Source: Lactococcus sp. S-13
GTDB taxonomy: Bacteria > Bacillota > Bacilli > Lactobacillales > Streptococcaceae
DNA: 64,000 nucleotides
Assembly (NCBI RefSeq): GCF_004210295.1
Contig: NZ_SDAK01000001.1
Coordinates: 434,001 to 498,000 of the forward strand
Direction of reading: 5' to 3'
The position numbers and the translations under genes were made by a program. Under the pieces are notes generated by a model that saw only the letters and a program-made list of their open reading frames with translations, was not told where the DNA came from and did no database searches. Each line of letters starts with the position of its first letter. The first letter of the stretch is position 1. Shown here one piece after another: positions 1-64,000 of the stretch.

Positions 1-2085
1 TGCTTTAATCTTATCGTCGCCCTTAAGTTTCATCGCTTTAACACCCGCTGCTTTTGCCCCAAGGACTGGCACATCATCCAGGTTAAAGCGCAAAGCGTAT
101 CCACTTTCTGAAATAAGCATCAAATCAGCAAATTCGCTCGAATGGAAGAAAATCACTTCATCATCTGCGCCTTTGAGCTTAGCATAGGCAGTGGATTTTG
201 AACGATAAGTCCGCCAAGGGGTAAAGCTTGCCAAATCAACTTGTTTAATTTGACCGTTTTTGGTTACAACAGTGAAGTTTTGCTCAGCAAAATCATCAAT
301 AATTTTGGCCTCAATAATTGTTTCGTTGGAGGCAAAATTAGATAAGTTTTGTGATAAATGTTCTCCAATATCTTTCCAACGAACATCCGAGAGTTCATGG
401 ATAGGGCGATAGATTACATTTCCAAGATTGGTAAACAGTAACAAATGTTGTGTGGTTTTGGCAGGAGCGTAATACAGCAGCTCATCATCGTCACGTTTTC
501 CGACTTCTTCCAAGGCTGACGAAGCAAAAGAACGTGGTGAAGTGCGCTTGATGTAGCCCGCGCGCGTGACTGAAACGACAGTATCTTCCGCCACAATCAA
601 CTCACTAGCTTCAATCTCAATGGTTTGAACTTCATCTTGCAATTCACTGCGACGTGGTTTGGCAAATTTTTTCTTGACTTCTCGTAATTCACGTTTCATC
701 AAGTTAAAGAGGGTGCGCTCATCGTTGATGATGGCTTTGAGTTCCAAGATTTTTTGTTCAAGCTCTGCTTGTTCGTTTTGCAGGGTGACAATATCAGTGT
801 TGGTCAAGCGGTAAAGTTGCAGGGTGACAATTGCCTCGGCTTGCTCTTCGGTGAAACCAAAGGAAACTTTGATATTTTCTTTGGCATCGGCTTTATTTTC
901 TGAAGCTCGAATGGTTGCGACCACTTCATCGAGAATCGAAACCATGCGAATCAATCCTTCAACCAAGTGCAAGCGTTTTTCGGCTTTTGATAAATCAAAC
1001 TGAGAACGTTTGACAATAACTTCTTCACGGTGAGTGATATAAGCACGCAAAATTTGCACGATTCCGGTTTGAACAGGGGTCATCTTGTCAATCGCCACCA
1101 TATTGAAGTTATAATTGACCTGCAAATCGGTATTTTTGAACAAATAGTTCAAAACGAGTTGGCTGTCAGCTTCTTTTTTGAGCTCGATGGCAATTCGCAG
1201 GCCTTCTCGATCGGATTCATCCCGAACTTCGGCAATTCCTGGTACTTTGGCGCTCAAGCGAACATCGTCAATCTTTTTGACCAGATTAGCCTTATTGAGT
1301 TCATAGGGAATCTCAGTCACAATCAGTTGCTCACGCCCCCCTTTTATGGATTCAACACTCACTTTGGAGCGGACAACGATACGTCCTTTTCCTGTATGAT
1401 AAGCTTTTCTGATTTCACCTTTACCTTGGATAATTCCGCCTGTTGGAAAATCTGGCCCAGGTAAAAATTCCATGATTTTTTCGACATCGGCCTTTGGATG
1501 ATCAATCATATGAATGGTTGCATCAACGACTTCGCCAAGGTTGTGGGGTGGGATATCTGTGGCGTAACCTGCTGAAATCCCTGTTGAGCCATTGACCAAA
1601 AGGTTAGGAAAGGCAGCAGGTAAGACAATGGGTTCTTTTTCAGTATCATCAAAATTCCATGCGGTAGACACGGTATTTTTATCAATATCTTGCAACAAAA
1701 AGCCTGAGATTTCGCTTAAACGTGCTTCGGTGTAACGCATGGCGGCTGGTGGATCACCATCCATTGATCCGTTATTTCCGTGCATTTCAATCAGCGGTTC
1801 GCCCATTTTCCAATCTTGGCTCATCCGAATCATTGCGTCATAAATCGAACTGTCCCCGTGAGGGTGGAAGTTACCCATGACATTTCCGACAGATTTGGCG
1901 GATTTACGATAAGCTTTGTCAAAAGTGTTGCCATCTTTATTCATTGAGTAAAGAATCCGACGTTGCACCGGCTTCAAACCATCACGAATGTCGGGTAAAG
2001 CACGCTCCTGAATGATGTATTTTGAATAGCGCCCAAAGCGCTCTCCCATGATATCCTCAAGGGGTAATTTTTGAATATTAGACAT
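1..2085 (-). CDS. parC: DNA topoisomerase IV subunit A (3' end outside window)
   Basis: Type IIA topoisomerase A subunit; with ParE it decatenates replicated chromosomes. The reading frame opens at an ATG at 2085 and stays open to base 1, giving 695 codons of an expected ~820. The breakage-reunion domain is clear: HPHGDSSIYDAM around residues 74-85, and the catalytic tyrosine in AAMRYTEARL (Tyr118 by my count). The two residues that mutate in fluoroquinolone resistance are wild-type, Ser79 and Asp83. A coiled-coil stretch and the start of the C-terminal beta-pinwheel follow. It lies downstream of parE and three small genes on the same strand, separated from the nearest by a terminator, so it probably has its own promoter; a weak extended -10 (TAGAAT preceded by TGG) lies near 2183-2190. 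Confidence 0.97.
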   Translation of the reverse strand, partial: MSNIQKLPLEDIMGERFGRYSKYIIQERALPDIRDGLKPVQRRILYSMNKDGNTFDKAYRKSAKSVGNVMGNFHPHGDSSIYDAMIRMSQDWKMGEPLIEMHGNNGSMDGDPPAAMRYTEARLSEISGFLLQDIDKNTVSTAWNFDDTEKEPIVLPAAFPNLLVNGSTGISAGYATDIPPHNLGEVVDATIHMIDHPKADVEKIMEFLPGPDFPTGGIIQGKGEIRKAYHTGKGRIVVRSKVSVESIKGGREQLIVTEIPYELNKANLVKKIDDVRLSAKVPGIAEVRDESDREGLRIAIELKKEADSQLVLNYLFKNTDLQVNYNFNMVAIDKMTPVQTGIVQILRAYITHREEVIVKRSQFDLSKAEKRLHLVEGLIRMVSILDEVVATIRASENKADAKENIKVSFGFTEEQAEAIVTLQLYRLTNTDIVTLQNEQAELEQKILELKAIINDERTLFNLMKRELREVKKKFAKPRRSELQDEVQTIEIEASELIVAEDTVVSVTRAGYIKRTSPRSFASSALEEVGKRDDDELLYYAPAKTTQHLLLFTNLGNVIYRPIHELSDVRWKDIGEHLSQNLSNFASNETIIEAKIIDDFAEQNFTVVTKNGQIKQVDLASFTPWRTYRSKSTAYAKLKGADDEVIFFHSSEFADLMLISESGYALRFNLDDVPVLGAKAAGVKAMKLKGDDKIKA

Positions 2086-2240
2086 TTTTTAACTTTCTTT
2101 TGAGAAAATTTTAATTTATTTTTTTAATTGAGGATTTCTACTGAAGGGTGATTTTTTCAATTCTCAGGAAATCACTTTTTCTATTCTACCACAAATTGAA
2201 GCCGAAAAAAACTGGCAAAAAGTTTCAGAGATAAAGCCAC

Positions 2241-2275
2241 AAAAAACTTACTGAGCATTTCGTCAGTAAGTTTTC
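2241..2275 (-). terminator. intrinsic terminator of the parE-elaA gene group
   Basis: A 12-bp perfect stem (2243-2254 with 2263-2274) with an 8-nt loop ends in a T run on the minus strand, directly after the acetyltransferase stop codon. The loop side carries one CGTCAG core of the dispersed element described below. Confidence 0.8.
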
Positions 2276-2280
2276 TGATT

Positions 2281-2730
2281 TTAGAACGTCAAAATCATAT
2301 TGACGTGCTTGATGCCGTCTTCGTAAAATGCGTCAGAGTTTTCCACAAAGCCAAAGGAAGCATAAAAATCACGTAAGTAGTACTGCGCTTCAATAGTCAC
2401 GGCTGATTCGCCGTCAGCTTTCAAGACTTCCAAAGCTTTTTCTACCAGCTCATGACCTAATTTTTGACCACGAAAAGCGGGATTGACTAGCACACGACCG
2501 ATTGAACTTTCTGGAAAGGAAATCTTTTGAGGGAGCAAGCGGCACAAGGCCATGATTTCACCTGCTTCGTTTTCTAGCCAGAGGTGCTTGGAAACTTGAT
2601 CTTTTCCATCAAGTTCTTGGTATGGGCAGTTTTGTTCGACGACAAAAACGGCCGTTCGCAAGCTCAGCAACTGGTACATTTCGGTCGTATTTAATTCGTC
2701 AAAAGTTTTAAGTTTCCACTGATGTGTCAT
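2281..2730 (-). CDS. ElaA-family GNAT N-acetyltransferase
   Basis: A 149-residue GNAT-fold protein, expected to transfer acetyl from acetyl-CoA to an unknown acceptor. The N-terminal stretch LRTAVFVVEQNCPYQELDG is the hallmark of the ElaA subfamily. The acetyl-CoA loop is RVLVNPAFRGQKLGHELVEKA at about residues 80-100, with a conserved tail ending in the FGF motif. The ATG overlaps the stop codon of the upstream exonuclease gene by 4 bases (ATGA), so the two are translationally coupled. Substrate unknown. Confidence 0.9.
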   Translation of the reverse strand: MTHQWKLKTFDELNTTEMYQLLSLRTAVFVVEQNCPYQELDGKDQVSKHLWLENEAGEIMALCRLLPQKISFPESSIGRVLVNPAFRGQKLGHELVEKALEVLKADGESAVTIEAQYYLRDFYASFGFVENSDAFYEDGIKHVNMILTF

Positions 2731-3581
2731 TTTTCTTCCTCCATTTCACTGACGAAATTGGCTTTTTGCATTTCTTTCAGAAAATCCGAATGAATCCTAA
2801 CTTGTTCGGTATGATATAAGGTCACACTTAAACTCGCACCAGTTGAGTATTCCTGCTCAATCCGGATGCCTGTTACGTCAAATTTTTGCCATTTTCGTGT
2901 CAAATCTTGGCGATAGTAGACTAGAGCTTTGGTGATGGGTAAATTGAGCTTACGGCGCAGACTTTCAGTGATTTCGTCAGTATTTTCTCCAAACAAATCA
3001 AGCTGTTCATTTGCGTCAGCATTTTCTCCAAGCTCCAAAATTTCCGTCAGTATTTTCTCTGAGACATTTTGCTCACTTTTTTGTAAATAATGATAAAGTT
3101 TCGCCGTAATCAGACAGTCATTAAGCGCATCATGCGAGCGTAAATCACTGACGCCCAGCAACTCTTTAAAATTGACCAGCGCATAAGAAGACATCTGCAA
3201 AAGACGTTTACTTTCAGCCAAAGTATCATAAACTCGAAAGGCTTCCACACCCGTAAGCGCACAATCAATAATGGCTTGGTACAAAAAACTCACATCAAAA
3301 GGCGCATTATGAGCCACCAAAAGATGTCCTTCGATAAAGGCCAAAAATTCTGGCAGGATTTCTTCAATCGTTGGCTGATTGAGCAAATCTGCAGGCTTAA
3401 TTCCAGTTAATTCTGTAATTTCTGAGGAGACATAGGATCGCTGATTTTTGACTAATTGGTTAAACCGTGCGATTTCAACATCGTTTTCGTCATATTTTAC
3501 CGCACCGATTTGGATAATTTCATTTTTTTGAGCAGAGAAACCAGTGGTTTCAAAGTCAAAAACGACGTATTTTTCTTTCAT
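2727..3581 (-). CDS. DnaQ-like 3'-5' exonuclease (DEDDh family)
   Basis: Stand-alone relative of DNA polymerase III epsilon. Exo I (DFETTG, residues ~9-14), Exo II (HNAPFDVSFL, ~91-100) and Exo III (SHDALNDC, with catalytic His and Asp, ~150) are all present, so it should be an active DEDDh nuclease. The ~100-residue C-terminal part has no domain I recognise. Residues ~170-212 form a low-complexity linker made almost entirely from three copies of the dispersed AGAGAA..CTGACG element, read in two frames (as EKILTE and as GENADA / GENTDE). It sits between an S51 peptidase and the acetyltransferase and is probably cotranscribed with parE. Role in repair or nucleotide salvage cannot be told from sequence. 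Confidence 0.9.
   Translation of the reverse strand: MKEKYVVFDFETTGFSAQKNEIIQIGAVKYDENDVEIARFNQLVKNQRSYVSSEITELTGIKPADLLNQPTIEEILPEFLAFIEGHLLVAHNAPFDVSFLYQAIIDCALTGVEAFRVYDTLAESKRLLQMSSYALVNFKELLGVSDLRSHDALNDCLITAKLYHYLQKSEQNVSEKILTEILELGENADANEQLDLFGENTDEITESLRRKLNLPITKALVYYRQDLTRKWQKFDVTGIRIEQEYSTGASLSVTLYHTEQVRIHSDFLKEMQKANFVSEMEEEK
2975..3063 (-). repeat. three dispersed elements in the exonuclease gene
   Basis: Cores at 2975, 3014 (each one mismatch) and 3045 (exact), spaced 39 and 31 bp, in sense orientation. Confidence 0.88.
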
Positions 3582-3617
3582 TTTTCTTTTACTCCAGCTG
3601 ACAGGTTCGTCAGCAAA

Positions 3618-4151
3618 TTATACAGCATTCTCTATCAGCAAAATCTCATGATTATCAACAATCAGCCCTGCTGAGTCAGTCAGAAAATAAGTATTTTCTT
3701 TGAAAATCGTAAGTTTTTCATGAGGAGAAATTGAGAAATCCAGCAGCCCCAGATAATTTTTCGCCAAAACGCAAGCGCCTGCTGATGAACCCACCCAGAT
3801 TTTTCCTGCCAAAAGTTTTGGCAAAAGTTCAGAAAAACCAGTTTTCTCAAAGGTTTCTAGCAATTCATTAGTGTAGCCACCAAAACACCAAATCAAATCG
3901 TAGCCCAACATTTTAGTCTTGAGCTGCTCAGGCGACAGCGCCCGCAAATTGGCAAAAGTCAGTTTGCCACCAAAAGTTGTGGCCAAACTTGAAAATGCCG
4001 ATAAAAGCCAGCGACAATCATCATCTGACTGGGCGAGCGCTTCGTTAATCAGACAGACCGAGATGTCGGCGCGAGATTTGCCCAGCCATTTTTCAATTTG
4101 TCGAATGAATTTTTCCTTACCTTCTGGCGCAGATGCTAAAATCAAACGCAT
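3618..4151 (-). CDS. S51 (peptidase E / cyanophycinase-like) family protein
   Basis: The nucleophile elbow VGSSAGACVL (Ser near residue 128) and an upstream GG-turn (WCFGGYTNELL) match Ser-dependent S51 peptidases related to aspartyl dipeptidase PepE. It has a possible histidine in FSISPH. At about 177 residues it is clearly shorter than PepE (~230), the missing part being C-terminal loops, so activity is not assured. I start it at the second Met (4151), which has an AAGAG-like ribosome site; an in-frame ATG at 4166 is the alternative. It lies in the parE-exonuclease string, flanked on both sides by short CTGAC/GTCAG hairpins. Confidence 0.75.
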   Translation of the reverse strand: MRLILASAPEGKEKFIRQIEKWLGKSRADISVCLINEALAQSDDDCRWLLSAFSSLATTFGGKLTFANLRALSPEQLKTKMLGYDLIWCFGGYTNELLETFEKTGFSELLPKLLAGKIWVGSSAGACVLAKNYLGLLDFSISPHEKLTIFKENTYFLTDSAGLIVDNHEILLIENAV

Positions 4152-4201
4152 TTTTTCTCTTTTCATGTTCGAAAAATTACTGACGAAGCTGTCAGCAAAC
4201 T

Positions 4202-6136
4202 TTAAAAGACCGTTTCTTCTTCCATCGTAAATTTCACGTTGTTTTCAATCCATTTCCGGCGAGGTTCAACCTTGTCCCCCATAAGCACAGATACACGTTT
4301 CTCAGCTTGTGCGGCATCGTCAATAGTCACTTGAATCAAAGTACGGCTTTCAGGATTCATGGTCGTTTCCCAAAGCTGATCCGCGTTCATTTCACCAAGC
4401 CCTTTGTAACGTTGCAGGTTAGCATTTTTACCAAAATGCTTACGTAACTCAGCTAGTTCGCCATCAGTCCAGGCGTATTCAATCTTTTCCTTTTTCCCTT
4501 TACCTTCGCTCATTTTGTAAAGGGGCGGCAGGGCAATGTAGATGTGCCCCGCTTCCACCAGCGGTTTCATGTAGCGGTAAAAGAAAGTCAGCAAGAGCGT
4601 TTGAATGTGAGCGCCGTCCGTGTCGGCATCGGTCATGATGATAATTTTGTCATAGTTACGGTCAGCCAAGGTAAAATCAGCCCCAACACCTGCACCAATG
4701 GTGTAAATCATGGTGTTGATTTCCTCATTTTTGAGAATGTCCTGCATTTTGGCCTTTTCCGTGTTGATAACCTTACCACGCAGAGGCAAGATAGCTTGGA
4801 ACTTGCGGTCGCGCCCTTGTTTGGCTGAGCCACCAGCCGAATCTCCTTCGACTAGATAAAGTTCGTTTTTGTTAGGGTTTTTAGTTTGAGCTGGGGTCAA
4901 TTTACCAGACAAAAGGCCTTTGTCTTTCTTGTTCTTTTTGCCATTTCGGGAATCTTCACGCGCTTTTCTAGCCGCTTCACGGGCTTCGCGCGCTTTGATG
5001 GCCTTACGTATCAAATTCTGAGCCAATTCGCCATTTTCCATCAAGTAGAAACTGAGCTTTTCAGCCACCAAACCGTCCACAATCGGGCGAGCCAAAGGGG
5101 AGCCTAATTTGTCCTTAGTCTGCCCTTCAAATTGCAAATGCTCCTCGGGAATCAAAACCGACAGCACCGCTGTCAAGCCCTCACGGTAATCTGAACCTTC
5201 CAGATTTTTATCCTTGTCCTTGAGCAAGTTCGTTTTTCGAGCATACTCATTCATCGCCTTAGTAATGGCTGTTTTCAAACCAGCTTCATGCGTTCCACCG
5301 TCTTTGGTTCGAACATTATTGACAAATGAGAGCATATTTTCTGAATAACCGTCATTATATTGCATGGCTACTTCGACTTCAAAACCGTCTTGTTTGCCCT
5401 CAAAATATAACACTGGTGTCAAACTGTCCTTATCTTCATTGAGATAAGTAACAAAATCCTGCACACCATTCTCATAATGAAATTCTGCCTTTTCATCTGT
5501 TCGTTGATCTTCAAGGCTAATGGTTACTTCTTTGAGCAAGAAAGCTGATTCATTTAAACGTTCAGAGATAATACCGTACTTAAATTCTGTGGTTGAAAAA
5601 ATCGTCGCATCTGGCATAAAAGTAACTTTTGTACCCGTTTTAGATTTTGGTGCTTTGCCAATTTTTTCCAAAGTCGTTACGGGATGACCACCATTTTCAA
5701 AACGTTGGCGATAAACGGTTCCGTCACGCGTGATTTCTACTTCCAACCAAGTGGATAAAGCATTTACAACAGAAGACCCTACCCCGTGCAAACCACCAGA
5801 AGTTTTGTAGCCCCCTTGACCAAATTTCCCTCCCGCGTGGAGAATGGTAAAAATTACCTCGACCGTCGGAATCCCCATTGCGTGCTGTCCGACAGGCATC
5901 CCACGCCCTTCATCTTCTACGGACAAAGAGCCATCTGTATTGATTGTAACCGAAATTTTATTTCCAAAACCAGACAAAGCTTCATCGACAGCATTATCAA
6001 CAATCTCCCACACCAAATGATGCAAACCTGTACCATCTGTTGATCCAATATACATCCCTGGACGTTTTCTAACAGCGTCAAGCCCTTCTAAGACTTGAAT
6101 CGCACTGTCATCATAATTATTGATATCTATTACCAT
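4202..6136 (-). CDS. parE: DNA topoisomerase IV subunit B
   Basis: ATPase subunit of topoisomerase IV, partner of ParC. The 644-residue length is typical. The GHKL ATP-binding fold is intact (EIVDNAVDEAL near residue 46, DEGRGMP near 76, GGLHGVGSSVVNALS near 115), followed by the transducer, and the TOPRIM domain with EGDSAGG and DADTDGAHI. The tail is the usual PRRKWIENN. The ATG at 6136 has a strong GAGGAGA ribosome site. It leads a minus-strand group with the S51 peptidase and the exonuclease. Confidence 0.98.
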   Translation of the reverse strand: MVIDINNYDDSAIQVLEGLDAVRKRPGMYIGSTDGTGLHHLVWEIVDNAVDEALSGFGNKISVTINTDGSLSVEDEGRGMPVGQHAMGIPTVEVIFTILHAGGKFGQGGYKTSGGLHGVGSSVVNALSTWLEVEITRDGTVYRQRFENGGHPVTTLEKIGKAPKSKTGTKVTFMPDATIFSTTEFKYGIISERLNESAFLLKEVTISLEDQRTDEKAEFHYENGVQDFVTYLNEDKDSLTPVLYFEGKQDGFEVEVAMQYNDGYSENMLSFVNNVRTKDGGTHEAGLKTAITKAMNEYARKTNLLKDKDKNLEGSDYREGLTAVLSVLIPEEHLQFEGQTKDKLGSPLARPIVDGLVAEKLSFYLMENGELAQNLIRKAIKAREAREAARKAREDSRNGKKNKKDKGLLSGKLTPAQTKNPNKNELYLVEGDSAGGSAKQGRDRKFQAILPLRGKVINTEKAKMQDILKNEEINTMIYTIGAGVGADFTLADRNYDKIIIMTDADTDGAHIQTLLLTFFYRYMKPLVEAGHIYIALPPLYKMSEGKGKKEKIEYAWTDGELAELRKHFGKNANLQRYKGLGEMNADQLWETTMNPESRTLIQVTIDDAAQAEKRVSVLMGDKVEPRRKWIENNVKFTMEEETVF

Positions 6137-6196
6137 TATATTTTCTCCTCATCGAAAGCTTATACTTTTGCCAAAACAAAAATATTCATCTTGATT

Positions 6197-6225
6197 ATTG
6201 TACCTTGTTAAGAAAACTTTGTCAA
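6197..6225 (-). promoter_or_regulatory. parE promoter
   Basis: Minus-strand TTGACA (6220-6225) and TACAAT (6197-6202) with a 17-bp spacer, about 60 bases upstream of the parE start. Confidence 0.8.
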
Positions 6226-6287
6226 AATTCTACCAAGTATTTTTTAACAAACACATCCAAGTCTATCCGTTCCCTTTGGCAAAAATA

Positions 6288-6296
6288 TGGTATAAT
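6288..6296 (+). promoter_or_regulatory. extended -10 promoter of plsY
   Basis: TGGTATAAT, an extended -10 with no recognisable -35, 54 bases before plsY. It is divergent from the parE promoter. Confidence 0.6.
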
Positions 6297-6349
6297 TGAA
6301 CAGTTAAAAGAGATTATCTATTTTAAACGAACTAAAACTCGGAGAACTT

Positions 6350-6988
6350 ATGACTATTTTTATTCTTGTCGTTGTGTGCTACCTTTTAGGTGCTATCCCT
6401 GCTGGTTTATGGGTCGGTCAGATTTTTTTCAAAAAAAATCTGCATGATTTTGGATCAGGAAATACGGGAACAACGAACACTTTTCGGATTCTTGGCGTTA
6501 AAGCCGGAATCGCCGTCTTTTTATTTGATTTACTCAAAGGAACTTTAGCAACACTTTTACCCGTCTTCTTCCATGTCCACAGCGTTTCCCCGCTTGTTTT
6601 TGGCTTGATTGCGGTGATTGGACATACTTTGTCGGTCTTTGATCATTTCAAAGGAGGCAAGGCTGTCGCGACTTCTGGCGGTGTCATCTTAGGCTTTAGT
6701 CCACTTTTTTTAATCTATCTGCTTGTGGTTTTCTTTGTTTTTCTCTGGCTCTTTAGTATGATTAGCCTGTCAAGCATTGCTGCTGCAGTCGCTGCTTTAA
6801 TTGGTGTCTTCTTCTTCCCAAGCATTCATTTTATCTTGCCAACTTATGACTGGTTCTTTTCTTTAATTATTTGTGCCTTGGCTTTGATTATTATTTTGAG
6901 ACACATTTCCAATTTAAAACGCATCAAAAATCACGCCGAATCCCTTGTACCCTTTGGCTTGAACTTATCTCATCAAAAGAAAAAGTAA
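6350..6988 (+). CDS. plsY: glycerol-3-phosphate acyltransferase PlsY
   Basis: Integral-membrane enzyme that acylates glycerol-3-phosphate from acyl-phosphate, the first step of phospholipid synthesis. At 212 residues it has the family's multi-helix layout and its three conserved cytoplasmic motifs: [12 protein letters not shown] (residues ~36-47), [12 protein letters not shown] (~103-114) and the region after RHISNLKRI near residue 186. Start chosen at 6350, behind GGAGA; an overlapping frame at 6205 is a shadow. Divergent from parE, as is common in streptococci and lactococci. Its stop codon abuts a NrdR box. Confidence 0.96.
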
Positions 6989-7003
6989 CACAATATCTTG
7001 TGT
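6988..7003 (+). promoter_or_regulatory. NrdR box 1 (also plsY terminator stem)
   Basis: ACACAATATCTTGTGT fits the NrdR operator palindrome. With one extra flanking pair it is also a 7-bp hairpin followed by a long T-rich tail (to ~7018), so it probably terminates plsY as well. Confidence 0.75.
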
Positions 7004-7028
7004 TGCTTTTTCTTTTTTACATAATTTA

Positions 7029-7044
7029 GCACAATATCTAGTAA
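7029..7044 (+). promoter_or_regulatory. NrdR box 2
   Basis: GCACAATATCTAGTAA, a weaker copy of the same palindrome 41 bp (about four helical turns) downstream of box 1. NrdR boxes are known to occur in helically phased pairs in front of ribonucleotide reductase genes. Confidence 0.65.
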
Positions 7045-7051
7045 GTATAAT

Positions 7052-7080
7052 TTGACTCCTTATTTTTTTTAAGTTAAAAT
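7052..7080 (+). promoter_or_regulatory. nrdHIEF promoter
   Basis: TTGACT (7052-7057) and TAAAAT (7075-7080) with a 17-bp spacer, immediately after NrdR box 2. A second possible -10 (TATAAT, 7046-7051) overlaps the end of the operator region. Confidence 0.65.
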
Positions 7081-7138
7081 AAGGGTATCAAATTTGAGCA
7101 AAGGTCCTACTTTTTCTCAACACTTTAAGGAGAATCAA

Positions 7139-7357
7139 ATGGTTACAGTTTATTCAAAAAATAATTGTATGCAATGTAAAATGGTCAAAAAATGGCTTGG
7201 CGAACACGATGTCGCTTTTAACGAAATTAACATTGATGAACAACCTGAATTTGTCGAAAAAGTTATCGAAATGGGCTTCCGTGCAGCACCAGTCGTGACT
7301 AAAGGCGATTTCGCTTTCTCTGGTTTTCGTCCTAGTGAATTAGCAAAGTTGGCTTAA
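7139..7357 (+). CDS. nrdH: NrdH glutaredoxin-like redoxin
   Basis: 72-residue electron donor for class Ib ribonucleotide reductase, reduced by thioredoxin reductase (a trxB lies at 61-62 kb). The redox motif CMQC is at residues ~9-12, and [12 protein letters not shown] near the C-terminus is the usual NrdH ending. I reject the longer frame beginning at 7094: the ATG at 7139 has a strong AAGGAG seven bases upstream and gives the family's normal length. First gene of nrdHIEF. Confidence 0.95.
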
Positions 7358-7359
7358 AG

Positions 7360-7782
7360 ATGAAACTTGTTTATTTCAGTGTTACTGGCCAGACCAGACG
7401 TTTCGTCGGAAAGACAACTCTGCCTCATGTCGAAATTTTGCCTGATGATGATTTGGAAATGGATGAGCCTTTCCTTCTCATCACCCCAAGCTACGCCGAA
7501 GAATCACCCACCGTATCTAAGTCAATTGACGTTATGGATCCTGTGTTTGACTTTATGGCTTACAACGATAATTACAAGCTTTGTCGTGGCATTATCGGAA
7601 CAGGTAATCGAAATTTTGCAGGAATTTATATTTTCACAGCAAAGGAACTTTCGGCTAAGTATCAAATTCCGCTTTTATACGATTTTGAGTTCAATGGTAC
7701 ACCAACTGATGTGGCTGCGGTCGAAAAAATTGCTCAACAGCTGGATCACGGAGCTAAGGTAACTTTTAAAAATCCACTGTGA
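7360..7782 (+). CDS. nrdI: NrdI flavodoxin-like protein
   Basis: 140-residue flavodoxin that supplies oxidant to assemble the manganese tyrosyl-radical cofactor of NrdF. It has the FMN phosphate loop region SVTGQTRRF (residues ~7-15), the TPSYAEES loop and the GTGNRNFAG loop (residues ~80). It starts two bases after the nrdH stop, so the genes are coupled. Confidence 0.95.
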
Positions 7783-7788
7783 TTTTTG

Positions 7789-7818
7789 GCTTCACATTTT
7801 ACGTGGAGCTTCTTTTAT
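7789..7818 (+). terminator. terminator-like hairpin between nrdI and nrdE
   Basis: A 7-bp stem GCTTCAC/GTGGAGC (7789-7795 with 7803-7809, one G-T pair), 7-nt loop, then TTCTTTTATC. A second hairpin (7849-7871) lies just before nrdE. They could reduce transcription into nrdEF or act as RNA processing sites; the T tail is imperfect. Confidence 0.4.
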
Positions 7819-7896
7819 CTCTATCTTTTTGCACTTATTATAAACTCTCAGTCTTGACTGTGTTTAGACTGACTTTTCTCTCATATAAGGAGTATT

Positions 7897-10065
7897 ATGT
7901 CTTTAAAACAACTCAAAGATGTCACTTATTTTAAGCTAAATAATGAAATCAATATTCCTGTCAACGGCGCTATCCCGCTTGCCAAAGACAAGGAAGCCAT
8001 CACCGCATTTTTCAAAGAAAATGTTCAACCTAATCGCTTCACCGCTGAAACTTACATGGACAAGCTCAATTGGCTGGTCAAAGAAGAATATTTAGAAGCT
8101 GAATTTTTAGCTCTATACAGTCCAGAATTTATCACGGTTTTGCGCAAAGAGCTGGCAGCTTTTGAATTTCATTTTGATTCATTCATGGCGGCTTATAAAT
8201 TTTATAATCAATATGCCATGAAAAACAACGACGGCTCACTTTATCTGGAAGACTTTGAAGATCGTGTGCTCATGAACGCACTTTACATGGCTGACGGCTC
8301 TGAAAAATTGGCCCATGATTTGGCCTTTGCCATGATTAACCGCCGTTATCAGCCTGCAACTCCGACTTTTTTGAACGCTGGTCGTAAACGTCGGGGCGAA
8401 TTTGTGTCATGTTTTCTTTTGCAACTGACTGATGACATGAACTCAATCGGACGTACTATTAACTCTGCTTTGCAACTGTCTAAAAACGGTGGAGGAGTTG
8501 GTTTGAACCTGACCAATCTGCGTGCTGCTGGTGCACCAATCAAGGGTTATGATGGTGTGGCTGCTGGAGTTGTGCCGGTCATGAAATTGTTCGAAGACAG
8601 CTTTTCATATGCTAACCAGCTCGGTCAACGTCAAGGTGCTGGTGTGGTTTATCTGTCGATTTTCCACCCCGACATCATGCAATTTTTATCCACCAAAAAA
8701 GAGAACGCCGATGAAAAAATTCGGGTCAAGACTTTGTCACTAGGTGTGACAGTGCCTGATAAATTCTACGAATTGGTCAAAAAAGGCGAAACCATGTACT
8801 TGTTTGAGCCATACTTTGTCGAAAAACACTATGGTAAACCTTTCTCAGAAGTCGATTTGACCGCCGAATACGACAATATGGTGGCCAATCCAGACATTCG
8901 CAAGACAGCAATTTCTGCTCGTGAACTGGAGCAAGAATTGTCTAAACTGCAACAAGAATCAGGCTATCCTTACGTCATCAACGTGGATACGGTAAACGCC
9001 GCAAATCCTATTGACGGGGTCATTTCCATGTCCAACCTTTGCTCAGAAATCTTGCAAGTGCAGACACCATCTGTCTTAAATGATGATCAAACTTACAAAA
9101 CTTTGGGCACTGACGTAGCTTGTAACCTTGGCTCAACTAACGTGCTCAACATGATGACTTCTGCTGATGAATTTGGCAGTTCTGTCGAATCTATGGTGCG
9201 GGCGCTGACTTTCATCTCTGAAACGTCAAATCTGGACACTGTGCCAACCGTCCGCAAAGGAAATGACGAAATGCACGCGATTGGCCTTGGTGCTATGGGC
9301 TTGCATTCATTTTTAGCGAAAAATCAAATTCATTATGACAGCAAGGAAGCCGTTGAATTTACTAGCGTTTATTTCATGTTGCTCAATTATTATACTTTGG
9401 TGGCCTCAAATAAATTGGCAGTTGAAAAAGGTTCTTCTTTCAAAACTTTCGAAAAATCGGCTTACGCTGACGGCAGCTATTTTGATAAATATGTCAGCCA
9501 TGATTATTTTGCGGCTGTTTCACCAAAGGTACAAGCTTTGTTTGAGGGCATTGATGTGCCAAGTCTGGCTGACTGGGCGGCTTTGCGTGAAACGGTGAAA
9601 GCTTCTGGGCTTTACAATTCTTACCGCATGGCGGTGGCGCCAAATGGTTCGATTTCTTACATCAATGACTGTTCTTCTTCGATTCACCCCATCGTCAACC
9701 GGATTGAGGAACGCCAGGAAAAGAAAGTCGGCAAGATTTATTATCCTGCGGCTGGACTTTCAACCGAAACCATCCCTTACTACAAATCAGCTTATGACAC
9801 CGATATGCGGGCGGTCATTGACGTTTATGCAGCGGCAACGGAACACGTTGACCAAGGCTTGTCATTGACTTTGTTCATGCGCTCAACTTTGCCAGAAGGC
9901 TTGTACGAATGGAAAGTGGCCACTAACAAAATGACCACACGTGATTTGTCAATTTTGCGCAATTATGCTTTCAAAAAAGGTATCAAAACCATTTACTACG
10001 TCCGCACCTTTACTGACGACCAAGAGGAAGTCGGTGCTAACCAGTGCGAAAGCTGTGTGATTTAA
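7897..10065 (+). CDS. nrdE: class Ib ribonucleotide reductase alpha subunit NrdE
   Basis: Catalytic subunit converting ribonucleoside diphosphates to deoxyribonucleotides; 722 residues, the normal length. It has the short N-terminus without an ATP cone that defines NrdE, the loop SKNGGGVGLNLTNLRAAG, the radical-site segment SNLCSEI, the pair of tyrosines near GIKTIYYVRT, and a C-terminal NQCESCVI carrying the cysteine pair re-reduced by NrdH. ATG preceded by AAGGAG. The interval to nrdF is unusually long (204 bases). Confidence 0.98.
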   Translation: MSLKQLKDVTYFKLNNEINIPVNGAIPLAKDKEAITAFFKENVQPNRFTAETYMDKLNWLVKEEYLEAEFLALYSPEFITVLRKELAAFEFHFDSFMAAYKFYNQYAMKNNDGSLYLEDFEDRVLMNALYMADGSEKLAHDLAFAMINRRYQPATPTFLNAGRKRRGEFVSCFLLQLTDDMNSIGRTINSALQLSKNGGGVGLNLTNLRAAGAPIKGYDGVAAGVVPVMKLFEDSFSYANQLGQRQGAGVVYLSIFHPDIMQFLSTKKENADEKIRVKTLSLGVTVPDKFYELVKKGETMYLFEPYFVEKHYGKPFSEVDLTAEYDNMVANPDIRKTAISARELEQELSKLQQESGYPYVINVDTVNAANPIDGVISMSNLCSEILQVQTPSVLNDDQTYKTLGTDVACNLGSTNVLNMMTSADEFGSSVESMVRALTFISETSNLDTVPTVRKGNDEMHAIGLGAMGLHSFLAKNQIHYDSKEAVEFTSVYFMLLNYYTLVASNKLAVEKGSSFKTFEKSAYADGSYFDKYVSHDYFAAVSPKVQALFEGIDVPSLADWAALRETVKASGLYNSYRMAVAPNGSISYINDCSSSIHPIVNRIEERQEKKVGKIYYPAAGLSTETIPYYKSAYDTDMRAVIDVYAAATEHVDQGLSLTLFMRSTLPEGLYEWKVATNKMTTRDLSILRNYAFKKGIKTIYYVRTFTDDQEEVGANQCESCVI

Positions 10066-10097
10066 GGAAATTTTAATGAGGAAGCTGTCGGTAAAAT

Positions 10098-10176
10098 AGA
10101 GCATTTACTGACGGAATTGTTTGGCGTCAGAGAAATTGCTGACGAAACTCATTTGAGCTAGAGAATTTACTGACGA
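10098..10176 (+). repeat. three dispersed-element copies between nrdE and nrdF
   Basis: CTGACG cores at 10108, 10139 and 10170, each preceded by AGAG(A/C)A(A/T)(A/T)T(A/G). Spacing is exactly 31 and 31 bp, all oriented with transcription. A degenerate fourth core (CTGTCG) is at 10085, and an inverted CGTCAG at 10125. Confidence 0.85.
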
Positions 10177-10213
10177 AATTGGTCAACGATAAAAAAAGAG
10201 AGGAATTGAGTGC

Positions 10214-10250
10214 GATGTTTAAAATGAACCTTTTCATCATTTTAAACATC
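10214..10250 (+). other. 14-bp perfect inverted repeat before nrdF
   Basis: 10214-10227 and 10237-10250 pair perfectly around a 9-nt loop, ending 19 bases before the nrdF start. No T run follows, so it is not a classical terminator. It is more likely an RNA stability or processing hairpin, or a protein operator. Confidence 0.6.
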
Positions 10251-10269
10251 AGGCTCATATCTTAATAAT

Positions 10270-11247
10270 ATGTCTGAAAATGAAAATTTGACGGTGCCGA
10301 CTTATTACAGCGCCATTGACTGGAATTCCATTGAGGATTCGATTGATAAATACACTTGGGAAAAGCTGACCAGCCAGTTTTGGCTAGATACGCGTGTGCC
10401 TGTGTCTAATGACTTGGACGACTGGCGCAAATTGCCCCAAGTGGAACGGGATACTTTTGCTAAAGCCTTTGCTGGCTTGACTTTGCTGGACACTTTACAA
10501 TCGGTGGACGGTGCTGAAGTGCTCAAACACGACGCCCGCACACCGCAGGAAATTGCTTGTTTCAACAACATTCAATTTATGGAATCAGTCCACGCCAAGT
10601 CTTACTCTACGATTTTCTCGACTTTGAACACCAAAAAGGAAATCGAAGAGCTCTTTAACTGGGTGGATACCAACGTTTATATGCAAACCAAAGCTGAGAT
10701 TATCAATAAAATCTACGAAACTGGCACAGCTTTGCAAAAAAAAGTCGCTTCGGTTTTCTTGGAAACTTGCCTCTTCTACTCTGGTTTTTACACGCCCCTG
10801 CGCTATCTGGGCAGCAACAAGATGATTAACTCGGCGGAAATCATCAAGCTGATCATTCGTGACGAGTCTGTCCACGGGACATATATCGGCTACAAGTTCC
10901 AGCTGGGCTTCAATGAGCTGTCTGACGAGGAGCAAAGCGACTTCCGCGACTGGATGTACGCCCTCCTTTACGAGCTTTATGAAAATGAAGAAAAGTACAC
11001 ACACCTGCTCTACGACGAGGTCGGCTGGAGCGAGGAAGTGCTGACTTTCATCCGATACAATGCTAACAAAGCCCTGATGAATCTGGGGCAAGACCCGCTT
11101 TTCCCAGACACAGCGGCCGACGTCAATCCAGTGGTTATGAACGGCATTTCAACAAGTTCATCAAACCACGACTTCTTCTCACAAGTTGGTAATTCTTACC
11201 TGCTGGGCGAGGTGGAAGCCATGTCTGACGACGACTATAATATTTAA
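10270..11247 (+). CDS. nrdF: class Ib ribonucleotide reductase beta subunit NrdF
   Basis: Radical-bearing dimetal subunit, 325 residues as expected. Metal ligands sit in the conserved helices: the Asp in LLDTLQSVDGAE, the ENxxH-type segment FMESVHAKSYS, and the RDESVHGTYIGYK helix; the radical tyrosine lies between. The ATG at 10270 has no clear ribosome site (only AGG about 17 bases upstream), odd for an essential gene, and a stable hairpin lies just before. Last gene of nrdHIEF, followed by a terminator. Confidence 0.97.
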   Translation: MSENENLTVPTYYSAIDWNSIEDSIDKYTWEKLTSQFWLDTRVPVSNDLDDWRKLPQVERDTFAKAFAGLTLLDTLQSVDGAEVLKHDARTPQEIACFNNIQFMESVHAKSYSTIFSTLNTKKEIEELFNWVDTNVYMQTKAEIINKIYETGTALQKKVASVFLETCLFYSGFYTPLRYLGSNKMINSAEIIKLIIRDESVHGTYIGYKFQLGFNELSDEEQSDFRDWMYALLYELYENEEKYTHLLYDEVGWSEEVLTFIRYNANKALMNLGQDPLFPDTAADVNPVVMNGISTSSSNHDFFSQVGNSYLLGEVEAMSDDDYNI

Positions 11248-11268
11248 AAAAATTTTTTAATCATAAAC

Positions 11269-11307
11269 AGCACCCAAAGTCCGCTTTTGACTGAGAGGTG
11301 CTTTTTT
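11269..11307 (+). terminator. nrdF terminator
   Basis: AGCACC (11269-11274) pairs with GGTGCT (11297-11302), with an inner AGTC/GACT stem, followed by a T6 run. Confidence 0.85.
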
Positions 11308-11464
11308 ATATACAAAATAAACAAAACAGAAACCCAAAAGAAAATCTTGACATATTAGAGAAAAAATGACAAAATAGAGAAGTAAAGAAGTCAAAGAAAT
11401 TAGAAGTTTTGACTTTCGTTTTTTTTAATTACAACTATCTTGTAAAAATTAAAAGGAGTAACTT

Positions 11465-14400
11465 ATGAAACTTTCTCACTTTAGTCGGAAGGTCACTTTG
11501 ATGTCCGTGATTTTGTTGAGCAGTGCGGCGACGGCTGGCGGGTTTATTTCACTGAAAAATTCACCACTTGAGTCTTTTATGGCACAGAGGGCTGACGCAG
11601 CGACGACTTCTAACTCTTACAGTGTGAGTGGAACGGTTGGGTCTTTTACGATTTTGAAAAGCCCAACCATGGTGGGAACTGGAAATAGCACGAGCGGTTT
11701 TGTGGCGAATGCTAAAGAAAATGATGCTTCGGCGCCAAAAATGACGAGTGGCTCTGGGGTTGTTTCTGCTGCTGGGACTTATTCAGGATCCTCTGTGGCG
11801 ATTTCTGCTGGTTCAAACAAGGGAACATATGCTGCTAACTGGGGTTCAGCTCCTTCTCTTGTCACGACAGGAGCTTATGTCGTTTCTGGCTTGAGTGTGG
11901 GGTCTTCATTTGACAAAACTTGGTCAAATATTGGGACGCTGAATGGAAAAGCTTTGAATGTCACTATGACTTTCATAGTCACTGCGCTCCAAAATCCTTC
12001 TGGAACAAATAATTACATTGCCGTTTCGAATAATTTAAACACTTTTGTGACGTCGAATAATCTCAACGGGAAGTTCCAAGTTCACTATACTTATGCTGAC
12101 GGAACGCCTCTTTCTTTGAGTGACATGAATCAGCTTGCTTTTTTAGGGGGTTCTTTGACGCCTTCTACGGAATATATGACGACTGCGGATGCGGCGGATG
12201 TCTTACTTTCTTCAAATGCCAGTGTGCCAACGGCGGTTAAGGGGGCGACAACTGCTAATGCGAGTTCTCTGGGATTGGCTTCGGGTTTGACGACTGTTTT
12301 TTATTCGCCTACAAACTCTTATACGGTCAGCGATACGGATTTTAATTCTTATGCCTATGCTTATGGGGCTTCTTTTTTGAATTTTTCAACGGCAACGCCT
12401 ACTTTTTATTTTGGAAATTGGACGGCTTCGTCTGGCAAGATTTCGGCGCAGGGGGCTAATCACATCTTGTTTGCGACGGAGACTTCTCCAATCACGGTCA
12501 GCAAATTGTTGACGGCGGTAGGAGATAGTTATTATACGACAGTAACTCCTTCGACCGATGCTGTCTTGAAGAATACTGTGAATCCTTCTCAGCTCAATGA
12601 TAACAGCTCAGCGACCATTACTAAAGCAACGGCAAGTGTCGTGAGTGGCCCTGATGGACAAACTTATCCTGCAGGTAGTGTAACGGTGGATGATGCTGGA
12701 AATGTGACGGTAGATCACTCTATTTTGAGCAAGCCGGGCATTTATACGTTCAGCGTGACTTATACGGATAGTACTGGGGCGATTGTTACGGCTTATGATA
12801 ACATCTCAGTCGCTATCGGAACAAATAGTTTGACGCCACTGGCCACACCTGTGACCGTAAAAAATACAAATGTGCCAACCGGAACGCCTAAGATTTCGGT
12901 TAAAGGGCCTGATGGAGCGTCTGTCACTGCTTCTGATGTCACTTTAAATCAGAGCGATGCGGATAGCTTGGTCACTTTGGCGGGGCAAAATACGCCGGGT
13001 ATTTATACGATTGATTTGACTTATCCAAATGGTGTGGTCGTCGAGGACTATATTTCGGTTGTTGAGGGCGACAGCACTACTGTTGGCACTAATCAACTAG
13101 CGACGCTCCAAAACAATGTGCAAGAAATCATTGACCAAAATACAACTGATGGTGGAAATGTCATCCAAAATCCCGTGTTAGACTTGTCGGCGGGTGTGGT
13201 CGGGACAATCTCTGCCCCTACTGGTGTGACGGTCGATCCCGCACTGGTCAGTGTGAATGCGGACGGTTCTGTGACTTTAAATGGTCAACCGACACCTGGT
13301 GTTTACACGATTCCTGTGACTTATACTGAAACTTATACCGACAGTAGCGACAAGCAAGTGACACTGACAGTCACCATCAATGACGTCGTCACTGTGGTAG
13401 AAAATAAAATCCCTGGTTTTGAAGTTTCAACGGCTCAAGGAAGTGCCGTTACTGGGACAAACGATTTGTCAAATGTTAATCTGGGCTTGTTAGATGCTCA
13501 AGGGCCTAAGCAACAATCTGTGGAATTGCTTTCGGCAACACAGCATGATGCCAACAAAACGCCTATCACGACAGCGAGTGCTGCTGATTTCACTCTGAAT
13601 GGAAGTCTCTTAGCGCCGTGGGATTATGGCGGGGTGACTGCTTCTGATCAGCTTGCTCCGGGAGACTATACTATCAAGGTCACTTATGTGGGGCAAGACG
13701 GTATACAATCTACGGTGAATGACATTGTCCATGTGTATCCAAAGCCTACCCTATCAAGCCAAGACACTAAAATGATGGTCGGAGATGACTTTACTGACAA
13801 GGCTGCTTTTACTGAGGGGATGGACAGTTTAGGGCAGGCAATTGATTATGATGAAGCAATCCAAAATGGTGATTTGCTTGTGACGGATGATGTGGACACA
13901 TCTAAAGCAGGGGACTATACGGTCACTTTTACTTATACTGATCCGACGACGAAGCAAAAGGTGACTTCTACTGCGACGGTGACTGTGGTGGATAATACTG
14001 CAATCAGCTCAAAGGCAACTGATGCTATTTTGGAGGGGACTGATTTTGCACCAGCTGATGATTATCTCGCTTCCACAAATGCGGATAAGACGGCTGGAAG
14101 CTTGACCAATACTAACTCTGCTAAGGTGGCTGTGGTGATTACAGATGCTCAGGATAAACTTGTCTGGTCTGGGTCTGCGGATGCGATTGTACCTGCAAGC
14201 AAACTTCCTGCTGGAAATTATACGGTGACTTACAAAGTGACGGATACGACTGGCAGTACAAAATCTAGTACTACAGCACTCAAAGTGATCGCCCTAGATC
14301 GGACTGACCTTGTCAGCAAGGCAACAGACACTGTCCCAGCCGGTATTTATAAGCCAAGTGGGGATTATCTTTCTTCCCAAAATACTGACGGATCGTCTGG

Positions 14401-16576
14401 CAGTCTGACCGCTACTAATAATCAGCCTGTGCAAGTCACAATTACTGACAAAAATGGTCAAGTCATTGACCAAGGGCCAGCAGATCGCACGGTTACACTG
14501 ACGGGTGGAACTTACACTGTCGTTTATACGGTCAAAAATGCTGACGGAAATGCAGTCAGCAGCACTACCTCGCTCACGGTGACTGACAATACTTCAATTT
14601 CATCAAAAGCAACGGATACGATTATCGCGGGAATTTACCAGCCAAGCAAGGACTATGTCACTTCTACTAACGCTGACGGGACGGGAGCGACTTTTGCCAA
14701 TACCAACGGCAACTCTGTCAAGGTGAGCTTGACCGATAAGTCTGGAAACGTAGTCACACCAAATGCTGACGGCACTTATACTTTGGCCGGCGGATCTTAC
14801 AGCGAAATTTACACCGTCACAGACAGCAATGGCAATCCACACAGCGCAACTACAATTGTGAGCGTTCAAGATTTGACAACACTTCACACTCAATCAACCT
14901 TCACGACTGACGCGCCAGCGCTTAATCAAAGCACCGTGCCTTTTGATCCTGCTGCTGCATTTGAAACTTCCACAAACGCTGACGGATCTGACGGGACTTT
15001 AGCAAACACTAACGGCGCGAGCGTCACCGTCACTGTCACGGGTAAAAATGGAAACCTTGTCTCACCAGCCTCTGACGGGACTTATCCGCTCTTACCTGAT
15101 GAAAATTACACCGTGACCTACACCACTCACAATGCTTCGGGGCAAGCAGTCAGCACGACCACCGAAGTCAATGTCCCTACTGCCCCTGTTGATGAAAGCA
15201 CACTTGATTCACGAGACACCGATCAAATTTCTGTTGGCACTTATCATCCGCTCACTGATTTGACTACGGTCAAAAATGCTGACGGAACGGATGGCAAAGG
15301 CAATCTGAAGCTTAACAACGGCCCTATCCATGTCGAAATTACTGACGAAAATAACAAGCTAATCTGGCAAGCTGACCTCACAGCTGACAGCTCTGTTAAC
15401 TTGACTGGCGGGACTTATGTAGTCACTTACACCGGCAAAGATTCACTGAACAATCCTCTGGTTACCACAAGCTCACTCACTGTCACAGACCAAACAGCAC
15501 TGATTTCTAAACCTGTCAACAATAGCCTCAAGGCCAATCAAACCTATCAACCCGCAAGCGACCTTGTCACTGACAAAAATGCTGACGGATCTGACGGCAG
15601 CCTTGATTTGACCAATGGAAATCCGGTCAAAGTCACAATTACTGACGAAAAAGGTCAGCCTGTCAGAGAAAATGCTGACGGAACTTACACCCTAGCTGGC
15701 GGTTCATACACCAGCACTTACACAAGCTCTGACAGCAATGGTCAGCCCGTGGTGACGACAACACTGATTAACGTTTCCGACCTGACTAGCATCATGACTA
15801 AAGGCACTGACCAAATTACTGACGGAAATGACTTCATTGCCAACATTGATTTTGTCAGCAGCACAAATGCTGACGGATCCACTGGAAATCTGTCCAGCAC
15901 CAACGAAAACCCTGTCACGCTCAACGTCGTTGACAAGACAGGAAAAAGCATTTGGACTGGAAAAGCCAGCGACAAAATCCCAGCCAGCAAGCTGCCCACA
16001 GGCGATTACACCATCACTTATCAGGTCAAAAATTCTAATGGCCAAATCGTCAGCAGCACCACAAACTTGACCGTTCAAGCCAAAAATCATCCTGCAGCAC
16101 CCTCAGCACCAACGGTTGATCATACGACACTGACGAGCCAAGCCAAAGACCAAATTACTGACGGAAATCCTTACACACCAAGCATTGACCTCACCAAAGC
16201 CACTGACCAAGCCGGAAATAAAGTCCCTGATTCTGACATCAGCGTTACAATCACTGACCAAACCGGCAAACTCATTTGGAACGGAAAGGCCAATGACACC
16301 GTCTCCGCTGGCCGATTAACAAGTGGTAGCTACACGGTCACCTATACTTACAAAGCAAAGACAGCCACAACCAGCTTAAGCGTTGTCGCCAAAAAACAAC
16401 CAACAGCAAAACCAACTGAAAGACCTGCCTCAGCTCCTACGCAGCCAACGTCTGAGGCTTCAAACAATGATTTACCACAAACCAGTGACAGCACTGGATA
16501 CTTAGCCGCGCTCATTGGCACATTCGCCCTATTTGGTGCTGGCTTACTCGAAGCCCTCAAGCGCCTGCGTCGCTAA
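11465..16576 (+). CDS. large sortase-anchored repeat surface protein
   Basis: A 1703-residue cell-wall protein. It has a basic N-terminus and hydrophobic signal sequence (residues ~9-30, likely cut near ADAA at 44-47), a ~400-residue unique region, several Rib-like/Ig-like blocks each ending in PGIYT(I/F)..VTYT, then eight ~95-100-residue repeats from about 13990 to 16395. Each runs SKATD...ADY..STNADG...TITD..G...GTYT..YTV...SSTT.L.V. A proline/threonine spacer leads to LPQTS (residues 1670-1674), a hydrophobic helix and the tail KRLRR. LPQTS departs from LPxTG in its last residue but should still be a sortase A-type signal. Ligand unknown; adhesin is inference. Good AAAAGGAG site. One exact copy of the dispersed element lies at 15665-15680 and encodes RENADG. 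Confidence 0.93.
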   Translation: MKLSHFSRKVTLMSVILLSSAATAGGFISLKNSPLESFMAQRADAATTSNSYSVSGTVGSFTILKSPTMVGTGNSTSGFVANAKENDASAPKMTSGSGVVSAAGTYSGSSVAISAGSNKGTYAANWGSAPSLVTTGAYVVSGLSVGSSFDKTWSNIGTLNGKALNVTMTFIVTALQNPSGTNNYIAVSNNLNTFVTSNNLNGKFQVHYTYADGTPLSLSDMNQLAFLGGSLTPSTEYMTTADAADVLLSSNASVPTAVKGATTANASSLGLASGLTTVFYSPTNSYTVSDTDFNSYAYAYGASFLNFSTATPTFYFGNWTASSGKISAQGANHILFATETSPITVSKLLTAVGDSYYTTVTPSTDAVLKNTVNPSQLNDNSSATITKATASVVSGPDGQTYPAGSVTVDDAGNVTVDHSILSKPGIYTFSVTYTDSTGAIVTAYDNISVAIGTNSLTPLATPVTVKNTNVPTGTPKISVKGPDGASVTASDVTLNQSDADSLVTLAGQNTPGIYTIDLTYPNGVVVEDYISVVEGDSTTVGTNQLATLQNNVQEIIDQNTTDGGNVIQNPVLDLSAGVVGTISAPTGVTVDPALVSVNADGSVTLNGQPTPGVYTIPVTYTETYTDSSDKQVTLTVTINDVVTVVENKIPGFEVSTAQGSAVTGTNDLSNVNLGLLDAQGPKQQSVELLSATQHDANKTPITTASAADFTLNGSLLAPWDYGGVTASDQLAPGDYTIKVTYVGQDGIQSTVNDIVHVYPKPTLSSQDTKMMVGDDFTDKAAFTEGMDSLGQAIDYDEAIQNGDLLVTDDVDTSKAGDYTVTFTYTDPTTKQKVTSTATVTVVDNTAISSKATDAILEGTDFAPADDYLASTNADKTAGSLTNTNSAKVAVVITDAQDKLVWSGSADAIVPASKLPAGNYTVTYKVTDTTGSTKSSTTALKVIALDRTDLVSKATDTVPAGIYKPSGDYLSSQNTDGSSGSLTATNNQPVQVTITDKNGQVIDQGPADRTVTLTGGTYTVVYTVKNADGNAVSSTTSLTVTDNTSISSKATDTIIAGIYQPSKDYVTSTNADGTGATFANTNGNSVKVSLTDKSGNVVTPNADGTYTLAGGSYSEIYTVTDSNGNPHSATTIVSVQDLTTLHTQSTFTTDAPALNQSTVPFDPAAAFETSTNADGSDGTLANTNGASVTVTVTGKNGNLVSPASDGTYPLLPDENYTVTYTTHNASGQAVSTTTEVNVPTAPVDESTLDSRDTDQISVGTYHPLTDLTTVKNADGTDGKGNLKLNNGPIHVEITDENNKLIWQADLTADSSVNLTGGTYVVTYTGKDSLNNPLVTTSSLTVTDQTALISKPVNNSLKANQTYQPASDLVTDKNADGSDGSLDLTNGNPVKVTITDEKGQPVRENADGTYTLAGGSYTSTYTSSDSNGQPVVTTTLINVSDLTSIMTKGTDQITDGNDFIANIDFVSSTNADGSTGNLSSTNENPVTLNVVDKTGKSIWTGKASDKIPASKLPTGDYTITYQVKNSNGQIVSSTTNLTVQAKNHPAAPSAPTVDHTTLTSQAKDQITDGNPYTPSIDLTKATDQAGNKVPDSDISVTITDQTGKLIWNGKANDTVSAGRLTSGSYTVTYTYKAKTATTSLSVVAKKQPTAKPTERPASAPTQPTSEASNNDLPQTSDSTGYLAALIGTFALFGAGLLEALKRLRR
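13990..16395 (+). repeat. eight ~95-residue tandem protein repeats
   Basis: Repeats begin near 13990, 14296, 14590, 14873, 15182, 15491, 15782 and 16105. They are divergent in sequence (not recent duplications) but share the NADG and TITD/ITDGN turns. In the N-terminal half of the gene the Asn-Ala-Asp-Gly turn is written with GCG GAC; in these repeats it is mostly AAT GCT GAC GGA, which contains the CTGACG core. Confidence 0.8.
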
Positions 16577-16585
16577 TTTCACATC

Positions 16586-16618
16586 AAAAAAGCAAGGAAA
16601 TAAAAACCTTGCTTTTTT
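16586..16618 (+). terminator. surface-protein terminator
   Basis: 12-bp perfect stem (16586-16597 with 16607-16618), 9-nt loop, T6. Confidence 0.9.
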
Positions 16619-16639
16619 ACATTTAAAAATTGAAACAAA

Positions 16640-16664
16640 AAAATACCAGACGTGCTGGTATTTT
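16640..16664 (-). terminator. ftsX terminator (bidirectional)
   Basis: AAAATACCAG / CTGGTATTTT around a 5-nt loop; it sits 6 bases past the ftsX stop codon. Confidence 0.85.
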
Positions 16665-16669
16665 ATTTG

Positions 16670-17605
16670 TTAAACTTTGAGGAAGCGACGCATTGACAAA
16701 AGCGCCCCAAACGATCCAATCAGAACACCGATAACCACCATAATTCCAATCATTTGAGGAATGAATTGGTCTGGTGCGTACATCGAGAGATTTTGTGATT
16801 GAAGACTTGGTGTGAAGCTAATAAAAGCAATTCTGTAGAGCCAAGCGATTAAAAGACTTGGCAAAACAGCACCCAAAAGTCCAACCCAAGCCCCTTCTAA
16901 GAAGAAAGGCCAACGGATATAACCATTTTTTGCACCAACCAAGCGCATGATTTGAATCTCACGCTGACGAGACATAATAGTAATCCGAATCGTGTTTGAA
17001 ATCAAGAAAATCGCAACGAAAAGCAAAAGTCCTGCCGCTGCAAAGCCCCAAGTCCGAACAACTCTAGCAATACTAAAGATTCGGTTGGTGTTTGCTCCAC
17101 CATAAGTAGCACTGCCGACACCTGGAATTTTCTTAACTGCCGCAGTCACTTGTTTGATATGCTTTGGTGAGTCCGCTTCAACGATATAAGCATCGTACAG
17201 CGGATTAGCGTCACCCTTGAACAACTCCCAAGCTTTACCCAATGATTTTGTCAATTGATTCAGCTGAGCTTGTTTGCTTGAAAAAGTTACTTTTTCTACA
17301 TTAGGCACTTTATTGATGGCTTCGTACACCTTGAGGTGATTTGGATTAGCAATCATTTTGTGCGCATCTTTAGGGTCTTGAATCTCTTTATCTTGGTCAT
17401 GAACGTCCAATTTCATATAAGCAACAACACGAACATTTCCTTCGATATCTTTTGCTAATTTTGTAGTATTCATGATTAAAGAAAGGAAAAGTCCCACTAA
17501 AACCAAAGTAATCATAACTGAAGAAACCGCTGCAACAGTCATCCAACCGTTTCGTTTCAAGTTTTTCAGTGATTCACCAATATGTTTGAAGAAATTTCTA
17601 ATCAT
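16670..17605 (-). CDS. ftsX: cell-division ABC permease-like protein FtsX
   Basis: Four-helix membrane subunit of FtsEX, which in streptococci activates the peptidoglycan hydrolase PcsB across the membrane at the septum. It has one N-terminal helix (residues ~22-45), a large extracellular domain (~50-170), then three helices in the FtsX/MacB-like C-terminal domain with RQREIQIMRLVGA. I place the start at 17605 (MIRNFF), where the ATG overlaps the ftsE stop (ATGATTAG) and has AAGGAG upstream; this gives 311 residues. The longer frame from 17656 would overlap ftsE by 59 bases. Confidence 0.95.
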   Translation of the reverse strand: MIRNFFKHIGESLKNLKRNGWMTVAAVSSVMITLVLVGLFLSLIMNTTKLAKDIEGNVRVVAYMKLDVHDQDKEIQDPKDAHKMIANPNHLKVYEAINKVPNVEKVTFSSKQAQLNQLTKSLGKAWELFKGDANPLYDAYIVEADSPKHIKQVTAAVKKIPGVGSATYGGANTNRIFSIARVVRTWGFAAAGLLLFVAIFLISNTIRITIMSRQREIQIMRLVGAKNGYIRWPFFLEGAWVGLLGAVLPSLLIAWLYRIAFISFTPSLQSQNLSMYAPDQFIPQMIGIMVVIGVLIGSFGALLSMRRFLKV

Positions 17606-18290
17606 CGTAACCGTAAACTCCTTCCTCTTGGTCGCGGACAATTCGTCCGTTTTCAATCGCGATCACTCGATGTTTCAAGGTGTTAACGATTTGGCTGTTG
17701 TGTGTCGCCATGAGAATAGTTGTCCCTTGGAGATTGATTTTTTCCAGCAAATTCATGATTTCCCAAGAATTTTCTGGGTCAAGATTTCCTGTTGGTTCAT
17801 CGGCAATCAAAACTTTTGGTGCATTGGCAATAGATCTGGCAATCGCCACACGTTGTTGCTCCCCACCTGAAAGCTCATCTGGAAATGAACGAATCTTGTG
17901 TTTCAAGCCGACCAAATCAAGCACTTCATTGACGCGCTTTTTGATTTCACGCGGACGTTTTCCGATAACTTCCATGGCGTAAGCGATATTCTCGTACACG
18001 GTTTTCTTTGGCAAAAGCTTGTAGTCTTGGAAGACTACGCCGACTGAACGACGCAACATTGGTACGTCACGACGTCTTAATTTTGATAAATCGTAAGTTG
18101 CAACACTTCCAGAACCACGGTCGATCTTCAATTCACGATAAAGCAGTTTGATAAAGGTCGATTTCCCAGCTCCTGACGGCCCAACGATATAAGCAAATTC
18201 TCCCGGCTCGATTTCGAGCGAGATATTACGCAAAGCCGTTGTTCCATTAGAATACTTCTTGGAAACATTGCTTAGTTTTATAATACTCAT
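17598..18290 (-). CDS. ftsE: cell-division ATP-binding protein FtsE
   Basis: 230-residue ABC ATPase driving FtsX. Walker A GPSGAGKST (residues ~37-45), Q-loop VFQDYKLLP, signature LSGGEQQRVAIARS, Walker B VLIADEPTGNLDPE and switch His in MATHN are all intact. Preceded by AGGAAAGG. ftsE-ftsX overlap and form one transcript. Confidence 0.97.
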   Translation of the reverse strand: MSIIKLSNVSKKYSNGTTALRNISLEIEPGEFAYIVGPSGAGKSTFIKLLYRELKIDRGSGSVATYDLSKLRRRDVPMLRRSVGVVFQDYKLLPKKTVYENIAYAMEVIGKRPREIKKRVNEVLDLVGLKHKIRSFPDELSGGEQQRVAIARSIANAPKVLIADEPTGNLDPENSWEIMNLLEKINLQGTTILMATHNSQIVNTLKHRVIAIENGRIVRDQEEGVYGYDD

Positions 18291-18330
18291 AGTACCTTTC
18301 CTGTATAAGATTTAGCCATTTTTTGACTTT

Positions 18331-18376
18331 CGTCAGCATTTTCTCTCTGACGAAAAAATCCGTCAGTAAATGCTCT
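18331..18376 (-). repeat. composite dispersed element in ftsE leader
   Basis: CGTCAG cores at 18331 (exact 16-mer) and 18361 (one mismatch), 30 bp apart, with an inverted CTGACG at 18347. Nearly identical over about 50 bp to the copy at 54193-54237. Confidence 0.85.
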
Positions 18377-18611
18377 GAGCGAAAATGAACATTCGTTCAC
18401 ATCAGCAAATTGGTAAAAATATATTTTAATCACTATGGATGTTTTTTTCCATCTGAAAAGCCAAAAACAACAAAAGTTGCCCTTTGTTTTCACACGGTCA
18501 TTTTAAGTGTTTTCGCTAAAACTTTTAAAGCGAAACTACTTAATTATAGCAAATAAAAAGTGATTTTTAAAGACTTTTTTATTTCTTTTATTCGTTTTGA
18601 TAACAAAAGAA

Positions 18612-18646
18612 AGACAAAAATGTTTCTGCGCGCTATTGACAGAAAC
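18612..18646 (-). terminator. prfB terminator
   Basis: Minus-strand GTTTCTG/CAGAAAC stem (18640-18646 with 18622-18628) followed by ATTTTTG. Confidence 0.65.
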
Positions 18647-18655
18647 CTTTTTATC

Positions 18656-19753
18656 TTACAAATTCCAACGCAGATAAGCGTTGATAAAGCCGTCCAAATC
18701 ACCATCCATGACATTTGAAATTTGCCCTGTTTCGTAACCTGTTCGTGTGTCTTTAACCAACTGATAAGGCATAAAAACGTAAGAACGAATTTGTGAACCC
18801 CATGAAATATCGGACTGGTCACCCCGAAGTTCATCAACTTCTGCTTGTTTTTTATCCATTTCCATTTGGTAAAGTTTAGATTTCAGCATGGCCATCGCTT
18901 TGTCACGGTTACCGTACTGCGTTCTATCCATTGTTGATTGCACAACAATCCCTGTTGGAATGTGAGTCAAACGCACACCTGTTGAGACTTTATTGACATT
19001 TTGCCCACCAGCACCGCCAGAGCGGAAAGTGTCCATTTTCACATCAGCATCGCGTACTTCCACTTCAATCGAATCATCCAACTCAGGCATAACATCAACA
19101 GAAGTAAACGAAGTGTGACGACGATTGGCCGAGTCAAAAGGTGAGATGCGCACCAGACGATGCACTCCTTTTTCACCACGCAAGAAACCATAAGCATTGC
19201 GACCAGCAAAACGAATCGTTACCGACTTCAAACCAGCCACATCGCCGTCTTGATAGTCGAGAATTTCCACTTTGAAGCCATGCGCTTCACCCCAGCGAGT
19301 ATACATCCGCATGAGCATTGAACCCCAGTCTTGGGACTCGGTTCCACCTGATCCTGGATGAATTTCCAAAACCGCATTCATGTGGTCATAAGGCTGATTG
19401 AGCATGATTTCCAACTCGTAGGATTCAATTTTTTGACCAAGTGCTAGCGTCATTTCTTCCAACTCGACTTGCATTTCCTCGTCGGCTTCTTCATAAAGCA
19501 TTTCAAGCATGGTTTGCGACTCTTCAAGCATCTCATTCATGGCTTGATAGTTGTCATACTTAGCTTTTAAAGCATTTGATTCGTCAATGACCTTTTGAGC
19601 GGCCGCTTGATCATTCCAAAAATCTGGCTGTGCCATATCATTGTCCAAAAGGGCAATTTCTTCTTCTAAACGGTCAAGATCCAATGAATCACGAAAACCA
19701 TTGATTTTCTCGCCGTATCCTTCAAGTAAATTTCTAATTTCTGATAGTTCCAT
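18656..19753 (-). CDS. prfB: peptide chain release factor 2 (no programmed frameshift)
   Basis: Terminates translation at UGA and UAA. 365 residues with the RF2 stop-codon tripeptide SPF ([10 protein letters not shown]) and the catalytic GGQ ([13 protein letters not shown]). Most bacterial prfB genes need a +1 frameshift at a CTT TGA C near codon 25; here the corresponding DNA reads through in one frame ([10 protein letters not shown]) with no internal stop, so that autoregulation is absent. The ATG lies 8 bases after a minus-strand TGGTATAAT with no ribosome site, suggesting a leaderless mRNA. Confidence 0.97.
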
Positions 19754-19760
19754 AAGAGCT

Positions 19761-19769
19761 ATTATACCA
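19761..19769 (-). promoter_or_regulatory. extended -10 of prfB
   Basis: Minus-strand TGGTATAAT ending 7 bases before the prfB ATG, so the expected transcription start falls on or next to the start codon. Confidence 0.65.
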
Positions 19770-19827
19770 TATTAGACGGCTATAAAACTAAAACGAACTT
19801 GATGGTCAAGTCATTTAAGTTCAAAAA

Positions 19828-21153
19828 CTATTTTTCCTTATCCAAAAGCTCGAACCCTTTTCGTTCTGGACTTTTCCAGGTACCAGAGCCCAAACCTAAA
19901 ATTGTTTTTACCGCAGGAACAAAAGTAGTTACAATAGTCAGGGCATTCATGACCCAATAAAAAAGCATATAGAGAGGGGCAAAAAACAAATACTTGAGTT
20001 TCCGTCCACCATCATCCACAATCAATGAAGCCAGCAACTGAAAAGTTCCCGAAATCATCTCAAAACAAACAAAGAGAAAGGACATGGTCAACATATGATA
20101 AATCCGTTCCAGATTTCCAGTAGCCGCAAAATAGAGCAAAGACCAAACAAAAATCGCAGAAGAAATCCAGAAAAAGAAAGACCAAATAATACTAAAAGTT
20201 TGATCGACAAACATCACTGTCCGCCCAATATTTTCAAAAGGATGCCTCAAGATTTTACGAAAATTCGTCAACCAAACCTCTGTTCCCCCTTTGGCCCAAC
20301 GTTTTCGCTGCCGGTAGAGCATTGTGAGCGACTCTGGCACTTCCATAAAGAACATGATTTCTGGAGCAAAAAAGGAAAGCCAACCGTCCATTTGGTGATC
20401 CCAAGCGATAGAAATATCCTCAGTTGCCCGATCTTGCCGGAACAAACCAACTGCAATCAAGGCATCTTTACGATACATCGTATTTGCCCCGCTATAAGCA
20501 TAAATACTGCCCAAAACGCCCTGTTGCGTCCGCTTAATCACCCCAACAATGCTGGTAAATTCAACAGTCTGTGATTTAGCAATCAATTTTGCTCGATTTT
20601 GGACATCCATATTGGCCGTAACTGCCGAAATATTTGTTGAATCTGGTCGAATGAAATAGTTGACATAGCGATTCAAAGCTTCTGGTTCAGGGACAGTGTC
20701 TGCATCATTACTCAAAATCAACTCCCCCTTGGCAAAAGCCAACCCCACATTGAAAGCGTGCGCCTTGCCTTTATTCTTAGCAATCCGAATCACGCGTAAT
20801 TTAGGATATTTTTTCTGTAAATTGGCTAAAAGTTCTGGCGTACGGTCTGTGGATCCGTCATCTGTGACCAAAACTTCGTAATTTTCGTAGTTGATTTTGG
20901 TCATCAGATAATTAATTGTATTTTCAATAACCACTTCTTCGTTATGAGCAGGCACCATGATTGTAATCAGGGGTTCGATTTCAACAGGAATTTCATCCCA
21001 GACTTCTTGCTTGTATTTAAACAAAAAAGTGTAGCACCACACACCAATAAACCAGGCAAAACCACCCAAAATAGGATAAGTTATCAAGACTAAAAAGATA
21101 AAAATTAAAAGATAATCAATGATTTGGTTTCCTGTTTGTATGAAACTAAACAT
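19828..21153 (-). CDS. processive family 2 glycosyltransferase (PgaC/IcaA-like)
   Basis: Membrane polysaccharide synthase. Two N-terminal helices, then a GT-A domain with VTDDGSTDRT, SNDADTVPE, TED and the processive-enzyme signature RQRKRWAKGG (residues ~290), then three or four C-terminal helices; 441 residues. This is the layout of poly-N-acetylglucosamine synthases, but the sugar cannot be read from sequence. The ATG overlaps the stop of the upstream small membrane protein, with AAGGAG before it. There is no deacetylase or export gene nearby. Confidence 0.88.
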   Translation of the reverse strand: MFSFIQTGNQIIDYLLIFIFLVLITYPILGGFAWFIGVWCYTFLFKYKQEVWDEIPVEIEPLITIMVPAHNEEVVIENTINYLMTKINYENYEVLVTDDGSTDRTPELLANLQKKYPKLRVIRIAKNKGKAHAFNVGLAFAKGELILSNDADTVPEPEALNRYVNYFIRPDSTNISAVTANMDVQNRAKLIAKSQTVEFTSIVGVIKRTQQGVLGSIYAYSGANTMYRKDALIAVGLFRQDRATEDISIAWDHQMDGWLSFFAPEIMFFMEVPESLTMLYRQRKRWAKGGTEVWLTNFRKILRHPFENIGRTVMFVDQTFSIIWSFFFWISSAIFVWSLLYFAATGNLERIYHMLTMSFLFVCFEMISGTFQLLASLIVDDGGRKLKYLFFAPLYMLFYWVMNALTIVTTFVPAVKTILGLGSGTWKSPERKGFELLDKEK

Positions 21154-21655
21154 CTTTTTCTCCTTTCTGATAAAGCTTTTGGATAAAATCTGTTTCTAAA
21201 TTTTGTTCTTTACTGACCACATAATAGCAGACATTTTCACGAAATTCTTTAGAACCAAAGCGTTCCTCGTAGGCTTTTTCTAATAAATCCCGACGATGTT
21301 TCACTTGTTTAACATCATATTGTTCTTTTTTTTGCAAATGATTTTTAAAGCGATGATTATTCCAAAAAGTCAGTGTGATATAAAAAATAAGGAGAAACAC
21401 AAAAGAGATAGAAAGAAAAATCAGCAAAAAGAGCAAAGTCGTTTTTTCTTCTTCATAGATAACAAAATGACGCAAATCTGCTCGCTCAGGAAAAACAAGT
21501 GGAAAAAGCAACCACAAAAACGGCAGAATCAGCCCACACCAGCCCAAAAATGCAACAAAAGTCTGGAAAATTCGCTGACGAAAATGTCCTTTACTAAAAT
21601 AAGGATCATTAATCAAAATTTTTTCTGCATCAGCACGACTAAGCCGTCTTTTCAT
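21146..21655 (-). CDS. small membrane partner of the glycosyltransferase (PgaD/IcaD-like)
   Basis: 169 residues with two transmembrane helices (~30-52 and ~72-98) followed by a charged cytoplasmic tail. Sequence similarity to PgaD is not strong; the call rests on size, topology and its translational coupling to the synthase gene (8-base overlap). GAGGAAGAG ribosome site. Confidence 0.55.
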   Translation of the reverse strand: MKRRLSRADAEKILINDPYFSKGHFRQRIFQTFVAFLGWCGLILPFLWLLFPLVFPERADLRHFVIYEEEKTTLLFLLIFLSISFVFLLIFYITLTFWNNHRFKNHLQKKEQYDVKQVKHRRDLLEKAYEERFGSKEFRENVCYYVVSKEQNLETDFIQKLYQKGEKDV

Positions 21656-21854
21656 GGCTCTTCCTCTTTTTCTTTTAATTTGAGATATTTGTAATTTATT
21701 AAATACCTTCTTTAATTATCCCACTTTCTTTTGACTTTTAATAATTTTTAGATTACAATTTTTGCACGAATAAGCGCTGGATTTTGAACAGCTAAAACTG
21801 CTAGACAACTAGAAAATCCTCAAGCTCTTAGCTCAGGGCTTTCCTAGCATTTCG

Positions 21855-21863
21855 TGCTATAAT
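21855..21863 (+). promoter_or_regulatory. extended -10 of the phosphoesterase gene
   Basis: TGCTATAAT ending 7 bases before the ATG at 21871, with no ribosome site between: a leaderless arrangement. Confidence 0.55.
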
Positions 21864-21870
21864 TCTATCT

Positions 21871-22770
21871 ATGACTAAACAAAGAAAATTAGCGATTATT
21901 TCAGATTTCCATCTGGATAGCAATGCTTTTTCGACCGATGAATTACAGATTTTTGTGGATTTACTCATGGAATTGAACATTACAGATTTGCATTTTGCTG
22001 GAGATATTTCAAATGATTTCTGGAAAATTTCTGAGCCGTTTTTTACGCAAATAAAAACGCTGACGCCACTTTCTGTCACTTTCAATCTGGGAAATCATGA
22101 TATGGTAGGCCTTAATGAAGATGAAATTGCTCAGAGTAATTTTCAAGTCACTTATTTTGCTGACACAGCTTTTGTTAGTTTTCACGGTTGGTACGATTAC
22201 TCCTTGATGGACGGTGCAATTGATCCCGCAAAAATTCTTGCCTTTAAAAATGCTTTTTATTTTGATCGCAAAATCAAGCGCGCTTTTGACGATGTCACAA
22301 CGACCCAAAATGAACTTTCAGAGCTAGAGAATTTACTGACGAAACTTTCTGAAAATCCGTCAGTAAAAAAGATTGTCGTCAGCACCCATTTTGTGCCACA
22401 TCAGCAATTTATCATTAACAGCCGGTATGAAAAGTTTGCGCGCTTCAATGCTTACCTAGGCTCACAACATTTTCATGAGCTTTTTGTTCAATTTCCCAAA
22501 ATCACCGACGTTGTTTTCGGACATCTCCATCAACGCCGAAAAGAAATGACCATTGACGGGATTCATTATCAGTCCAAACCGCTTGGTTATGCTTACGAAT
22601 GGCAACTTATCAGTGATTTTTTACTGACCTATCCCCACTTTCAAATCAAAGAAAACTGGCACTTACGCAAACGCTACAACAATTTACGTCAGTCCAATGA
22701 ATGGCAGAACTTTCGTCAGAAGCATCTCGCAGAAGAATTTCGGCGTGCTTTAGTAATTTTTGAATTTTAA
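21871..22770 (+). CDS. calcineurin-like metallophosphoesterase
   Basis: 299-residue two-metal phosphoesterase. Motifs in order: ISDFHLDS (~10), AGDISNDF (~50), LGNHDM (~76), STHFVPH (~172) and FGHLHQR (~218), a complete metal-binding set. Substrate unknown. Residues ~150-170 (ELENLLTKLSENPSVKK) are encoded by an exact copy of the dispersed element plus an inverted one (22326-22363), and another core follows at 22378. Appears to be a single-gene leaderless transcript. Confidence 0.88.
   Translation: MTKQRKLAIISDFHLDSNAFSTDELQIFVDLLMELNITDLHFAGDISNDFWKISEPFFTQIKTLTPLSVTFNLGNHDMVGLNEDEIAQSNFQVTYFADTAFVSFHGWYDYSLMDGAIDPAKILAFKNAFYFDRKIKRAFDDVTTTQNELSELENLLTKLSENPSVKKIVVSTHFVPHQQFIINSRYEKFARFNAYLGSQHFHELFVQFPKITDVVFGHLHQRRKEMTIDGIHYQSKPLGYAYEWQLISDFLLTYPHFQIKENWHLRKRYNNLRQSNEWQNFRQKHLAEEFRRALVIFEF
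22326..22383 (+). repeat. dispersed element inside phosphoesterase gene
   Basis: Exact 16-mer at 22326-22341, inverted cores at 22358 and 22378. The 24 bases beginning GAGCTAGAGAATTTACTGAC at 22321 also occur in the nrdE-nrdF gap (10155 onward). Confidence 0.85.
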
Positions 22771-22915
22771 AAATTACTAACGTTCTGAATAAAAATATTT
22801 AACATTCAGATAAGAAAAAGCTATCGCTAACTTTTTCCCGAAGACTATAATAAAAATCATCAACATTTGAGTTGAATTATTATATCTTTTGGAGGGACAA
22901 TCAAAGAATCATTTT

Positions 22916-22944
22916 AAAAACCTGTCAGTCATGACAGGTTTTTT
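22916..22944 (+). terminator. terminator before tetR
   Basis: AAAAACCTGTCA pairs with TGACAGG-T5 around a 4-nt loop. It follows a 145-bp stretch that contains a good ribosome site (TTGGAGGG, ~22880) but no reading frame behind it. Confidence 0.85.
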
Positions 22945-22957
22945 ATAATCAAATTAG

Positions 22958-23009
22958 TTGTGTCCAGCACAAAAATAAGTTATTCTAATCATAGACCGAA
23001 CGGTCGGTT
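22958..23009 (+). promoter_or_regulatory. promoter and TetR operator
   Basis: TTGTGT (22958-22963) and TATTCT (22981-22986), 17-bp spacer. A palindrome ACCGA-ACGG-TCGGT (22995-23008) lies over the expected transcription start, a typical place for an autoregulating TetR repressor. Confidence 0.65.
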
Positions 23010-23044
23010 AGTAATCGACTGATTAACAATAGAAAGGGCTGAAG

Positions 23045-23620
23045 ATGTCAGAAACAAAAAATCGTATCTTGGCAGTAGCAACTCAACTGTTTTGTGAAAA
23101 AGGCTATCATGCGACCTCTGTCAGAGATGTTATGGAAGCGACCAAAGCCAGCAAAAGTCAGTTTTACTACTACTTCCCCGCCAAAAAAGATTTGGTGCTG
23201 GCTGTGATTGACCGACATTTCACCCAGTGGAAAAGCGAGTGTTTTGAAGGGATTTTGCAAAAGCAAAACAATCCTGACGAGGCATTGGAGGCTATGCTTG
23301 ACTGGATTTATCAAAGTCATGTCAATCAGTTGACCCACTATGGCTGCCCTGTTGGTAACCTGATCATCGAGTTAGCAGCAAATGACGCTGAAAGTCGGGC
23401 AGCTCTACAAGCATTTTATGGACAATGGATAGCTCTACTCACCGAAAAGTTCACTGCTTTACAAGTTGAAAAGCCTAACATCCAAGCTCAACAGCTCATT
23501 GCAGGCATCCAAGGCAGTATTTTACTTTTGAAATTATCCCAAGATTTGACCGTCTTAAAAGATAATTTTGACGAGTTAAAAATAAAAATTGCACAAATGA
23601 AATTGAGTTCGACTTCCTAG
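23045..23620 (+). CDS. TetR/AcrR transcriptional regulator (YxaF/LmrA-like)
   Basis: 191 residues. N-terminal TetR helix-turn-helix (SVRDVMEATKASKSQFYYYF, residues ~25-44) and a C-terminal ligand domain with HYGCPVGNLIIELA, characteristic of the YxaF/LmrA subgroup. The conserved Cys in GCPVGN could be a redox or electrophile sensor (inference). It starts an operon with the two disulfide reductases downstream and has its own operator. Confidence 0.9.
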   Translation: MSETKNRILAVATQLFCEKGYHATSVRDVMEATKASKSQFYYYFPAKKDLVLAVIDRHFTQWKSECFEGILQKQNNPDEALEAMLDWIYQSHVNQLTHYGCPVGNLIIELAANDAESRAALQAFYGQWIALLTEKFTALQVEKPNIQAQQLIAGIQGSILLLKLSQDLTVLKDNFDELKIKIAQMKLSSTS

Positions 23621-23660
23621 AAACTGGGCGGTCGCACATCTTTATTAGGAGGTAACCTAA

Positions 23661-24968
23661 ATGGAAAATTTTGATGTTATTATCATTGGCTCTGGCCCTG
23701 CCGGTGCTGCGATGGCGAGTGGTTTAGCCAGTCAAGGCAAGAAAGTCGGCTTAGTCGAGCGCGACAAATGGGGCGGAACTTGTCCCAACTACGGCTGCGA
23801 TCCGACCAAGATCATGATGTCCGCCGTTGAAACGCTCAATCATGCCAAAGACATGAAGCTTTCTGGCGTTCACGGTGAACTAAAGCTGGACTGGTCGGAG
23901 CTGATGGCTCGTAAAAATGCCTACACATCGCCTTTTTCCGACAATTATAAAGGACAACTAGACAAGTCAAAAAACATCACCGCCCTGACAGGCACCGCTA
24001 CTTTTACGGTGGATAAAAAGTTGCAGGTGGGTCATCACGTTTATTCGGCCGCACACTATATCATCGCTACGGGACAGAAACCCAGCTATCCTAAATTTTT
24101 AGGCAATGAATTTTTCAACACTAGTAATGATTTTCTGAGTTTGGAAAAATTACCAGCCAGCATGATTATTTTAGGCACAGGCTATGTTGCTTTGGAACTA
24201 GCGCAAATTGCTACAGCTGCTGGAAGCAAAGTGACCCTAGTCGCTCGGCGAAAACGTCATATCAACGGCTTTGACGATGAACTAGCTCAAGCTTTCTTGA
24301 AACAAATCGAATCAGCTGGTATTGAGATTGTAGAAGATTTTGTCACGGAAAAGGCAGAGAAGACTGGAGAGGGTTATCAGATTCTATCTTCTGACGGGAG
24401 AAAATTGACCGCTGCTTATCTCTTGGTTGCCACGGGTCGTATTCCTGCCATTGAACATCTGGGACTTGAAAATGTGGGAGTACAAACGACTTCTCATGGT
24501 ATTGTTGCCAACAAATTTTTGCAAACAAGCAATCCTAAAATTTATGCTATCGGCGATGTTTTGGATAAAACACAGCCTAGATTGACCCCTGTAGCAGGCT
24601 ATGAAGCACGCTACCTACTAAAAAATCTCTATGCCAAAAATCCAAATCCTATCAGTCATCCAGCAACACCAAGCCTTATCTTTGGTAGCTCTAAATTGGC
24701 TCAAATTGGTAGCACAGAAGGCAAGACACAAGTCCTTGACATGACCAATTGGTATACTTACAAGCGTGTGGCTGATCCTAAAGCATTAGCCAAAGTTACA
24801 ACAAATGCTAAAGGTCAAATCATCGGTGCCACAGTCTTATCAACTTTGGCTGACGAAATCATTAACTACCTTGCCTTTTTGATTAACCAAAAAATTGATG
24901 CCAAGGACATTCAAAATCAGATTTTGGCTTATCCAACAGCTGCGTCAGATTTGCAATATTTGTATTAA
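23661..24968 (+). CDS. FAD/NAD(P) disulfide oxidoreductase (class I)
   Basis: 435 residues, glutathione-reductase fold. FAD-binding GSGPAGAAMA (residues ~10-19), redox-active pair Cys41-PNYG-Cys46 in GGTCPNYGCDPTK, NAD(P)-binding GTGYVALELA (~177) and the ATG/GD motifs for FAD. The catalytic C-terminal His-Glu pair usual in glutathione reductase is not obvious: the end reads LAYPTAASDL, so the partner acid-base differs. Substrate unknown. AGGAGGTAA ribosome site; 40 bases after tetR. Confidence 0.88.
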   Translation: MENFDVIIIGSGPAGAAMASGLASQGKKVGLVERDKWGGTCPNYGCDPTKIMMSAVETLNHAKDMKLSGVHGELKLDWSELMARKNAYTSPFSDNYKGQLDKSKNITALTGTATFTVDKKLQVGHHVYSAAHYIIATGQKPSYPKFLGNEFFNTSNDFLSLEKLPASMIILGTGYVALELAQIATAAGSKVTLVARRKRHINGFDDELAQAFLKQIESAGIEIVEDFVTEKAEKTGEGYQILSSDGRKLTAAYLLVATGRIPAIEHLGLENVGVQTTSHGIVANKFLQTSNPKIYAIGDVLDKTQPRLTPVAGYEARYLLKNLYAKNPNPISHPATPSLIFGSSKLAQIGSTEGKTQVLDMTNWYTYKRVADPKALAKVTTNAKGQIIGATVLSTLADEIINYLAFLINQKIDAKDIQNQILAYPTAASDLQYLY

Positions 24969-25199
24969 GATGAAGCAACAAAAGAAAAATTAGCCACGAT
25001 TAAACCCGTCCGTTTTGTACTGGGTTTTGACCACGACTTTCCTGAAAAAATGGAAGGGGTGGATACTTGTGGTGATCTTATTTCACGCTGTCAAAACAAT
25101 CAGCGAAAATTTCTTGGTTGTTGATTGTCGTGGAAATCGGTTAATAAATAAATATAGTAAAGAAAGGAATTGAGTTCGCCCTCCTTGAAAGCTCTGAAA
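24969..25199 (+). pseudogene. remnant of an unidentified gene
   Basis: Directly after the oxidoreductase stop, in the same frame, the DNA codes DEATKEKLATIKPVRFVLGF and more until a TGA near 25124. A +1 shift near 25072 continues the sense as VILFHAVKTISENFLVVDCR up to a stop near 25173. Protein-like composition in two frames without a start suggests a 3' gene fragment. Family not recognised. Confidence 0.4.
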
Positions 25200-25230
25200 A
25201 TATCAGGGAAAGCGAACTTGCCTCTTAATC

Positions 25231-26571
25231 ATGAACACATTAAACTTTACAAATCTTATCGTTGGTTGGGGTAAGGGCGGTAAAACCTTGGCTAAATTCT
25301 TGGCCGCTCGCGGCGAATCAGTCGCTCTTATTGAGCAGTCTCCTAAAATGTATGGCGGAACTTGCATCAACATCGCCTGCATTCCTTCAAAATTCTTGAT
25401 TACACGTAGCGAGCGCGGGATGGATTTTGCTAAGGCGGCTGAGTCAAAAGCAGAATTTATCGCCAAACTCAATCACAAAAATTATCATCTGTTGGCTGAT
25501 GAGGAATGTGTGACAATCATCAACGGACGGGCACGTTTTACGTCGAATCGTGAAATTGAAGTGACGGCGGGTGATGATTTACTCAGAGTTACTGGTGAGC
25601 GGATTTTCATTAATACGGGGGCAACACCGATTGTTCCAGATTTAGCAGGCTTGGCAGATAATCCGAATGTCTTGACTTCGACGGAACTTTTGGATTTGAA
25701 AGAAAAACCTGAACAGTTGGTTATCATGGGGGCTGGTTTCATCAGTTTGGAATTTGCTTCAATGTTTGCTGGTTTTGGTAGTAAGGTAACGGTGCTGGAT
25801 CTGCGCTCTGAATTTCTACCTCGGGAAGATGAGGATGTGGCTCAGCGCGTTAGGTCTGATCTTGAAGCGCGTGGTGTGGACTTCCGCTTAGGGGTGACTT
25901 TTGATAAAGTGGCGGAAAATGAACTTTTCATCACGGAAAATGGCACAAAAACTGCTGTCAAATTTGACAAACTTTTGGTGGCTACGGGGCGTAAAGCAAG
26001 TACTGAAGGTCTTGGACTAGAAAATACTGATATTGAGCTGAATGGACGGGGCGAGATTGTCGTAACTGACAAACTGGAAACGACAGCTGAAAATGTCTGG
26101 GCCATTGGTGATGTGCATGGTGGCCCACAATTTACCTACACTTCACTGGATGATTTCCGTATTTTACAAAGCCAGCTTTATGGCGACCAATCAAGAACGC
26201 TAGCTGATCGTGATGTGCTCTCAACTAATGTTTTCATCGAGCCAAGTTTGGCTGAGGTTGGACTGAATGAAAAAGCGGCTAAGACGGCTGGGATTCCCTA
26301 TCGTTTGTTCAAAATGGATACTTCAGCTATTGTCAAAGCCAATCTTATCGCTCAACCGCAAGGTTTGCTCAAGGCGCTGGTTAATCCTGCTGATGACACA
26401 ATCTTGGGAGCGACGCTTTATATGCCTGAGGGGCATGAGATTATCAATCTCATCAGTCTGGCCATGAAGACTAAACTACCTTATACTATGATTCGCGACC
26501 ATATTTTCACACACCCAACGATTTCTGAAGGGTTGAATGACTTATTTGCGGCTGGAAATGAAGTGAAATAA
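25231..26571 (+). CDS. flavin disulfide reductase, RclA / hypothiocyanous-acid reductase-like
   Basis: 446 residues, same fold as the gene at 23661 but a different subfamily. Redox pair Cys45-INIA-Cys50 in GGTCINIACIPSK, variant FAD loop VGWGKGGKTLAKFLAARG, NAD(P) loop GAGFISLEFASMFAGFG, and a canonical C-terminal HPTISEGLND with the His that RclA-type enzymes use. The streptococcal hypothiocyanite reductase has the same INIACIPSK signature, so detoxification of HOSCN or related oxidants is the best guess. No good ribosome site before the ATG; an imperfect AGTTCGC/GCGAACT stem (25171-25220) covers the leader. Confidence 0.85.
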   Translation: MNTLNFTNLIVGWGKGGKTLAKFLAARGESVALIEQSPKMYGGTCINIACIPSKFLITRSERGMDFAKAAESKAEFIAKLNHKNYHLLADEECVTIINGRARFTSNREIEVTAGDDLLRVTGERIFINTGATPIVPDLAGLADNPNVLTSTELLDLKEKPEQLVIMGAGFISLEFASMFAGFGSKVTVLDLRSEFLPREDEDVAQRVRSDLEARGVDFRLGVTFDKVAENELFITENGTKTAVKFDKLLVATGRKASTEGLGLENTDIELNGRGEIVVTDKLETTAENVWAIGDVHGGPQFTYTSLDDFRILQSQLYGDQSRTLADRDVLSTNVFIEPSLAEVGLNEKAAKTAGIPYRLFKMDTSAIVKANLIAQPQGLLKALVNPADDTILGATLYMPEGHEIINLISLAMKTKLPYTMIRDHIFTHPTISEGLNDLFAAGNEVK

Positions 26572-26574
26572 AGC

Positions 26575-26609
26575 AAAAAGTGATTTGGAGAATTTTCAAG
26601 TCACTTTTT
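26575..26609 (+). terminator. terminator after the reductase gene
   Basis: AAAAAGTGA (26575-26583) pairs with TCACTTTTT (26601-26609). Confidence 0.8.
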
Positions 26610-26668
26610 CTTATTCTTATGAGAAATTTATAAAAAATTCACAAGCACTATCAATTTTTATAAAAAAA

Positions 26669-26677
26669 TGGTATAAT
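26669..26677 (+). promoter_or_regulatory. extended -10 of the DUF402 gene
   Basis: TGGTATAAT, 40 bases before the start codon. Confidence 0.6.
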
Positions 26678-26716
26678 TATTGACGAGAACTTTGAATTGA
26701 GAAAGTGAGAACGGCC

Positions 26717-27247
26717 TTGAAAATTCCCAAAGAAGGCGACTTTATCACGATTCAAAGCTATAAACATGATGGGAACCTACATCGTACTTGGCGCGATACA
26801 ATGGTTCTGAAAACAAATGAAAATTCAATTATTGGGGTAAATGATCACACACTGGTAACGGAGTCCGATGATCGTCGTTGGGTGACACGCGAACCTGCGA
26901 TCGTTTATTTCCACAAAAAGTTTTGGTTTAACATCATTGCTATGATTCGTGAGGAAGGCGTCAGCTACTACTGCAATCTAGCGAGTCCCTTCGTCCTTGA
27001 TAACGAAGCATTGAAATATATTGATTATGACCTTGATGTGAAAGTTTTTAAAGATGGCGAGAAAAAATTGCTCGATGTCGAAGAATATGAGCGTCACCGT
27101 CGTCAAATGCATTATCCTAAAGAAATCGATCATATTTTGAAAGAAAATGTCAAAATTCTTGTTGATTGGATCAACAATGAAAAAGGGCCATTTTCTAAAG
27201 AATATGTCGAGATTTGGTACAATCGTTATCATCAGTTAAAAAAATAA
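26717..27247 (+). CDS. DUF402 nucleoside di/triphosphatase-like protein
   Basis: 176-residue member of the DUF402 / Ntdp family (S. aureus Sa1684-type nucleoside phosphatases). Core signatures: [15 protein letters not shown] at the N-terminus, [22 protein letters not shown] in the middle (quoted in part), and [12 protein letters not shown] choose a TTG start at 26717 (MKIPKEG), which matches the family's N-terminus and length and has an AAGTGAG-like site eight bases upstream; a GTG at 26705 is possible. Followed immediately by the structured element at 27247. Confidence 0.85.
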
Positions 27248-27350
27248 GTTATTGGCAACCTAAGGGTCAGCTGCTTTAGCGGCTAGACTTCTAGGCTGGG
27301 TGACCTCGTCTCACAGATGTGAGGTTGTTCCCATTGCCAATAACTTTTTT
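27247..27350 (+). ncRNA. structured ~100-nt element closed by a 12-bp stem
   Basis: Bases 27247-27258 pair perfectly with 27334-27345, followed by T6. T runs exist on both strands, so it can end transcripts either way. Unlike a plain terminator, the ~75-nt interior holds further hairpins: AGCTGC/GCGGCT with a TTTA loop (27269-27284), CTCAC/GTGAG with an AGAT loop (27310-27323), and a competing GGTCA/TGACC pairing (27265-27269 with 27301-27305). An extended -10 (TGGTACAAT, ~27216-27224) could start it on the plus strand; a weak TATAAA lies upstream on the minus strand. Not SRP RNA, 6S, tmRNA or any riboswitch I know. Could be a DUF402 3'-UTR RNA. Confidence 0.45.
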
Positions 27351-27361
27351 ACTTATTTTAT

Positions 27362-27411
27362 AGAGAAAATGCTGACGGATGATGCGGAAAAATTACGTCA
27401 GCATTTTTTCT
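27362..27411 (-). repeat. inverted pair of dispersed elements (focA terminator)
   Basis: An exact copy at 27362-27377 on the plus strand and a one-mismatch inverted copy at 27396-27411 form a ~15-bp hairpin that ends on the focA stop codon and has a T-rich flank; it likely terminates focA. Confidence 0.75.
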
Positions 27412-28189
27412 ATTTTTTCAATTCATTCATTTGCCGTCTGTAACCTAACGTGTAGAAACCGGCGACAAAAATGACGCCACCAATGATATTTCCTAGATAA
27501 ACAAAGGAAAAATTATGGGCAAAGTCGAGCCAGCTTGCTCCATTTTCAAAAATCGCCGCTGGAATGACAAAGGCATTTGCAATGCTGTGCTGAAAACCAA
27601 TCGCTACAAAGGCCATGATTGGAAACCAAATAGCAAGTAGTTTTCCGGCAGCATCTTTAGCCCCGTAGCAAAGCCACATGGCAATGCCGACAAACCAATT
27701 ACAACCAATCCCCGACAAGATTTCCTGCGACCAAGAAGCTGAAATCTTGACTTGAGCCAAGCGGAAAAGTTCGTCTTTAAACTCAGCGGTTGCCGTCAAC
27801 CCGACCAAATGACCAAAGACAAAGGCGACAAAAATAGCGCCTAAAACATTGAAAATGGTGATCACTATCCAATTTTTGATTAGTTCAACAAAGGTCACTT
27901 TTTTAGCAAAAAAAGACGCTGAAACGGCGGTCATGTTTGATGTAATCAGCTCTCCACCGCCCATCAAAATGACAATCAAGCCAATCGGAAAGACGCTTGC
28001 ACCAATCAGACTCGCAAGGCTACCCAAATCCTCCACAACGCTTGCTATTGTCCGAATATAAAGCAAATAGCCCAAAGAAATCATGGCGCCTCCAATAAAG
28101 CCAAGGATTGCCTTTTCTAAAAATGGACGCTTCACTTTTTCTTGTCCGTGGTGAATAGTCACCGCCAAAATTTCTGCCGGATTCATCAT
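27410..28189 (-). CDS. formate/nitrite transporter family protein
   Basis: 259-residue FNT-family channel with six helices. Typical segments: EKAILGFIGGAMISLGYLL at helix 1, the GGGELITSNM loop that forms the Omega-loop constriction, and GIGCNWFVGIAMWLCYGAK. The FNT family carries formate, nitrite, lactate or hydrosulfide; formate is likely in a lactococcus because of pyruvate formate-lyase metabolism, but the substrate is not shown by the sequence. Single gene. Confidence 0.88.
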   Translation of the reverse strand: MMNPAEILAVTIHHGQEKVKRPFLEKAILGFIGGAMISLGYLLYIRTIASVVEDLGSLASLIGASVFPIGLIVILMGGGELITSNMTAVSASFFAKKVTFVELIKNWIVITIFNVLGAIFVAFVFGHLVGLTATAEFKDELFRLAQVKISASWSQEILSGIGCNWFVGIAMWLCYGAKDAAGKLLAIWFPIMAFVAIGFQHSIANAFVIPAAIFENGASWLDFAHNFSFVYLGNIIGGVIFVAGFYTLGYRRQMNELKK

Positions 28190-28325
28190 GCTAAAATTCT
28201 CCTCAATGTTAATTTTTGATGTTATTATTAATTTAAAGTTACTTTGTATATTCTATCACAATTTTTTCTAAAATGCTTGAAAGCGCATAAAATTCTTTAA
28301 TTGGCTCCAATCAGCTGATTTTGCT

Positions 28326-28407
28326 AGAGAAAATGCTGACGGATTCTGTTTGAGAGAGAAAAAATGCTGACGTAAGTTAAAATAAGCTTTTCGTCAGCAT
28401 TTTTGGC
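28326..28407 (-). repeat. dispersed elements after the ABC permease gene
   Basis: Plus-strand cores at 28336 (exact 16-mer) and 28367 (two extra bases), 31 bp apart, and an inverted core at 28392. The last two form an AAAAATGCTGACG / CGTCAGCATTTTT hairpin just past the ABC permease stop, a probable terminator. Confidence 0.75.
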
Positions 28408-28431
28408 GTATTTTTTAGATACAAAAGTAAT

Positions 28432-30060
28432 TTAGCCGCCGATTAAATCTCGTTTGCGGTAGCCCATATAAGCCACCGTCATCAGTCCCGCAGAGAGCAG
28501 CAAAATCGTCAAAACCGGAGTCCAAGCCATTTGCTCCACAGGCATTTTGGGCAGATAATCATAAATATTTAATTTTTCCAACCACTGTGGCAAATCAAGC
28601 AAACGTCCCAGATAGGTCATGAACAACAAGAAGCCGACATAGCCCCAGATTAGTCCCACCGCGCGCGGTAAGAAAGCAATCAACAAACTCAAAAGAGCGA
28701 GGACAAAAACAATTCCCACCACCCAAACCAGCGCAGGCTGGATGATTTCGGCAAAAGTCAGCGGATTTTCCATGCTCTTTTGCTCAATATAAATGCCAAC
28801 CGCCGTTAAAAATTGGGCGAAAAGACTAGCCACAAGCGCCAAAATCACATACGTCCAATACACTTTCGCACGTGAGACAGGCAGGGCATAGAGTTGTTCT
28901 TGTCGATTTTTTCGCTCCTCTGTGGTCATTCTACTCAAAAGAATCACCGCAAAAGCCGCCACTAAAATCGAAAGGATGGAAAACAAAGTGACCATAAAAT
29001 TTCCCACAATTGCTTTGTGCGCTGTTGCATCGCCCACAAAAATCTGCTTGACGGTCGGATTACTATTGATAAACTCATCCATCTGTCCAAACATCGAGCC
29101 ATAAACCAAGCCCAAGACAAAGAAAGCAACTAACCAAGCAAAAATCATTTTCTTTTGCAAGCTCAAGACGAGTCCCGGTAAGCTGAGTAAGCTTTTTTTA
29201 GCCTGCGCACGTCCACGCCCTTCGGGCAAATAGCCCGCTCCTATATCTCGTTTCATTTCTAAAAGATAGGCTAGCAAAAGTAAGACTCCAGCCAGTAAAA
29301 GTGCCAAAACAACACCTAACCAATTTTCAAAACTTTTAGCATAGGGAAAGCCCAGATAAGACCAAGCTAGCGGATTAAACCAACCTGCATGAACTGCCGA
29401 AACATCGGTACCCATGCGTAAGATATAAAACAAACCTAAAAGACCAAAAGTTGCCCCTTTTGCCCCGGTCGCATCTGGAAAAACTTGGGCGAAAAACAGA
29501 GTGAACATTCCCCATAAAAGCCCTTGGGCACTTGTGGAGCAAGCAAAAAGGAGATTGCTATGCCAGTCATTCAGCCCAGTCACATTTTGAGCTTGAATGG
29601 AGAGGGCCAAAGCAAAAGCGATGATGAGGTGCAAAGCCATCAACTCCAAAACAACTGCGGTGGTATTGGCCAATTTTCCGATTGAATAAGAGCGAAAAAG
29701 CTCGGCAATGCCGTCATCTTCTTCTTTTCTTGTCCGATTGATGACATAAATAATCGAGATAATAGCAAAGGTGATGGCGGTAATCAAAGTCATTGTTTGT
29801 CCAAAAATCGGCCCCAAGCTATAAGCTGCGGGACTTTTGATTGGGGTAGTTCCGAATAAGCCAATCATGGCTGGATTCTTGACAAACATAGTATACATCG
29901 TACTTGCTGTGGCTGGACTAGCGGCTACTTCCATCTTTCCTACACCAGAAGCAGCAAAAGCTAAAAGTCCTAAAAGCCAAAAAATCAATTTGAGCCAGTC
30001 GCGCTTAAGCAAAACCTTAAGCATGGTTCCTGTTTTTGAGAGTGGTTGGTTCATGAGCAT
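28432..30060 (-). CDS. ABC-2 type exporter permease
   Basis: 542 residues with about twelve predicted helices in two halves separated by a soluble loop near residues 270-300. Resembles the large fused ABC-2 permeases annotated as antibiotic or polyketide exporters. Ends with a charged RKRDLIGG. Start ambiguous (MLMNQPL); the internal ATG at 30054 is also possible. Lies 15 bases after the ATPase gene; the two form an exporter repressed, presumably, by the divergent TetR protein. Substrate unknown. Confidence 0.85.
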   Translation of the reverse strand: MLMNQPLSKTGTMLKVLLKRDWLKLIFWLLGLLAFAASGVGKMEVAASPATASTMYTMFVKNPAMIGLFGTTPIKSPAAYSLGPIFGQTMTLITAITFAIISIIYVINRTRKEEDDGIAELFRSYSIGKLANTTAVVLELMALHLIIAFALALSIQAQNVTGLNDWHSNLLFACSTSAQGLLWGMFTLFFAQVFPDATGAKGATFGLLGLFYILRMGTDVSAVHAGWFNPLAWSYLGFPYAKSFENWLGVVLALLLAGVLLLLAYLLEMKRDIGAGYLPEGRGRAQAKKSLLSLPGLVLSLQKKMIFAWLVAFFVLGLVYGSMFGQMDEFINSNPTVKQIFVGDATAHKAIVGNFMVTLFSILSILVAAFAVILLSRMTTEERKNRQEQLYALPVSRAKVYWTYVILALVASLFAQFLTAVGIYIEQKSMENPLTFAEIIQPALVWVVGIVFVLALLSLLIAFLPRAVGLIWGYVGFLLFMTYLGRLLDLPQWLEKLNIYDYLPKMPVEQMAWTPVLTILLLSAGLMTVAYMGYRKRDLIGG

Positions 30061-30075
30061 TCCTCCTTTTCATCT

Positions 30076-30954
30076 CTATTCATAATGGCGCATGAACAAA
30101 TCCTCAAGCGTTGGCGGTGTTGATTCTAATTTTTTAATACCGTATGGAAGTAAGGTAGCCAAAATGCTGTCAATATGGTCAGATTCGGCTTGGAAACTGG
30201 CTTTATTTTCTGTCAGCTGCAAATCATACACCCCTGCTAATTCACTCAGCGCTGTGGGGCTCTCTTTGGTTTCTACTTTATATTGATAGCGGGTCAAATG
30301 GCGTAAATCATCTAAACTGCCTGTTTCTACGATTTCACCCTTGCGAATGACCGCCACACGATCTGCTAATTTTTCGACTTCTGAGAGAATGTGGCTTGAC
30401 AGAATGATTGCTTTGCCTGCTGCTTTGAGCTTTTCAACCTCAGCTTGAAAAACGGCTTCCATGAGTGGATCCAAACCGCTAGTCGGCTCATCAAAGATGT
30501 AGAGTTCGGCTTCACAAGCCAAAGCCGCAATCAATGCAATTTTTTGCCGATTACCTTTGGAGTAAGAGCGCGCTTTTTTCTTGGGATTTAAGTCAAACTT
30601 AGCGATGAGAGCATCTCTTTTTTCTCGATTGATTTCGCCGTGGAGTTTTAAAAATAAGTCAATGATTTCGCCACCTGAAAGATTAGGCCATAGGTAGACA
30701 TCGCCTGGTACATAAGCAATTTTTTGATGGATTTGGATGGAATCTCGCCAGACGTCTTGTCCAAAAATCTTGGCTGAGCCTGCTGAGGCGCGGATGATTC
30801 CCAGCAATACCCGAATGGTCGTTGATTTTCCAGAACCATTTGGGCCTATGTAGCCTAAGACTTCGCCGGAATTGACTTCAAAATTAACATTTTTTAGGGC
30901 CTGAAATTTACCAAAATTCTTTTGCAAACCTTCTACTTCAACGATTTTTACCAT
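30076..30954 (-). CDS. ABC exporter ATP-binding protein
   Basis: 292 residues. Walker A GPNGSGKSTT (~38-47), signature YSKGNRQKIALIAAL (degenerate: SKGNR rather than SGGQ, common in this exporter group), Walker B LYIFDEPTSGLDP, switch His in SSHILSE. The ~70-residue C-terminal domain is typical of the drug-exporter ATPases. Promoter and operator lie between it and the divergent tetR. Confidence 0.93.
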   Translation of the reverse strand: MVKIVEVEGLQKNFGKFQALKNVNFEVNSGEVLGYIGPNGSGKSTTIRVLLGIIRASAGSAKIFGQDVWRDSIQIHQKIAYVPGDVYLWPNLSGGEIIDLFLKLHGEINREKRDALIAKFDLNPKKKARSYSKGNRQKIALIAALACEAELYIFDEPTSGLDPLMEAVFQAEVEKLKAAGKAIILSSHILSEVEKLADRVAVIRKGEIVETGSLDDLRHLTRYQYKVETKESPTALSELAGVYDLQLTENKASFQAESDHIDSILATLLPYGIKKLESTPPTLEDLFMRHYE

Positions 30955-30987
30955 CTTTTTTCCTCCAAAGAATCTGGTTTTTAAATT

Positions 30988-31013
30988 TGAACTATTCTTT
31001 TATTTATAGTTCA
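30988..31013. promoter_or_regulatory. candidate TetR operator
   Basis: TGAACTAT and ATAGTTCA, perfect 8-bp arms with a 10-bp gap, just downstream of the exporter -10. Further TGAAC/GTTCA half-sites occur at about 31039, 31070 and 31104. Confidence 0.5.
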
Positions 31014-31014
31014 T

Positions 31015-31058
31015 ATTATACTCTTTTGTTTGAAATGGTTCAATAAAAACGTTATAAT
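31015..31058. promoter_or_regulatory. divergent overlapping promoters, exporter and tetR
   Basis: Minus strand: TTGAAC (31038-31043) and TATAAT (31015-31020), spacer 17. Plus strand: TTGAAA (31030-31035) and TATAAT (31053-31058), spacer 17. The two promoters interlock, so they compete for RNA polymerase. Confidence 0.75.
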
Positions 31059-31114
31059 TTTTATAGTGAACGCTGTGGCGGTTTTCAGAAATATAATCAG
31101 AAAGTGAACTTCTA

Positions 31115-31673
31115 ATGAATCAAACAGAAAAAAAGAAAAAAAGCGATCTTAGCGGTCACTTTTGAACTTTTAAATCAAAAACGTATCAAAGAAATCACCG
31201 TGGACGAAATTGCCCAAAAAGCCGAAGTTTCCAAAGTGACGCTCTTTAAATATTTTCAAAGCAAAAATCAGCTCATGAACCTTGTGATTATCACTGCTTT
31301 TAAAAATATGGTCACCGAAATCGAAGCAATCCTCCAAAGTCCGCTGGATTTTACCAGCACTTATGAGGCAATCACTCAGCTCAAAGTCAAGCAAATCAAG
31401 CAATATAGCCCTACCTTCTCGGAGAATTTGATGCTACAATACTCCGAAAGTCCTGATTTTTTTGACCCAGACACGCTGTCTATTCAGACGAAAATTTATG
31501 AGGAACTTTTCAACAAGGGCCAAAAAGAGGGGAAAATTGCCCCAAACTACAGTAAAGATGATTTTTTGTTCATTCTTCATCTTTTTTCCGAAGGAATGAA
31601 AGGACTCCCCGCCGATGTTCTACTGGAAAAAGTAACACTCATCTCCCAATTTTTTATCAAGGGTTGGCAATAA
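31115..31673 (+). pseudogene. TetR regulator frameshifted in an A7-G-A7 tract
   Basis: The ATG at 31115 opens a frame (MNQTEKKKK...) that hits TGA after 16 codons. One base shift in the tract 31128-31142 (A7 G A7) would give MNQTEKKKKAILAVTFELLN and then a complete TetR protein of ~185 residues, with helix-turn-helix ITVDEIAQKAEVSKVTLFKYF. As sequenced, only an internal GTG at 31200 could start the main frame, and that would cut off part of the DNA-binding domain. Loss of function, transcriptional slippage in the A tract, or a sequencing error are all possible. Divergent from the ABC exporter it presumably controls. Confidence 0.75.
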
Positions 31674-31680
31674 AACATCA

Positions 31681-31709
31681 AAAAAACCGCAGAATGAGCG
31701 GATTTTTTT
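31681..31709 (+). terminator. tetR terminator
   Basis: A6-CCGC / GCGG-A-T7 hairpin with a 7-nt loop. Confidence 0.75.
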
Positions 31710-31731
31710 GTTTTTAGCTGAAATTAAATCA

Positions 31732-31811
31732 CGTCAGCATTTTCTCTGCCTGTTTTGACTCAAATTAAAATGCGTCAGCATTTTCTCTGCCTATCCGTCA
31801 GTAAAATGATC
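31732..31811 (-). repeat. three dispersed elements downstream of whiA
   Basis: Cores at 31732 and 31773 (both exact 16-mers) and 31796 (partial), spaced 41 and 23 bp, in sense orientation for whiA. The two exact copies share 20 identical bases, from CGTCAG to TCTCTGCCTR. Confidence 0.9.
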
Positions 31812-32728
31812 TAATTTTCCAGCTGTTTTAGCTCATTTGCTCGCTCAATCAATTTGCGGATTCGGTGATTTACACCTGATTTTCCCAAGGGCGGATCCAA
31901 CAATTCGCCCAATTCTTTAATCGTCGCTTCTGGATTTTCTAAGCGCAGGCGAGCAATTTCTTTCAAAGCAAAAGGCAGCTGCTCCAATTCTTTTTTTTCA
32001 TTGAGAAATTCAATGGCTTCGATCGCTTCTTGGGCGGCCAATACTGATTTGGCGATGTTGGCACTCTCAAAATTCGACTGACGATTCGCTAAACCGCGCA
32101 TTTCTCGCATAATTTTCGCTTCCTCAAATTTCAAGCGCGCCTTCATTGCCCCAATCAAAGTCAGAAAATCCATAATTTCCTCAGCTCTTGATAAATAAAG
32201 AATCCAGCGGTTTTTTCGCTCGATTACTCGCGCATTCAAGCCAAAATCCACAAACATTTCCTGCAAGTCTTCAGCGTGTTCTTGATAAACATTGGCGATG
32301 GAGAGCTGATATTCTCCTTTTTCTGGATTGTGCAGACTACCTGACGACAAAAAAGCACCACGCAGATAATCTTTTTTAATAAATTCATCATTTTTGACAA
32401 ATTCAGGCACCCCATTATCCAACATCAAAGAATCCGCCAGACTTAGCTCATCTAATAGCTCAGCTGCACCGTTTTCTACATACACCGTATAGACGCGATT
32501 CTTAGAAAGTGTCGTTTTTTGATGCACGCGAATTTCTGCTCGAATCTCATAAAGTTCTAATAACATCTGATAAATATATTTTGCCGTTCCTGCATTTTCT
32601 GTTGCGATTGACAAGGTCAATCCACCAAAAATTCCTACCGAACCATTCATACGTACCAGAGCTAAAAGCGTGCCAGTCGTTGCTAAATTACGTGTCAACT
32701 CATTTTTGACATCACTTGTAAAACTCAT
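31811..32728 (-). CDS. whiA: WhiA family DNA-binding protein
   Basis: 305 residues. N-terminal LAGLIDADG-like domain without catalytic residues and a C-terminal WhiA helix-turn-helix (TIKELGELLDPPLGKSGVNHRIRKL, quoted in part). In Firmicutes it influences cell division and chromosome segregation. Last gene of the conserved rapZ-yvcK-whiA cluster, with 173 bases and two dispersed-element cores between it and yvcK. Confidence 0.96.
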   Translation of the reverse strand: MSFTSDVKNELTRNLATTGTLLALVRMNGSVGIFGGLTLSIATENAGTAKYIYQMLLELYEIRAEIRVHQKTTLSKNRVYTVYVENGAAELLDELSLADSLMLDNGVPEFVKNDEFIKKDYLRGAFLSSGSLHNPEKGEYQLSIANVYQEHAEDLQEMFVDFGLNARVIERKNRWILYLSRAEEIMDFLTLIGAMKARLKFEEAKIMREMRGLANRQSNFESANIAKSVLAAQEAIEAIEFLNEKKELEQLPFALKEIARLRLENPEATIKELGELLDPPLGKSGVNHRIRKLIERANELKQLEN

Positions 32729-32811
32729 ATTTTCTGATTTCTCTCAGGAGATGATTCCCCCTATTTTCTTCCTTTTTCACTAAAATTAAAAATACATAAG
32801 AAAAAATACAT

Positions 32812-32890
32812 AACTTTTTTACTGACGGATTCTAAAAAAAATAGTTTTAATATTTTTTTCTCACAATACAAATCCGTCAGCATTTTCTCT
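32812..32890 (-). repeat. inverted dispersed elements between yvcK and whiA
   Basis: CTGACGGATT at 32822 and AATCCGTCAG at 32871-32880 form 10-bp inverted arms; the second belongs to an exact 16-mer (32875-32890). Confidence 0.8.
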
Positions 32891-32901
32891 CATCATTTTC
32901 T

Positions 32902-33873
32902 TCATTTGCAGTGGGAAAATTCCACGATTTCACGTCCCACAGCCGTGCCATCATGAAAAGCACCCCCATCACGCAATTCCAAAAAATTATTAGAAATCAC
33001 ATTGACTCCTTCAGCTTTCAAAGCTGCAAAATCATGCTCAACCTGCACCAAATACTCATCAAATTTATTGGTATTCATGTATTCTTCAGGCACCTCTTGA
33101 ATATTGACCAGCACTGTATCAATCACCTTTGTGCCAATATGTTCATGTAGCACTCGCACATGATCCGCATCTGAAAAATGCTCAGTTTCTCCGCGTTGCG
33201 TCATGATATTGCAGACATAAATAATCTTGGCTGATGTTTTCCACAAAGCTTCACAAATTTCAGGAATAACAATATTAGGCAAAATCGAAGTGAAAAGTGA
33301 CCCTGGCCCCAGCACAATCGTATCCGCCTCCATAATTGATTTCACCACATTTCGAGAAGCAACCGGATCAGCACCCGTATCCGTTTGGGTCAAATAAACA
33401 TGATCAATCAAGCCCTTGTAAGCCGCGATGTGACTCTCTCCAGCCACCTCATGCCCATCTTTAAAAACCGCGTGCAAAGTCAATGCCGCATCTGACGACG
33501 GATAAATTTTCCCATCCACATGAAAAAATTGCGCCAAAGTTTGAATCGCCCTATAAGTTGAGCCCTGCATCTCCGAAATGGCCGCAATAATCAAATTGCC
33601 CAGTGGGTGTCCCGCCAGCTCACCGTCCGTTTCATCAAAGCGATATTGTAAAATATCCGCATAAAATCGCGGCATATCAGACATCGCAATCAAGACATTA
33701 CGCAAATCCCCCGGCGGAGCAATAGAAACCGCAGAGCGAATCCGTCCTGACGATCCCCCGTCATCAGCCACCGTCACAATGGCTGTCAAATCAACCTTTT
33801 CCTTGCGTAAAGCACGTAAAACGACAGGAATCCCTGTTCCTCCACCGATAACCACTACTTTTGGATTACTCAT
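32902..33873 (-). CDS. yvcK: gluconeogenesis factor YvcK (CofD-like)
   Basis: 323 residues of the CofD/YvcK fold; binds UDP-sugars and is needed for growth on gluconeogenic carbon and for cell-wall homeostasis in relatives. Motifs [13 protein letters not shown] at the N-terminus, [10 protein letters not shown] (~38), PPGDLRNVL (~53) and [13 protein letters not shown] (~195). Its ATG overlaps the rapZ stop by 4 bases. Confidence 0.96.
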
Positions 33874-34757
33874 GAACGATTTACCGTTTCCTTTCTGCGC
33901 TCCTTATCTCGATGACTCGTATTCAAATGCCAATCCTTTTTCAAGGCCTTTGAGACACGCTCCGCAAAAGCGACCGAGCGATGTTGTCCACCCGTACAAC
34001 CAAAAGCTACCGTCAGAACCGATTTTCCCTCTTTTTGATAAGCAGGCAAAATTGGCACTAGCATTTTCATCAGATTTTCGTAAAATGTTTCCGACTGTGG
34101 ATGCTTCATCACATAATCATACACCGCTTGATCCGTTCCATTTTTATCCCGTAAATCCGCCACATAGTGAGGATTAGGCAAAAAGCGTACATCAAAAACT
34201 AAGTCAGCATCTAAAGGCAAGCCGTATTTAAAACCAAAAGACATGACTTCAATCCGAAAAGTAGACTCACTACTTGATGAAAATTTTTGCAAAATACGCG
34301 CGCGCAGATTTCGTGGTGTTAATTCACTCGTATCAATCACAACCTCTGCCAAATTTTTCAAATCAGCCAAGATTTCGCGTTCTTTGACAATCCCATCAAG
34401 CGTCCGCCCATCAATCGCTAGTGGATGACTCCGTCTTGTCTCCTTATACCGCGAAACCAACTCCCCATCATTCGCATCCAAGAAAAGCAACTTAAAATTC
34501 ACATTGGGATAGTCGGTCAACTCCGTCACAATCCCATGCAACTGATCAAAGAAAGCACGCGAGCGCATATCAACAACCAATGCCACCTTGTCAATCTTAT
34601 TATCGGGTTGATTCAGCAAATCAACAAACTTTTCAATCAAAGTTGGCGGCATATTGTCCACCGTAAAAAATCCCATATCCTCAAAAGATTGAATAGCTAC
34701 CGTTTTACCTGCGCCAGACATCCCTGTGATAATCACAAGATTTAAATTATTCTCCAT
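33870..34757 (-). CDS. rapZ: RNase adapter / nucleotide-binding protein RapZ (YvcJ)
   Basis: 295 residues. P-loop [10 protein letters not shown] (~11-20), Walker B-like LLFLDAND, and the C-terminal RapZ domain with [15 protein letters not shown]. In Bacillus YvcJ hydrolyses GTP and affects competence; in E. coli RapZ controls GlmZ. Which role applies here is not known. AGGAG ribosome site; first gene of rapZ-yvcK-whiA. Confidence 0.96.
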
Positions 34758-34849
34758 CCTACAAACTCCTATCTTTTTTCAATTTTCCTCGTCTCACTAC
34801 CTATTTTACCAAAATAACCCCTGATTCTCCTAGTCGCAATCAAATAAGC

Positions 34850-36295
34850 CTAAAGCATTGGTGCAATCAAGCGTGCCAAGCCCTCTTTAAAACGAATCCA
34901 TCTTTTGCGCTGATCATAGCGATCCAAAGTCAATGCTTTGCTCAATTTCAAATCCTTCATAAAGTCATTGCGAAGTTTTTGAGCAATATCATAATCATAA
35001 ATAATCACATTTGCTTCAAAGCAAAGCTGTAAACTCCGATAATCTAAGTTGGCAGAACCGACCGAAGCATATTCTCCATCCACAATCAATGTCTTAGAAT
35101 GTACAAAACCATTTTCATAAGTATAGACCTTTGCACCATACTTCACCAACTCCGCCGCATGAAAATAAGTCGCCCAATAAACCAACGGATGATCCGGCTT
35201 ATTAGGAATGAGCATTTTGACCTGAACCCCTGACAAAAGCGCTAATTTAATGGACTCATGCAAGGCATCTGATGGAATATAGTAAGGCGTTTGAATAACA
35301 ATCTCTCGCTCCGCCCCAGAAACCATCTTCATATAAGCCAGCTTAATCTGCTCCTTATCCTCATCTGGCCCCGAAGTGACTAACTGAGTCGCCGCCGTTC
35401 CTGCCGTGATTGAATCAGGAAAATAAGGCTCCCCTCTCGTGATTTCAAAACGGTGTTGACTATTCCAATCCAAAATAAACCGATGCTGTAAAGAATACAC
35501 AATATCACCCGTTAAACGTAAATGATTATCTCGCCAATATCCAAATTTTTTCGTCACCGAAGCATATTCATCCCCAACATTAAATCCACCTGTATAGCCA
35601 ATCACACCATCAATAACCACAATTTTACGGTGCAAGCGATAATTGGTACGAGGGTTAATCAGCGGTAAAATCAAAGGGAAAAATTGTGCCACATGACCAC
35701 CCAAGTCCTCCAACTCTTTAAATTCTTTCATTTTCGTCTTATTAGAACCCCAAGCATCAATCAAAAGTTTCACTTCCACGCCCCGTTCACGCGCAGCAAG
35801 CAAAGCTTCATAAATTTCTTGGCCCAGATGATCCATCCGAAAAATATAATATTCCATATGCACATGATGTTTGGCCTGATTGATGTCCTCAATCAACGCA
35901 TCAAACTTCTCACGTCCATCATTAAAAATCTTAATTCCCGTATTCGTTGAAATGATTGATTTTTCTTCAACATAAAGCATATTAATCAACTGACCAATCA
36001 CATGATTCTTTCGCATTTTTTGAATAAAAATACCATCAGAAAACGCCTTTTGCGCGTGTTCCAACTGCTTTTCAAAACCAATCTGGAAACGTTTGCGATC
36101 TTTAAAAATACGATAATGTGAAATTCCTCGACCAATCAACAAATACAAGATAAAACCCAAAAATGGAATCACATTCACAACAAAAAGCCAAGACCAAGTC
36201 GCCGCCGTTGACTTTCTTTCTCTAAAAATAATCACAAAAGATAAACCCACATTGAGTAAAAAAAGCGCTAATTCCAAAAGTGCAATAACATCCAT
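34850..36295 (-). CDS. cls: cardiolipin synthase
   Basis: 481-residue phospholipase-D-superfamily enzyme that condenses two phosphatidylglycerols. Two N-terminal helices (residues ~5-25 and 36-57), then two HKD motifs, HRKIVVIDG (~220) and HSKTLIVDG (~400). The ATG at 36295 fits the GGGGAG ribosome site better than the GTG one codon upstream. Single gene with an extended -10 (minus TGCTATAAT, 36330-36338). Confidence 0.95.
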   Translation of the reverse strand: MDVIALLELALFLLNVGLSFVIIFRERKSTAATWSWLFVVNVIPFLGFILYLLIGRGISHYRIFKDRKRFQIGFEKQLEHAQKAFSDGIFIQKMRKNHVIGQLINMLYVEEKSIISTNTGIKIFNDGREKFDALIEDINQAKHHVHMEYYIFRMDHLGQEIYEALLAARERGVEVKLLIDAWGSNKTKMKEFKELEDLGGHVAQFFPLILPLINPRTNYRLHRKIVVIDGVIGYTGGFNVGDEYASVTKKFGYWRDNHLRLTGDIVYSLQHRFILDWNSQHRFEITRGEPYFPDSITAGTAATQLVTSGPDEDKEQIKLAYMKMVSGAEREIVIQTPYYIPSDALHESIKLALLSGVQVKMLIPNKPDHPLVYWATYFHAAELVKYGAKVYTYENGFVHSKTLIVDGEYASVGSANLDYRSLQLCFEANVIIYDYDIAQKLRNDFMKDLKLSKALTLDRYDQRKRWIRFKEGLARLIAPML

Positions 36296-36329
36296 CACGT
36301 TCTCCCCTATTCCCCAGTCTATTTCCTAT

Positions 36330-36338
36330 ATTATAGCA
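36330..36338 (-). promoter_or_regulatory. extended -10 of cls
   Basis: Minus-strand TGCTATAAT, 34 bases upstream of the start codon. Confidence 0.55.
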
Positions 36339-36451
36339 AAAATTAGCCCCTTTTGTTGACAATCCTCTCACACACTTTCAAAAGTTTACAAAAAAATTAA
36401 ATTCAAAAAACACATCATTTCTAGTTTCCAGCCTTATATTGACCTTTATTC

Positions 36452-36490
36452 AAAAAATACTGATTGTCTCAAACCATCAGTATTTTTTCT
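36452..36490 (-). terminator. terminator of the FLP operon
   Basis: 13-bp perfect stem (36452-36464 with 36476-36488), 11-nt loop, T6; just past the regulator stop codon. Confidence 0.9.
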
Positions 36491-36512
36491 TAAACTAATG
36501 CGAGTAATTCAC

Positions 36513-37190
36513 TCAAGCATAGTCCCCTTGCAGCCGTTCTGCATCTAAAATCTTGAACGATTTTCCATAATGCTCAACTAATCCTTCATCTTCAAATATT
36601 CGGAGTTTTCGACTGATTGTTTCAGGCGTTGTGCCAATAAAAGCAGCTAAATCCTTCAGAGACATTGGAATCTGTAGGTATGGTTCTTCAGAAACTTTCG
36701 CTAAATCCAAGAGATAATTAGCCAGACGCATCTCTATGGATTCCATCATTAGAAATTTTGCCTGTTGCTCAGTCTTGCTTTGTTTTATAGCATTCATTTC
36801 AAGAAGGCGCAAAGCTAGCTCAGGCCTGCTCAATAAAAGTTGTGTAAAGTCAGACTTTCTAACAAAACAAATCGTACTGTCAGACAGTGCTTCGCCAAAC
36901 AAGTTGGCATTTACAGCACCAAATATCGCATTTTCTCCCTCATAGCCGCCAGACTCAACCACTCGTAGAAGCTGCTCTTTGCCCGTTGACGAAATTTGAT
37001 AAATTTTCAAACTTCCTCGAGCCACAATGGTAAGAACCGGCTCTGCCTCTGGCTGAATGACCACTTCTCCTTTTTTAACCTTTTGATGTTGAACAATTTT
37101 CTCCACTTGCGCCAGTTCATCGGCTGTCAATTCTGAAAAAAGTGGCACCAGTGTAATGCAATGGTGGCTGCTTAGCTGCTTAGTCGTCAT
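36513..37190 (-). CDS. CRP/FNR-family regulator, FLP type
   Basis: 225 residues: cyclic-nucleotide-binding fold, then a winged helix with DLAAFIGTTPETISRKLRIFE as recognition region (E..SR typical of FNR-box readers). It lacks the N-terminal cysteine cluster of FNR but has Cys11 (HHCITLVPLF) and Cys108 (TICFVRKS), the pair that forms a redox-switching disulfide in lactobacillal FLP. Start set at 37190, where the ATG overlaps the upstream gene and GGAGGAAG precedes it; the longer frame is rejected. Closest known context is the lactococcal orfX-orfY-flp operons tied to metal and redox homeostasis. Confidence 0.92.
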   Translation of the reverse strand: MTTKQLSSHHCITLVPLFSELTADELAQVEKIVQHQKVKKGEVVIQPEAEPVLTIVARGSLKIYQISSTGKEQLLRVVESGGYEGENAIFGAVNANLFGEALSDSTICFVRKSDFTQLLLSRPELALRLLEMNAIKQSKTEQQAKFLMMESIEMRLANYLLDLAKVSEEPYLQIPMSLKDLAAFIGTTPETISRKLRIFEDEGLVEHYGKSFKILDAERLQGDYA

Positions 37191-37719
37191 CTTCTTCCTC
37201 CATAAACTCCGCAACCGTTTTTCCAAGTTCGCCTGCAAAGTATCGAATGATAGCTAAATTATAGCCGTAAAGTTCCCGAATTACAACTTCTAAGGCATAT
37301 TTTTCTTCTTTTTGTGCTAACTTAATTGCTCGCGTGATGAAGAGATTTTGACTTTGAAAATCTCTAATAAAACTTTCAAGAAGCGCTTCATCTGACCAAT
37401 ACTTTGCCTTTGGATCTGTTTCAATGAATTTATGATAAGTGACAAATTCATCAAGTGTTGTTGGAACTAGCTCATTCTCATTAAGTAGAGCATCAGAAAT
37501 TTCATCAAACCAGCCGTCTTCTTTGAGTGCAATTTTACGAAATTCAGCACAGTAACTTGCTTTTTTAGCATATTGCCCAGCCTGTTTTAACCGTATTTTT
37601 TCATAAAAAATATTGGCTAGAACGTGTCCTAACATGGCCGCAGCTGTGGGTTTGTGATGATCTCTTTCTGATTTTTCAACTTCTAGTGCATATTTCTCAT
37701 CAATACTTAATTCAACCAT
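37180..37719 (-). CDS. ferritin-like (Dps-related) protein, orfY type
   Basis: 179 residues, mostly helical. RDHHKPTAAAMLGHVLANI and KEDGWFDEISDALL resemble the Dps metal-binding helices, and the tail is acidic (MEEEDDD). Ferroxidase activity is not assured. I start it at 37719 (MVELSIDEKY) rather than 37785, because the longer frame overlaps the HMA gene. Middle gene of the HMA-ferritin-FLP operon. Confidence 0.75.
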   Translation of the reverse strand: MVELSIDEKYALEVEKSERDHHKPTAAAMLGHVLANIFYEKIRLKQAGQYAKKASYCAEFRKIALKEDGWFDEISDALLNENELVPTTLDEFVTYHKFIETDPKAKYWSDEALLESFIRDFQSQNLFITRAIKLAQKEEKYALEVVIRELYGYNLAIIRYFAGELGKTVAEFMEEEDDD

Positions 37720-37735
37720 TTTTTTCACTTCTTTC

Positions 37736-37963
37736 TTAGTTATTATTAACTTTTGAGTTTTGTACAAAGTAGCCCAATTTTTCAACTTTACGCACCAACT
37801 CGTCAGCTGCTACAAGCTTCTCATCAAATTCAACTTTGACTTTTGAGGCGTTAAATAAGACTTTAGCTGAGCTTACTCCTTTTGTTGCAGTCATAGCTCC
37901 CTCAATTTTTGCCATGCAGGAGGGGCAACTCAAATCATCGAGTTTCATGGTTACTTTAGACAT
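37736..37963 (-). CDS. heavy-metal-associated (CopZ-like) protein, orfX type
   Basis: 75-residue ferredoxin-fold metallochaperone with the metal site CPSC (Cys13 and Cys16; MxCxxC-like with Ser before the first Cys). First gene of the operon, downstream of an FNR box. It probably hands metal to, or senses metal with, the P-type ATPase next door. Confidence 0.88.
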   Translation of the reverse strand: MSKVTMKLDDLSCPSCMAKIEGAMTATKGVSSAKVLFNASKVKVEFDEKLVAADELVRKVEKLGYFVQNSKVNNN

Positions 37964-37990
37964 CTCAATTTCCTTCTTTCTTTTTCTCTA

Positions 37991-38037
37991 TTTTTATTTT
38001 ACAACTTTGGCCTTGACAAAAAATTGATTTGAATCAA
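37991..38037 (-). promoter_or_regulatory. promoter and FNR box of the HMA-FLP operon
   Basis: TTGAT-TTGA-ATCAA, a perfect FNR-type palindrome, at 38024-38037. Below it on the minus strand are TTGTCA (38014-38019) and TAAAAA (37991-37996) with a 17-bp spacer; the box centre is about -46 from the expected start. Confidence 0.7.
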
Positions 38038-39887
38038 GATTTTGCCTTATAAGAAATCAAACGCATCCCATTTAAAATAACCACTAAAATTGACGCTTCG
38101 TGAACAAACATTCCCGTTCCCATATTGACAAAACTTGGGACAAGTCCCGTCCCGCCTAAAATCAATCCCGTCAGAAGAAAAATGACGACTGCAATAGCCA
38201 GAGCAATATTTTGAGTCATATTTCGCACGGTACTTTTGGCCAGAGTATACGCATCAACAAGCTCATCAAAGCTCGATTTCATCAAAACAATATCAGATGT
38301 TTCAATTGCCACATCAGTACCTGAGCCCATTGCAATCCCAATATCGGCGAGAGCGATAGACGGACTGTCATTGATGCCGTCACCAACAAAGGCCAGCTTA
38401 TGTCCCAATTTTTTGAGTTTTTCAACAATTTTTGCCTTGTCTTCTGGCAGTAGATTGGCATGGACTTCATCAATGCCGAGCTGACTAGCGACAGCTTTAG
38501 CACTCGCTTCATTATCCCCCGTCAGCATAATTGTTTTTTGCATTCCCTTACGTCGAAGTTGCGTCAGTGCCTCTTTTACCCCTGGACGAATTTCGTCAGC
38601 AATTCCGTAAATGATTTTCAGTTGACCTGCTTGAGCCACTAGCACCGTTGAACTTCCTTTTTCTTGCATTACTTTCAAAAGTGATTTTTGCGATTCCGTC
38701 AGTAAAATTTCTCGTTCCGTCAGTAATTTTTCATTGCCAATCAGGATTTCGTCAGCAATAATTCCTTGCCCTTTAATGACGTCAGTTTGACCCATTTCAA
38801 CCCTTTCATCCCTCGCAATAAATTTGACAATAGCATGGGCCAATGGATGATTAGATTGCCCTTCCACTGTTGCTATTTTCGTCAGTAAATTCTCTGAGAC
38901 TTCCCCGAACGTTTTAACCTCAACAACTTGCGTCGTCCCTTTTGTCAGTGTCCCCGTTTTGTCAAAAAGCAAGGTGTCCACCCGACTAAAAGTGTGTATG
39001 ACCTCCCCACCCTTGATTAAAACCCCATTTTTTGCCCCATTACCAATCCCAGCAACATTAGATACTGGCGCGCCAATCACCAGTGCACCTGGGCAACCCA
39101 ACACTAAAATCGTAATCGCAAGTGCCAAATTTTGACTCCATAACCAAACAACAATCGCAAGCAAAAGTACAGCTGGTGTATAAAATTTGGCAAAGCGATC
39201 AATAAATTTTTCGGCAGAAGATTTCATATCTTGTGCCTGCTCAACCAACTCAATAATTTTGCCAAAAATCGTATCTTCGCCAATTTTTTCTGCGATGACA
39301 TAGATGCTCCCATTTGCCAAAAAACTCCCCGCAAAAACTTTATCCCCCGCACTTTTTCTGATTTCTCGCGCTTCCCCCGTGATTGAAGCTTCATTGACAA
39401 GCCCTGTCCCCTCATAAATTACACCATCAACTGGCACCTGACTTCCCGTTCTAACTAACAGTTGATTACCCACATTTACCTCATCAATAGTTACTTCCTT
39501 TCCGTCAGCAAAAAGGGCCGTTGCTGGCGCCATTTGCGTCAGCGTTTTGATAGAAGAACGTGTTTTTTCAAGTGTACGCTTTTCAAGGTAAGAACCAAAA
39601 GTAAATAAGAACGTCACAATTGCCGACTCTTCATATTCTCCTATAAAAATTGCCCCAAGCACCGCAATCGTCACTAACAAATCAATTGAAATTTGTTTAT
39701 ACCTCAACGCTTGATAAGCATGGATCGCGATCGGTACTCCCCCTAAAATGGACGCAAGCAACATCGAAATATTCCAAGCCCAATCATTTTTGAAACCATA
39801 CTTTCCCACATAGCCAAGGACAATCATCAGCCCCGATAGTGCCATCAACCTGTTAGCATTTTTGTATAACCATTTTTGAAAAATCAT
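38034..39887 (-). CDS. P1B-type heavy-metal ATPase
   Basis: 617 residues without an N-terminal metal domain. Actuator TGEA (~170), phosphorylation Asp309 in DKTGTLT, nucleotide domain with the HP dipeptide (SNHPLAHAI), hinge TGDNEASA and GDGINDSPSIA. The transmembrane metal motif is CPG (265-267) instead of the usual CPC/CPS, so metal specificity is uncertain (Zn/Cd/Co group more likely than Cu). The segment encoding residues ~330-460 contains at least nine CGTCAG cores. An FNR box sits at about -41.5, so it is probably activated by the neighbouring FLP regulator. Confidence 0.9.
   Translation of the reverse strand: MIFQKWLYKNANRLMALSGLMIVLGYVGKYGFKNDWAWNISMLLASILGGVPIAIHAYQALRYKQISIDLLVTIAVLGAIFIGEYEESAIVTFLFTFGSYLEKRTLEKTRSSIKTLTQMAPATALFADGKEVTIDEVNVGNQLLVRTGSQVPVDGVIYEGTGLVNEASITGEAREIRKSAGDKVFAGSFLANGSIYVIAEKIGEDTIFGKIIELVEQAQDMKSSAEKFIDRFAKFYTPAVLLLAIVVWLWSQNLALAITILVLGCPGALVIGAPVSNVAGIGNGAKNGVLIKGGEVIHTFSRVDTLLFDKTGTLTKGTTQVVEVKTFGEVSENLLTKIATVEGQSNHPLAHAIVKFIARDERVEMGQTDVIKGQGIIADEILIGNEKLLTEREILLTESQKSLLKVMQEKGSSTVLVAQAGQLKIIYGIADEIRPGVKEALTQLRRKGMQKTIMLTGDNEASAKAVASQLGIDEVHANLLPEDKAKIVEKLKKLGHKLAFVGDGINDSPSIALADIGIAMGSGTDVAIETSDIVLMKSSFDELVDAYTLAKSTVRNMTQNIALAIAVVIFLLTGLILGGTGLVPSFVNMGTGMFVHEASILVVILNGMRLISYKAKS
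38520..38895 (-). repeat. dispersed-element cores within the P-type ATPase gene
   Basis: CGTCAG at 38520, 38562, 38594, 38697, 38718, 38750, 38780 and 38880 (the last an exact 16-mer encoding SENLLTK). Spacings 42, 32, 103, 21, 32, 30 and 100. Confidence 0.8.
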
Positions 39888-39915
39888 CTCAAAACCTCCT
39901 CATTTTTATGCCCCT

Positions 39916-39957
39916 AGTATATCGAAAAATTTGAAAGAATAAATTGATTTCTGTCAA
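39916..39957 (-). promoter_or_regulatory. FNR box and -10 of the P-type ATPase gene
   Basis: TTGAT-TTCT-GTCAA (39944-39957, one mismatch from a perfect box). Minus-strand TATACT at 39916-39921 puts the expected start near 39909 and the box centre at about -41.5, the class II activator position; the -35 (TTTATT) is poor, as expected for an activated promoter. Confidence 0.7.
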
Positions 39958-39974
39958 TAAAACTGGCTAAAAAC

Positions 39975-40001
39975 AAAAAAAGCGGTTTAAAACCGCTTTT
40001 T
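39975..40001 (-). terminator. fruA terminator
   Basis: AAAAAGCGGTTT paired with its complement through TAAACCGCTTTTT, then T7 on the minus strand. Confidence 0.88.
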
Positions 40002-40012
40002 AGAACTTTGTT

Positions 40013-41920
40013 TCATTTTGCTTTTTTCAAAACTCCAAAGAGTACTCCTGAAATAACCGCCCCAATCAAGATGAAGACCAGATAGAGCAACGGATTATTT
40101 GTCAAAGCAAGTACGAAGACTCCTCCATGTGGTGCCATCAATTTGATATTGGCCATACCGGTCAAACCACCGGCTACTGCTGCACCAATCATAAACGATG
40201 GAATAGCGCGTGCTGGATCAGCTGCTCCGAATGGAATTGATCCCTCAGTAATGAACGAAAGCCCCATGACAATATTTGTCAGACCCGCATTACGTTCTTC
40301 TTTGGTAAATTTATTTTTGAACAACAGTACTGCAACAGTTGTTGCGAGCGGTGGAACCATCCCACCAGCCATGACAGCCGCCATTGTTACAGAACCACCA
40401 GTTGATACAGTAGCTGCTAATGTGCCTGTTGCAAAGATATAAGCAGCTTTATTGATTGGACCACCAAGGTCAATAGCCATCATTCCCCCGACAACTAAAC
40501 CAAGAACCAAGGCAGATGCCCCAGATAAACTTGACAAGAAGTTAGAAAGTCCAGTGTTAATTGCAGCCATTGGAATATTGACAAAGAGCATGAGGAAACC
40601 TGTGATGAATGTCCCAACTAATGGATAAATCAAGATAGCTTTAATTCCATCAAGTGAACGAGGAAGTTTTGCAAAAGCTTTACGTAAAAGGATAATCACA
40701 CCACCGGCAAGAAAACCACCCACTAGGGCTCCTAAGAAACCAGATGGGATCATTTTAGCAGGATCTAAATGGCCAAATGCAAGACCAGAAGATGCCATAG
40801 AACCAGCGACAAAGCCAGCAACCAAACCAGGTTTATCAGCAATGGAGTTTGCAATGAAACCAGCTAAAACAGGTAACATGAAGGCAAAAGCTGCACCACC
40901 GATATTTTTAAAGTAAGCAGCCAGAGGATGATAAACTCCTAGATTAGCTAATTGACTTTGAGGAACTCCCATTGCTTGGTCAATCAAGAAAGCAAGAGCA
41001 ATAAGTATCCCACCACCAACAACGAATGGAAGCATTGCAGAAACCCCACCCATTAAGTGCTTATAGAATGCTTTTCCTAAACCACCAGATGATTCTTCTT
41101 TTACTTCGTCTGTTCCGTCTGCTTCATAGATTGGTACTTTACCTGAAAGTGCACGATTAATTAATTCTTCAGTATCTCGAATGGCATGAGCAACCGGAAC
41201 TTGAACCATTTCTTTACCAGCAAAACGATTCATTTCAACTTTTTTATCTGCAGCCACGATAACCGCATCTGCTTTTTGAATATCAGCTGAAGTCAATTTG
41301 TTATCAATTCCACGCGCACCATTGGTTTCAACTTTGATGCCTACACCCATTTCAAGTGCTTTTTTCTTAAGCGCTTCTTCAGCCATATATGTATGAGCAA
41401 TCCCCGTTGTACAAGCAGTTACAGCAACGATATAATGCTCAGCATTTTCCACTACTTTAACTTCTTCTTGTTTCTCAGAAAAGAGCTGAATGACTTCACG
41501 CGGGTATTCAACTTTTCTCAAACGATCTTGAAAACCGTCTTTAAGAAGATAAGTGGAAAGTTGTGCCAAAGCTTCTAAGTGAGTATCATTAGCGCCGTCT
41601 GGTGCTGCGATCATGAAGAAAAGATTGACAGGCTGTCCATCTAATGCGGCGTAATCAACACCAATTTTTGATTTTGCAAAAAGAACGACAGGTTCATTGA
41701 CCGCTGTATTTTTACTGTGAGGCATTGCAATTCCATCACCAAGTCCAGTTGAAGTCTGTGCCTCACGTGCCATAATTCCTGCTTTAAAAGTTGCGAAATC
41801 ATTAACATAACCTTCAGAAACTAATTTATTGACCATTTCATCAATAACGGCTTCTTTGCTAGTTGCTTGGAGGTCAAGAATCATAACCTCTGTTTTAAGT
41901 AAATCTTTTATTTCCATCAT
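40013..41920 (-). CDS. fruA: fructose PTS enzyme IIABC
   Basis: 635-residue phosphotransferase permease that imports fructose as fructose-1-phosphate. IIA domain with phospho-His68 in GIAMPHSKN; IIB with the phospho-Cys in VTACTTGIAHTYMAE (~170); IIC with about eight helices from residue ~290. ATG overlaps the fruK stop (AAATGATGG). Last gene of fruRKA. Confidence 0.96.
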   Translation of the reverse strand: MMEIKDLLKTEVMILDLQATSKEAVIDEMVNKLVSEGYVNDFATFKAGIMAREAQTSTGLGDGIAMPHSKNTAVNEPVVLFAKSKIGVDYAALDGQPVNLFFMIAAPDGANDTHLEALAQLSTYLLKDGFQDRLRKVEYPREVIQLFSEKQEEVKVVENAEHYIVAVTACTTGIAHTYMAEEALKKKALEMGVGIKVETNGARGIDNKLTSADIQKADAVIVAADKKVEMNRFAGKEMVQVPVAHAIRDTEELINRALSGKVPIYEADGTDEVKEESSGGLGKAFYKHLMGGVSAMLPFVVGGGILIALAFLIDQAMGVPQSQLANLGVYHPLAAYFKNIGGAAFAFMLPVLAGFIANSIADKPGLVAGFVAGSMASSGLAFGHLDPAKMIPSGFLGALVGGFLAGGVIILLRKAFAKLPRSLDGIKAILIYPLVGTFITGFLMLFVNIPMAAINTGLSNFLSSLSGASALVLGLVVGGMMAIDLGGPINKAAYIFATGTLAATVSTGGSVTMAAVMAGGMVPPLATTVAVLLFKNKFTKEERNAGLTNIVMGLSFITEGSIPFGAADPARAIPSFMIGAAVAGGLTGMANIKLMAPHGGVFVLALTNNPLLYLVFILIGAVISGVLFGVLKKAK

Positions 41921-42834
41921 TTCACCTCTGAAATATTAACTTTTTTATAAATTTCTTCCAAAAATGCTCGGCTTGGCATATCATCTGAGAATGCCTTTGA
42001 AGTTCCACAAGCAATTGCTTGTCTAAATGCTAAGAGTGGATCTTTAGACTGGCTATATTCAGCTAAAAATCCTGCGACGGTCGAATCACCAGCACCAATA
42101 GAATTTTTTAACTCTCCTTTAATTCCTTGAGCAAAATAAACTTTCTCATTTGTAAAGAGGAGTGCTCCATCACCAGCCATTGATACGATAACATTTTGAG
42201 CACCCATTTCTAAAAGTTTTTGACCATAAGGAATGATTTGCTCATTATTTTTGAAGCTTGTTTCAAAGATTGCTTCTAGTTCTTCTCGGTTTGGTTTAAT
42301 AAGGAGGGGATGAGCAGGAAGCGAATCAAGTAATTTTTGACCATCAACATCCATAACAAAAGTTGCTTTTTGCTTTTGGACTTTAGCAATCAAGCGTTCA
42401 TAGAAATCTTCTCCAAGAGTTTTAGGGATTGTACCTGCAAAGACAACGATATCATCCTCTTTCAAATGATCAAATTTTTCAAGAAAATGATTGATTTCGC
42501 TTTCTTTCAGTTTTGGTCCAGCCGCATCAAGACTTGTTTCACTTTCCTGACTTTTCAGCTTGACATTAATTCTTGTTAAATCTTCTATTTCTGTAAAATC
42601 TGCATCAATCTGATTCTCATTTAAGAAATCTTTAATATATTGACCAGAAAATCCACCTACAAAGCCTAATGCTTTGCTTTTGGCACCTATAAGACTAAGC
42701 ATGCGGCTTTCCATAATTCCTTTACCACCTGCTGAAATCTGTGTTTTTCCTGTTCGATTAACCTCACCAAGTGCTAACTCTTCATAATTCATGAAGTAGT
42801 CAAGTGCTGGGTTGAGTGTTACTGTATAAATCAT
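41917..42834 (-). CDS. fruK: 1-phosphofructokinase
   Basis: 305-residue PfkB-family kinase making fructose-1,6-bisphosphate from the PTS product. N-terminal TVTLNPALDY, the GGKGIMESRML site and the C-terminal GAGDSTVAGFLAEY anion hole with catalytic Asp. The usual GGKGINVSR is changed to GGKGIMESR, a small oddity. AAAGGAG ribosome site; between fruR and fruA. Confidence 0.95.
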   Translation of the reverse strand: MIYTVTLNPALDYFMNYEELALGEVNRTGKTQISAGGKGIMESRMLSLIGAKSKALGFVGGFSGQYIKDFLNENQIDADFTEIEDLTRINVKLKSQESETSLDAAGPKLKESEINHFLEKFDHLKEDDIVVFAGTIPKTLGEDFYERLIAKVQKQKATFVMDVDGQKLLDSLPAHPLLIKPNREELEAIFETSFKNNEQIIPYGQKLLEMGAQNVIVSMAGDGALLFTNEKVYFAQGIKGELKNSIGAGDSTVAGFLAEYSQSKDPLLAFRQAIACGTSKAFSDDMPSRAFLEEIYKKVNISEVK

Positions 42835-42916
42835 AATTCTCCTTTATTTAAGACGTAGGTTTACAAATACTAACTTTAGTGAAAATTTTTTCACTCTATT
42901 CATTTAAAAACAAACT

Positions 42917-43618
42917 CTAATTATTCTCGGTAATTAATTCAACTTCTTCAGAATTAGCAAATTTCACAAAACTCATTTGTCCCAATTTTGAAGAATCAGC
43001 TAGAATGTAGGCGCTTTGACTTTGCTTGACTGCCAATCCTTTAATAGCCGCTTCTTCATGGTCTGGCGTCATCGCTCCATGTTGCTCATCAAAGCCGTTC
43101 GCTCCAACAAAGGCAACATTAAATTGGTAAGCAGAAAGCTGTTCTAAAGCCTGACTCCCAATGATTGCATCCGTTACTTTTTTAACTCGTCCCCCCAAAA
43201 GATAGACAATCAATCGATCATTTGTCAGCTTCGATAAATGTGTCACTGAGTTGGTAACAATTGTCAAATATAGTTCCGATTGATTAATAAGCTCTGCTAA
43301 AACTGCTGTCGTTGTTCCTGCATCCAAAAAGATAATATCTCCATCTTGAATCTTACTCAAAGCTTTTTGGGCGATTTTTTCTTTTTCTTGAATGTTTTTG
43401 AACGTTTTTTCAGAGATACTTAATTCTTCTGATAGGTCTTGTGTAAGTTCGGCACCTCCATGCACTCTTCTAAGACATTTTTCATTTTCTAATTCGTTTA
43501 AATCACGTCTAAGTGTTGATATAGAGCAATCCATGAGGGTAAGAAGTTCCTCTATTGTTGCTCTTCTATTTATTTTTAGATGATCAACAATCCGTTTCTT
43601 TCTTTCGTTTGCTAACAT
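42917..43618 (-). CDS. fruR: DeoR-family repressor of the fructose operon
   Basis: 233 residues. DeoR winged helix at the N-terminus (ATIEELLTLMDCSISTLRRDL, in part; residues ~19-38) and a sugar-phosphate sensing domain with the DeoR GTTTAVLAELI loop and LGGRVK. Presumably released by fructose-1-phosphate. First gene of the operon. Confidence 0.93.
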   Translation of the reverse strand: MLANERKKRIVDHLKINRRATIEELLTLMDCSISTLRRDLNELENEKCLRRVHGGAELTQDLSEELSISEKTFKNIQEKEKIAQKALSKIQDGDIIFLDAGTTTAVLAELINQSELYLTIVTNSVTHLSKLTNDRLIVYLLGGRVKKVTDAIIGSQALEQLSAYQFNVAFVGANGFDEQHGAMTPDHEEAAIKGLAVKQSQSAYILADSSKLGQMSFVKFANSEEVELITENN

Positions 43619-43628
43619 TTCCTTCTCC

Positions 43629-43677
43629 TGAATTCGTTTACAAAAATCATTATAACATCTTTATATTCCAAAATCAA
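43629..43677 (-). promoter_or_regulatory. fruRKA promoter and cre site
   Basis: Minus-strand TTGATT (43672-43677), TATAAT (43649-43654), 17-bp spacer; then TGTAAACGAATTCA (43642-43629), which fits the CcpA cre consensus TGNAANCGNNNNCA and overlaps the expected start, a repressing position. Confidence 0.75.
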
Positions 43678-43709
43678 CCACTAACTTCCATTTTCTTTCA
43701 AAAAAGTTC

Positions 43710-43748
43710 AAAAAAAAAAAAAAAATAAAACTAACAAAGATTAGTCTT
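43710..43748 (-). terminator. amidohydrolase terminator
   Basis: ACTAA/TTAGT stem followed on the minus strand by a T-rich tail that includes a 16-base homopolymer. Confidence 0.6.
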
Positions 43749-44886
43749 ATTTAATATACTCAAGTAACTCTTGCACAGATTGCACGTAGTATTCAACAGC
43801 CACTCGTATTACCTCATCTCGAACCGTCATGTCAGCAAAATGAAGTCCTGACGCGCCCGATTTATTGGAACCAATAAAAGCAAAGATACTCGGTGCTTGT
43901 TTTTGATAATTAGCAAAATCTTCCCCAGCACTTGATGGTTCTGGATAGATGACTTGATCATGCCATTGCTCAGTTCGCTTTCTGATTAAATCTGTTAATT
44001 CAAAATCATTAAACGTGAGATTTGCTTCCATCAACCAATCAATTTCTACCTCAACATCATATGCTTTTGCGATAGAATCAATAATTTCACTAAATCTTCT
44101 TTTAGTTAAAGAACGCACTTCGTTATCAAAAGTTCTTATCGTCCCCTCCAAACAAGCATCATTTGGTAAGACATTCCAAGTCGTCCCCGCTTCAATATGG
44201 GTGATTGATACGACAGCAGATTTTAGAGGTGAAATATTTCTGGAAACAATTTGTTGAAGATTTTGGATAATCGCGGCACTAGCTAAAATAGGGTCCCGCC
44301 CTTCTTGAGGGTAAGCGGCATGACTCCCTTGACCTTTTATTAAAACTTTAAAACGTTCAACTGCTGCCATGACCCCTCCTTCTCGTAAACCGATTACTCC
44401 TGCGGGTAGAGTGGGCATATTATGATAGCCAACAAAGGCTTGGACATCTGAAACTAAGCCTGATCCTAGGATTTGTTTAGCACCTTCACCAATTTCTTCG
44501 GCAGGTTGAAATATGAGTTTTACTGTTCCCTTGAGTCTACTCTCTCCTTCTTTTAAGATTTTAGCTGCCCCTAAGAGGCTAGTCATATGTAAATCGTGAC
44601 CACAAGCGTGCATGGCTCCTTTATTTTCAGATGAAAATTCTAGACCCGTCTCTTCTAAAATAGGCAGAGCATCAATGTCAGCTCTTAGAGCAATGACCGG
44701 TTCTCCTGAACCAATCTTAGCAATAAGCCCCGTTTTTAATTGGCTCTCCATTATTTCAATTTGCCAGTCGGATAATTTTTGACGGATAAAATTTGTCGTT
44801 TCTACCTCTTGTTCTGATATTTCTGGATGGGCATGGAGATAATGCCGAATTTCAACAAGTTCTTTATAAAAATTTTCTTCAATCAT
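43747..44886 (-). CDS. M20-family amidohydrolase
   Basis: 379-residue metal-dependent deacylase of the hippurate / N-acetyl-diaminopimelate / N-acyl-amino-acid group. Metal ligands in ACGHDLHM (~97), PAEEIGEGAK (~134) and SAGEDFANY (~325); the dimerisation domain is present. Exact substrate unknown. Single gene with a TACAAT -10 near 44894. Confidence 0.9.
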   Translation of the reverse strand: MIEENFYKELVEIRHYLHAHPEISEQEVETTNFIRQKLSDWQIEIMESQLKTGLIAKIGSGEPVIALRADIDALPILEETGLEFSSENKGAMHACGHDLHMTSLLGAAKILKEGESRLKGTVKLIFQPAEEIGEGAKQILGSGLVSDVQAFVGYHNMPTLPAGVIGLREGGVMAAVERFKVLIKGQGSHAAYPQEGRDPILASAAIIQNLQQIVSRNISPLKSAVVSITHIEAGTTWNVLPNDACLEGTIRTFDNEVRSLTKRRFSEIIDSIAKAYDVEVEIDWLMEANLTFNDFELTDLIRKRTEQWHDQVIYPEPSSAGEDFANYQKQAPSIFAFIGSNKSGASGLHFADMTVRDEVIRVAVEYYVQSVQELLEYIK

Positions 44887-44901
44887 AGAAACAATTGTAT
44901 C

Positions 44902-44933
44902 AAAAATAGCGAAGTTTTAGACTTCGCTATTTC
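44902..44933 (-). terminator. terminator of the large membrane protein gene
   Basis: AAATAGCGAAGT / ACTTCGCTATTTTT stem-loop with T5. Confidence 0.85.
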
Positions 44934-44941
44934 TCTTTACT

Positions 44942-46786
44942 TCATTTAATTTTTAAATCAGAAAAGAATTTTTTGTAGATCCTTACTATTAGAGCAACAG
45001 CTATTATCACAAAAGTTAATAAAGAAACCACACTTCCCCAGATTGTTGCAGGACTCATTCCGAAGTAAGAATAAATTTTTCCTGAAAATTTACCTGGTAC
45101 CTCTACCGCGAGAAGACCATTTGGTGACAGCTCTGTATTAAGTTGTACTTTTTTGTTAGAGGTTTTTATATATGCTTTAAACCCTTTATAGTAAATTTCT
45201 GGTAGCTCGACCTTTGCTTTCGACTCTGTGCTAACCTTAAGCGTTATATGTGACCCCTTTTTATGAAACTCGGATAGCGTTATTTTCGGAGAAAGAGCCT
45301 TTGGTTCCCCTCCTCGTTGGTTGAGATAATTTACTGCTTGATTGCGCATTCCATAAGCATTCTGATCCTTATAAAATTGCTGAATTGTTTTATCGTAGGA
45401 CTGATAATGAGTTCCGATACTCTGAGGTAAATACTCCCCAATTGCAATAGAGTCTGGATTATCTTCGTATCTGAATCCAGAATTATTCAATGCTGTCTGA
45501 GCACCAGAGAAGAGTAAACCAGAGCCTTTTTTTACACGTTCGCTGAATTCATTGAAAAGAAAAAGAGAGCTCACACTTAACAGAATCACTGATAAAATTA
45601 GTACTGTTTTCTTAGGTACTACTTTTAATACTACCGGTAGGATGGTGCTCAATGCAAGTGCGCTAAAAATCCCAAACAATGTTGAAAATCGGGATGGACC
45701 TTGAATAAGTGCAAAAAACGAAAACAGTCTCCAAGGGAAGATGGGAACCTGCATAGCAACGATAGTCAAAGCAAAAAATGAGAATATCAAACTATACTGA
45801 GCTTGCTTTTTCTTAAAATTGATTAGAGAAGTGATAAAAGTAATCAAAACCAAACTTACAGAAACTAAAGAAGGAAAATTATAGTAAAGAAATTCCTTTT
45901 TAAACAAACTATTCCAATCACCAACAAAATAACCAATATTATTCCAGCCGAAAGCATGAGAAAAATCCCGATTAGATACATTATAAATTCCAGAAGTTAG
46001 ATTCTCCAACATAGGGAAGAGGAAGAAAGCTGAAAGACCTATTGCAGCTATAACAGCTCCAAAACCAATTAAAGTGATTTTTAAATTTTCTCGAAGCTGA
46101 TGTTTTCTTATTAACAAAAGTATGCTATATAAAAACACAAATGGAATTAAGCAAATTGTTGTCACCGTATGCGAGAGAGGTAATCCCGCTACACCAAAAC
46201 TAATCATCGCAAAGGCAGTGAAATCTCTTTTTTCAAATAGTTTAGTAATTCCAAATAAGAGCAATAAGGCAAACAAAATTACCAGTGGTTGGCTCGGATT
46301 CGCATAATAATAATACAAGTTAATATAAGTGGAGTTTGAAAAAATAAAAATAAGAGCAGCTAAAAGACCATAAACTTTTGGATACTCAAAGTCTCGTAAT
46401 ATGAAATTTGTGAAATGATAAATCAAAATCCCTGATAAAAAAACAACTGAACTTGTAAATAAGGCAAAAGCGAGGGGCCAGCCTCGAACTAAAAATTTCA
46501 AAAAAGAAATCAAGTAAGTGGGTAAGGGCCCGTAAAATTCGTTCCAAGCATAACCAAAACCATTCAGTGCATGCGGATCAAACTGAGCAATAATCTGGCC
46601 ATCTTTTAACGAGCTAAGAGTTGACATAACTCTAGCATAGTTAAAAGCAAAATCATTCCCCACATGAAAATTTCCACTATAGAATGGGAAAGTAACCCCA
46701 GCAGCAAGCAAAAATATAATAAAATAAAAAAATAGATTATTCTTCCAAAAATCAGATATTTCATTTTTAGTAGTTATAATGTCCAT
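44942..46786 (-). CDS. large polytopic membrane protein (6-pyruvoyl-tetrahydropterin synthase-related domain)
   Basis: 614 residues with about 12-13 helices and a ~150-residue C-terminal extracellular domain before a last helix. The N-terminal part (FHVGNDFAFNYARV, GFGYAWNEFYGPLPTY) recalls the membrane glycosyltransferase-like YfhO/PF10131 group. A role in decorating cell-wall polymers is plausible but unproven. Start set at 46786 (MDIIT), which has AGAGAAG upstream; 46807 is the alternative. AT-richer than its neighbours. Single gene with an extended -10 (minus TGTTATAAT, ~46828). Confidence 0.6.
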   Translation of the reverse strand: MDIITTKNEISDFWKNNLFFYFIIFLLAAGVTFPFYSGNFHVGNDFAFNYARVMSTLSSLKDGQIIAQFDPHALNGFGYAWNEFYGPLPTYLISFLKFLVRGWPLAFALFTSSVVFLSGILIYHFTNFILRDFEYPKVYGLLAALIFIFSNSTYINLYYYYANPSQPLVILFALLLLFGITKLFEKRDFTAFAMISFGVAGLPLSHTVTTICLIPFVFLYSILLLIRKHQLRENLKITLIGFGAVIAAIGLSAFFLFPMLENLTSGIYNVSNRDFSHAFGWNNIGYFVGDWNSLFKKEFLYYNFPSLVSVSLVLITFITSLINFKKKQAQYSLIFSFFALTIVAMQVPIFPWRLFSFFALIQGPSRFSTLFGIFSALALSTILPVVLKVVPKKTVLILSVILLSVSSLFLFNEFSERVKKGSGLLFSGAQTALNNSGFRYEDNPDSIAIGEYLPQSIGTHYQSYDKTIQQFYKDQNAYGMRNQAVNYLNQRGGEPKALSPKITLSEFHKKGSHITLKVSTESKAKVELPEIYYKGFKAYIKTSNKKVQLNTELSPNGLLAVEVPGKFSGKIYSYFGMSPATIWGSVVSLLTFVIIAVALIVRIYKKFFSDLKIK

Positions 46787-46858
46787 TATTAAATACTTCT
46801 CTTTCAATAAATATTAACTCAATGATTATTATAACATACATTCTGGGAGGTTTAGAAT

Positions 46859-46892
46859 AAAAAAAGTACCAGCAATCTGCCAATACTTTTTT
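46859..46892 (-). terminator. dnaK terminator
   Basis: AAAAAGTA...TACTTTTTT arms around an interrupted stem; T7 tail. Confidence 0.55.
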
Positions 46893-46926
46893 ACACTTCT
46901 ATTGAACCACTCATCCAAATGATTTA

Positions 46927-48780
<1,854 letters not shown>

Positions 48781-48826
48781 TTATGAGTAGTTTACCGACT
48801 TTTCGGTCGATTTTTTATTTTATATT

Positions 48827-49366
48827 TTATTGAGCAACAACGACCATTGCTGGGCGAAGTAAACGTTCGTGAAGTTGGTAACCTTTTTGGAAGACTTGCA
48901 CGATACTGTCAGCAGGATGTTCGTCATCAGCTGGGACAGTTTGTACCGCCATGTGAAGGTTATGGTCGAATTTATCGTAAGAAACTTCTTCGACGCCTTC
49001 TTCTTTGAGGGCTGAAACTAGGCTTTCTTGCACCATTTCCAAGCCTTTTTTGACGTCATCTGTCAAACCTTCAACAGCAAGGGCACGTTCTAAGTTATCT
49101 AATGATGCTAAGATTTTCTTTGCTAAATCTTGTGAACGATATTTGATAAGTTGCAAACGTTCTTCATTTCCTCGACGTTGAACATTTTGCATTTCTGCAG
49201 AAACACGTAGAAATTTATTTTCCCACTCACTTGCTAATTTTTGCGCTTCTTCAACTTCATTGATTTCTTCTTCAACGATGTCCTCGAGTGCTTCCTCAGT
49301 TATTTCTTCTGTGACTTGCTCATCAACTTGTTCGTTTTTGATTTCTTCTTTGATTTCTTCGGACAT
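48827..49366 (-). CDS. grpE: nucleotide exchange factor GrpE
   Basis: 179 residues: acidic N-terminus (many Glu), long coiled coil (~45-100) and the beta domain with [20 protein letters not shown]. Start at 49366 (MSEEIKEE) with AAGGAGG; the longer frame would overlap hrcA. Middle gene of hrcA-grpE-dnaK. Confidence 0.96.
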
Positions 49367-49395
49367 AAATCCTCCTTTTTTAAATAGCTTTTTAA

Positions 49396-50439
49396 TCATT
49401 TACTTATTTCGTAGTGGTTGCCATCAAGATAACGATAGTAATCACTTAGCTTCATCGTTAGTACTTTTGCAACTAAATCTAATATAGATAGGGTTCTTTG
49501 ATAATCCATTTCTACAGGACCAACGACGGTTAAAGTTCCAAGCCCCCGATAAGGAATAACGAACTTTTGGGAAAGCAGGGTTAAATTTTTCATGTATTTT
49601 TCATCATTATCAAACTTAACAGCTCGCATTTCGTCGTTACTTGTGATTTCGCGAATCTCATGGAGCATTCGTTCGTCATCACTGAAAAGTTTATAAACTT
49701 CTGCTAAATTTCCTGTGGCATAGTCAAAAATATTTTTGCGACCAGAAACAGTCAGATGTTCGGTGAATAAATCATTGAAAATTGATTCAAATAGTCCTAA
49801 AACTTCACTTACTACTTTGAAATAGCGCTGGACAATCTGCGGAATTTCTGTACGCAAAGTGTAATGAATATCGATCATTTTCTTGCCAACCATACGTTCT
49901 TTAACCAAGTTACTAAAAACAGCTAAATCCGCTTCAGTCATTGATTTTGGAAGCATGAATTGGTTCGTTCTTACTTCCCCAGTATTGAGCGTAATCACGG
50001 CAAGGATAGAATGGCTGTCAAGCATGACTAATTCAAAAGAAACGAGAACTTGGTCACGCTGTGGGACATTGAGTACAAAGCTTGTTAACCCGGTTAACTC
50101 GGACAGGCTTTTTGCTCCTCTCTCAAAAAGATCGGATAGGCGATAATATTCACCGTCAAAGTCTTTCATGACCTTAAATAGATCATTTTGACTAAACTCT
50201 TCGAGTTGAATGACATTTTCTACGAAATATTTATAACCCGAAACGCTAGGAATCCGACCACTCGAGGTATGTTCTTTTTGAATCAAGCCTAGGTTCTCTA
50301 AGACTTTCATATCATTTCTAATGGTGGCGCTAGAGGCTTGAATGCTGTCAAGGAGCGACTTTGAACCAATTGGTGTATGTTCCTTGGCATAAAGTGAAAC
50401 AATCAGATTTAAGATTTGTCTTTGACGTTCTGTAATCAT
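49396..50439 (-). CDS. hrcA: heat-inducible repressor HrcA
   Basis: 347 residues; N-terminal winged helix with [18 protein letters not shown], then the GAF-like and dimerisation domains. Binds CIRCE; activity depends on GroEL. Its own operon has two CIRCE elements. Confidence 0.97.
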
Positions 50440-50454
50440 TAGCTGCTCCTTTCC

Positions 50455-50481
50455 TTAGCACTCTTGTACCTCAAGTGCTAA
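50455..50481 (-). promoter_or_regulatory. CIRCE element 1
   Basis: TTAGCACTC-N9-AAGTGCTAA, one mismatch from consensus, between the -10 and hrcA. Confidence 0.9.
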
Positions 50482-50488
50482 CAAATTT

Positions 50489-50517
50489 ATTATAACCCTT
50501 TGCGTGTGCCTTGTCAA
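50489..50517 (-). promoter_or_regulatory. hrcA-grpE-dnaK promoter
   Basis: Consensus sigma-A promoter on the minus strand: TTGACA (50512-50517), 17 bp, TATAAT (50489-50494). Confidence 0.92.
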
Positions 50518-50534
50518 GAAAAAAGGCACAAAAA

Positions 50535-50561
50535 TTAGCACTCTTTTTGATAGAGTGCTAA
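50535..50561 (-). promoter_or_regulatory. CIRCE element 2
   Basis: TTAGCACTC-N9-GAGTGCTAA, a perfect CIRCE, upstream of the -35. Exactly 80 bp from element 1. It could also end the upstream gene's transcript as a hairpin. Confidence 0.92.
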
Positions 50562-50568
50562 TTTCATT

Positions 50569-50973
50569 TTATAACTTCTTCAAATCACTAGAGTTTTGCC
50601 AAATATTAAAGAGGCAAACGAGCATTACAGCTATTTCAAAGATTTTTTCTAGCCCTATTGCATGTTGGATATAAAGGATGATATAGTCCAAAATCAACAG
50701 GGTAGCCACAATTTCGAAGAAAACAAACGTAGCGCGCCAGAATCTCCAGAGAAGATATAAAAGTAAACAAAAGATAAGGAAATAAACTAGATTCTGCCAA
50801 ATCATCACATTCGCCCAAATTTTCTGAGTAAATGGTTGGAAGATGGAAGTAATTTGAGTGAAAAAGTGACCAAAAACATTGTTATGACTCACCAGACTTT
50901 TCATCAATACAACAGTACTATAAACAAAGAGACCCACATTGAAAAGAAGGAGAATTTGTTTTCTATTTAGCAT
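50569..50973 (-). CDS. hypothetical membrane protein
   Basis: 134 residues with four predicted helices (~7-24, ~62-80, ~83-105, ~110-126). No family recognised. It lies 22 bases after the carboxypeptidase gene, so it may share that transcript, and abuts the hrcA control region. Confidence 0.65.
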   Translation of the reverse strand: MLNRKQILLLFNVGLFVYSTVVLMKSLVSHNNVFGHFFTQITSIFQPFTQKIWANVMIWQNLVYFLIFCLLLYLLWRFWRATFVFFEIVATLLILDYIILYIQHAIGLEKIFEIAVMLVCLFNIWQNSSDLKKL

Positions 50974-50995
50974 TTCCTTTTCCTTTCGTCCCTTA

Positions 50996-51784
50996 TTACT
51001 TGTTAGGCAGTAATTTTAGGTATTCTTCGAGTGTTAGTTTGTGCTCGGTCATATATTTGGCATTTTCGATACCTACATAACGAAAATGCCAATCTTCATA
51101 GTCTACGCCTGTTTCAGCTTGTTTTCCTGCAGGAAAACGCAGAATAAAACCGTAATTTGGAGCGATAGCGGCAATTTGTGGAGCAACTTGGCTCGCATTT
51201 AAGCTGTCGATATCACTCATATCAATAGCCAAGCCTGTTTGGTGCTCTGAGCTTCCTGGTGGTTGCGAGTAGGTTTGAACATTTTTGATTGCTTCTTGAC
51301 GAGAAATAGGTTTTCCATCAACATTAACTGTGCCATGTCCTGCCATTTCGTCTTGGATGTAGCCTTCGTAAAGCTCTGACTGATAAGCAACTGATCGATA
51401 GCCGGAGATGAGATGCTCGGCTGGTGATATTTTCTGTGCTGCTGCTAAAAATTCTGTAACCTGATTAGCAATTCGCTGATCAACTTGGATGGAACCAACA
51501 CTCGCAAGAGAGGGATTCAGCTCGGGTTTGGTCGAAGTGCGATTGACCAAGACGAGTTCCCAATCGGAAGGTCTAGCACTCGGCAAATCTTGGGGTGAAA
51601 TTTGAGATTGGCTTGTGCTCTGGGTCTCGCTTATTTTCTCTGAGGTGGCTTGGTTTGTTGGGGTAAGCGATGGGTGTGAGGTAAATTTTTGAATGCTTGT
51701 TTGATCATTGAGAAAGATAAAGGCAAGCAATGCTACAAGGAGAGTGACTAAGGCAATTAGGCTGATGATTGCGCGCTTTTTCAT
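50996..51784 (-). CDS. VanY-type D-alanyl-D-alanine carboxypeptidase
   Basis: 262-residue membrane-anchored zinc peptidase trimming peptidoglycan stem peptides. One N-terminal helix (~7-27), a Ser/Thr/Gln-rich linker, then the M15B/VanY domain with SGYRSVAYQ, SSEHQTGLAIDMSD (zinc His and Asp) and EDWHFRYVG (catalytic Glu/Asp and zinc His). ATG overlaps the phosphatase stop (ATGA). Confidence 0.92.
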   Translation of the reverse strand: MKKRAIISLIALVTLLVALLAFIFLNDQTSIQKFTSHPSLTPTNQATSEKISETQSTSQSQISPQDLPSARPSDWELVLVNRTSTKPELNPSLASVGSIQVDQRIANQVTEFLAAAQKISPAEHLISGYRSVAYQSELYEGYIQDEMAGHGTVNVDGKPISRQEAIKNVQTYSQPPGSSEHQTGLAIDMSDIDSLNASQVAPQIAAIAPNYGFILRFPAGKQAETGVDYEDWHFRYVGIENAKYMTEHKLTLEEYLKLLPNK

Positions 51785-52473
51785 TTTTCCTTTAATTTTT
51801 CACTTCCTAATGCGCGGTAGCTCATATCGCCAATTTCTCCAACGGTAAACTGACCATTTTCGTAGGTGAGATGAGTAACCGAACCATTATCAAGGCCGTG
51901 GGGGCGTGGTAATTCTGGTCGAACGAGCTTGACAAAGCTACCAATAGTCATACCGTGGCTGACAATGACAATATTTTTAGCGCCTGCAGCAACGGATTCT
52001 TCGGCAATGTCCGAAAAGCCTTCTAAGATACGGCCTGAGAGTTGTTCCCATGTTTCAGCCCAACCTGCTGTATCTACGGCATAAATGGCGTTAGCAATTT
52101 GTTCGTCTTCGGGAAAACTTCCGTTTATCATGCCATTTTCAGCAAAAATTCTTGGGAGGACGCCATCAAATAATTCGCCATCGTAGCCGCCGTCAAAAGA
52201 GCCAAAGCACCATTCGCGAATTCGTTTGTCAAATTTGTAAGGAATGCCTTCGTTGTCCGAATTGCTCAAAATGAAACCCATTGTCTGGATTGTGCGACCT
52301 GAGTCTGAGGAATAGGCACGGTCAAATTTGATTCCTTTTTCTTTAAAGCCGAGTCCTAATTCAATAATACCCAGTTCTCCTGCAGCGGTCAGCGGAGTGT
52401 CTGACCAACCTTGTGCGCGTCCAATGGTATTAAACATTGTCTTACCGTGTCTTACCAAATAAATATTTACCAT
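51781..52473 (-). CDS. histidine phosphatase (phosphoglycerate-mutase-like)
   Basis: 230 residues. Catalytic LVRHGKTMFN (His ~8), second His in VSHGMTIGSF (~163). Belongs to the broad-specificity phosphatases, not to glycolytic GpmA. GAGGGAG site; conserved next to the UPF0210/ACT genes in streptococci. Confidence 0.9.
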   Translation of the reverse strand: MVNIYLVRHGKTMFNTIGRAQGWSDTPLTAAGELGIIELGLGFKEKGIKFDRAYSSDSGRTIQTMGFILSNSDNEGIPYKFDKRIREWCFGSFDGGYDGELFDGVLPRIFAENGMINGSFPEDEQIANAIYAVDTAGWAETWEQLSGRILEGFSDIAEESVAAGAKNIVIVSHGMTIGSFVKLVRPELPRPHGLDNGSVTHLTYENGQFTVGEIGDMSYRALGSEKLKEK

Positions 52474-52514
52474 GTTTTCTCCCTCTTAATGCTGTATTTT
52501 AATTATATCAAAAT

Positions 52515-52784
52515 TCATTTTTTCGCTTCAAGTTTTGTAAATTCTTTCTTAAAACGTTTTTCAGAGACCACTTTAATGTCGCTTTTTCCTAGATAAATCA
52601 AGTAATCTCCTACTCGAGCTGCTCCACCAAACATTAAACTAAAGCGAAGCTGGTCGGGAATTTTGGGATTCCAGAAACAGATTTGTTTGTCAAATAGATG
52701 TTGTACCCAATCTTCTACAATTTCATTTTCGTCATGAACTACTTGCCAGGCTTCAACAATTTGTTCACCCATTTTTACTTGCAT
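52515..52784 (-). CDS. hypothetical protein
   Basis: 89 residues, no transmembrane segment, basic end (KKEFTKLEAKK). Not recognised. Position between UPF0210 and the phosphatase, with 20 bases to the former, suggests cotranscription. Confidence 0.6.
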   Translation of the reverse strand: MQVKMGEQIVEAWQVVHDENEIVEDWVQHLFDKQICFWNPKIPDQLRFSLMFGGAARVGDYLIYLGKSDIKVVSEKRFKKEFTKLEAKK

Positions 52785-52804
52785 TTTTTACACGCTCTCG
52801 TTTT

Positions 52805-54142
52805 TTAGTTTTTAAAGGAATGAATTGGTGCAGGAATTTGTCCTCCGCGCGCGATGAAATCAGCTGATGAGGCTTTATTGACACGCATGACAGGGGCAAC
52901 TCCGAAAAGTCCGCCAAATTCGATTTGTTCGCCTTCTTTACCCATTGGAATAATGCGGACAGCAGTTGTTTTTTGGTTGATAACCCCAATAGCTGCTTCG
53001 TCGGCAATCATTGCGGCAATGGTCGTCGCTGGAGTTTCTGCTGGAATGGCAATCATGTCAAGTCCAACAGAGCAGACGCAGGTCATAGCTTCTAATTTTT
53101 CGATGTTGAGCGCACCCGAATTGACCGCGGCAATCATGCCTTCGTCTTCGGAAACGGGAATGAAGGCACCAGAAAGTCCACCAACGCGCTCGGCTGCCAT
53201 GACGCCACCTTTTTTAACGGCATCATTGAGCATGGCAAGGGCTGCCGTGGTTCCATGTGTTCCAACGGTTTCTAAGCCCATTTCTTCAAGAACACGCGCT
53301 ACGGAGTCGCCAATAGCTGGCGTTGGAGCGAGTGACAAGTCAACGATTCCAAACTCAACGCCCAAGCGCTCTGAGGCCATTTGACCGACCAATTGACCGA
53401 TACGAGTGATTTTGAAGGCTGTTTTCTTGATGGTCTCGGCTAAAATGTCAAAAGATTCGCCACGAACTTTTTCCAAAGCACGTTTGACCACGCCGGGACC
53501 TGACACGCCAACGTTGATAATCGTATCAGCCTCACCTACGCCGTGGAAGGCACCCGCCATGAAGGGGTTGTCTTCGACCGCATTGGCAAAAACAACCAGC
53601 TTGGCGTTCAACCATTTGTCGCCCTTGGACATGATTTTGATGGTTTCACCCATGTCGCGCACAGCGGTCATGTTAATGCCTGTTTTGGTTGAGCCGACGT
53701 TGACTGAAGCACAGACGCGTTCAGTGGCCGCAAGGGCTTTAGGCATTGATTTGATGAGGATTTCGTCGCCTTTTTGGTAGCCTTTTTGAACCAAGGCTGA
53801 ATAGCCTCCAATGAAGTCGATGCCGATTGCTTTTGCCGCGCGATCCATAGCGAGTGCAAGTGGAGTGTAATCGTCAGCGTCTGTTGCTGCACCAATGATG
53901 GCAATAGGGGTCACTGACACGCGCTTATTGACAATTTTGATGCCGAGTTCACGACCAATGTCGTTTCCAACTTCAACAAGTTTGCCAGCTTTAGTGGTGA
54001 TTTTTTGATAAATTTTTTCGGCAGCTTTGTCAATGTCTGCGTCAATACAGTCCAGTAAGCTGATGCCCATTGTGATTGTGCGAATGTCAAAATTTTGCTC
54101 TTCAATCATGGCAATGGTTTCTTTGATGTTTTGAATATCCAT
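52805..54142 (-). CDS. UPF0210 (DUF711) PFL-like protein
   Basis: 445 residues, matching the UPF0210 family fully (start [20 protein letters not shown]). The fold is related to pyruvate formate-lyase but no glycyl-radical site is evident. Regularly paired with the small ACT protein upstream. Function unknown. Confidence 0.93.
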
Positions 54143-54192
54143 TTTTTGTGCAAGTTCCTTTTTTCGTGATGATTTCGTGGGGGAGTGATTTT

Positions 54193-54267
54193 CGTCAGCA
54201 TTTTCTCTCTGACGAGAAATCCGTCAGTAAATTCTCTGATAAAATAATTTTCGTCAGTAAATCCGCT
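54193..54267 (-). repeat. composite dispersed element before UPF0210 gene
   Basis: CGTCAG at 54193 and 54222 (both exact 16-mers) and 54252 (partial), spaced 29 and 30 bp, with an inverted core at 54209. Confidence 0.9.
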
Positions 54268-54278
54268 GATTTTTTGGC

Positions 54279-54542
54279 TTATAATTTGTGCATAGCGTTA
54301 AAAATTGCTTCATTTTGAACGTGAATGTTAACACCAAGTTGTTCGCCTTTTTTGATCAATTCCGCTTGAAATGCTGAGAAATCTTCACTTTTGGTTTCAA
54401 CGACCATCATCATCGTGAAAGCTCCGCTCATCAAGGTTTGGGAAATTTCGAGGATGTTAGCTTCAAGTTGTGCCAAGGTTTCTGTTACTCCAGCGACAAT
54501 CCCTATTTTATCTGTTCCAACTACGGTTACAAGTGCGTGCAT
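54279..54542 (-). CDS. ACT-domain protein (UPF0237)
   Basis: 87-residue single ACT domain (VTVVGTDKIGIVAGVTETLAQ at the start). Known as a conserved partner of UPF0210; probably a small-ligand sensor. GGAG site; extended -10 on the minus strand (TGGTATAAT, 54573-54581). Confidence 0.93.
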   Translation of the reverse strand: MHALVTVVGTDKIGIVAGVTETLAQLEANILEISQTLMSGAFTMMMVVETKSEDFSAFQAELIKKGEQLGVNIHVQNEAIFNAMHKL

Positions 54543-54572
54543 TTTGTTACTCCATTCAAATTTTTTATCTTA

Positions 54573-54581
54573 ATTATACCA
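54573..54581 (-). promoter_or_regulatory. extended -10 of the ACT-UPF0210 operon
   Basis: Minus-strand TGGTATAAT, 30 bases before the start. Confidence 0.6.
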
Positions 54582-54611
54582 TTTTGTCAGTATTTTTTCT
54601 GCTGCTGTTGG

Positions 54612-54627
54612 AGAGATTTTACTGACG
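54612..54627 (+). repeat. dispersed element upstream of menA-like gene
   Basis: AGAGATTTTACTGACG, one mismatch from the exact 16-mer. Confidence 0.65.
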
Positions 54628-54724
54628 TAATTTATTTTTGTTCGGAAATTCATTTTTCTGTTTCATAAAAAGAGGTAAAAAAAATAAAATCCTGACGTCC
54701 CGTGCTTTCTCTTGGCTTTTTTGA

Positions 54725-54730
54725 TATAAT
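54725..54730 (+). promoter_or_regulatory. -10 of the prenyltransferase gene
   Basis: TATAAT ending 9 bases before the ATG with no ribosome site between; the mRNA should have a leader of only two or three bases. No convincing -35. Confidence 0.5.
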
Positions 54731-54739
54731 CTGCTTATT

Positions 54740-55681
54740 ATGACTTTTAAAACTTTTCTTAATTTTACGCGGATTCAAACTTTGCCTGCGGCTTTGCTGT
54801 CGCCAATTGCTGGACTGCTTTTTTCACTTTGGTATTTTCGGAGTTTTCACTGGTTGCCCACGCTTTTCTTTTTTATCGGGCTTGTCAGTATCAATCTTTT
54901 TGTGAGTGCGTGGAACAATCTGATGGATTACCGTAAAGCGCTCGATCCTGAATACAAAAAATGGAACATCATTGTTGCTCGAAAAATCAATCCGAAGTTG
55001 GCTTTTAAAATTTGTATGATTTTCTTACTCATCGATCTTCTGGTTGGTCTGGTGGTGCTTTTTCTGACTAATTTGGCGATTTTGCCCATTGGCGCGCTTT
55101 GTTTTTTGATTGCGGTTTTCTATACTTATGGGCCTTTTGCTTTTTCTCGTTTTCCACTGGGTGAGCTTCTGGCAGGACTTTGTGAGGGCTTCATCGGCTT
55201 TTTCCTTGCGGTCTATATCAATTCTTACGATAAAGCGTACTTTTTCATCCGTTTTGATGGCTGGAAAATGGAGTGGACTTGGGATTTTGCAGTGCTGATT
55301 CCGATTGTTTTAGTCGGATTGATGTGTTTTGTGCAAAATTTCAATATTATGTTGAGTGATAATCTTTGCGATTTGGAGCAGGACGTGAGAAATCAGCGTT
55401 TTACATTGCCTTTTTATTTGAAAACTCCGTTGAGTTTGACTTTGTTTGCTTGGTTGTATGGCTTTGCGGCTTTGTGTATTTTATTAGCTATCGGCTTTGG
55501 GATTTTACCTATTTGGTCTTTGTTAATGCTGCTGATTGCTCTTAAAGTCGTTCCTAATATCAAAAAATTTCGGGCCAAACAGGTCAAATCTGAAACCTTC
55601 CATCTGCAAATTGACAATCTGATGTTGTTCAATGGCGCTCTGGCGCTGACCCTCTTGTTGGGAATTTTGTTTAGAAAATAA
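54740..55681 (+). CDS. menA: UbiA-family prenyltransferase, MenA-like
   Basis: 313 residues, about nine helices. First Asp-rich motif NNLMDYRKALD (~57-67; first Asp replaced by Asn), second motif SDNLCDLEQD (~209). In lactococci the nearest such enzyme is MenA, making demethylmenaquinone from 1,4-dihydroxy-2-naphthoate. Probably leaderless. Confidence 0.85.
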   Translation: MTFKTFLNFTRIQTLPAALLSPIAGLLFSLWYFRSFHWLPTLFFFIGLVSINLFVSAWNNLMDYRKALDPEYKKWNIIVARKINPKLAFKICMIFLLIDLLVGLVVLFLTNLAILPIGALCFLIAVFYTYGPFAFSRFPLGELLAGLCEGFIGFFLAVYINSYDKAYFFIRFDGWKMEWTWDFAVLIPIVLVGLMCFVQNFNIMLSDNLCDLEQDVRNQRFTLPFYLKTPLSLTLFAWLYGFAALCILLAIGFGILPIWSLLMLLIALKVVPNIKKFRAKQVKSETFHLQIDNLMLFNGALALTLLLGILFRK

Positions 55682-55697
55682 GTCTTGGTCTGCTTTT

Positions 55698-55730
55698 AAA
55701 AAAATCATCTGCTTGAAAGGATGATTTTTT
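55698..55730 (+). terminator. menA terminator
   Basis: ATCATC/GATGAT stem extended by A and T runs. Confidence 0.8.
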
Positions 55731-55797
55731 GCTTAAAAGTTTTGTGAAGGGGCAATAAACACTTCCCTCAAAGGTGATTTCATGTTAAAATATTCTT

Positions 55798-56259
55798 ATG
55801 ATTACATGGTTTAAGTTGACGCCGACTTACAGTTTTGGTTTTTTCCCAATCGGTCTCCTTTTTTTGTTCCTGCAAAAAATCCCTTACCTTCTTTTGCCGC
55901 CCTTGGGCGTTTCGATTGCTCCTTTGATTAAGCTGCCTGAACATCTTTCGTGGTTTGATGGTTTGGAAAAAATTCTGGGACTTCTGACATTATTAACTTT
56001 TTTATTTATTGTGCGGGATGATTTGCAACCACGCCATTTGTTTTTGCGCGCCGCTGTGGTGCCACTCAGTATTTATTATGTGGGCTGGGGCGTTTATTGT
56101 CTAGGTTATCAAAATCTTTTGATTTATCTTTTTTTCTTGATTGCGACGCCTCCACTGTACTATTTTTGCCTCGGGCTTTGGTTGAAAAATCGACCGGCTA
56201 CGTTTTGTGCCTTGGTTTATCTGCTGGTGCATTTTATCAATTTTGGTTTGCATTTTTAA
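55798..56259 (+). CDS. hypothetical membrane protein
   Basis: 153 residues with four to five helices. No family recognised. An extended -10 (TGTTAAAAT, 55783-55791) ends 6 bases before the ATG with no ribosome site, another leaderless candidate. Its own promoter and terminator make it a single-gene unit. Confidence 0.7.
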   Translation: MITWFKLTPTYSFGFFPIGLLFLFLQKIPYLLLPPLGVSIAPLIKLPEHLSWFDGLEKILGLLTLLTFLFIVRDDLQPRHLFLRAAVVPLSIYYVGWGVYCLGYQNLLIYLFFLIATPPLYYFCLGLWLKNRPATFCALVYLLVHFINFGLHF

Positions 56260-56265
56260 ATAAAG

Positions 56266-56289
56266 AAAAAGCGCTGAGGCGCTTTTTTT
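56266..56289 (+). terminator. bidirectional terminator
   Basis: AAAAAGCGC-TGAG-GCGCTTTTTTT, shared with the convergent EEP gene. Confidence 0.9.
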
Positions 56290-57346
56290 ATTTTTTTAAT
56301 GTGAAATTGATCAGCACTGGCTGATGATCAGAAGATTTGAATTGATTGTCAATGGTTTTGACGGAGAGGCTTTGGATGTTGCTTGAGACCAAAAAGCCGT
56401 CAATGATTCCAAAGGTGTTTTTGGGATTTTTTGCTTCATAGGCATAGTCAAGCGAGCGCACGGTTGGGGCGTTTGTAGGGGCTACAACCCGCATTCCTTT
56501 TGGAAGATGAGCAGTCGGAAACGGCTTCATCCAAGTCAATTCGGGGTGGGCTTTGCCAGCCAAAACGTGATTATAATCGGCCCCGCAAATGATGTAATCT
56601 CCTGCTTTGACGTATTTTTTCATTTTATCAAAAAGGGTCAAGAGCTGCTCTCTTTGAATTTTTTGGTCTTTGATGAAGGCTGACATATGGGTGTTAAAGA
56701 TGACAAACTTTTTGTCCGAATTTTTGATTGGCAAAATAGTGACATTAAAAGCACGATCTAAATCAAAAAACTTGTTAAAATTCGTTTCAATCGGCAATTG
56801 GTAACGTGTAGAATCAGTGATTTGATATTTGGAGTAAGTCATAATACCAGATTTCGCTTTCCCAATCGGTTTTGTGACCGGATAAAAAAGATAAGCTGAG
56901 TCGTAATTTTGGGTCAAAACAGTCGAATAATTGCTTAAAGCTTTGCGAACCATTTGAGGTTCGTTGACCTGACGGCTGCGATCGCCCTGCCAGTCAATTT
57001 CTTGAATATTACCAAAATCAGGATTTTCCGCTTTAATCAGGCGAATGTCTTCGTTAATTGCTGATTGTACCGCTTTTTTGCTGTAAGCTCGGACATCTTT
57101 TCCACCATCCATGAAAAAATTAAATGATGGAGGATAAGAGCCATAGCCAATGTTAAAGGTCATCATTTTATAATTTTTGCCCAATTCAACTTGCTGCGTT
57201 TGCGGATTTTTCACGGTTTGCGTGAGCGCATCTGGCAGACGATGATATTGCGCGTAAGCGTAAATCAGGTAACCACCAACTCCGATGACCAGCAGCGCAA
57301 CAAGGGCTGACAAGATTTTCACAATCGTTTTTAATGTTTTTTTCAT
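56288..57346 (-). CDS. membrane-anchored endonuclease/exonuclease/phosphatase family protein
   Basis: 352 residues; one N-terminal helix (~10-30) and an extracellular EEP domain. Motifs: MTFNIGYGS, NIQEIDWQGDRS (Glu of the metal site), FNTHMSAF, ICGADYNH and SSDHQPVLINF, all active-site positions. Substrate unknown; it might be a nuclease, or a phospholipase acting on sphingomyelin-like lipids. Confidence 0.88.
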   Translation of the reverse strand: MKKTLKTIVKILSALVALLVIGVGGYLIYAYAQYHRLPDALTQTVKNPQTQQVELGKNYKMMTFNIGYGSYPPSFNFFMDGGKDVRAYSKKAVQSAINEDIRLIKAENPDFGNIQEIDWQGDRSRQVNEPQMVRKALSNYSTVLTQNYDSAYLFYPVTKPIGKAKSGIMTYSKYQITDSTRYQLPIETNFNKFFDLDRAFNVTILPIKNSDKKFVIFNTHMSAFIKDQKIQREQLLTLFDKMKKYVKAGDYIICGADYNHVLAGKAHPELTWMKPFPTAHLPKGMRVVAPTNAPTVRSLDYAYEAKNPKNTFGIIDGFLVSSNIQSLSVKTIDNQFKSSDHQPVLINFTLKK

Positions 57347-57370
57347 TTTATTCCCAATTTTTATTCTTAA

Positions 57371-57473
57371 AATTTACTGATGAAAGTGACTTTTTTGCTG
57401 ACGTAAATTTTTTCCTCGTCAAACGCTGACTTTTTTGCTGACGGATTTTTTGGTCAGAGAAAAAATACTGACG
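57371..57473 (+). repeat. dispersed-element cluster before EEP gene
   Basis: Cores at 57377 (CTGATG), 57398, 57438 and 57468, spaced 21, 40 and 30 bp. Here the orientation is opposite to the flanking minus-strand genes. Confidence 0.75.
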
Positions 57474-57488
57474 AAAATGCTGTTAGCT

Positions 57489-58075
57489 TTATTTTGCTTG
57501 GTCAATCATGGTCAGGATTTGTGCTGTGGAGCGAACACGTCCTAATCTGGTGAAAATTCCTGAGACAATGCCTTGATGCAAGTCGCCATTGAAATCCGTC
57601 ATGGCATCCTCAACACTCAGCACTTGATAACCGTGCTGGAAAGCCTCGCGCGCCGTCGTATCACAGCCAATTGTCGTCGCAATTCCGCTCAAAATGATGG
57701 TGTCAATTCCCCGTCTGCGCAACTGCACCTCCAGATCCGTCCCGTAAAATGCCCCCAATTGTGCTTGGCGACATGAATCACGTTGTCCATTTTTTTGTCA
57801 TAAGCTGCTTCTAAAACGAACTCTGAATAATCCGCTGGAAGATTTCCCGCAGCAGCCACAGGGGCATCTGTCACTGCTCGCAGCGCTTCTGGGCCATAAT
57901 TTTTAACATGAACAAACACAATGAGTGCTGCTGTATTTTTAAGGGCAGCCACCAACTGCTCATTATGCTCAAGTACTTGCTCTGCCGAATAAGGCGCAAA
58001 GCCCCCACGTCCAACAATTCCTTTTTGTAAATCAATGACGACCAGCGCCGTTTTTTCTAAATTTAAAGCTGTCAT
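57489..58075 (-). pseudogene. isochorismatase-family hydrolase, frameshifted at a G run
   Basis: Two frames together make one ~195-residue cysteine hydrolase. The first (58075-57689) holds ALVVIDLQKGIV with the catalytic Asp, and the second (57758-57489) holds [20 protein letters not shown] with the nucleophile Cys. The shift falls at AATTGGGGGCA (minus strand): one more G would read [14 protein letters not shown] as in homologues. Either a real loss or a sequencing error; GAGGGG site intact. Confidence 0.85.
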
Positions 58076-58108
58076 TTTTGTTCTTTCCCCTCGTTTTTAT
58101 CAAGAAAA

Positions 58109-60562
58109 TTAGAATTTTTTATGTGCTTTTTTACGTCCGTCAGCAAATTTTCCTTTGGCCGCCTTCGTGTAAAAAGGTTTTTTGGCTGATTTTTTCTTTT
58201 GGTCAGCATTTTTTTGACGTCCAGAAATTCCGTCAGTAAATTCTCTATTTCCGTCAGCATTTTGGGCGCGTTTGCCCTTGTGACTTGGTTTTTTGGCGTC
58301 CTTTTTGCTGACGGATTTCACTTTGAGCGCTTGATGCCCTTTTTTAGCCGACTTATGCTCTGGCTTCTTCTTGGCTTTGAGCGTTTTTTCGACAACATCA
58401 AACTCTGACGGCAAGTAAGCAAAATCAATTTCGCCAGTCATTTTATCTGCCTTAACCACTTTGATCGTGATAGCTTGTCCAATTTTGAAAATCAAGCCCG
58501 TCCGCTCGCCAACCAAAGCCAACATCCGTTCATGATAAGCAAAATATTCCCCCTTCAAAGTCGAAATATGAATCAAACCTTCAATGGTATTTTCCAATTC
58601 CACAAACATTCCAAAACGCGTCACAGAAGCGATAATACCCGTAAACTCTTCGCCCACGTGCTCTTCCATGAACTCCGCTTTTTTCATTTTTTCAACTTCA
58701 CGTTCAGCATCAACCGCACGACGCTCACGATGGCTAGAATGCTCAGCAATTTCAGGAATTTTCGCTTCCCATTTCTGTAAAATTGATGCAGGAATTTTTC
58801 CTGAGCCAATTTCACGAATCAAACGATGCACCAGCAAGTCCGGATAACGGCGAATGGGCGAGGTAAAGTGCGTGTAATTTTCAGCCGCTAAGCCAAAGTG
58901 TCCTTCATTGTTTTCAGAATAGCGCGCTTGTTGCATCGAACGCAGAAGCATCGTTGACAGTACCAGCTCACCCGGCTCACCCTTGATTTTTTTCATGAAC
59001 GCTTGCAACACTTTTTGGTCAATACCGTTTGATGTTCCCTCGATTTGCATCCCGAAAGTTGCCGCAAAATCAATAAAACGTTGCAAACGATCCGCTTTTG
59101 GCTGCTCGTGAATCCGATAAATGAACGGCAAATTATGACTTTCAAAATGCGTCGCTACCGTTTCATTAGCTTCCAACATGAAAGATTCAATCATGCGCTC
59201 AGCAATGCCTCGACTGCGCTTTCTGATTTCGACTGGCAGTCCTTTTTCATTGACAATAATTTTTGCTTCCGTTGTTTCAAAATCAATTGCACCACGGCGT
59301 TTGCGCATCCCCTCCAAAATATGATGCAATTCGACCATAATTTTGACAGAATCAGCGATTTTTCCATATTTTTCAAGTGTTTCGCTATCGCCAGCAATCA
59401 TCAAATTAACCTCATCGTAAGTCATCCGCTCCGTTGTTTTGATGATAGATTGTGAAATTTGATAATTAACCACCCGGCCATCAGGCGTGATTTCCATCAC
59501 ACAAGATTGCGTCAAACGGTTAACCCGAGGGTTGAGCGAACAAATGCCGTTAGACAAGCGCTCAGGTAGCATTGGCACCACACGATCCGTCACATAAACA
59601 GAAGTTCCACGCTCATATGCTTCCTTATCCAAAGGAGAATTTTCTGTCACATAATGAGATACATCAGCGATATGAACGCCCAATTCGAAATTACCATTGC
59701 CCAAACGCTTGGCATGAACCGCATCATCGAGGTCTTTAGCATCAGCGCCATCGATCGTAAAAGTGATTTCATTACGATAATCCACCCGACCAGCAATTTC
59801 GCTCTCTGGCACTTCCTCAGGAACACTCTCAGCCTGAGCGATTACTTCTGCTGGAAATTCCGACACAATATCCATGGAAGCAAGAACCTCTAAGACATCA
59901 ATCCCTTGATCATCTGCCTGTCCGACTATCTCCGTCGCCAAACCTTGCATGGTCTGCGGAAATTCCGCATCAGGATAATGAGTAATTTCAGCGCGAACAA
60001 TCGCTTTATTTTCCGGAATCAACCCTTCATCACTCAGATAAACCGCATAAGGAATTTTTTTGTTCCGTGATTTGACAAAACCAATCAATCCCGTTGCTTG
60101 ACGTTCTTCCTCAGACAAACTTACAAAAGTACCCACCACTTGATGCAGCTCATGACGAATAATTTCGACCACGTGCCCTTCTGCTGCTGTTCCCTTGAGC
60201 GCATTGGCGTTTTTGTCCAGCTCCAAAGCAACCTCATCGCCATCTAAAGCAAAAGCTGTCTTTCCTCTTGCGATAAAAACATCTGGCTCCTCCGCATCGA
60301 TATTCACAAAACCAAAACCAGCGGCATTGGCCCGAAAAATCCCATTAACGAGTACTTTTGGCAACTCTTTTTTAGCTAATTCAACTTTTCCTTTGGCAGT
60401 GAAATTCACCAGATGTTCAGCTTCCAATTCTGCCAAAGTTTTCACAAAAAGCTTGTAATCTCTTGCCTTATTAAAGCCTAAAGCCAAAGCAAGTTCCTCT
60501 GCTGACAAGGCTTTTTTGGCAGTTTGTGCCAAATAATCCAAGATAAGTTCTTTAATTTTCAT
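58109..60562 (-). CDS. rnr: ribonuclease R
   Basis: 3'-5' exoribonuclease, about 817 residues. N-terminal winged helix, cold-shock domains, RNB catalytic domain with the four-Asp motif (DGADAKDLDDAVH, ~285), S1 domain (FTGIIASVTRFGMFVELE) and a very basic tail of ~90 residues. The tail carries at least four dispersed-element cores (58138-58313), one giving QNADGNREFTDG. I prefer the Met at 60562; 60571 and 60577 are also possible. Downstream of secG as in other lactococci. Confidence 0.96.
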   Translation of the reverse strand: MKIKELILDYLAQTAKKALSAEELALALGFNKARDYKLFVKTLAELEAEHLVNFTAKGKVELAKKELPKVLVNGIFRANAAGFGFVNIDAEEPDVFIARGKTAFALDGDEVALELDKNANALKGTAAEGHVVEIIRHELHQVVGTFVSLSEEERQATGLIGFVKSRNKKIPYAVYLSDEGLIPENKAIVRAEITHYPDAEFPQTMQGLATEIVGQADDQGIDVLEVLASMDIVSEFPAEVIAQAESVPEEVPESEIAGRVDYRNEITFTIDGADAKDLDDAVHAKRLGNGNFELGVHIADVSHYVTENSPLDKEAYERGTSVYVTDRVVPMLPERLSNGICSLNPRVNRLTQSCVMEITPDGRVVNYQISQSIIKTTERMTYDEVNLMIAGDSETLEKYGKIADSVKIMVELHHILEGMRKRRGAIDFETTEAKIIVNEKGLPVEIRKRSRGIAERMIESFMLEANETVATHFESHNLPFIYRIHEQPKADRLQRFIDFAATFGMQIEGTSNGIDQKVLQAFMKKIKGEPGELVLSTMLLRSMQQARYSENNEGHFGLAAENYTHFTSPIRRYPDLLVHRLIREIGSGKIPASILQKWEAKIPEIAEHSSHRERRAVDAEREVEKMKKAEFMEEHVGEEFTGIIASVTRFGMFVELENTIEGLIHISTLKGEYFAYHERMLALVGERTGLIFKIGQAITIKVVKADKMTGEIDFAYLPSEFDVVEKTLKAKKKPEHKSAKKGHQALKVKSVSKKDAKKPSHKGKRAQNADGNREFTDGISGRQKNADQKKKSAKKPFYTKAAKGKFADGRKKAHKKF
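58138..58267 (-). repeat. dispersed elements in the rnr C-terminal tail
   Basis: Cores at 58138, 58201 (GGTCAG), 58231 (exact 16-mer), 58252 and an inverted core at 58308. Spacings 63, 30 and 21. Confidence 0.85.
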
Positions 60563-60630
60563 TTTTTCCATTCTCAAATCAACGATTTTTACTCAAAAAA
60601 AGAGCTAAAATCGTCACTTTCCTTTTATCT

Positions 60631-60692
60631 TGTCAGTAGTATTAATCATTTTATCAGCTCGACCAACTGATAGAATCAATTCTACTACTGAC
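60631..60692. other. 62-bp nested inverted repeat between secG and rnr
   Basis: Outer arms TGTCAGTAGTA (60631-60641) and TACTACTGACA (60682-60692) are perfect; inner TATCAG/CTGATA (60652-60657 with 60667-60672). No T run, so not a terminator; could be a processing hairpin or a protein-binding dyad. Confidence 0.7.
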
Positions 60693-60740
60693 AGCGCTTT
60701 TTGAAATAAATAAAAGACGAGCCGTTTCCAGCCCGCAATT

Positions 60741-60989
60741 TTACCGTGTTGATAAGACGACAAGAGCAAAGCCAATAACTAGCCATAGCCCAATCATGAT
60801 TGCGGTAAAACGCTGCATCACTGCCTCGAAACCGCGTGCTTTACGACGTTCAAACAATTCACCCGTTCCACCAGAGAAAGCATCTGCTGCTCCGTCTTGT
60901 TTAGAAGGCTGCATGAAAATCGCTACAATGATTAACAATGACACAATCAACATGACGACAAGTAAAACGTCATAAATCATTTTTTCCAT
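60741..60989 (-). CDS. secG: preprotein translocase subunit SecG
   Basis: 82 residues, two helices (~5-25 and ~58-78) around the conserved MQPSKQDGAADAFSGG loop. Start at 60989 with AAAGGATT upstream; the longer frame from 61046 is not supported. The secG-rnr pairing is common in Firmicutes. Confidence 0.93.
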   Translation of the reverse strand: MEKMIYDVLLVVMLIVSLLIIVAIFMQPSKQDGAADAFSGGTGELFERRKARGFEAVMQRFTAIMIGLWLVIGFALVVLSTR

Positions 60990-61171
60990 AGTCTTATAAT
61001 CCTTTAGGCAAAGCCTAATCTCCTTTTTCAAAATTGCGTTACTCATAGTTTACCATATTTTCGCCTAAAAGTCATTTTTTTCTTTCGTTGAGTCGCTTCT
61101 CTTTGGCTTCTTCACTCTAAAATACAAAAAAAGAATGGATAAATCCCATCCTTTTTATTCTTAGTAAAAAT

Positions 61172-62101
61172 TTAGTTTTCTAATTCACTCACAAACTTAT
61201 AGGCTTCTTGAGCAGCTTGGGCACCATCTCCCACAGCAGTAGTAATTTGGCGGAAATCTTTTTGGCGCACATCTCCGACAGCAAAAATACCAGGAATCTG
61301 AGTTCTCATGTGGTCATCAGTGATAATCCAGCCTGCTTCATCAGTAATGCCAAGGTTGTTTGCAAATTCAGCAACGGGATCAAGTCCGACGTAAATAAAG
61401 ACACCACCAAAGGCTTTCTCAGTCACCTCATCTGTTTTGACGTTTTTATAAACCACTGTTTGAACTTTTTTGTCGTCACCTTTGATTTCAACTGGCACTG
61501 AATCCCAGATGAAACTGATTTTCTCATTTTTGAAGGCGCGTTGTTGGATAATTTCTTGGGCGCGCAATTGATCACGACGGTGCATGATTGTCACCGTTTT
61601 TCCAAAGCGAGTCAAATAATCTGCTTCTTCTACCGCAGAATCTCCCCCACCAATGACCAAAATATCTTGATTTCTAAAGAAAGCACCATCACAAACCGCA
61701 CAATAAGAAACACCGCGCGCTCCGTACTCTTCTTCTCCAGCAATACCAAGTTTGCGATGATTTGCTCCTGTCGCAATAATCAGCGTTTTGGTTTCAAATT
61801 CATCATCTTCCGTGATGACTTTTTTAAAGTCACCATGATCTTCGATTGCTGTCACAAAGCCATAGGCATTTTCAACACCCAAACCTTCCAAAGGTTCAGC
61901 CATTTTCATTGATAATTCTGGCCCCATGATTGTTCCATAACCAGGGTAATTTTCAATCTCCGCTGTATTATTCATTTGACCGCCGGGAACGCCACGCTCC
62001 AAAAGGAGTGTTTTCATTTCTGAGCGCGCGGTATACATCGCAGCTGTCATCCCCGCAGGTCCTGAACCAATAATCAGGACATCATATCTTTTTTCTGTCA
62101 T
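61172..62101 (-). CDS. trxB: thioredoxin reductase
   Basis: 309 residues. FAD loop GSGPAGMTAAMY, redox pair Cys134-AV-Cys137 (YCAVCDGAFF), NADPH loop IGGGDSAVEEA, C-terminal FAVGDVR. Supplies electrons to thioredoxin and probably to NrdH. Confidence 0.97.
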   Translation of the reverse strand: MTEKRYDVLIIGSGPAGMTAAMYTARSEMKTLLLERGVPGGQMNNTAEIENYPGYGTIMGPELSMKMAEPLEGLGVENAYGFVTAIEDHGDFKKVITEDDEFETKTLIIATGANHRKLGIAGEEEYGARGVSYCAVCDGAFFRNQDILVIGGGDSAVEEADYLTRFGKTVTIMHRRDQLRAQEIIQQRAFKNEKISFIWDSVPVEIKGDDKKVQTVVYKNVKTDEVTEKAFGGVFIYVGLDPVAEFANNLGITDEAGWIITDDHMRTQIPGIFAVGDVRQKDFRQITTAVGDGAQAAQEAYKFVSELEN

Positions 62102-62200
62102 TTTATTTCCTTTTTCTAATCGTTAAAGTTTATAGCCTTATTTTACAATGTCAAATCAAAATTTTCCATTATTTAGCTTTGTTTTGACAAAGCCCTTTGC

Positions 62201-62428
62201 TTAAAGCCCGCGAATCCGCATAATAACCAGCACCCCTAAAACAGCAAAACTCAAAATAGGCACCGTCAAAATTGCTACTAAAATCAAGTCAAAAATATGA
62301 TTCCGGCGTTCCGACCACGGTTTTTTAGTATTGCGTACCAGATAGGTGAAAGCATAAAGCCCACCAATAAACAAAACAAAGAGGGCTGAAATAAGCAGAC
62401 CCTTAAGATAAAATTGCAGAATCATCAT
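62201..62428 (-). CDS. DUF4059 small membrane protein
   Basis: 75 residues, two helices (~8-28 and ~47-70). Conserved between trxB and the amino-acid transporter in streptococci and lactococci. Function unknown. Confidence 0.8.
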   Translation of the reverse strand: MMILQFYLKGLLISALFVLFIGGLYAFTYLVRNTKKPWSERRNHIFDLILVAILTVPILSFAVLGVLVIMRIRGL

Positions 62429-62464
62429 TTTTGTTCTTCACCTCTAAATTCTTGATGTGACGCG

Positions 62465-63181
62465 CTAAAAATTCTCGCGTTCGCGGATTCTTAGGGGCGT
62501 AAAATACTTCTTGGGGCTACCTGCTTCAATGATTTTTCCTTTTTCTAGAAAAAGAACTTTAGTGGCTACATTGAAAACAAAATCCATTTCATGACTCACA
62601 AGAACCATTGTTTGTTTATTTTTGGCAGCTTTCAAAATAACTTCTTGCACCTCGTCTACCAATTCGGGATCGAGTGCAGATGTGGGTTCGTCTAAGAGAA
62701 GCAAGGTCGGTTGCATCGCAAGCGCTCGAGCAATTCCAACCCGTTGTTTTTGACCCCCAGATAGATATTTCGGATAGTAATCTTTACGGTCAGTCAGGCC
62801 GACTTTGGCAAGTTCAATTTCGGCAAGTTCTTGGGCCTTGGCTTTGGGCATTTTTTTGACTTGAATCAAGCCCTCCATGACATTTTCAAGAGCTGTGCGT
62901 CGTTCAAAAAGGTTAAATTGCTGAAAAACCATCCCGGTCTTGCGGCGGAGATCAAGAATTTCTTGATTAGTCAAATGAGCAAAATCAACTTTCAAATCGT
63001 CAATTTCAATTTGTCCGCTGTCTGCTGTTTCCAAATTATTGAGCGCACGCAAAAATGTGGATTTCCCAGCGCCAGATGCGCCGATAAGCGCAACCACATC
63101 TCCTTCGTTGATTTCCAGATTGAGTTGGTCAAGCACTTTGATTCCTGAGAAAGTTTTGCTTAAATTTGTAATTTTTATCAT
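62465..63181 (-). CDS. polar amino-acid ABC transporter ATPase
   Basis: 238 residues. Walker A GASGAGKST, signature LSGGQKQRVGIARALA, Walker B LLLLDEPTSALDPE, switch His in VSHEMDF. Closest to the glutamine/cystine importers (GlnQ/TcyC). GGAGGACA site; 11 bases after the permease. Confidence 0.94.
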   Translation of the reverse strand: MIKITNLSKTFSGIKVLDQLNLEINEGDVVALIGASGAGKSTFLRALNNLETADSGQIEIDDLKVDFAHLTNQEILDLRRKTGMVFQQFNLFERRTALENVMEGLIQVKKMPKAKAQELAEIELAKVGLTDRKDYYPKYLSGGQKQRVGIARALAMQPTLLLLDEPTSALDPELVDEVQEVILKAAKNKQTMVLVSHEMDFVFNVATKVLFLEKGKIIEAGSPKKYFTPLRIRERENF

Positions 63182-63192
63182 AAGTGTCCTCC

Positions 63193-64000
63193 CTAGGCTT
63201 GATTAAATGGATTTCTGCTTAAAGAAATTTTTGCTCGATTTTTACGTTTATCTCCTGGCATTTTTATATCTAATTTACGTTCTAAAAGACGAATCAAGAT
63301 TTCAAAAATGATACAAATTGGCCAGTAAACGAGCGCCAATGCCAAATAAGTTTCAAATTGACGGAAGGTTGAGCCACCAATAATTTGGGCCCGAGCAGTC
63401 ATTTCAACCACACCTGCAACAAAGGCTAACGAGGTAGATTTTAACAGTCCAATTAAAGCATTTCCCAAGGGGGCTGTCGCCACTGTGGCAGCTTCAGGCA
63501 ATGTCACACGCATAAAAACTTGAAAATTAGTCATCCCGAGGGATTTTGCAGCTTCAATCTGACCTCTATCCACAGATTGAATCGCTGCCCGAATGGTTTC
63601 TGAATTGTAGGCTCCTTCGTTGAGCGCAAAGGCAACGACCACAAAAAGCATGGCCGGAACAGTGTTAACATTAAAACTCGTGCCGTAATTCATATTGATT
63701 GCTTTTAAAATCAAGGGAATCCCAGTGTAAGACAGATATAATTGCACCAAAATCGGTGTACCGCGGATAAAACTGACAAAAAGCGCACGCAGTTGATTGA
63801 GAATTGGAATTTTATTGATACGCACTAGAGCCAAAAGCAAACCTAAAAATAGACCAAAAATCATGGCGATGATCGTCATCTGCAAGGAAGACGGAATCAT
63901 TTTGATAATGGGCAAAAAGGCTCCGACAAAAGCTTTCCAGCTGAAAATTTTGGTGAAAACCAGTGTCCAAAAATCATGGAAATTATACTGACCTTTGACC
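63193..64000 (-). CDS. polar amino-acid ABC transporter permease (5' end outside window)
   Basis: The frame remains open to the right edge, so the true start lies beyond 64000; the TTG at 63915 is internal. The visible 269 codons give a HisM-type permease, with the ATPase-coupling loop EAAKSLGMTNFQVFMRVTLPEA (quoted in part, ~20 residues) and five helices. The N-terminal part (NFHDFWTLVFTKIFSWKAF) resembles cystine permease TcyB. The substrate-binding protein should be upstream. Confidence 0.9.
   Translation of the reverse strand, partial: VKGQYNFHDFWTLVFTKIFSWKAFVGAFLPIIKMIPSSLQMTIIAMIFGLFLGLLLALVRINKIPILNQLRALFVSFIRGTPILVQLYLSYTGIPLILKAINMNYGTSFNVNTVPAMLFVVVAFALNEGAYNSETIRAAIQSVDRGQIEAAKSLGMTNFQVFMRVTLPEAATVATAPLGNALIGLLKSTSLAFVAGVVEMTARAQIIGGSTFRQFETYLALALVYWPICIIFEILIRLLERKLDIKMPGDKRKNRAKISLSRNPFNQA

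Follow-up and report, generated by a model that had tools for sequence, protein, structure and literature searches.

The genome of Lactococcus sp. S-13 carries hundreds of copies of a single 16-bp word, and we tentatively explain this word as the species' dialect of a protein-read DNA self-address and candidate uptake signal. Uptake is our leading explanation, with a chromosome-organising protein as its main rival. The word came from a window of 64,000 nt (contig NZ_SDAK01000001.1, positions 434,001 to 498,000; the strain's genome is G000 below), in which an earlier note had described a dispersed repeat. All 15 exact copies that it reported were found at their places (0 in 100 dinucleotide shuffles), as were its six one-mismatch copies, and our scan of the window added two further one-mismatch copies that it had overlooked, at 28357 and 57458 (Table 1; all ORFs are mechanical calls). 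With up to two mismatches allowed, the window holds 31 copies against 0.31 expected.

Table 1. Copies of the 16-mer and of its core in the window (spacings in bases; a dot marks copies on both strands).
Feature	Position	Strand	Details
Array of three	2975..3060	-	2975 and 3014 one mismatch, 3045 exact; spacing 39, 31; sense strand in exonuclease-family ORF 2727-3581 (-)
Array of three	10098..10175	+	10098 one mismatch, 10129 and 10160 exact; spacing 31; directly downstream of ribonucleotide reductase large-subunit ORF (7897-10065, +)
Exact copy	15665..15680	+	Within 1703-aa surface-protein-like ORF, amid further TRCTGACG cores
Pair, 30 b apart	18331..18376	-	Intergenic; 18331 exact, 18361 one mismatch
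Exact copy	22326..22341	+	Within metallophosphoesterase-family ORF
Inverted pair	27362..27411	.	27362 (+) exact, 27396 (-) one mismatch; between convergent ORFs; hairpin-capable
Pair, 31 b apart	28326..28372	+	28326 exact, 28357 one mismatch; followed at 28392 by a minus-strand core within a terminator-like pattern
Two exact copies, 41 b apart	31732..31788	-	Between convergent ORFs, downstream of WhiA-family ORF
Exact copy	32875..32890	-	In intergenic region 32728-32901
Two two-mismatch copies, 21 b apart	38697..38733	-	Within P-type-ATPase-family ORF
Exact copy	38880..38895	-	Same P-type-ATPase-family ORF
Array of three	54193..54267	-	54193 and 54222 exact, 54252 two mismatches; spacing 29, 30
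Two degenerate copies, opposite orientation	54585..54627	.	54585 (-) two mismatches, 54612 (+) one mismatch
Three TRCTGACG cores	57396..57473	+	57396, 57436, 57466; spacing 40, 30; third is part of one-mismatch copy 57458
Copies in 3' end of RNB-domain (rnr-like) ORF	58138..58259	-	58138 two mismatches, 58231 exact, core 58252

The finding also stood up to the genome-wide count that had been named as its check: The 2,273,230 bases of G000 contain 473 exact copies (184 on the plus and 289 on the minus strand), while the motif read backwards has none. Across 564 kb of chromosome (26 loci including the window), copies with 0, 1 and 2 mismatches number 145, 77 and 47, so that perfect copies are commoner than one-mismatch copies. 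The corresponding means for five shuffled motifs in the same DNA are 0, 0.2 and 2.2, and the reversed motif gives 0, 0 and 1; chance or composition as the source of the copies is rejected by these near-zero controls. The fuller consensus, cAGAGAAwWTRCTGACGnAWnT, spans roughly 20 bp, and the flanks outside it are not conserved and carry almost no information. Of 25 chromosome stretches of 20 kb each, 24 contain at least two exact copies; the remaining one is a prophage stretch. The word is thus massively overrepresented in its host genome, as are the DNA words DUS and USS in theirs. No Rfam model matched the window at its gathering score, and the literature that we covered, mostly freely readable journals, listed no description of the word; the earlier note likewise knew of no described lactococcal repeat of such sequence.

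Related species carry their own spellings. The exact 16-mer is dense in G000 alone of 58 genomes, with one copy each in 4 of the other 57, and 395 genomes drawn from across the order, with G000 as the sole Lactococcus, gave 0 copies of CTGTCAGYRCTGACAG. Among the matches listed in named genomes (at least 118 stretches), AGAGAAAATGCTGACG stood as one copy each in 80 loci, though records of near relatives may be left out; in viral DNA it stood as one copy each in 55 stretches, where records near G000 may likewise be left out. Words in the relatives were counted with patterns chosen after their enriched words had been seen, and TTACTGACAGA reached 585 copies in the L. lactis type strain DSM 20481 (G001), 359 in G015, 195 in G005, 189 in G016 and 144 in G009 (backward controls 3, 2, 1, 0 and 1, respectively). 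The palindrome TGTCAGYRCTGACA has 692 copies in G010, 355 in G005, 326 in G016 and 294 in G013 (control 0), and TTTTTGACAGAA has 315 in G011 (backward control 2). Altogether, a word is strong in 9 of the 18 Lactococcus species examined and weak in 2 more.

The dialects share many of their places. Orthologs in one or more of eight genomes were available for 82 distinct intergenic regions of G000, of which 28 bear the G000 word. Where G000 has the word, a mean of 53% of the relatives have their own dialect, against 15% where it does not (permutation p 0.0004 pooled over the eight genomes, 0.0002 within length classes). When the eight genomes are tested one by one, the concordance falls short of significance in four of them (G015, p 0.083; G009, 0.54; G011, 0.4; G013, 1.0), and the p values of the other four are uncorrected for eight tests. 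In the window, orthologs of region 32728-32901 have two own-dialect copies each in G001 and G016 and none in G009; the region orthologous to 54193..54267 has own-dialect words in G001, G015, G016, G005 and G011; and that orthologous to 57396..57473 has two in G001, three each in G016 and G005, one in G015 and none in G009. At ungapped aligned coding sites, the dialects differ by substitution: The aligned codons at 22326 read CTGACGAAA in G000, CTGACAGAA in L. lactis and CTGACAGAG in G016, and the position aligned to 58138 reads TTTACTGAC in both G001 and G015. Of the coding sites aligned to G001, 6 of 18 are gapped, with the copies in segments that the relatives lack. A single-gene ComGA tree needs 8 changes over all dialect labels, a number reached or undercut in 1 of 200 shuffles, but neither the palindrome group nor the TTACTGACAG group forms a single clade on it. 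Judged from these sequences, the dialects appear to follow phylogeny, as those of DUS and USS do.

Spacing between neighbouring copies follows the turn of the helix. A two-parameter fit to 220 neighbour pairs of all orientations in G000 gave a period of 10.25 bp with a mean cosine of 0.75, compared to at most 0.18 in 200 jittered sets, and phasing is kept when each distinct spacer is represented by a single direct pair (n = 87, R 0.69). Direct pairs alone are phased with a period of 10.3-10.4 in G001 (n = 41) as well as in G016 (n = 17) and G005 (n = 19), which are close relatives of each other; in each, 0 of 1000 jittered sets were as good. In G015 (n = 14), G010 (n = 10) and G011 (n = 8), the phasing of direct pairs did not exceed that of jittered sets. 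Four of eight control words had enough pairs, of which GAAGAAG gave p 0.009 (n = 17) and the other three were not significant. Neighbouring copies, in any relative orientation, tend to favour one helix face, which together with dialects at many of the same places points to a protein recognising the bacterium's own DNA, perhaps in the course of uptake. We strongly infer that a putative protein reads the word in double-stranded DNA and that, as its specificity changed from species to species, the sites followed. Whatever the role of the word, helical phasing offers a structural clue to this reading protein.

The distribution among replicons resembles that of DUS and USS, too, as the word is scarce in plasmids and prophages. 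Plasmid-like contigs of G000 contain 0 exact copies in 156,697 b against 35 expected (C3 and C4, the contigs compared with plasmid records, match these in part), two small contigs of G001 contain 0 against 16.6 expected, and the one prophage stretch examined, of 20 kb, contains 0. Among the options raised by the earlier note, uptake-signal DNA is best supported, by copy number, dialects, the excess of exact over one-mismatch copies, some terminator-like inverted pairs and the absence from plasmid-like contigs and the prophage stretch, and these data argue moderately for it. Under this explanation, the binder would be ComEA, the tip of the ComG pilus or a partner, which would attach to incoming DNA through copies on one of its faces and so favour conspecific chromosomal DNA; biased recombination driven by transformation would accumulate the word in the genome, and inverted pairs may double as terminators.

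Against uptake, competence genes do not correlate with motif presence among species. G000 has open frames for ComGA, comG pilins, ComEA and ComEC, and a reading of ComEA and the comG pilins yielded no receptor assignment; among motif-less species, ComGA is found in 7 of 7 and a ComEC match in 6 of 7, one in a short frame. Uptake is further weakened by G010, which has the most palindromes (692) and no comG pilin match in a 7-kb stretch at comGA, and by G015, in which the ComEC frame is short and the ComGD frame broken. It is also weakened by the description of ComEA, the Gram-positive DNA receptor, as non-specific in the available part of one source (PMC12236230). In the literature covered, some of it in excerpt, sequence-specific uptake and uptake sequences are reported for Gram-negative groups only.

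Among known systems, the USS of Pasteurellaceae has a core with A/T-rich flanks, like the Lactococcus word. As far as the consulted parts of the respective sources go, the likeness also extends to an overrepresented exact word in USS (PMC1939737) and, for the DUS of Neisseriaceae (PMC3630211), to a short word in very many copies, species spellings consistent with phylogeny, a conserved core (CTG in DUS, TGAC in Lactococcus), intragenic as well as intergenic copies and inverted pairs at terminator-like positions. Unlike both, the Lactococcus word is known here from sequence alone; it differs from USS in sequence, taxon and its tandem phased arrays, and from DUS in belonging to a Gram-positive genus, in having hundreds rather than thousands of copies, in placing neighbours of any orientation on one helix face and in one perfectly palindromic dialect. 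We know of no description of helical phasing for DUS or USS. HIP1 of cyanobacteria is a highly iterated palindromic genomic 8-mer, and by description it resembles the palindromic form in G010, G016, G005 and G013, but the Lactococcus words are 14-20 bp long with dialects and helical phasing.

A nucleoid or membrane-tethering protein that sits on one helix face to wrap, bridge or anchor the chromosome, with a specificity that drifted by species, is a possible though rather doubtful alternative. It would account well for the same-face arrays and their periods in G000, G001, G016 and G005, for the presence of copies in nearly all 20-kb stretches and in none of the plasmid-like contigs, and for the independence of the motif from competence genes. 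Cores per kb of intergenic DNA are lowest between divergent and highest between convergent genes, a pattern that fits such a protein and lends no support to the earlier suggestion of a weak ribosome site. Against it, no candidate protein was found, the sampled stretches have neither strand polarity nor an obvious regional gap save the prophage, and the sites of an essential chromosome protein seldom change their spelling from one close species to the next.

That a transposase multiplied the word as a mobile or REP-like repeat is improbable. Downstream of genes, REP/BIME elements with RAYT transposases occur in arrays and as inverted pairs, and the Lactococcus word does the same in high copy number; its 41-bp and 32-bp units seem locally duplicated, similar 41-bp spacers recur at distant loci, and some coding copies lie in segments absent from relatives. 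Unlike in REP/BIME, however, the flanks are nearly information-free and substitution separates the dialects at ungapped coding sites. Phasing also survives the reduction to distinct spacers. RAYT, the sole transposase family searched (PF01797), is absent from G000, by which REP/RAYT is rejected, and was matched in two of the 18 genomes, once with internal stops and once by a short hit. Insertion biased by transcription, as once proposed, is not supported at the ungapped coding sites, where the dialects differ by substitution, but may have acted at the gapped ones.

Intrinsic terminators or RNA hairpins are more improbable still. At 3' ends, inverted pairs flanked by A/T-rich DNA would suit them, as would the density peak between convergent genes, but hairpin-capable pairs (up to 45 b) account for 88 of 402 core sites, which leads us to reject terminators alone as a general explanation, and 208 of 402 belong to direct pairs and lack a partner for a hairpin up to that distance. 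Terminator-like patterns in 14 kb of the window number 18, compared to 12.5 (sd 4.0) in shuffles. Among 129 exact copies in a 464-kb sample, 100 are intergenic, 5 cross a gene end, and those inside ORFs are on both strands (18 sense, 6 antisense). Together with a single register across all orientations and a spacing that follows the turn of double-stranded DNA, these data do not support the RNA role that had been read from strand bias. The bias itself, put at 13 of 15 copies, is present in the window (14 of 15 by mechanical ORFs plus an 87-aa ORF at 54279-54542, with 28326 as the sole copy off the strand of the surrounding or upstream gene), yet it exaggerates the milder genome-wide bias: In tandem intergenic regions of the 464-kb sample, 52 exact copies share the strand of the genes and 26 do not.

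A polar chromosome word for recombination or segregation (Chi- or KOPS-like) would be chromosomal and lacking from plasmid-like contigs, as observed, but is scarcely credible given the weak polarity (99 tandem intergenic cores on the same strand, 67 opposite), the occurrence of copies on either strand in every one of 24 stretches tabulated (about 27% of the chromosome) and palindromic dialects in four species. We infer that a protein reading double-stranded DNA explains the word, whereas repeats spread by RAYT, terminators, polar words or chance do not.

Lactococcus, including L. lactis, probably has a form of sequence-specific self-DNA recognition with species dialects, in which a putative protein reads one helix face, either as the first Gram-positive uptake-signal system or as a new phased chromosome-address system; palindromic, half-site and asymmetric spellings would then be snapshots of one coevolving protein-DNA code. 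Strains of L. lactis are naturally transformable, and the transformation described in the accessible part of that report worked with an rpsL fragment of 3.7 kb, amplified with primers whose names refer to fusA and dacA (PMC11244767). The 3.3 kb around rpsL in the L. lactis type strain contain two TTACTGACAG words in the adjoining divergent gene, so donor DNA may already have borne the word unnoticed, and on the practical side the word may matter for donor DNA in L. lactis transformation. If true, an address with dialects in L. lactis and its relatives would provide a tractable food-grade model of self-DNA recognition and of why such words spread, and would show how a protein and hundreds of sites change specificity together.

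The 15 exact copies of the 16-mer AGAGAAWWTRCTGACG that the earlier note had reported for the window (C1:434001-498000 on the chromosome contig) are all present, and allowing up to two mismatches raises the number to 31 versus 0.31 expected. The genome-wide count that it had proposed, run over the 2,273,230 bases and four contigs of Lactococcus sp. S-13, gave 184 exact copies on the plus and 289 on the minus strand, with none of the motif read backwards. Near copies are fewer than exact ones: across 26 chromosomal loci including the window (564 kb), copies with 0, 1 and 2 mismatches number 145, 77 and 47, compared to means of 0, 0.2 and 2.2 for five shuffled motifs. The 129 exact copies in a 464-kb sample (20 stretches plus the window) yield the consensus cAGAGAAwWTRCTGACGnAWnT, and their flanks outside about -2 to +21 are nearly information-free: the word is a site, not an element copied along with extended flanking DNA.

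The core of this word, WTRCTGACG, occurs 335 times in the 464-kb sample. Relative to mechanically called ORFs of at least 90 aa, its density is highest in gaps between convergent genes (44 in 4,833 b), second in tandem intergenic DNA (166 in 46,206 b) and, among intergenic classes, lowest in divergent gaps (10 in 9,062 b), while 110 cores lie within ORFs (88 sense, 22 antisense). In the window, CTGACG words abound in the coding repeats of a 1703-aa ORF (11465-16576; Bact_surface_Ig-like and CopC Pfam hits), and a 542-aa ORF at 28432-30060 has no Pfam match at E 1e-5. Four other chromosomal loci (L183, L187, L193 and L197) contain tandem units of 41 bp (32 bp in L197) with CGTCAG inside; 41-bp spacers are alike at distant loci, which suggests that units were duplicated locally and perhaps also copied from one locus to another.

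Mobile DNA is poor in these words. The three small contigs of S-13, read completely (156,697 b), hold no exact word versus 35 expected and 4 cores versus about 110; two of them, C3 and C4, partially match Lactococcus plasmids, and from these comparisons the small contigs are probably plasmids. The related word TTACTGACAGA is absent from the two small contigs of L. lactis DSM 20481 (G001; 0 versus 16.6 expected in 71,591 b), and a 13,250-b contig of this genome is identical to the strain's plasmid NZ_CP118971.1. Palindromes of the form TGTCAGYRCTGACA are likewise missing from 28,331 b of small contigs of G016, another Lactococcus species (0 versus 3.4 expected). Among 25 chromosome stretches of 20 kb, a single one had neither exact nor core copies, and all 10 of its searched proteins gave matches to phage families, among them portal, terminase, major head, tail and RecT. 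This prophage stretch (C1:518001-538000, L264) starts 20 kb past the end of the window and encodes replication proteins, too.

Beyond its 473 copies in S-13 (G000), the exact 16-mer was found once apiece in four others of 58 genomes searched, and close relatives are enriched in related spellings or "dialects" (see table). TTACTGACAGA has at most 11 copies in the remaining 111 of 118 genomes searched, TGTCAGYRCTGACA none in the other 7 of 18 Lactococcus genomes and none read backwards in any, and TTTTTGACAGAA at most 6 in the other 16 of 18.

Word counts, helical phasing and intergenic concordance by genome. Whole-genome counts are followed by the backward-read control in parentheses; fits are one-face fits versus the largest of 200 jittered sets; concordance cells are both / G000 only / other only / neither, with nominal Fisher p (eight genomes tested).
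Genome	TTACTGACAGA	TGTCAGYRCTGACA	TTTTTGACAGAA	One-face fit	Concordance	p
G000	21 (3)	2
G001	585 (3)	14		0.50 vs 0.30	10/4/4/19	0.0017
G004		40
G005	195 (1)	355		0.71 vs 0.42	5/1/2/9	0.035
G007		12	11 (2)
G009	144 (1)	7		0.84 vs 0.68 (15/20 pairs convergent, mostly one hairpin spacing)	2/8/1/16	0.54
G010	30 (1)	692		0.45 vs 0.57 (not significant)	2/1/0/9	0.045
G011		1	315 (2)	0.64 vs 0.54	1/1/0/3	0.4
G013		294			1/3/0/3	1.0
G015	359 (2)	13		0.55 vs 0.45	5/3/6/19	0.083
G016	189 (0)	326		0.71 vs 0.38	7/2/4/16	0.010

Nine species carry a strong dialect (G000, G001, G005, G009, G010, G011, G013, G015 and G016) and two a weak one (G004 and G007). None of these patterns stands out in the other seven (G002, G003, G006, G008, G012, G014 and G017), of which G006 and G008 were covered by fixed word patterns only. 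Samples of 40 kb from the remaining five, in which weaker dialects may remain, contained no comparably enriched word, with weaker enrichment of, for instance, TTCGTCAA in G002 (11 versus 2.2 expected) and GATGTGAC in G014 (7 versus 0.8). Three samples of G005 (L228, L229 and L238) hold a second strongly enriched set, CTATCTCCGC, CTACGCTGTC and ACAGCGTAGC, apparently an unrelated dispersed repeat. On a midpoint-rooted tree of a single gene, ComGA, six of the seven motif-less species cluster and G006 (71% complete) has no resolved placement; dialect labels change eight times in all, equally low in 1 of 200 shuffles, and neither the palindrome group nor the TTACTGACAG group forms a single clade. 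No description of these words was found in the literature covered, which excludes most subscription papers.

Different spellings tend to occupy the same places. Orthologous intergenic regions were matched via reciprocal best proteins, with one word pattern counted per species, and pooling eight genomes gave an odds ratio of 10.9 over 167 non-independent comparisons (7.2-10.0 when stratified by length or gene orientation). When each of 82 S-13 regions is counted once, the local dialect appears in a mean of 53% of compared relatives at the 28 word-bearing regions and 15% at the others (permutation p 0.0004; 0.0002 within length classes). The region at window 54142-54278 bears own-dialect words in six species including S-13, and the aligned codons at window 22326, in a metallophosphoesterase-family ORF, read CTGACGAAA in S-13, whereas L. 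lactis has CTGACAGAA there and G016 has CTGACAGAG. At ungapped S-13 coding sites, the orthologs likewise have CTGAC at 8 of 12 in G001, 3 of 11 in G009, 1 of 7 in G015, 3 of 7 in G016 and 3 of 5 in G005 (gapped sites excluded: 6, 7, 6, 5 and 5, respectively), and some of these positions code for conserved amino acids.

Same-strand neighbouring cores lie mainly 20-23, 29-33, 39-42, 51-52, 59-63, 71-74, 93-95 and 112-114 b apart. A two-parameter model, fitted for period and contact position and forcing direct, convergent and divergent copies onto one face, reached a mean cosine of 0.75 at 10.25 bp for 220 neighbour pairs of S-13; 200 jittered sets gave at most 0.18, versus 0.74 for the data on that grid, and R was 0.69 when one direct pair per distinct spacer was kept (n=87). 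Because the relatives' fits contain hairpin pairs, their direct pairs were tested separately: none of 1000 jittered sets was as good in G001 (n=41), G016 (n=17) or G005 (n=19), the latter two being close relatives and not independent cases, and no phasing beyond jitter was seen in G015 (n=14), G010 (n=10) or G011 (n=8). Fitted contact positions of G000, G001, G015, G016 and G005 agree to about 1 bp if a half turn is allowed, and one of four testable control words, GAAGAAG, also showed nominal phasing (p 0.009, n=17). The one-face phasing leads us to infer a reader that recognises double-stranded DNA and touches it from one side.

Such a reader could be a chromosome-organising protein that binds the word, which is the main rival to the reading that we prefer; it would account equally well for phasing and location, and we rate it somewhat less probable than that reading. 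Hairpins or terminators fail as a general reading since 88 of 402 cores lie in hairpin-capable inverted pairs (within 45 b) and 208 in direct pairs without a hairpin-capable partner; Rfam gave no match in the window. A strand-polar word is opposed by the occupation of both strands in 24 of 24 stretches tabulated. A RAYT-driven repeat can be dismissed, as PF01797 is absent from S-13 and 15 more of the 18 genomes, the matches in G010 and G017 being broken and short, respectively.

Several observations count against our preferred reading, a DNA uptake signal. ComGA is present in all seven motif-less species and a ComEC match in six, ComEA is non-specific according to PMC12236230, and frame breaks affect ComEC and ComGD of G015. 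The short ComEC frames of G015 (473 aa, L297) and G003 (386 aa, L286) are each followed by a second overlapping frame, frameshift-like, and the G015 ComGD match is divided over two frames. In G010, which has the most palindromes, a 7-kb stretch at comGA (C7:4501-11500, L310) gave no matches to the comG pilins, nor to any of the six comG-region ORFs of G013 that include the pilin frames; competence may have been lost or the comG operon rearranged. This slightly lowers the uptake reading and slightly raises the chromosome-organising protein. For the rpsL donor of PMC11244767, L. lactis IL1403 served as the template, and the amplification primers bear the names of fusA and dacA. The 3.3-kb rpsL stretch of G001 has two TTACTGACAG words in the adjoining divergent gene, which its position and the name of the primer suggest is dacA; these words, seen in G001, are compatible with the uptake idea and no test of it.

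The uptake sequences of Neisseriaceae (DUS) are scarce in mobile DNA and their exact copies exceed near copies, as seen for the Lactococcus word. The likeness extends, by PMC3630211, to species specificity, high copy number (hundreds for the Lactococcus word), dialects in closely related species, intragenic copies and inverted pairs at terminator-like places. L. lactis is naturally transformable, as stated in PMC11244767, and in S-13 ComGA, the comG pilins, ComEA and ComEC all have open frames. On the strength of these DUS-like traits, transformability and open competence frames, we tentatively put first among readings that the word may be a DNA uptake signal. The helical phasing would then point to neighbouring words being bound either by multiple receptors anchored to a common surface or by an oligomer that follows the DNA.
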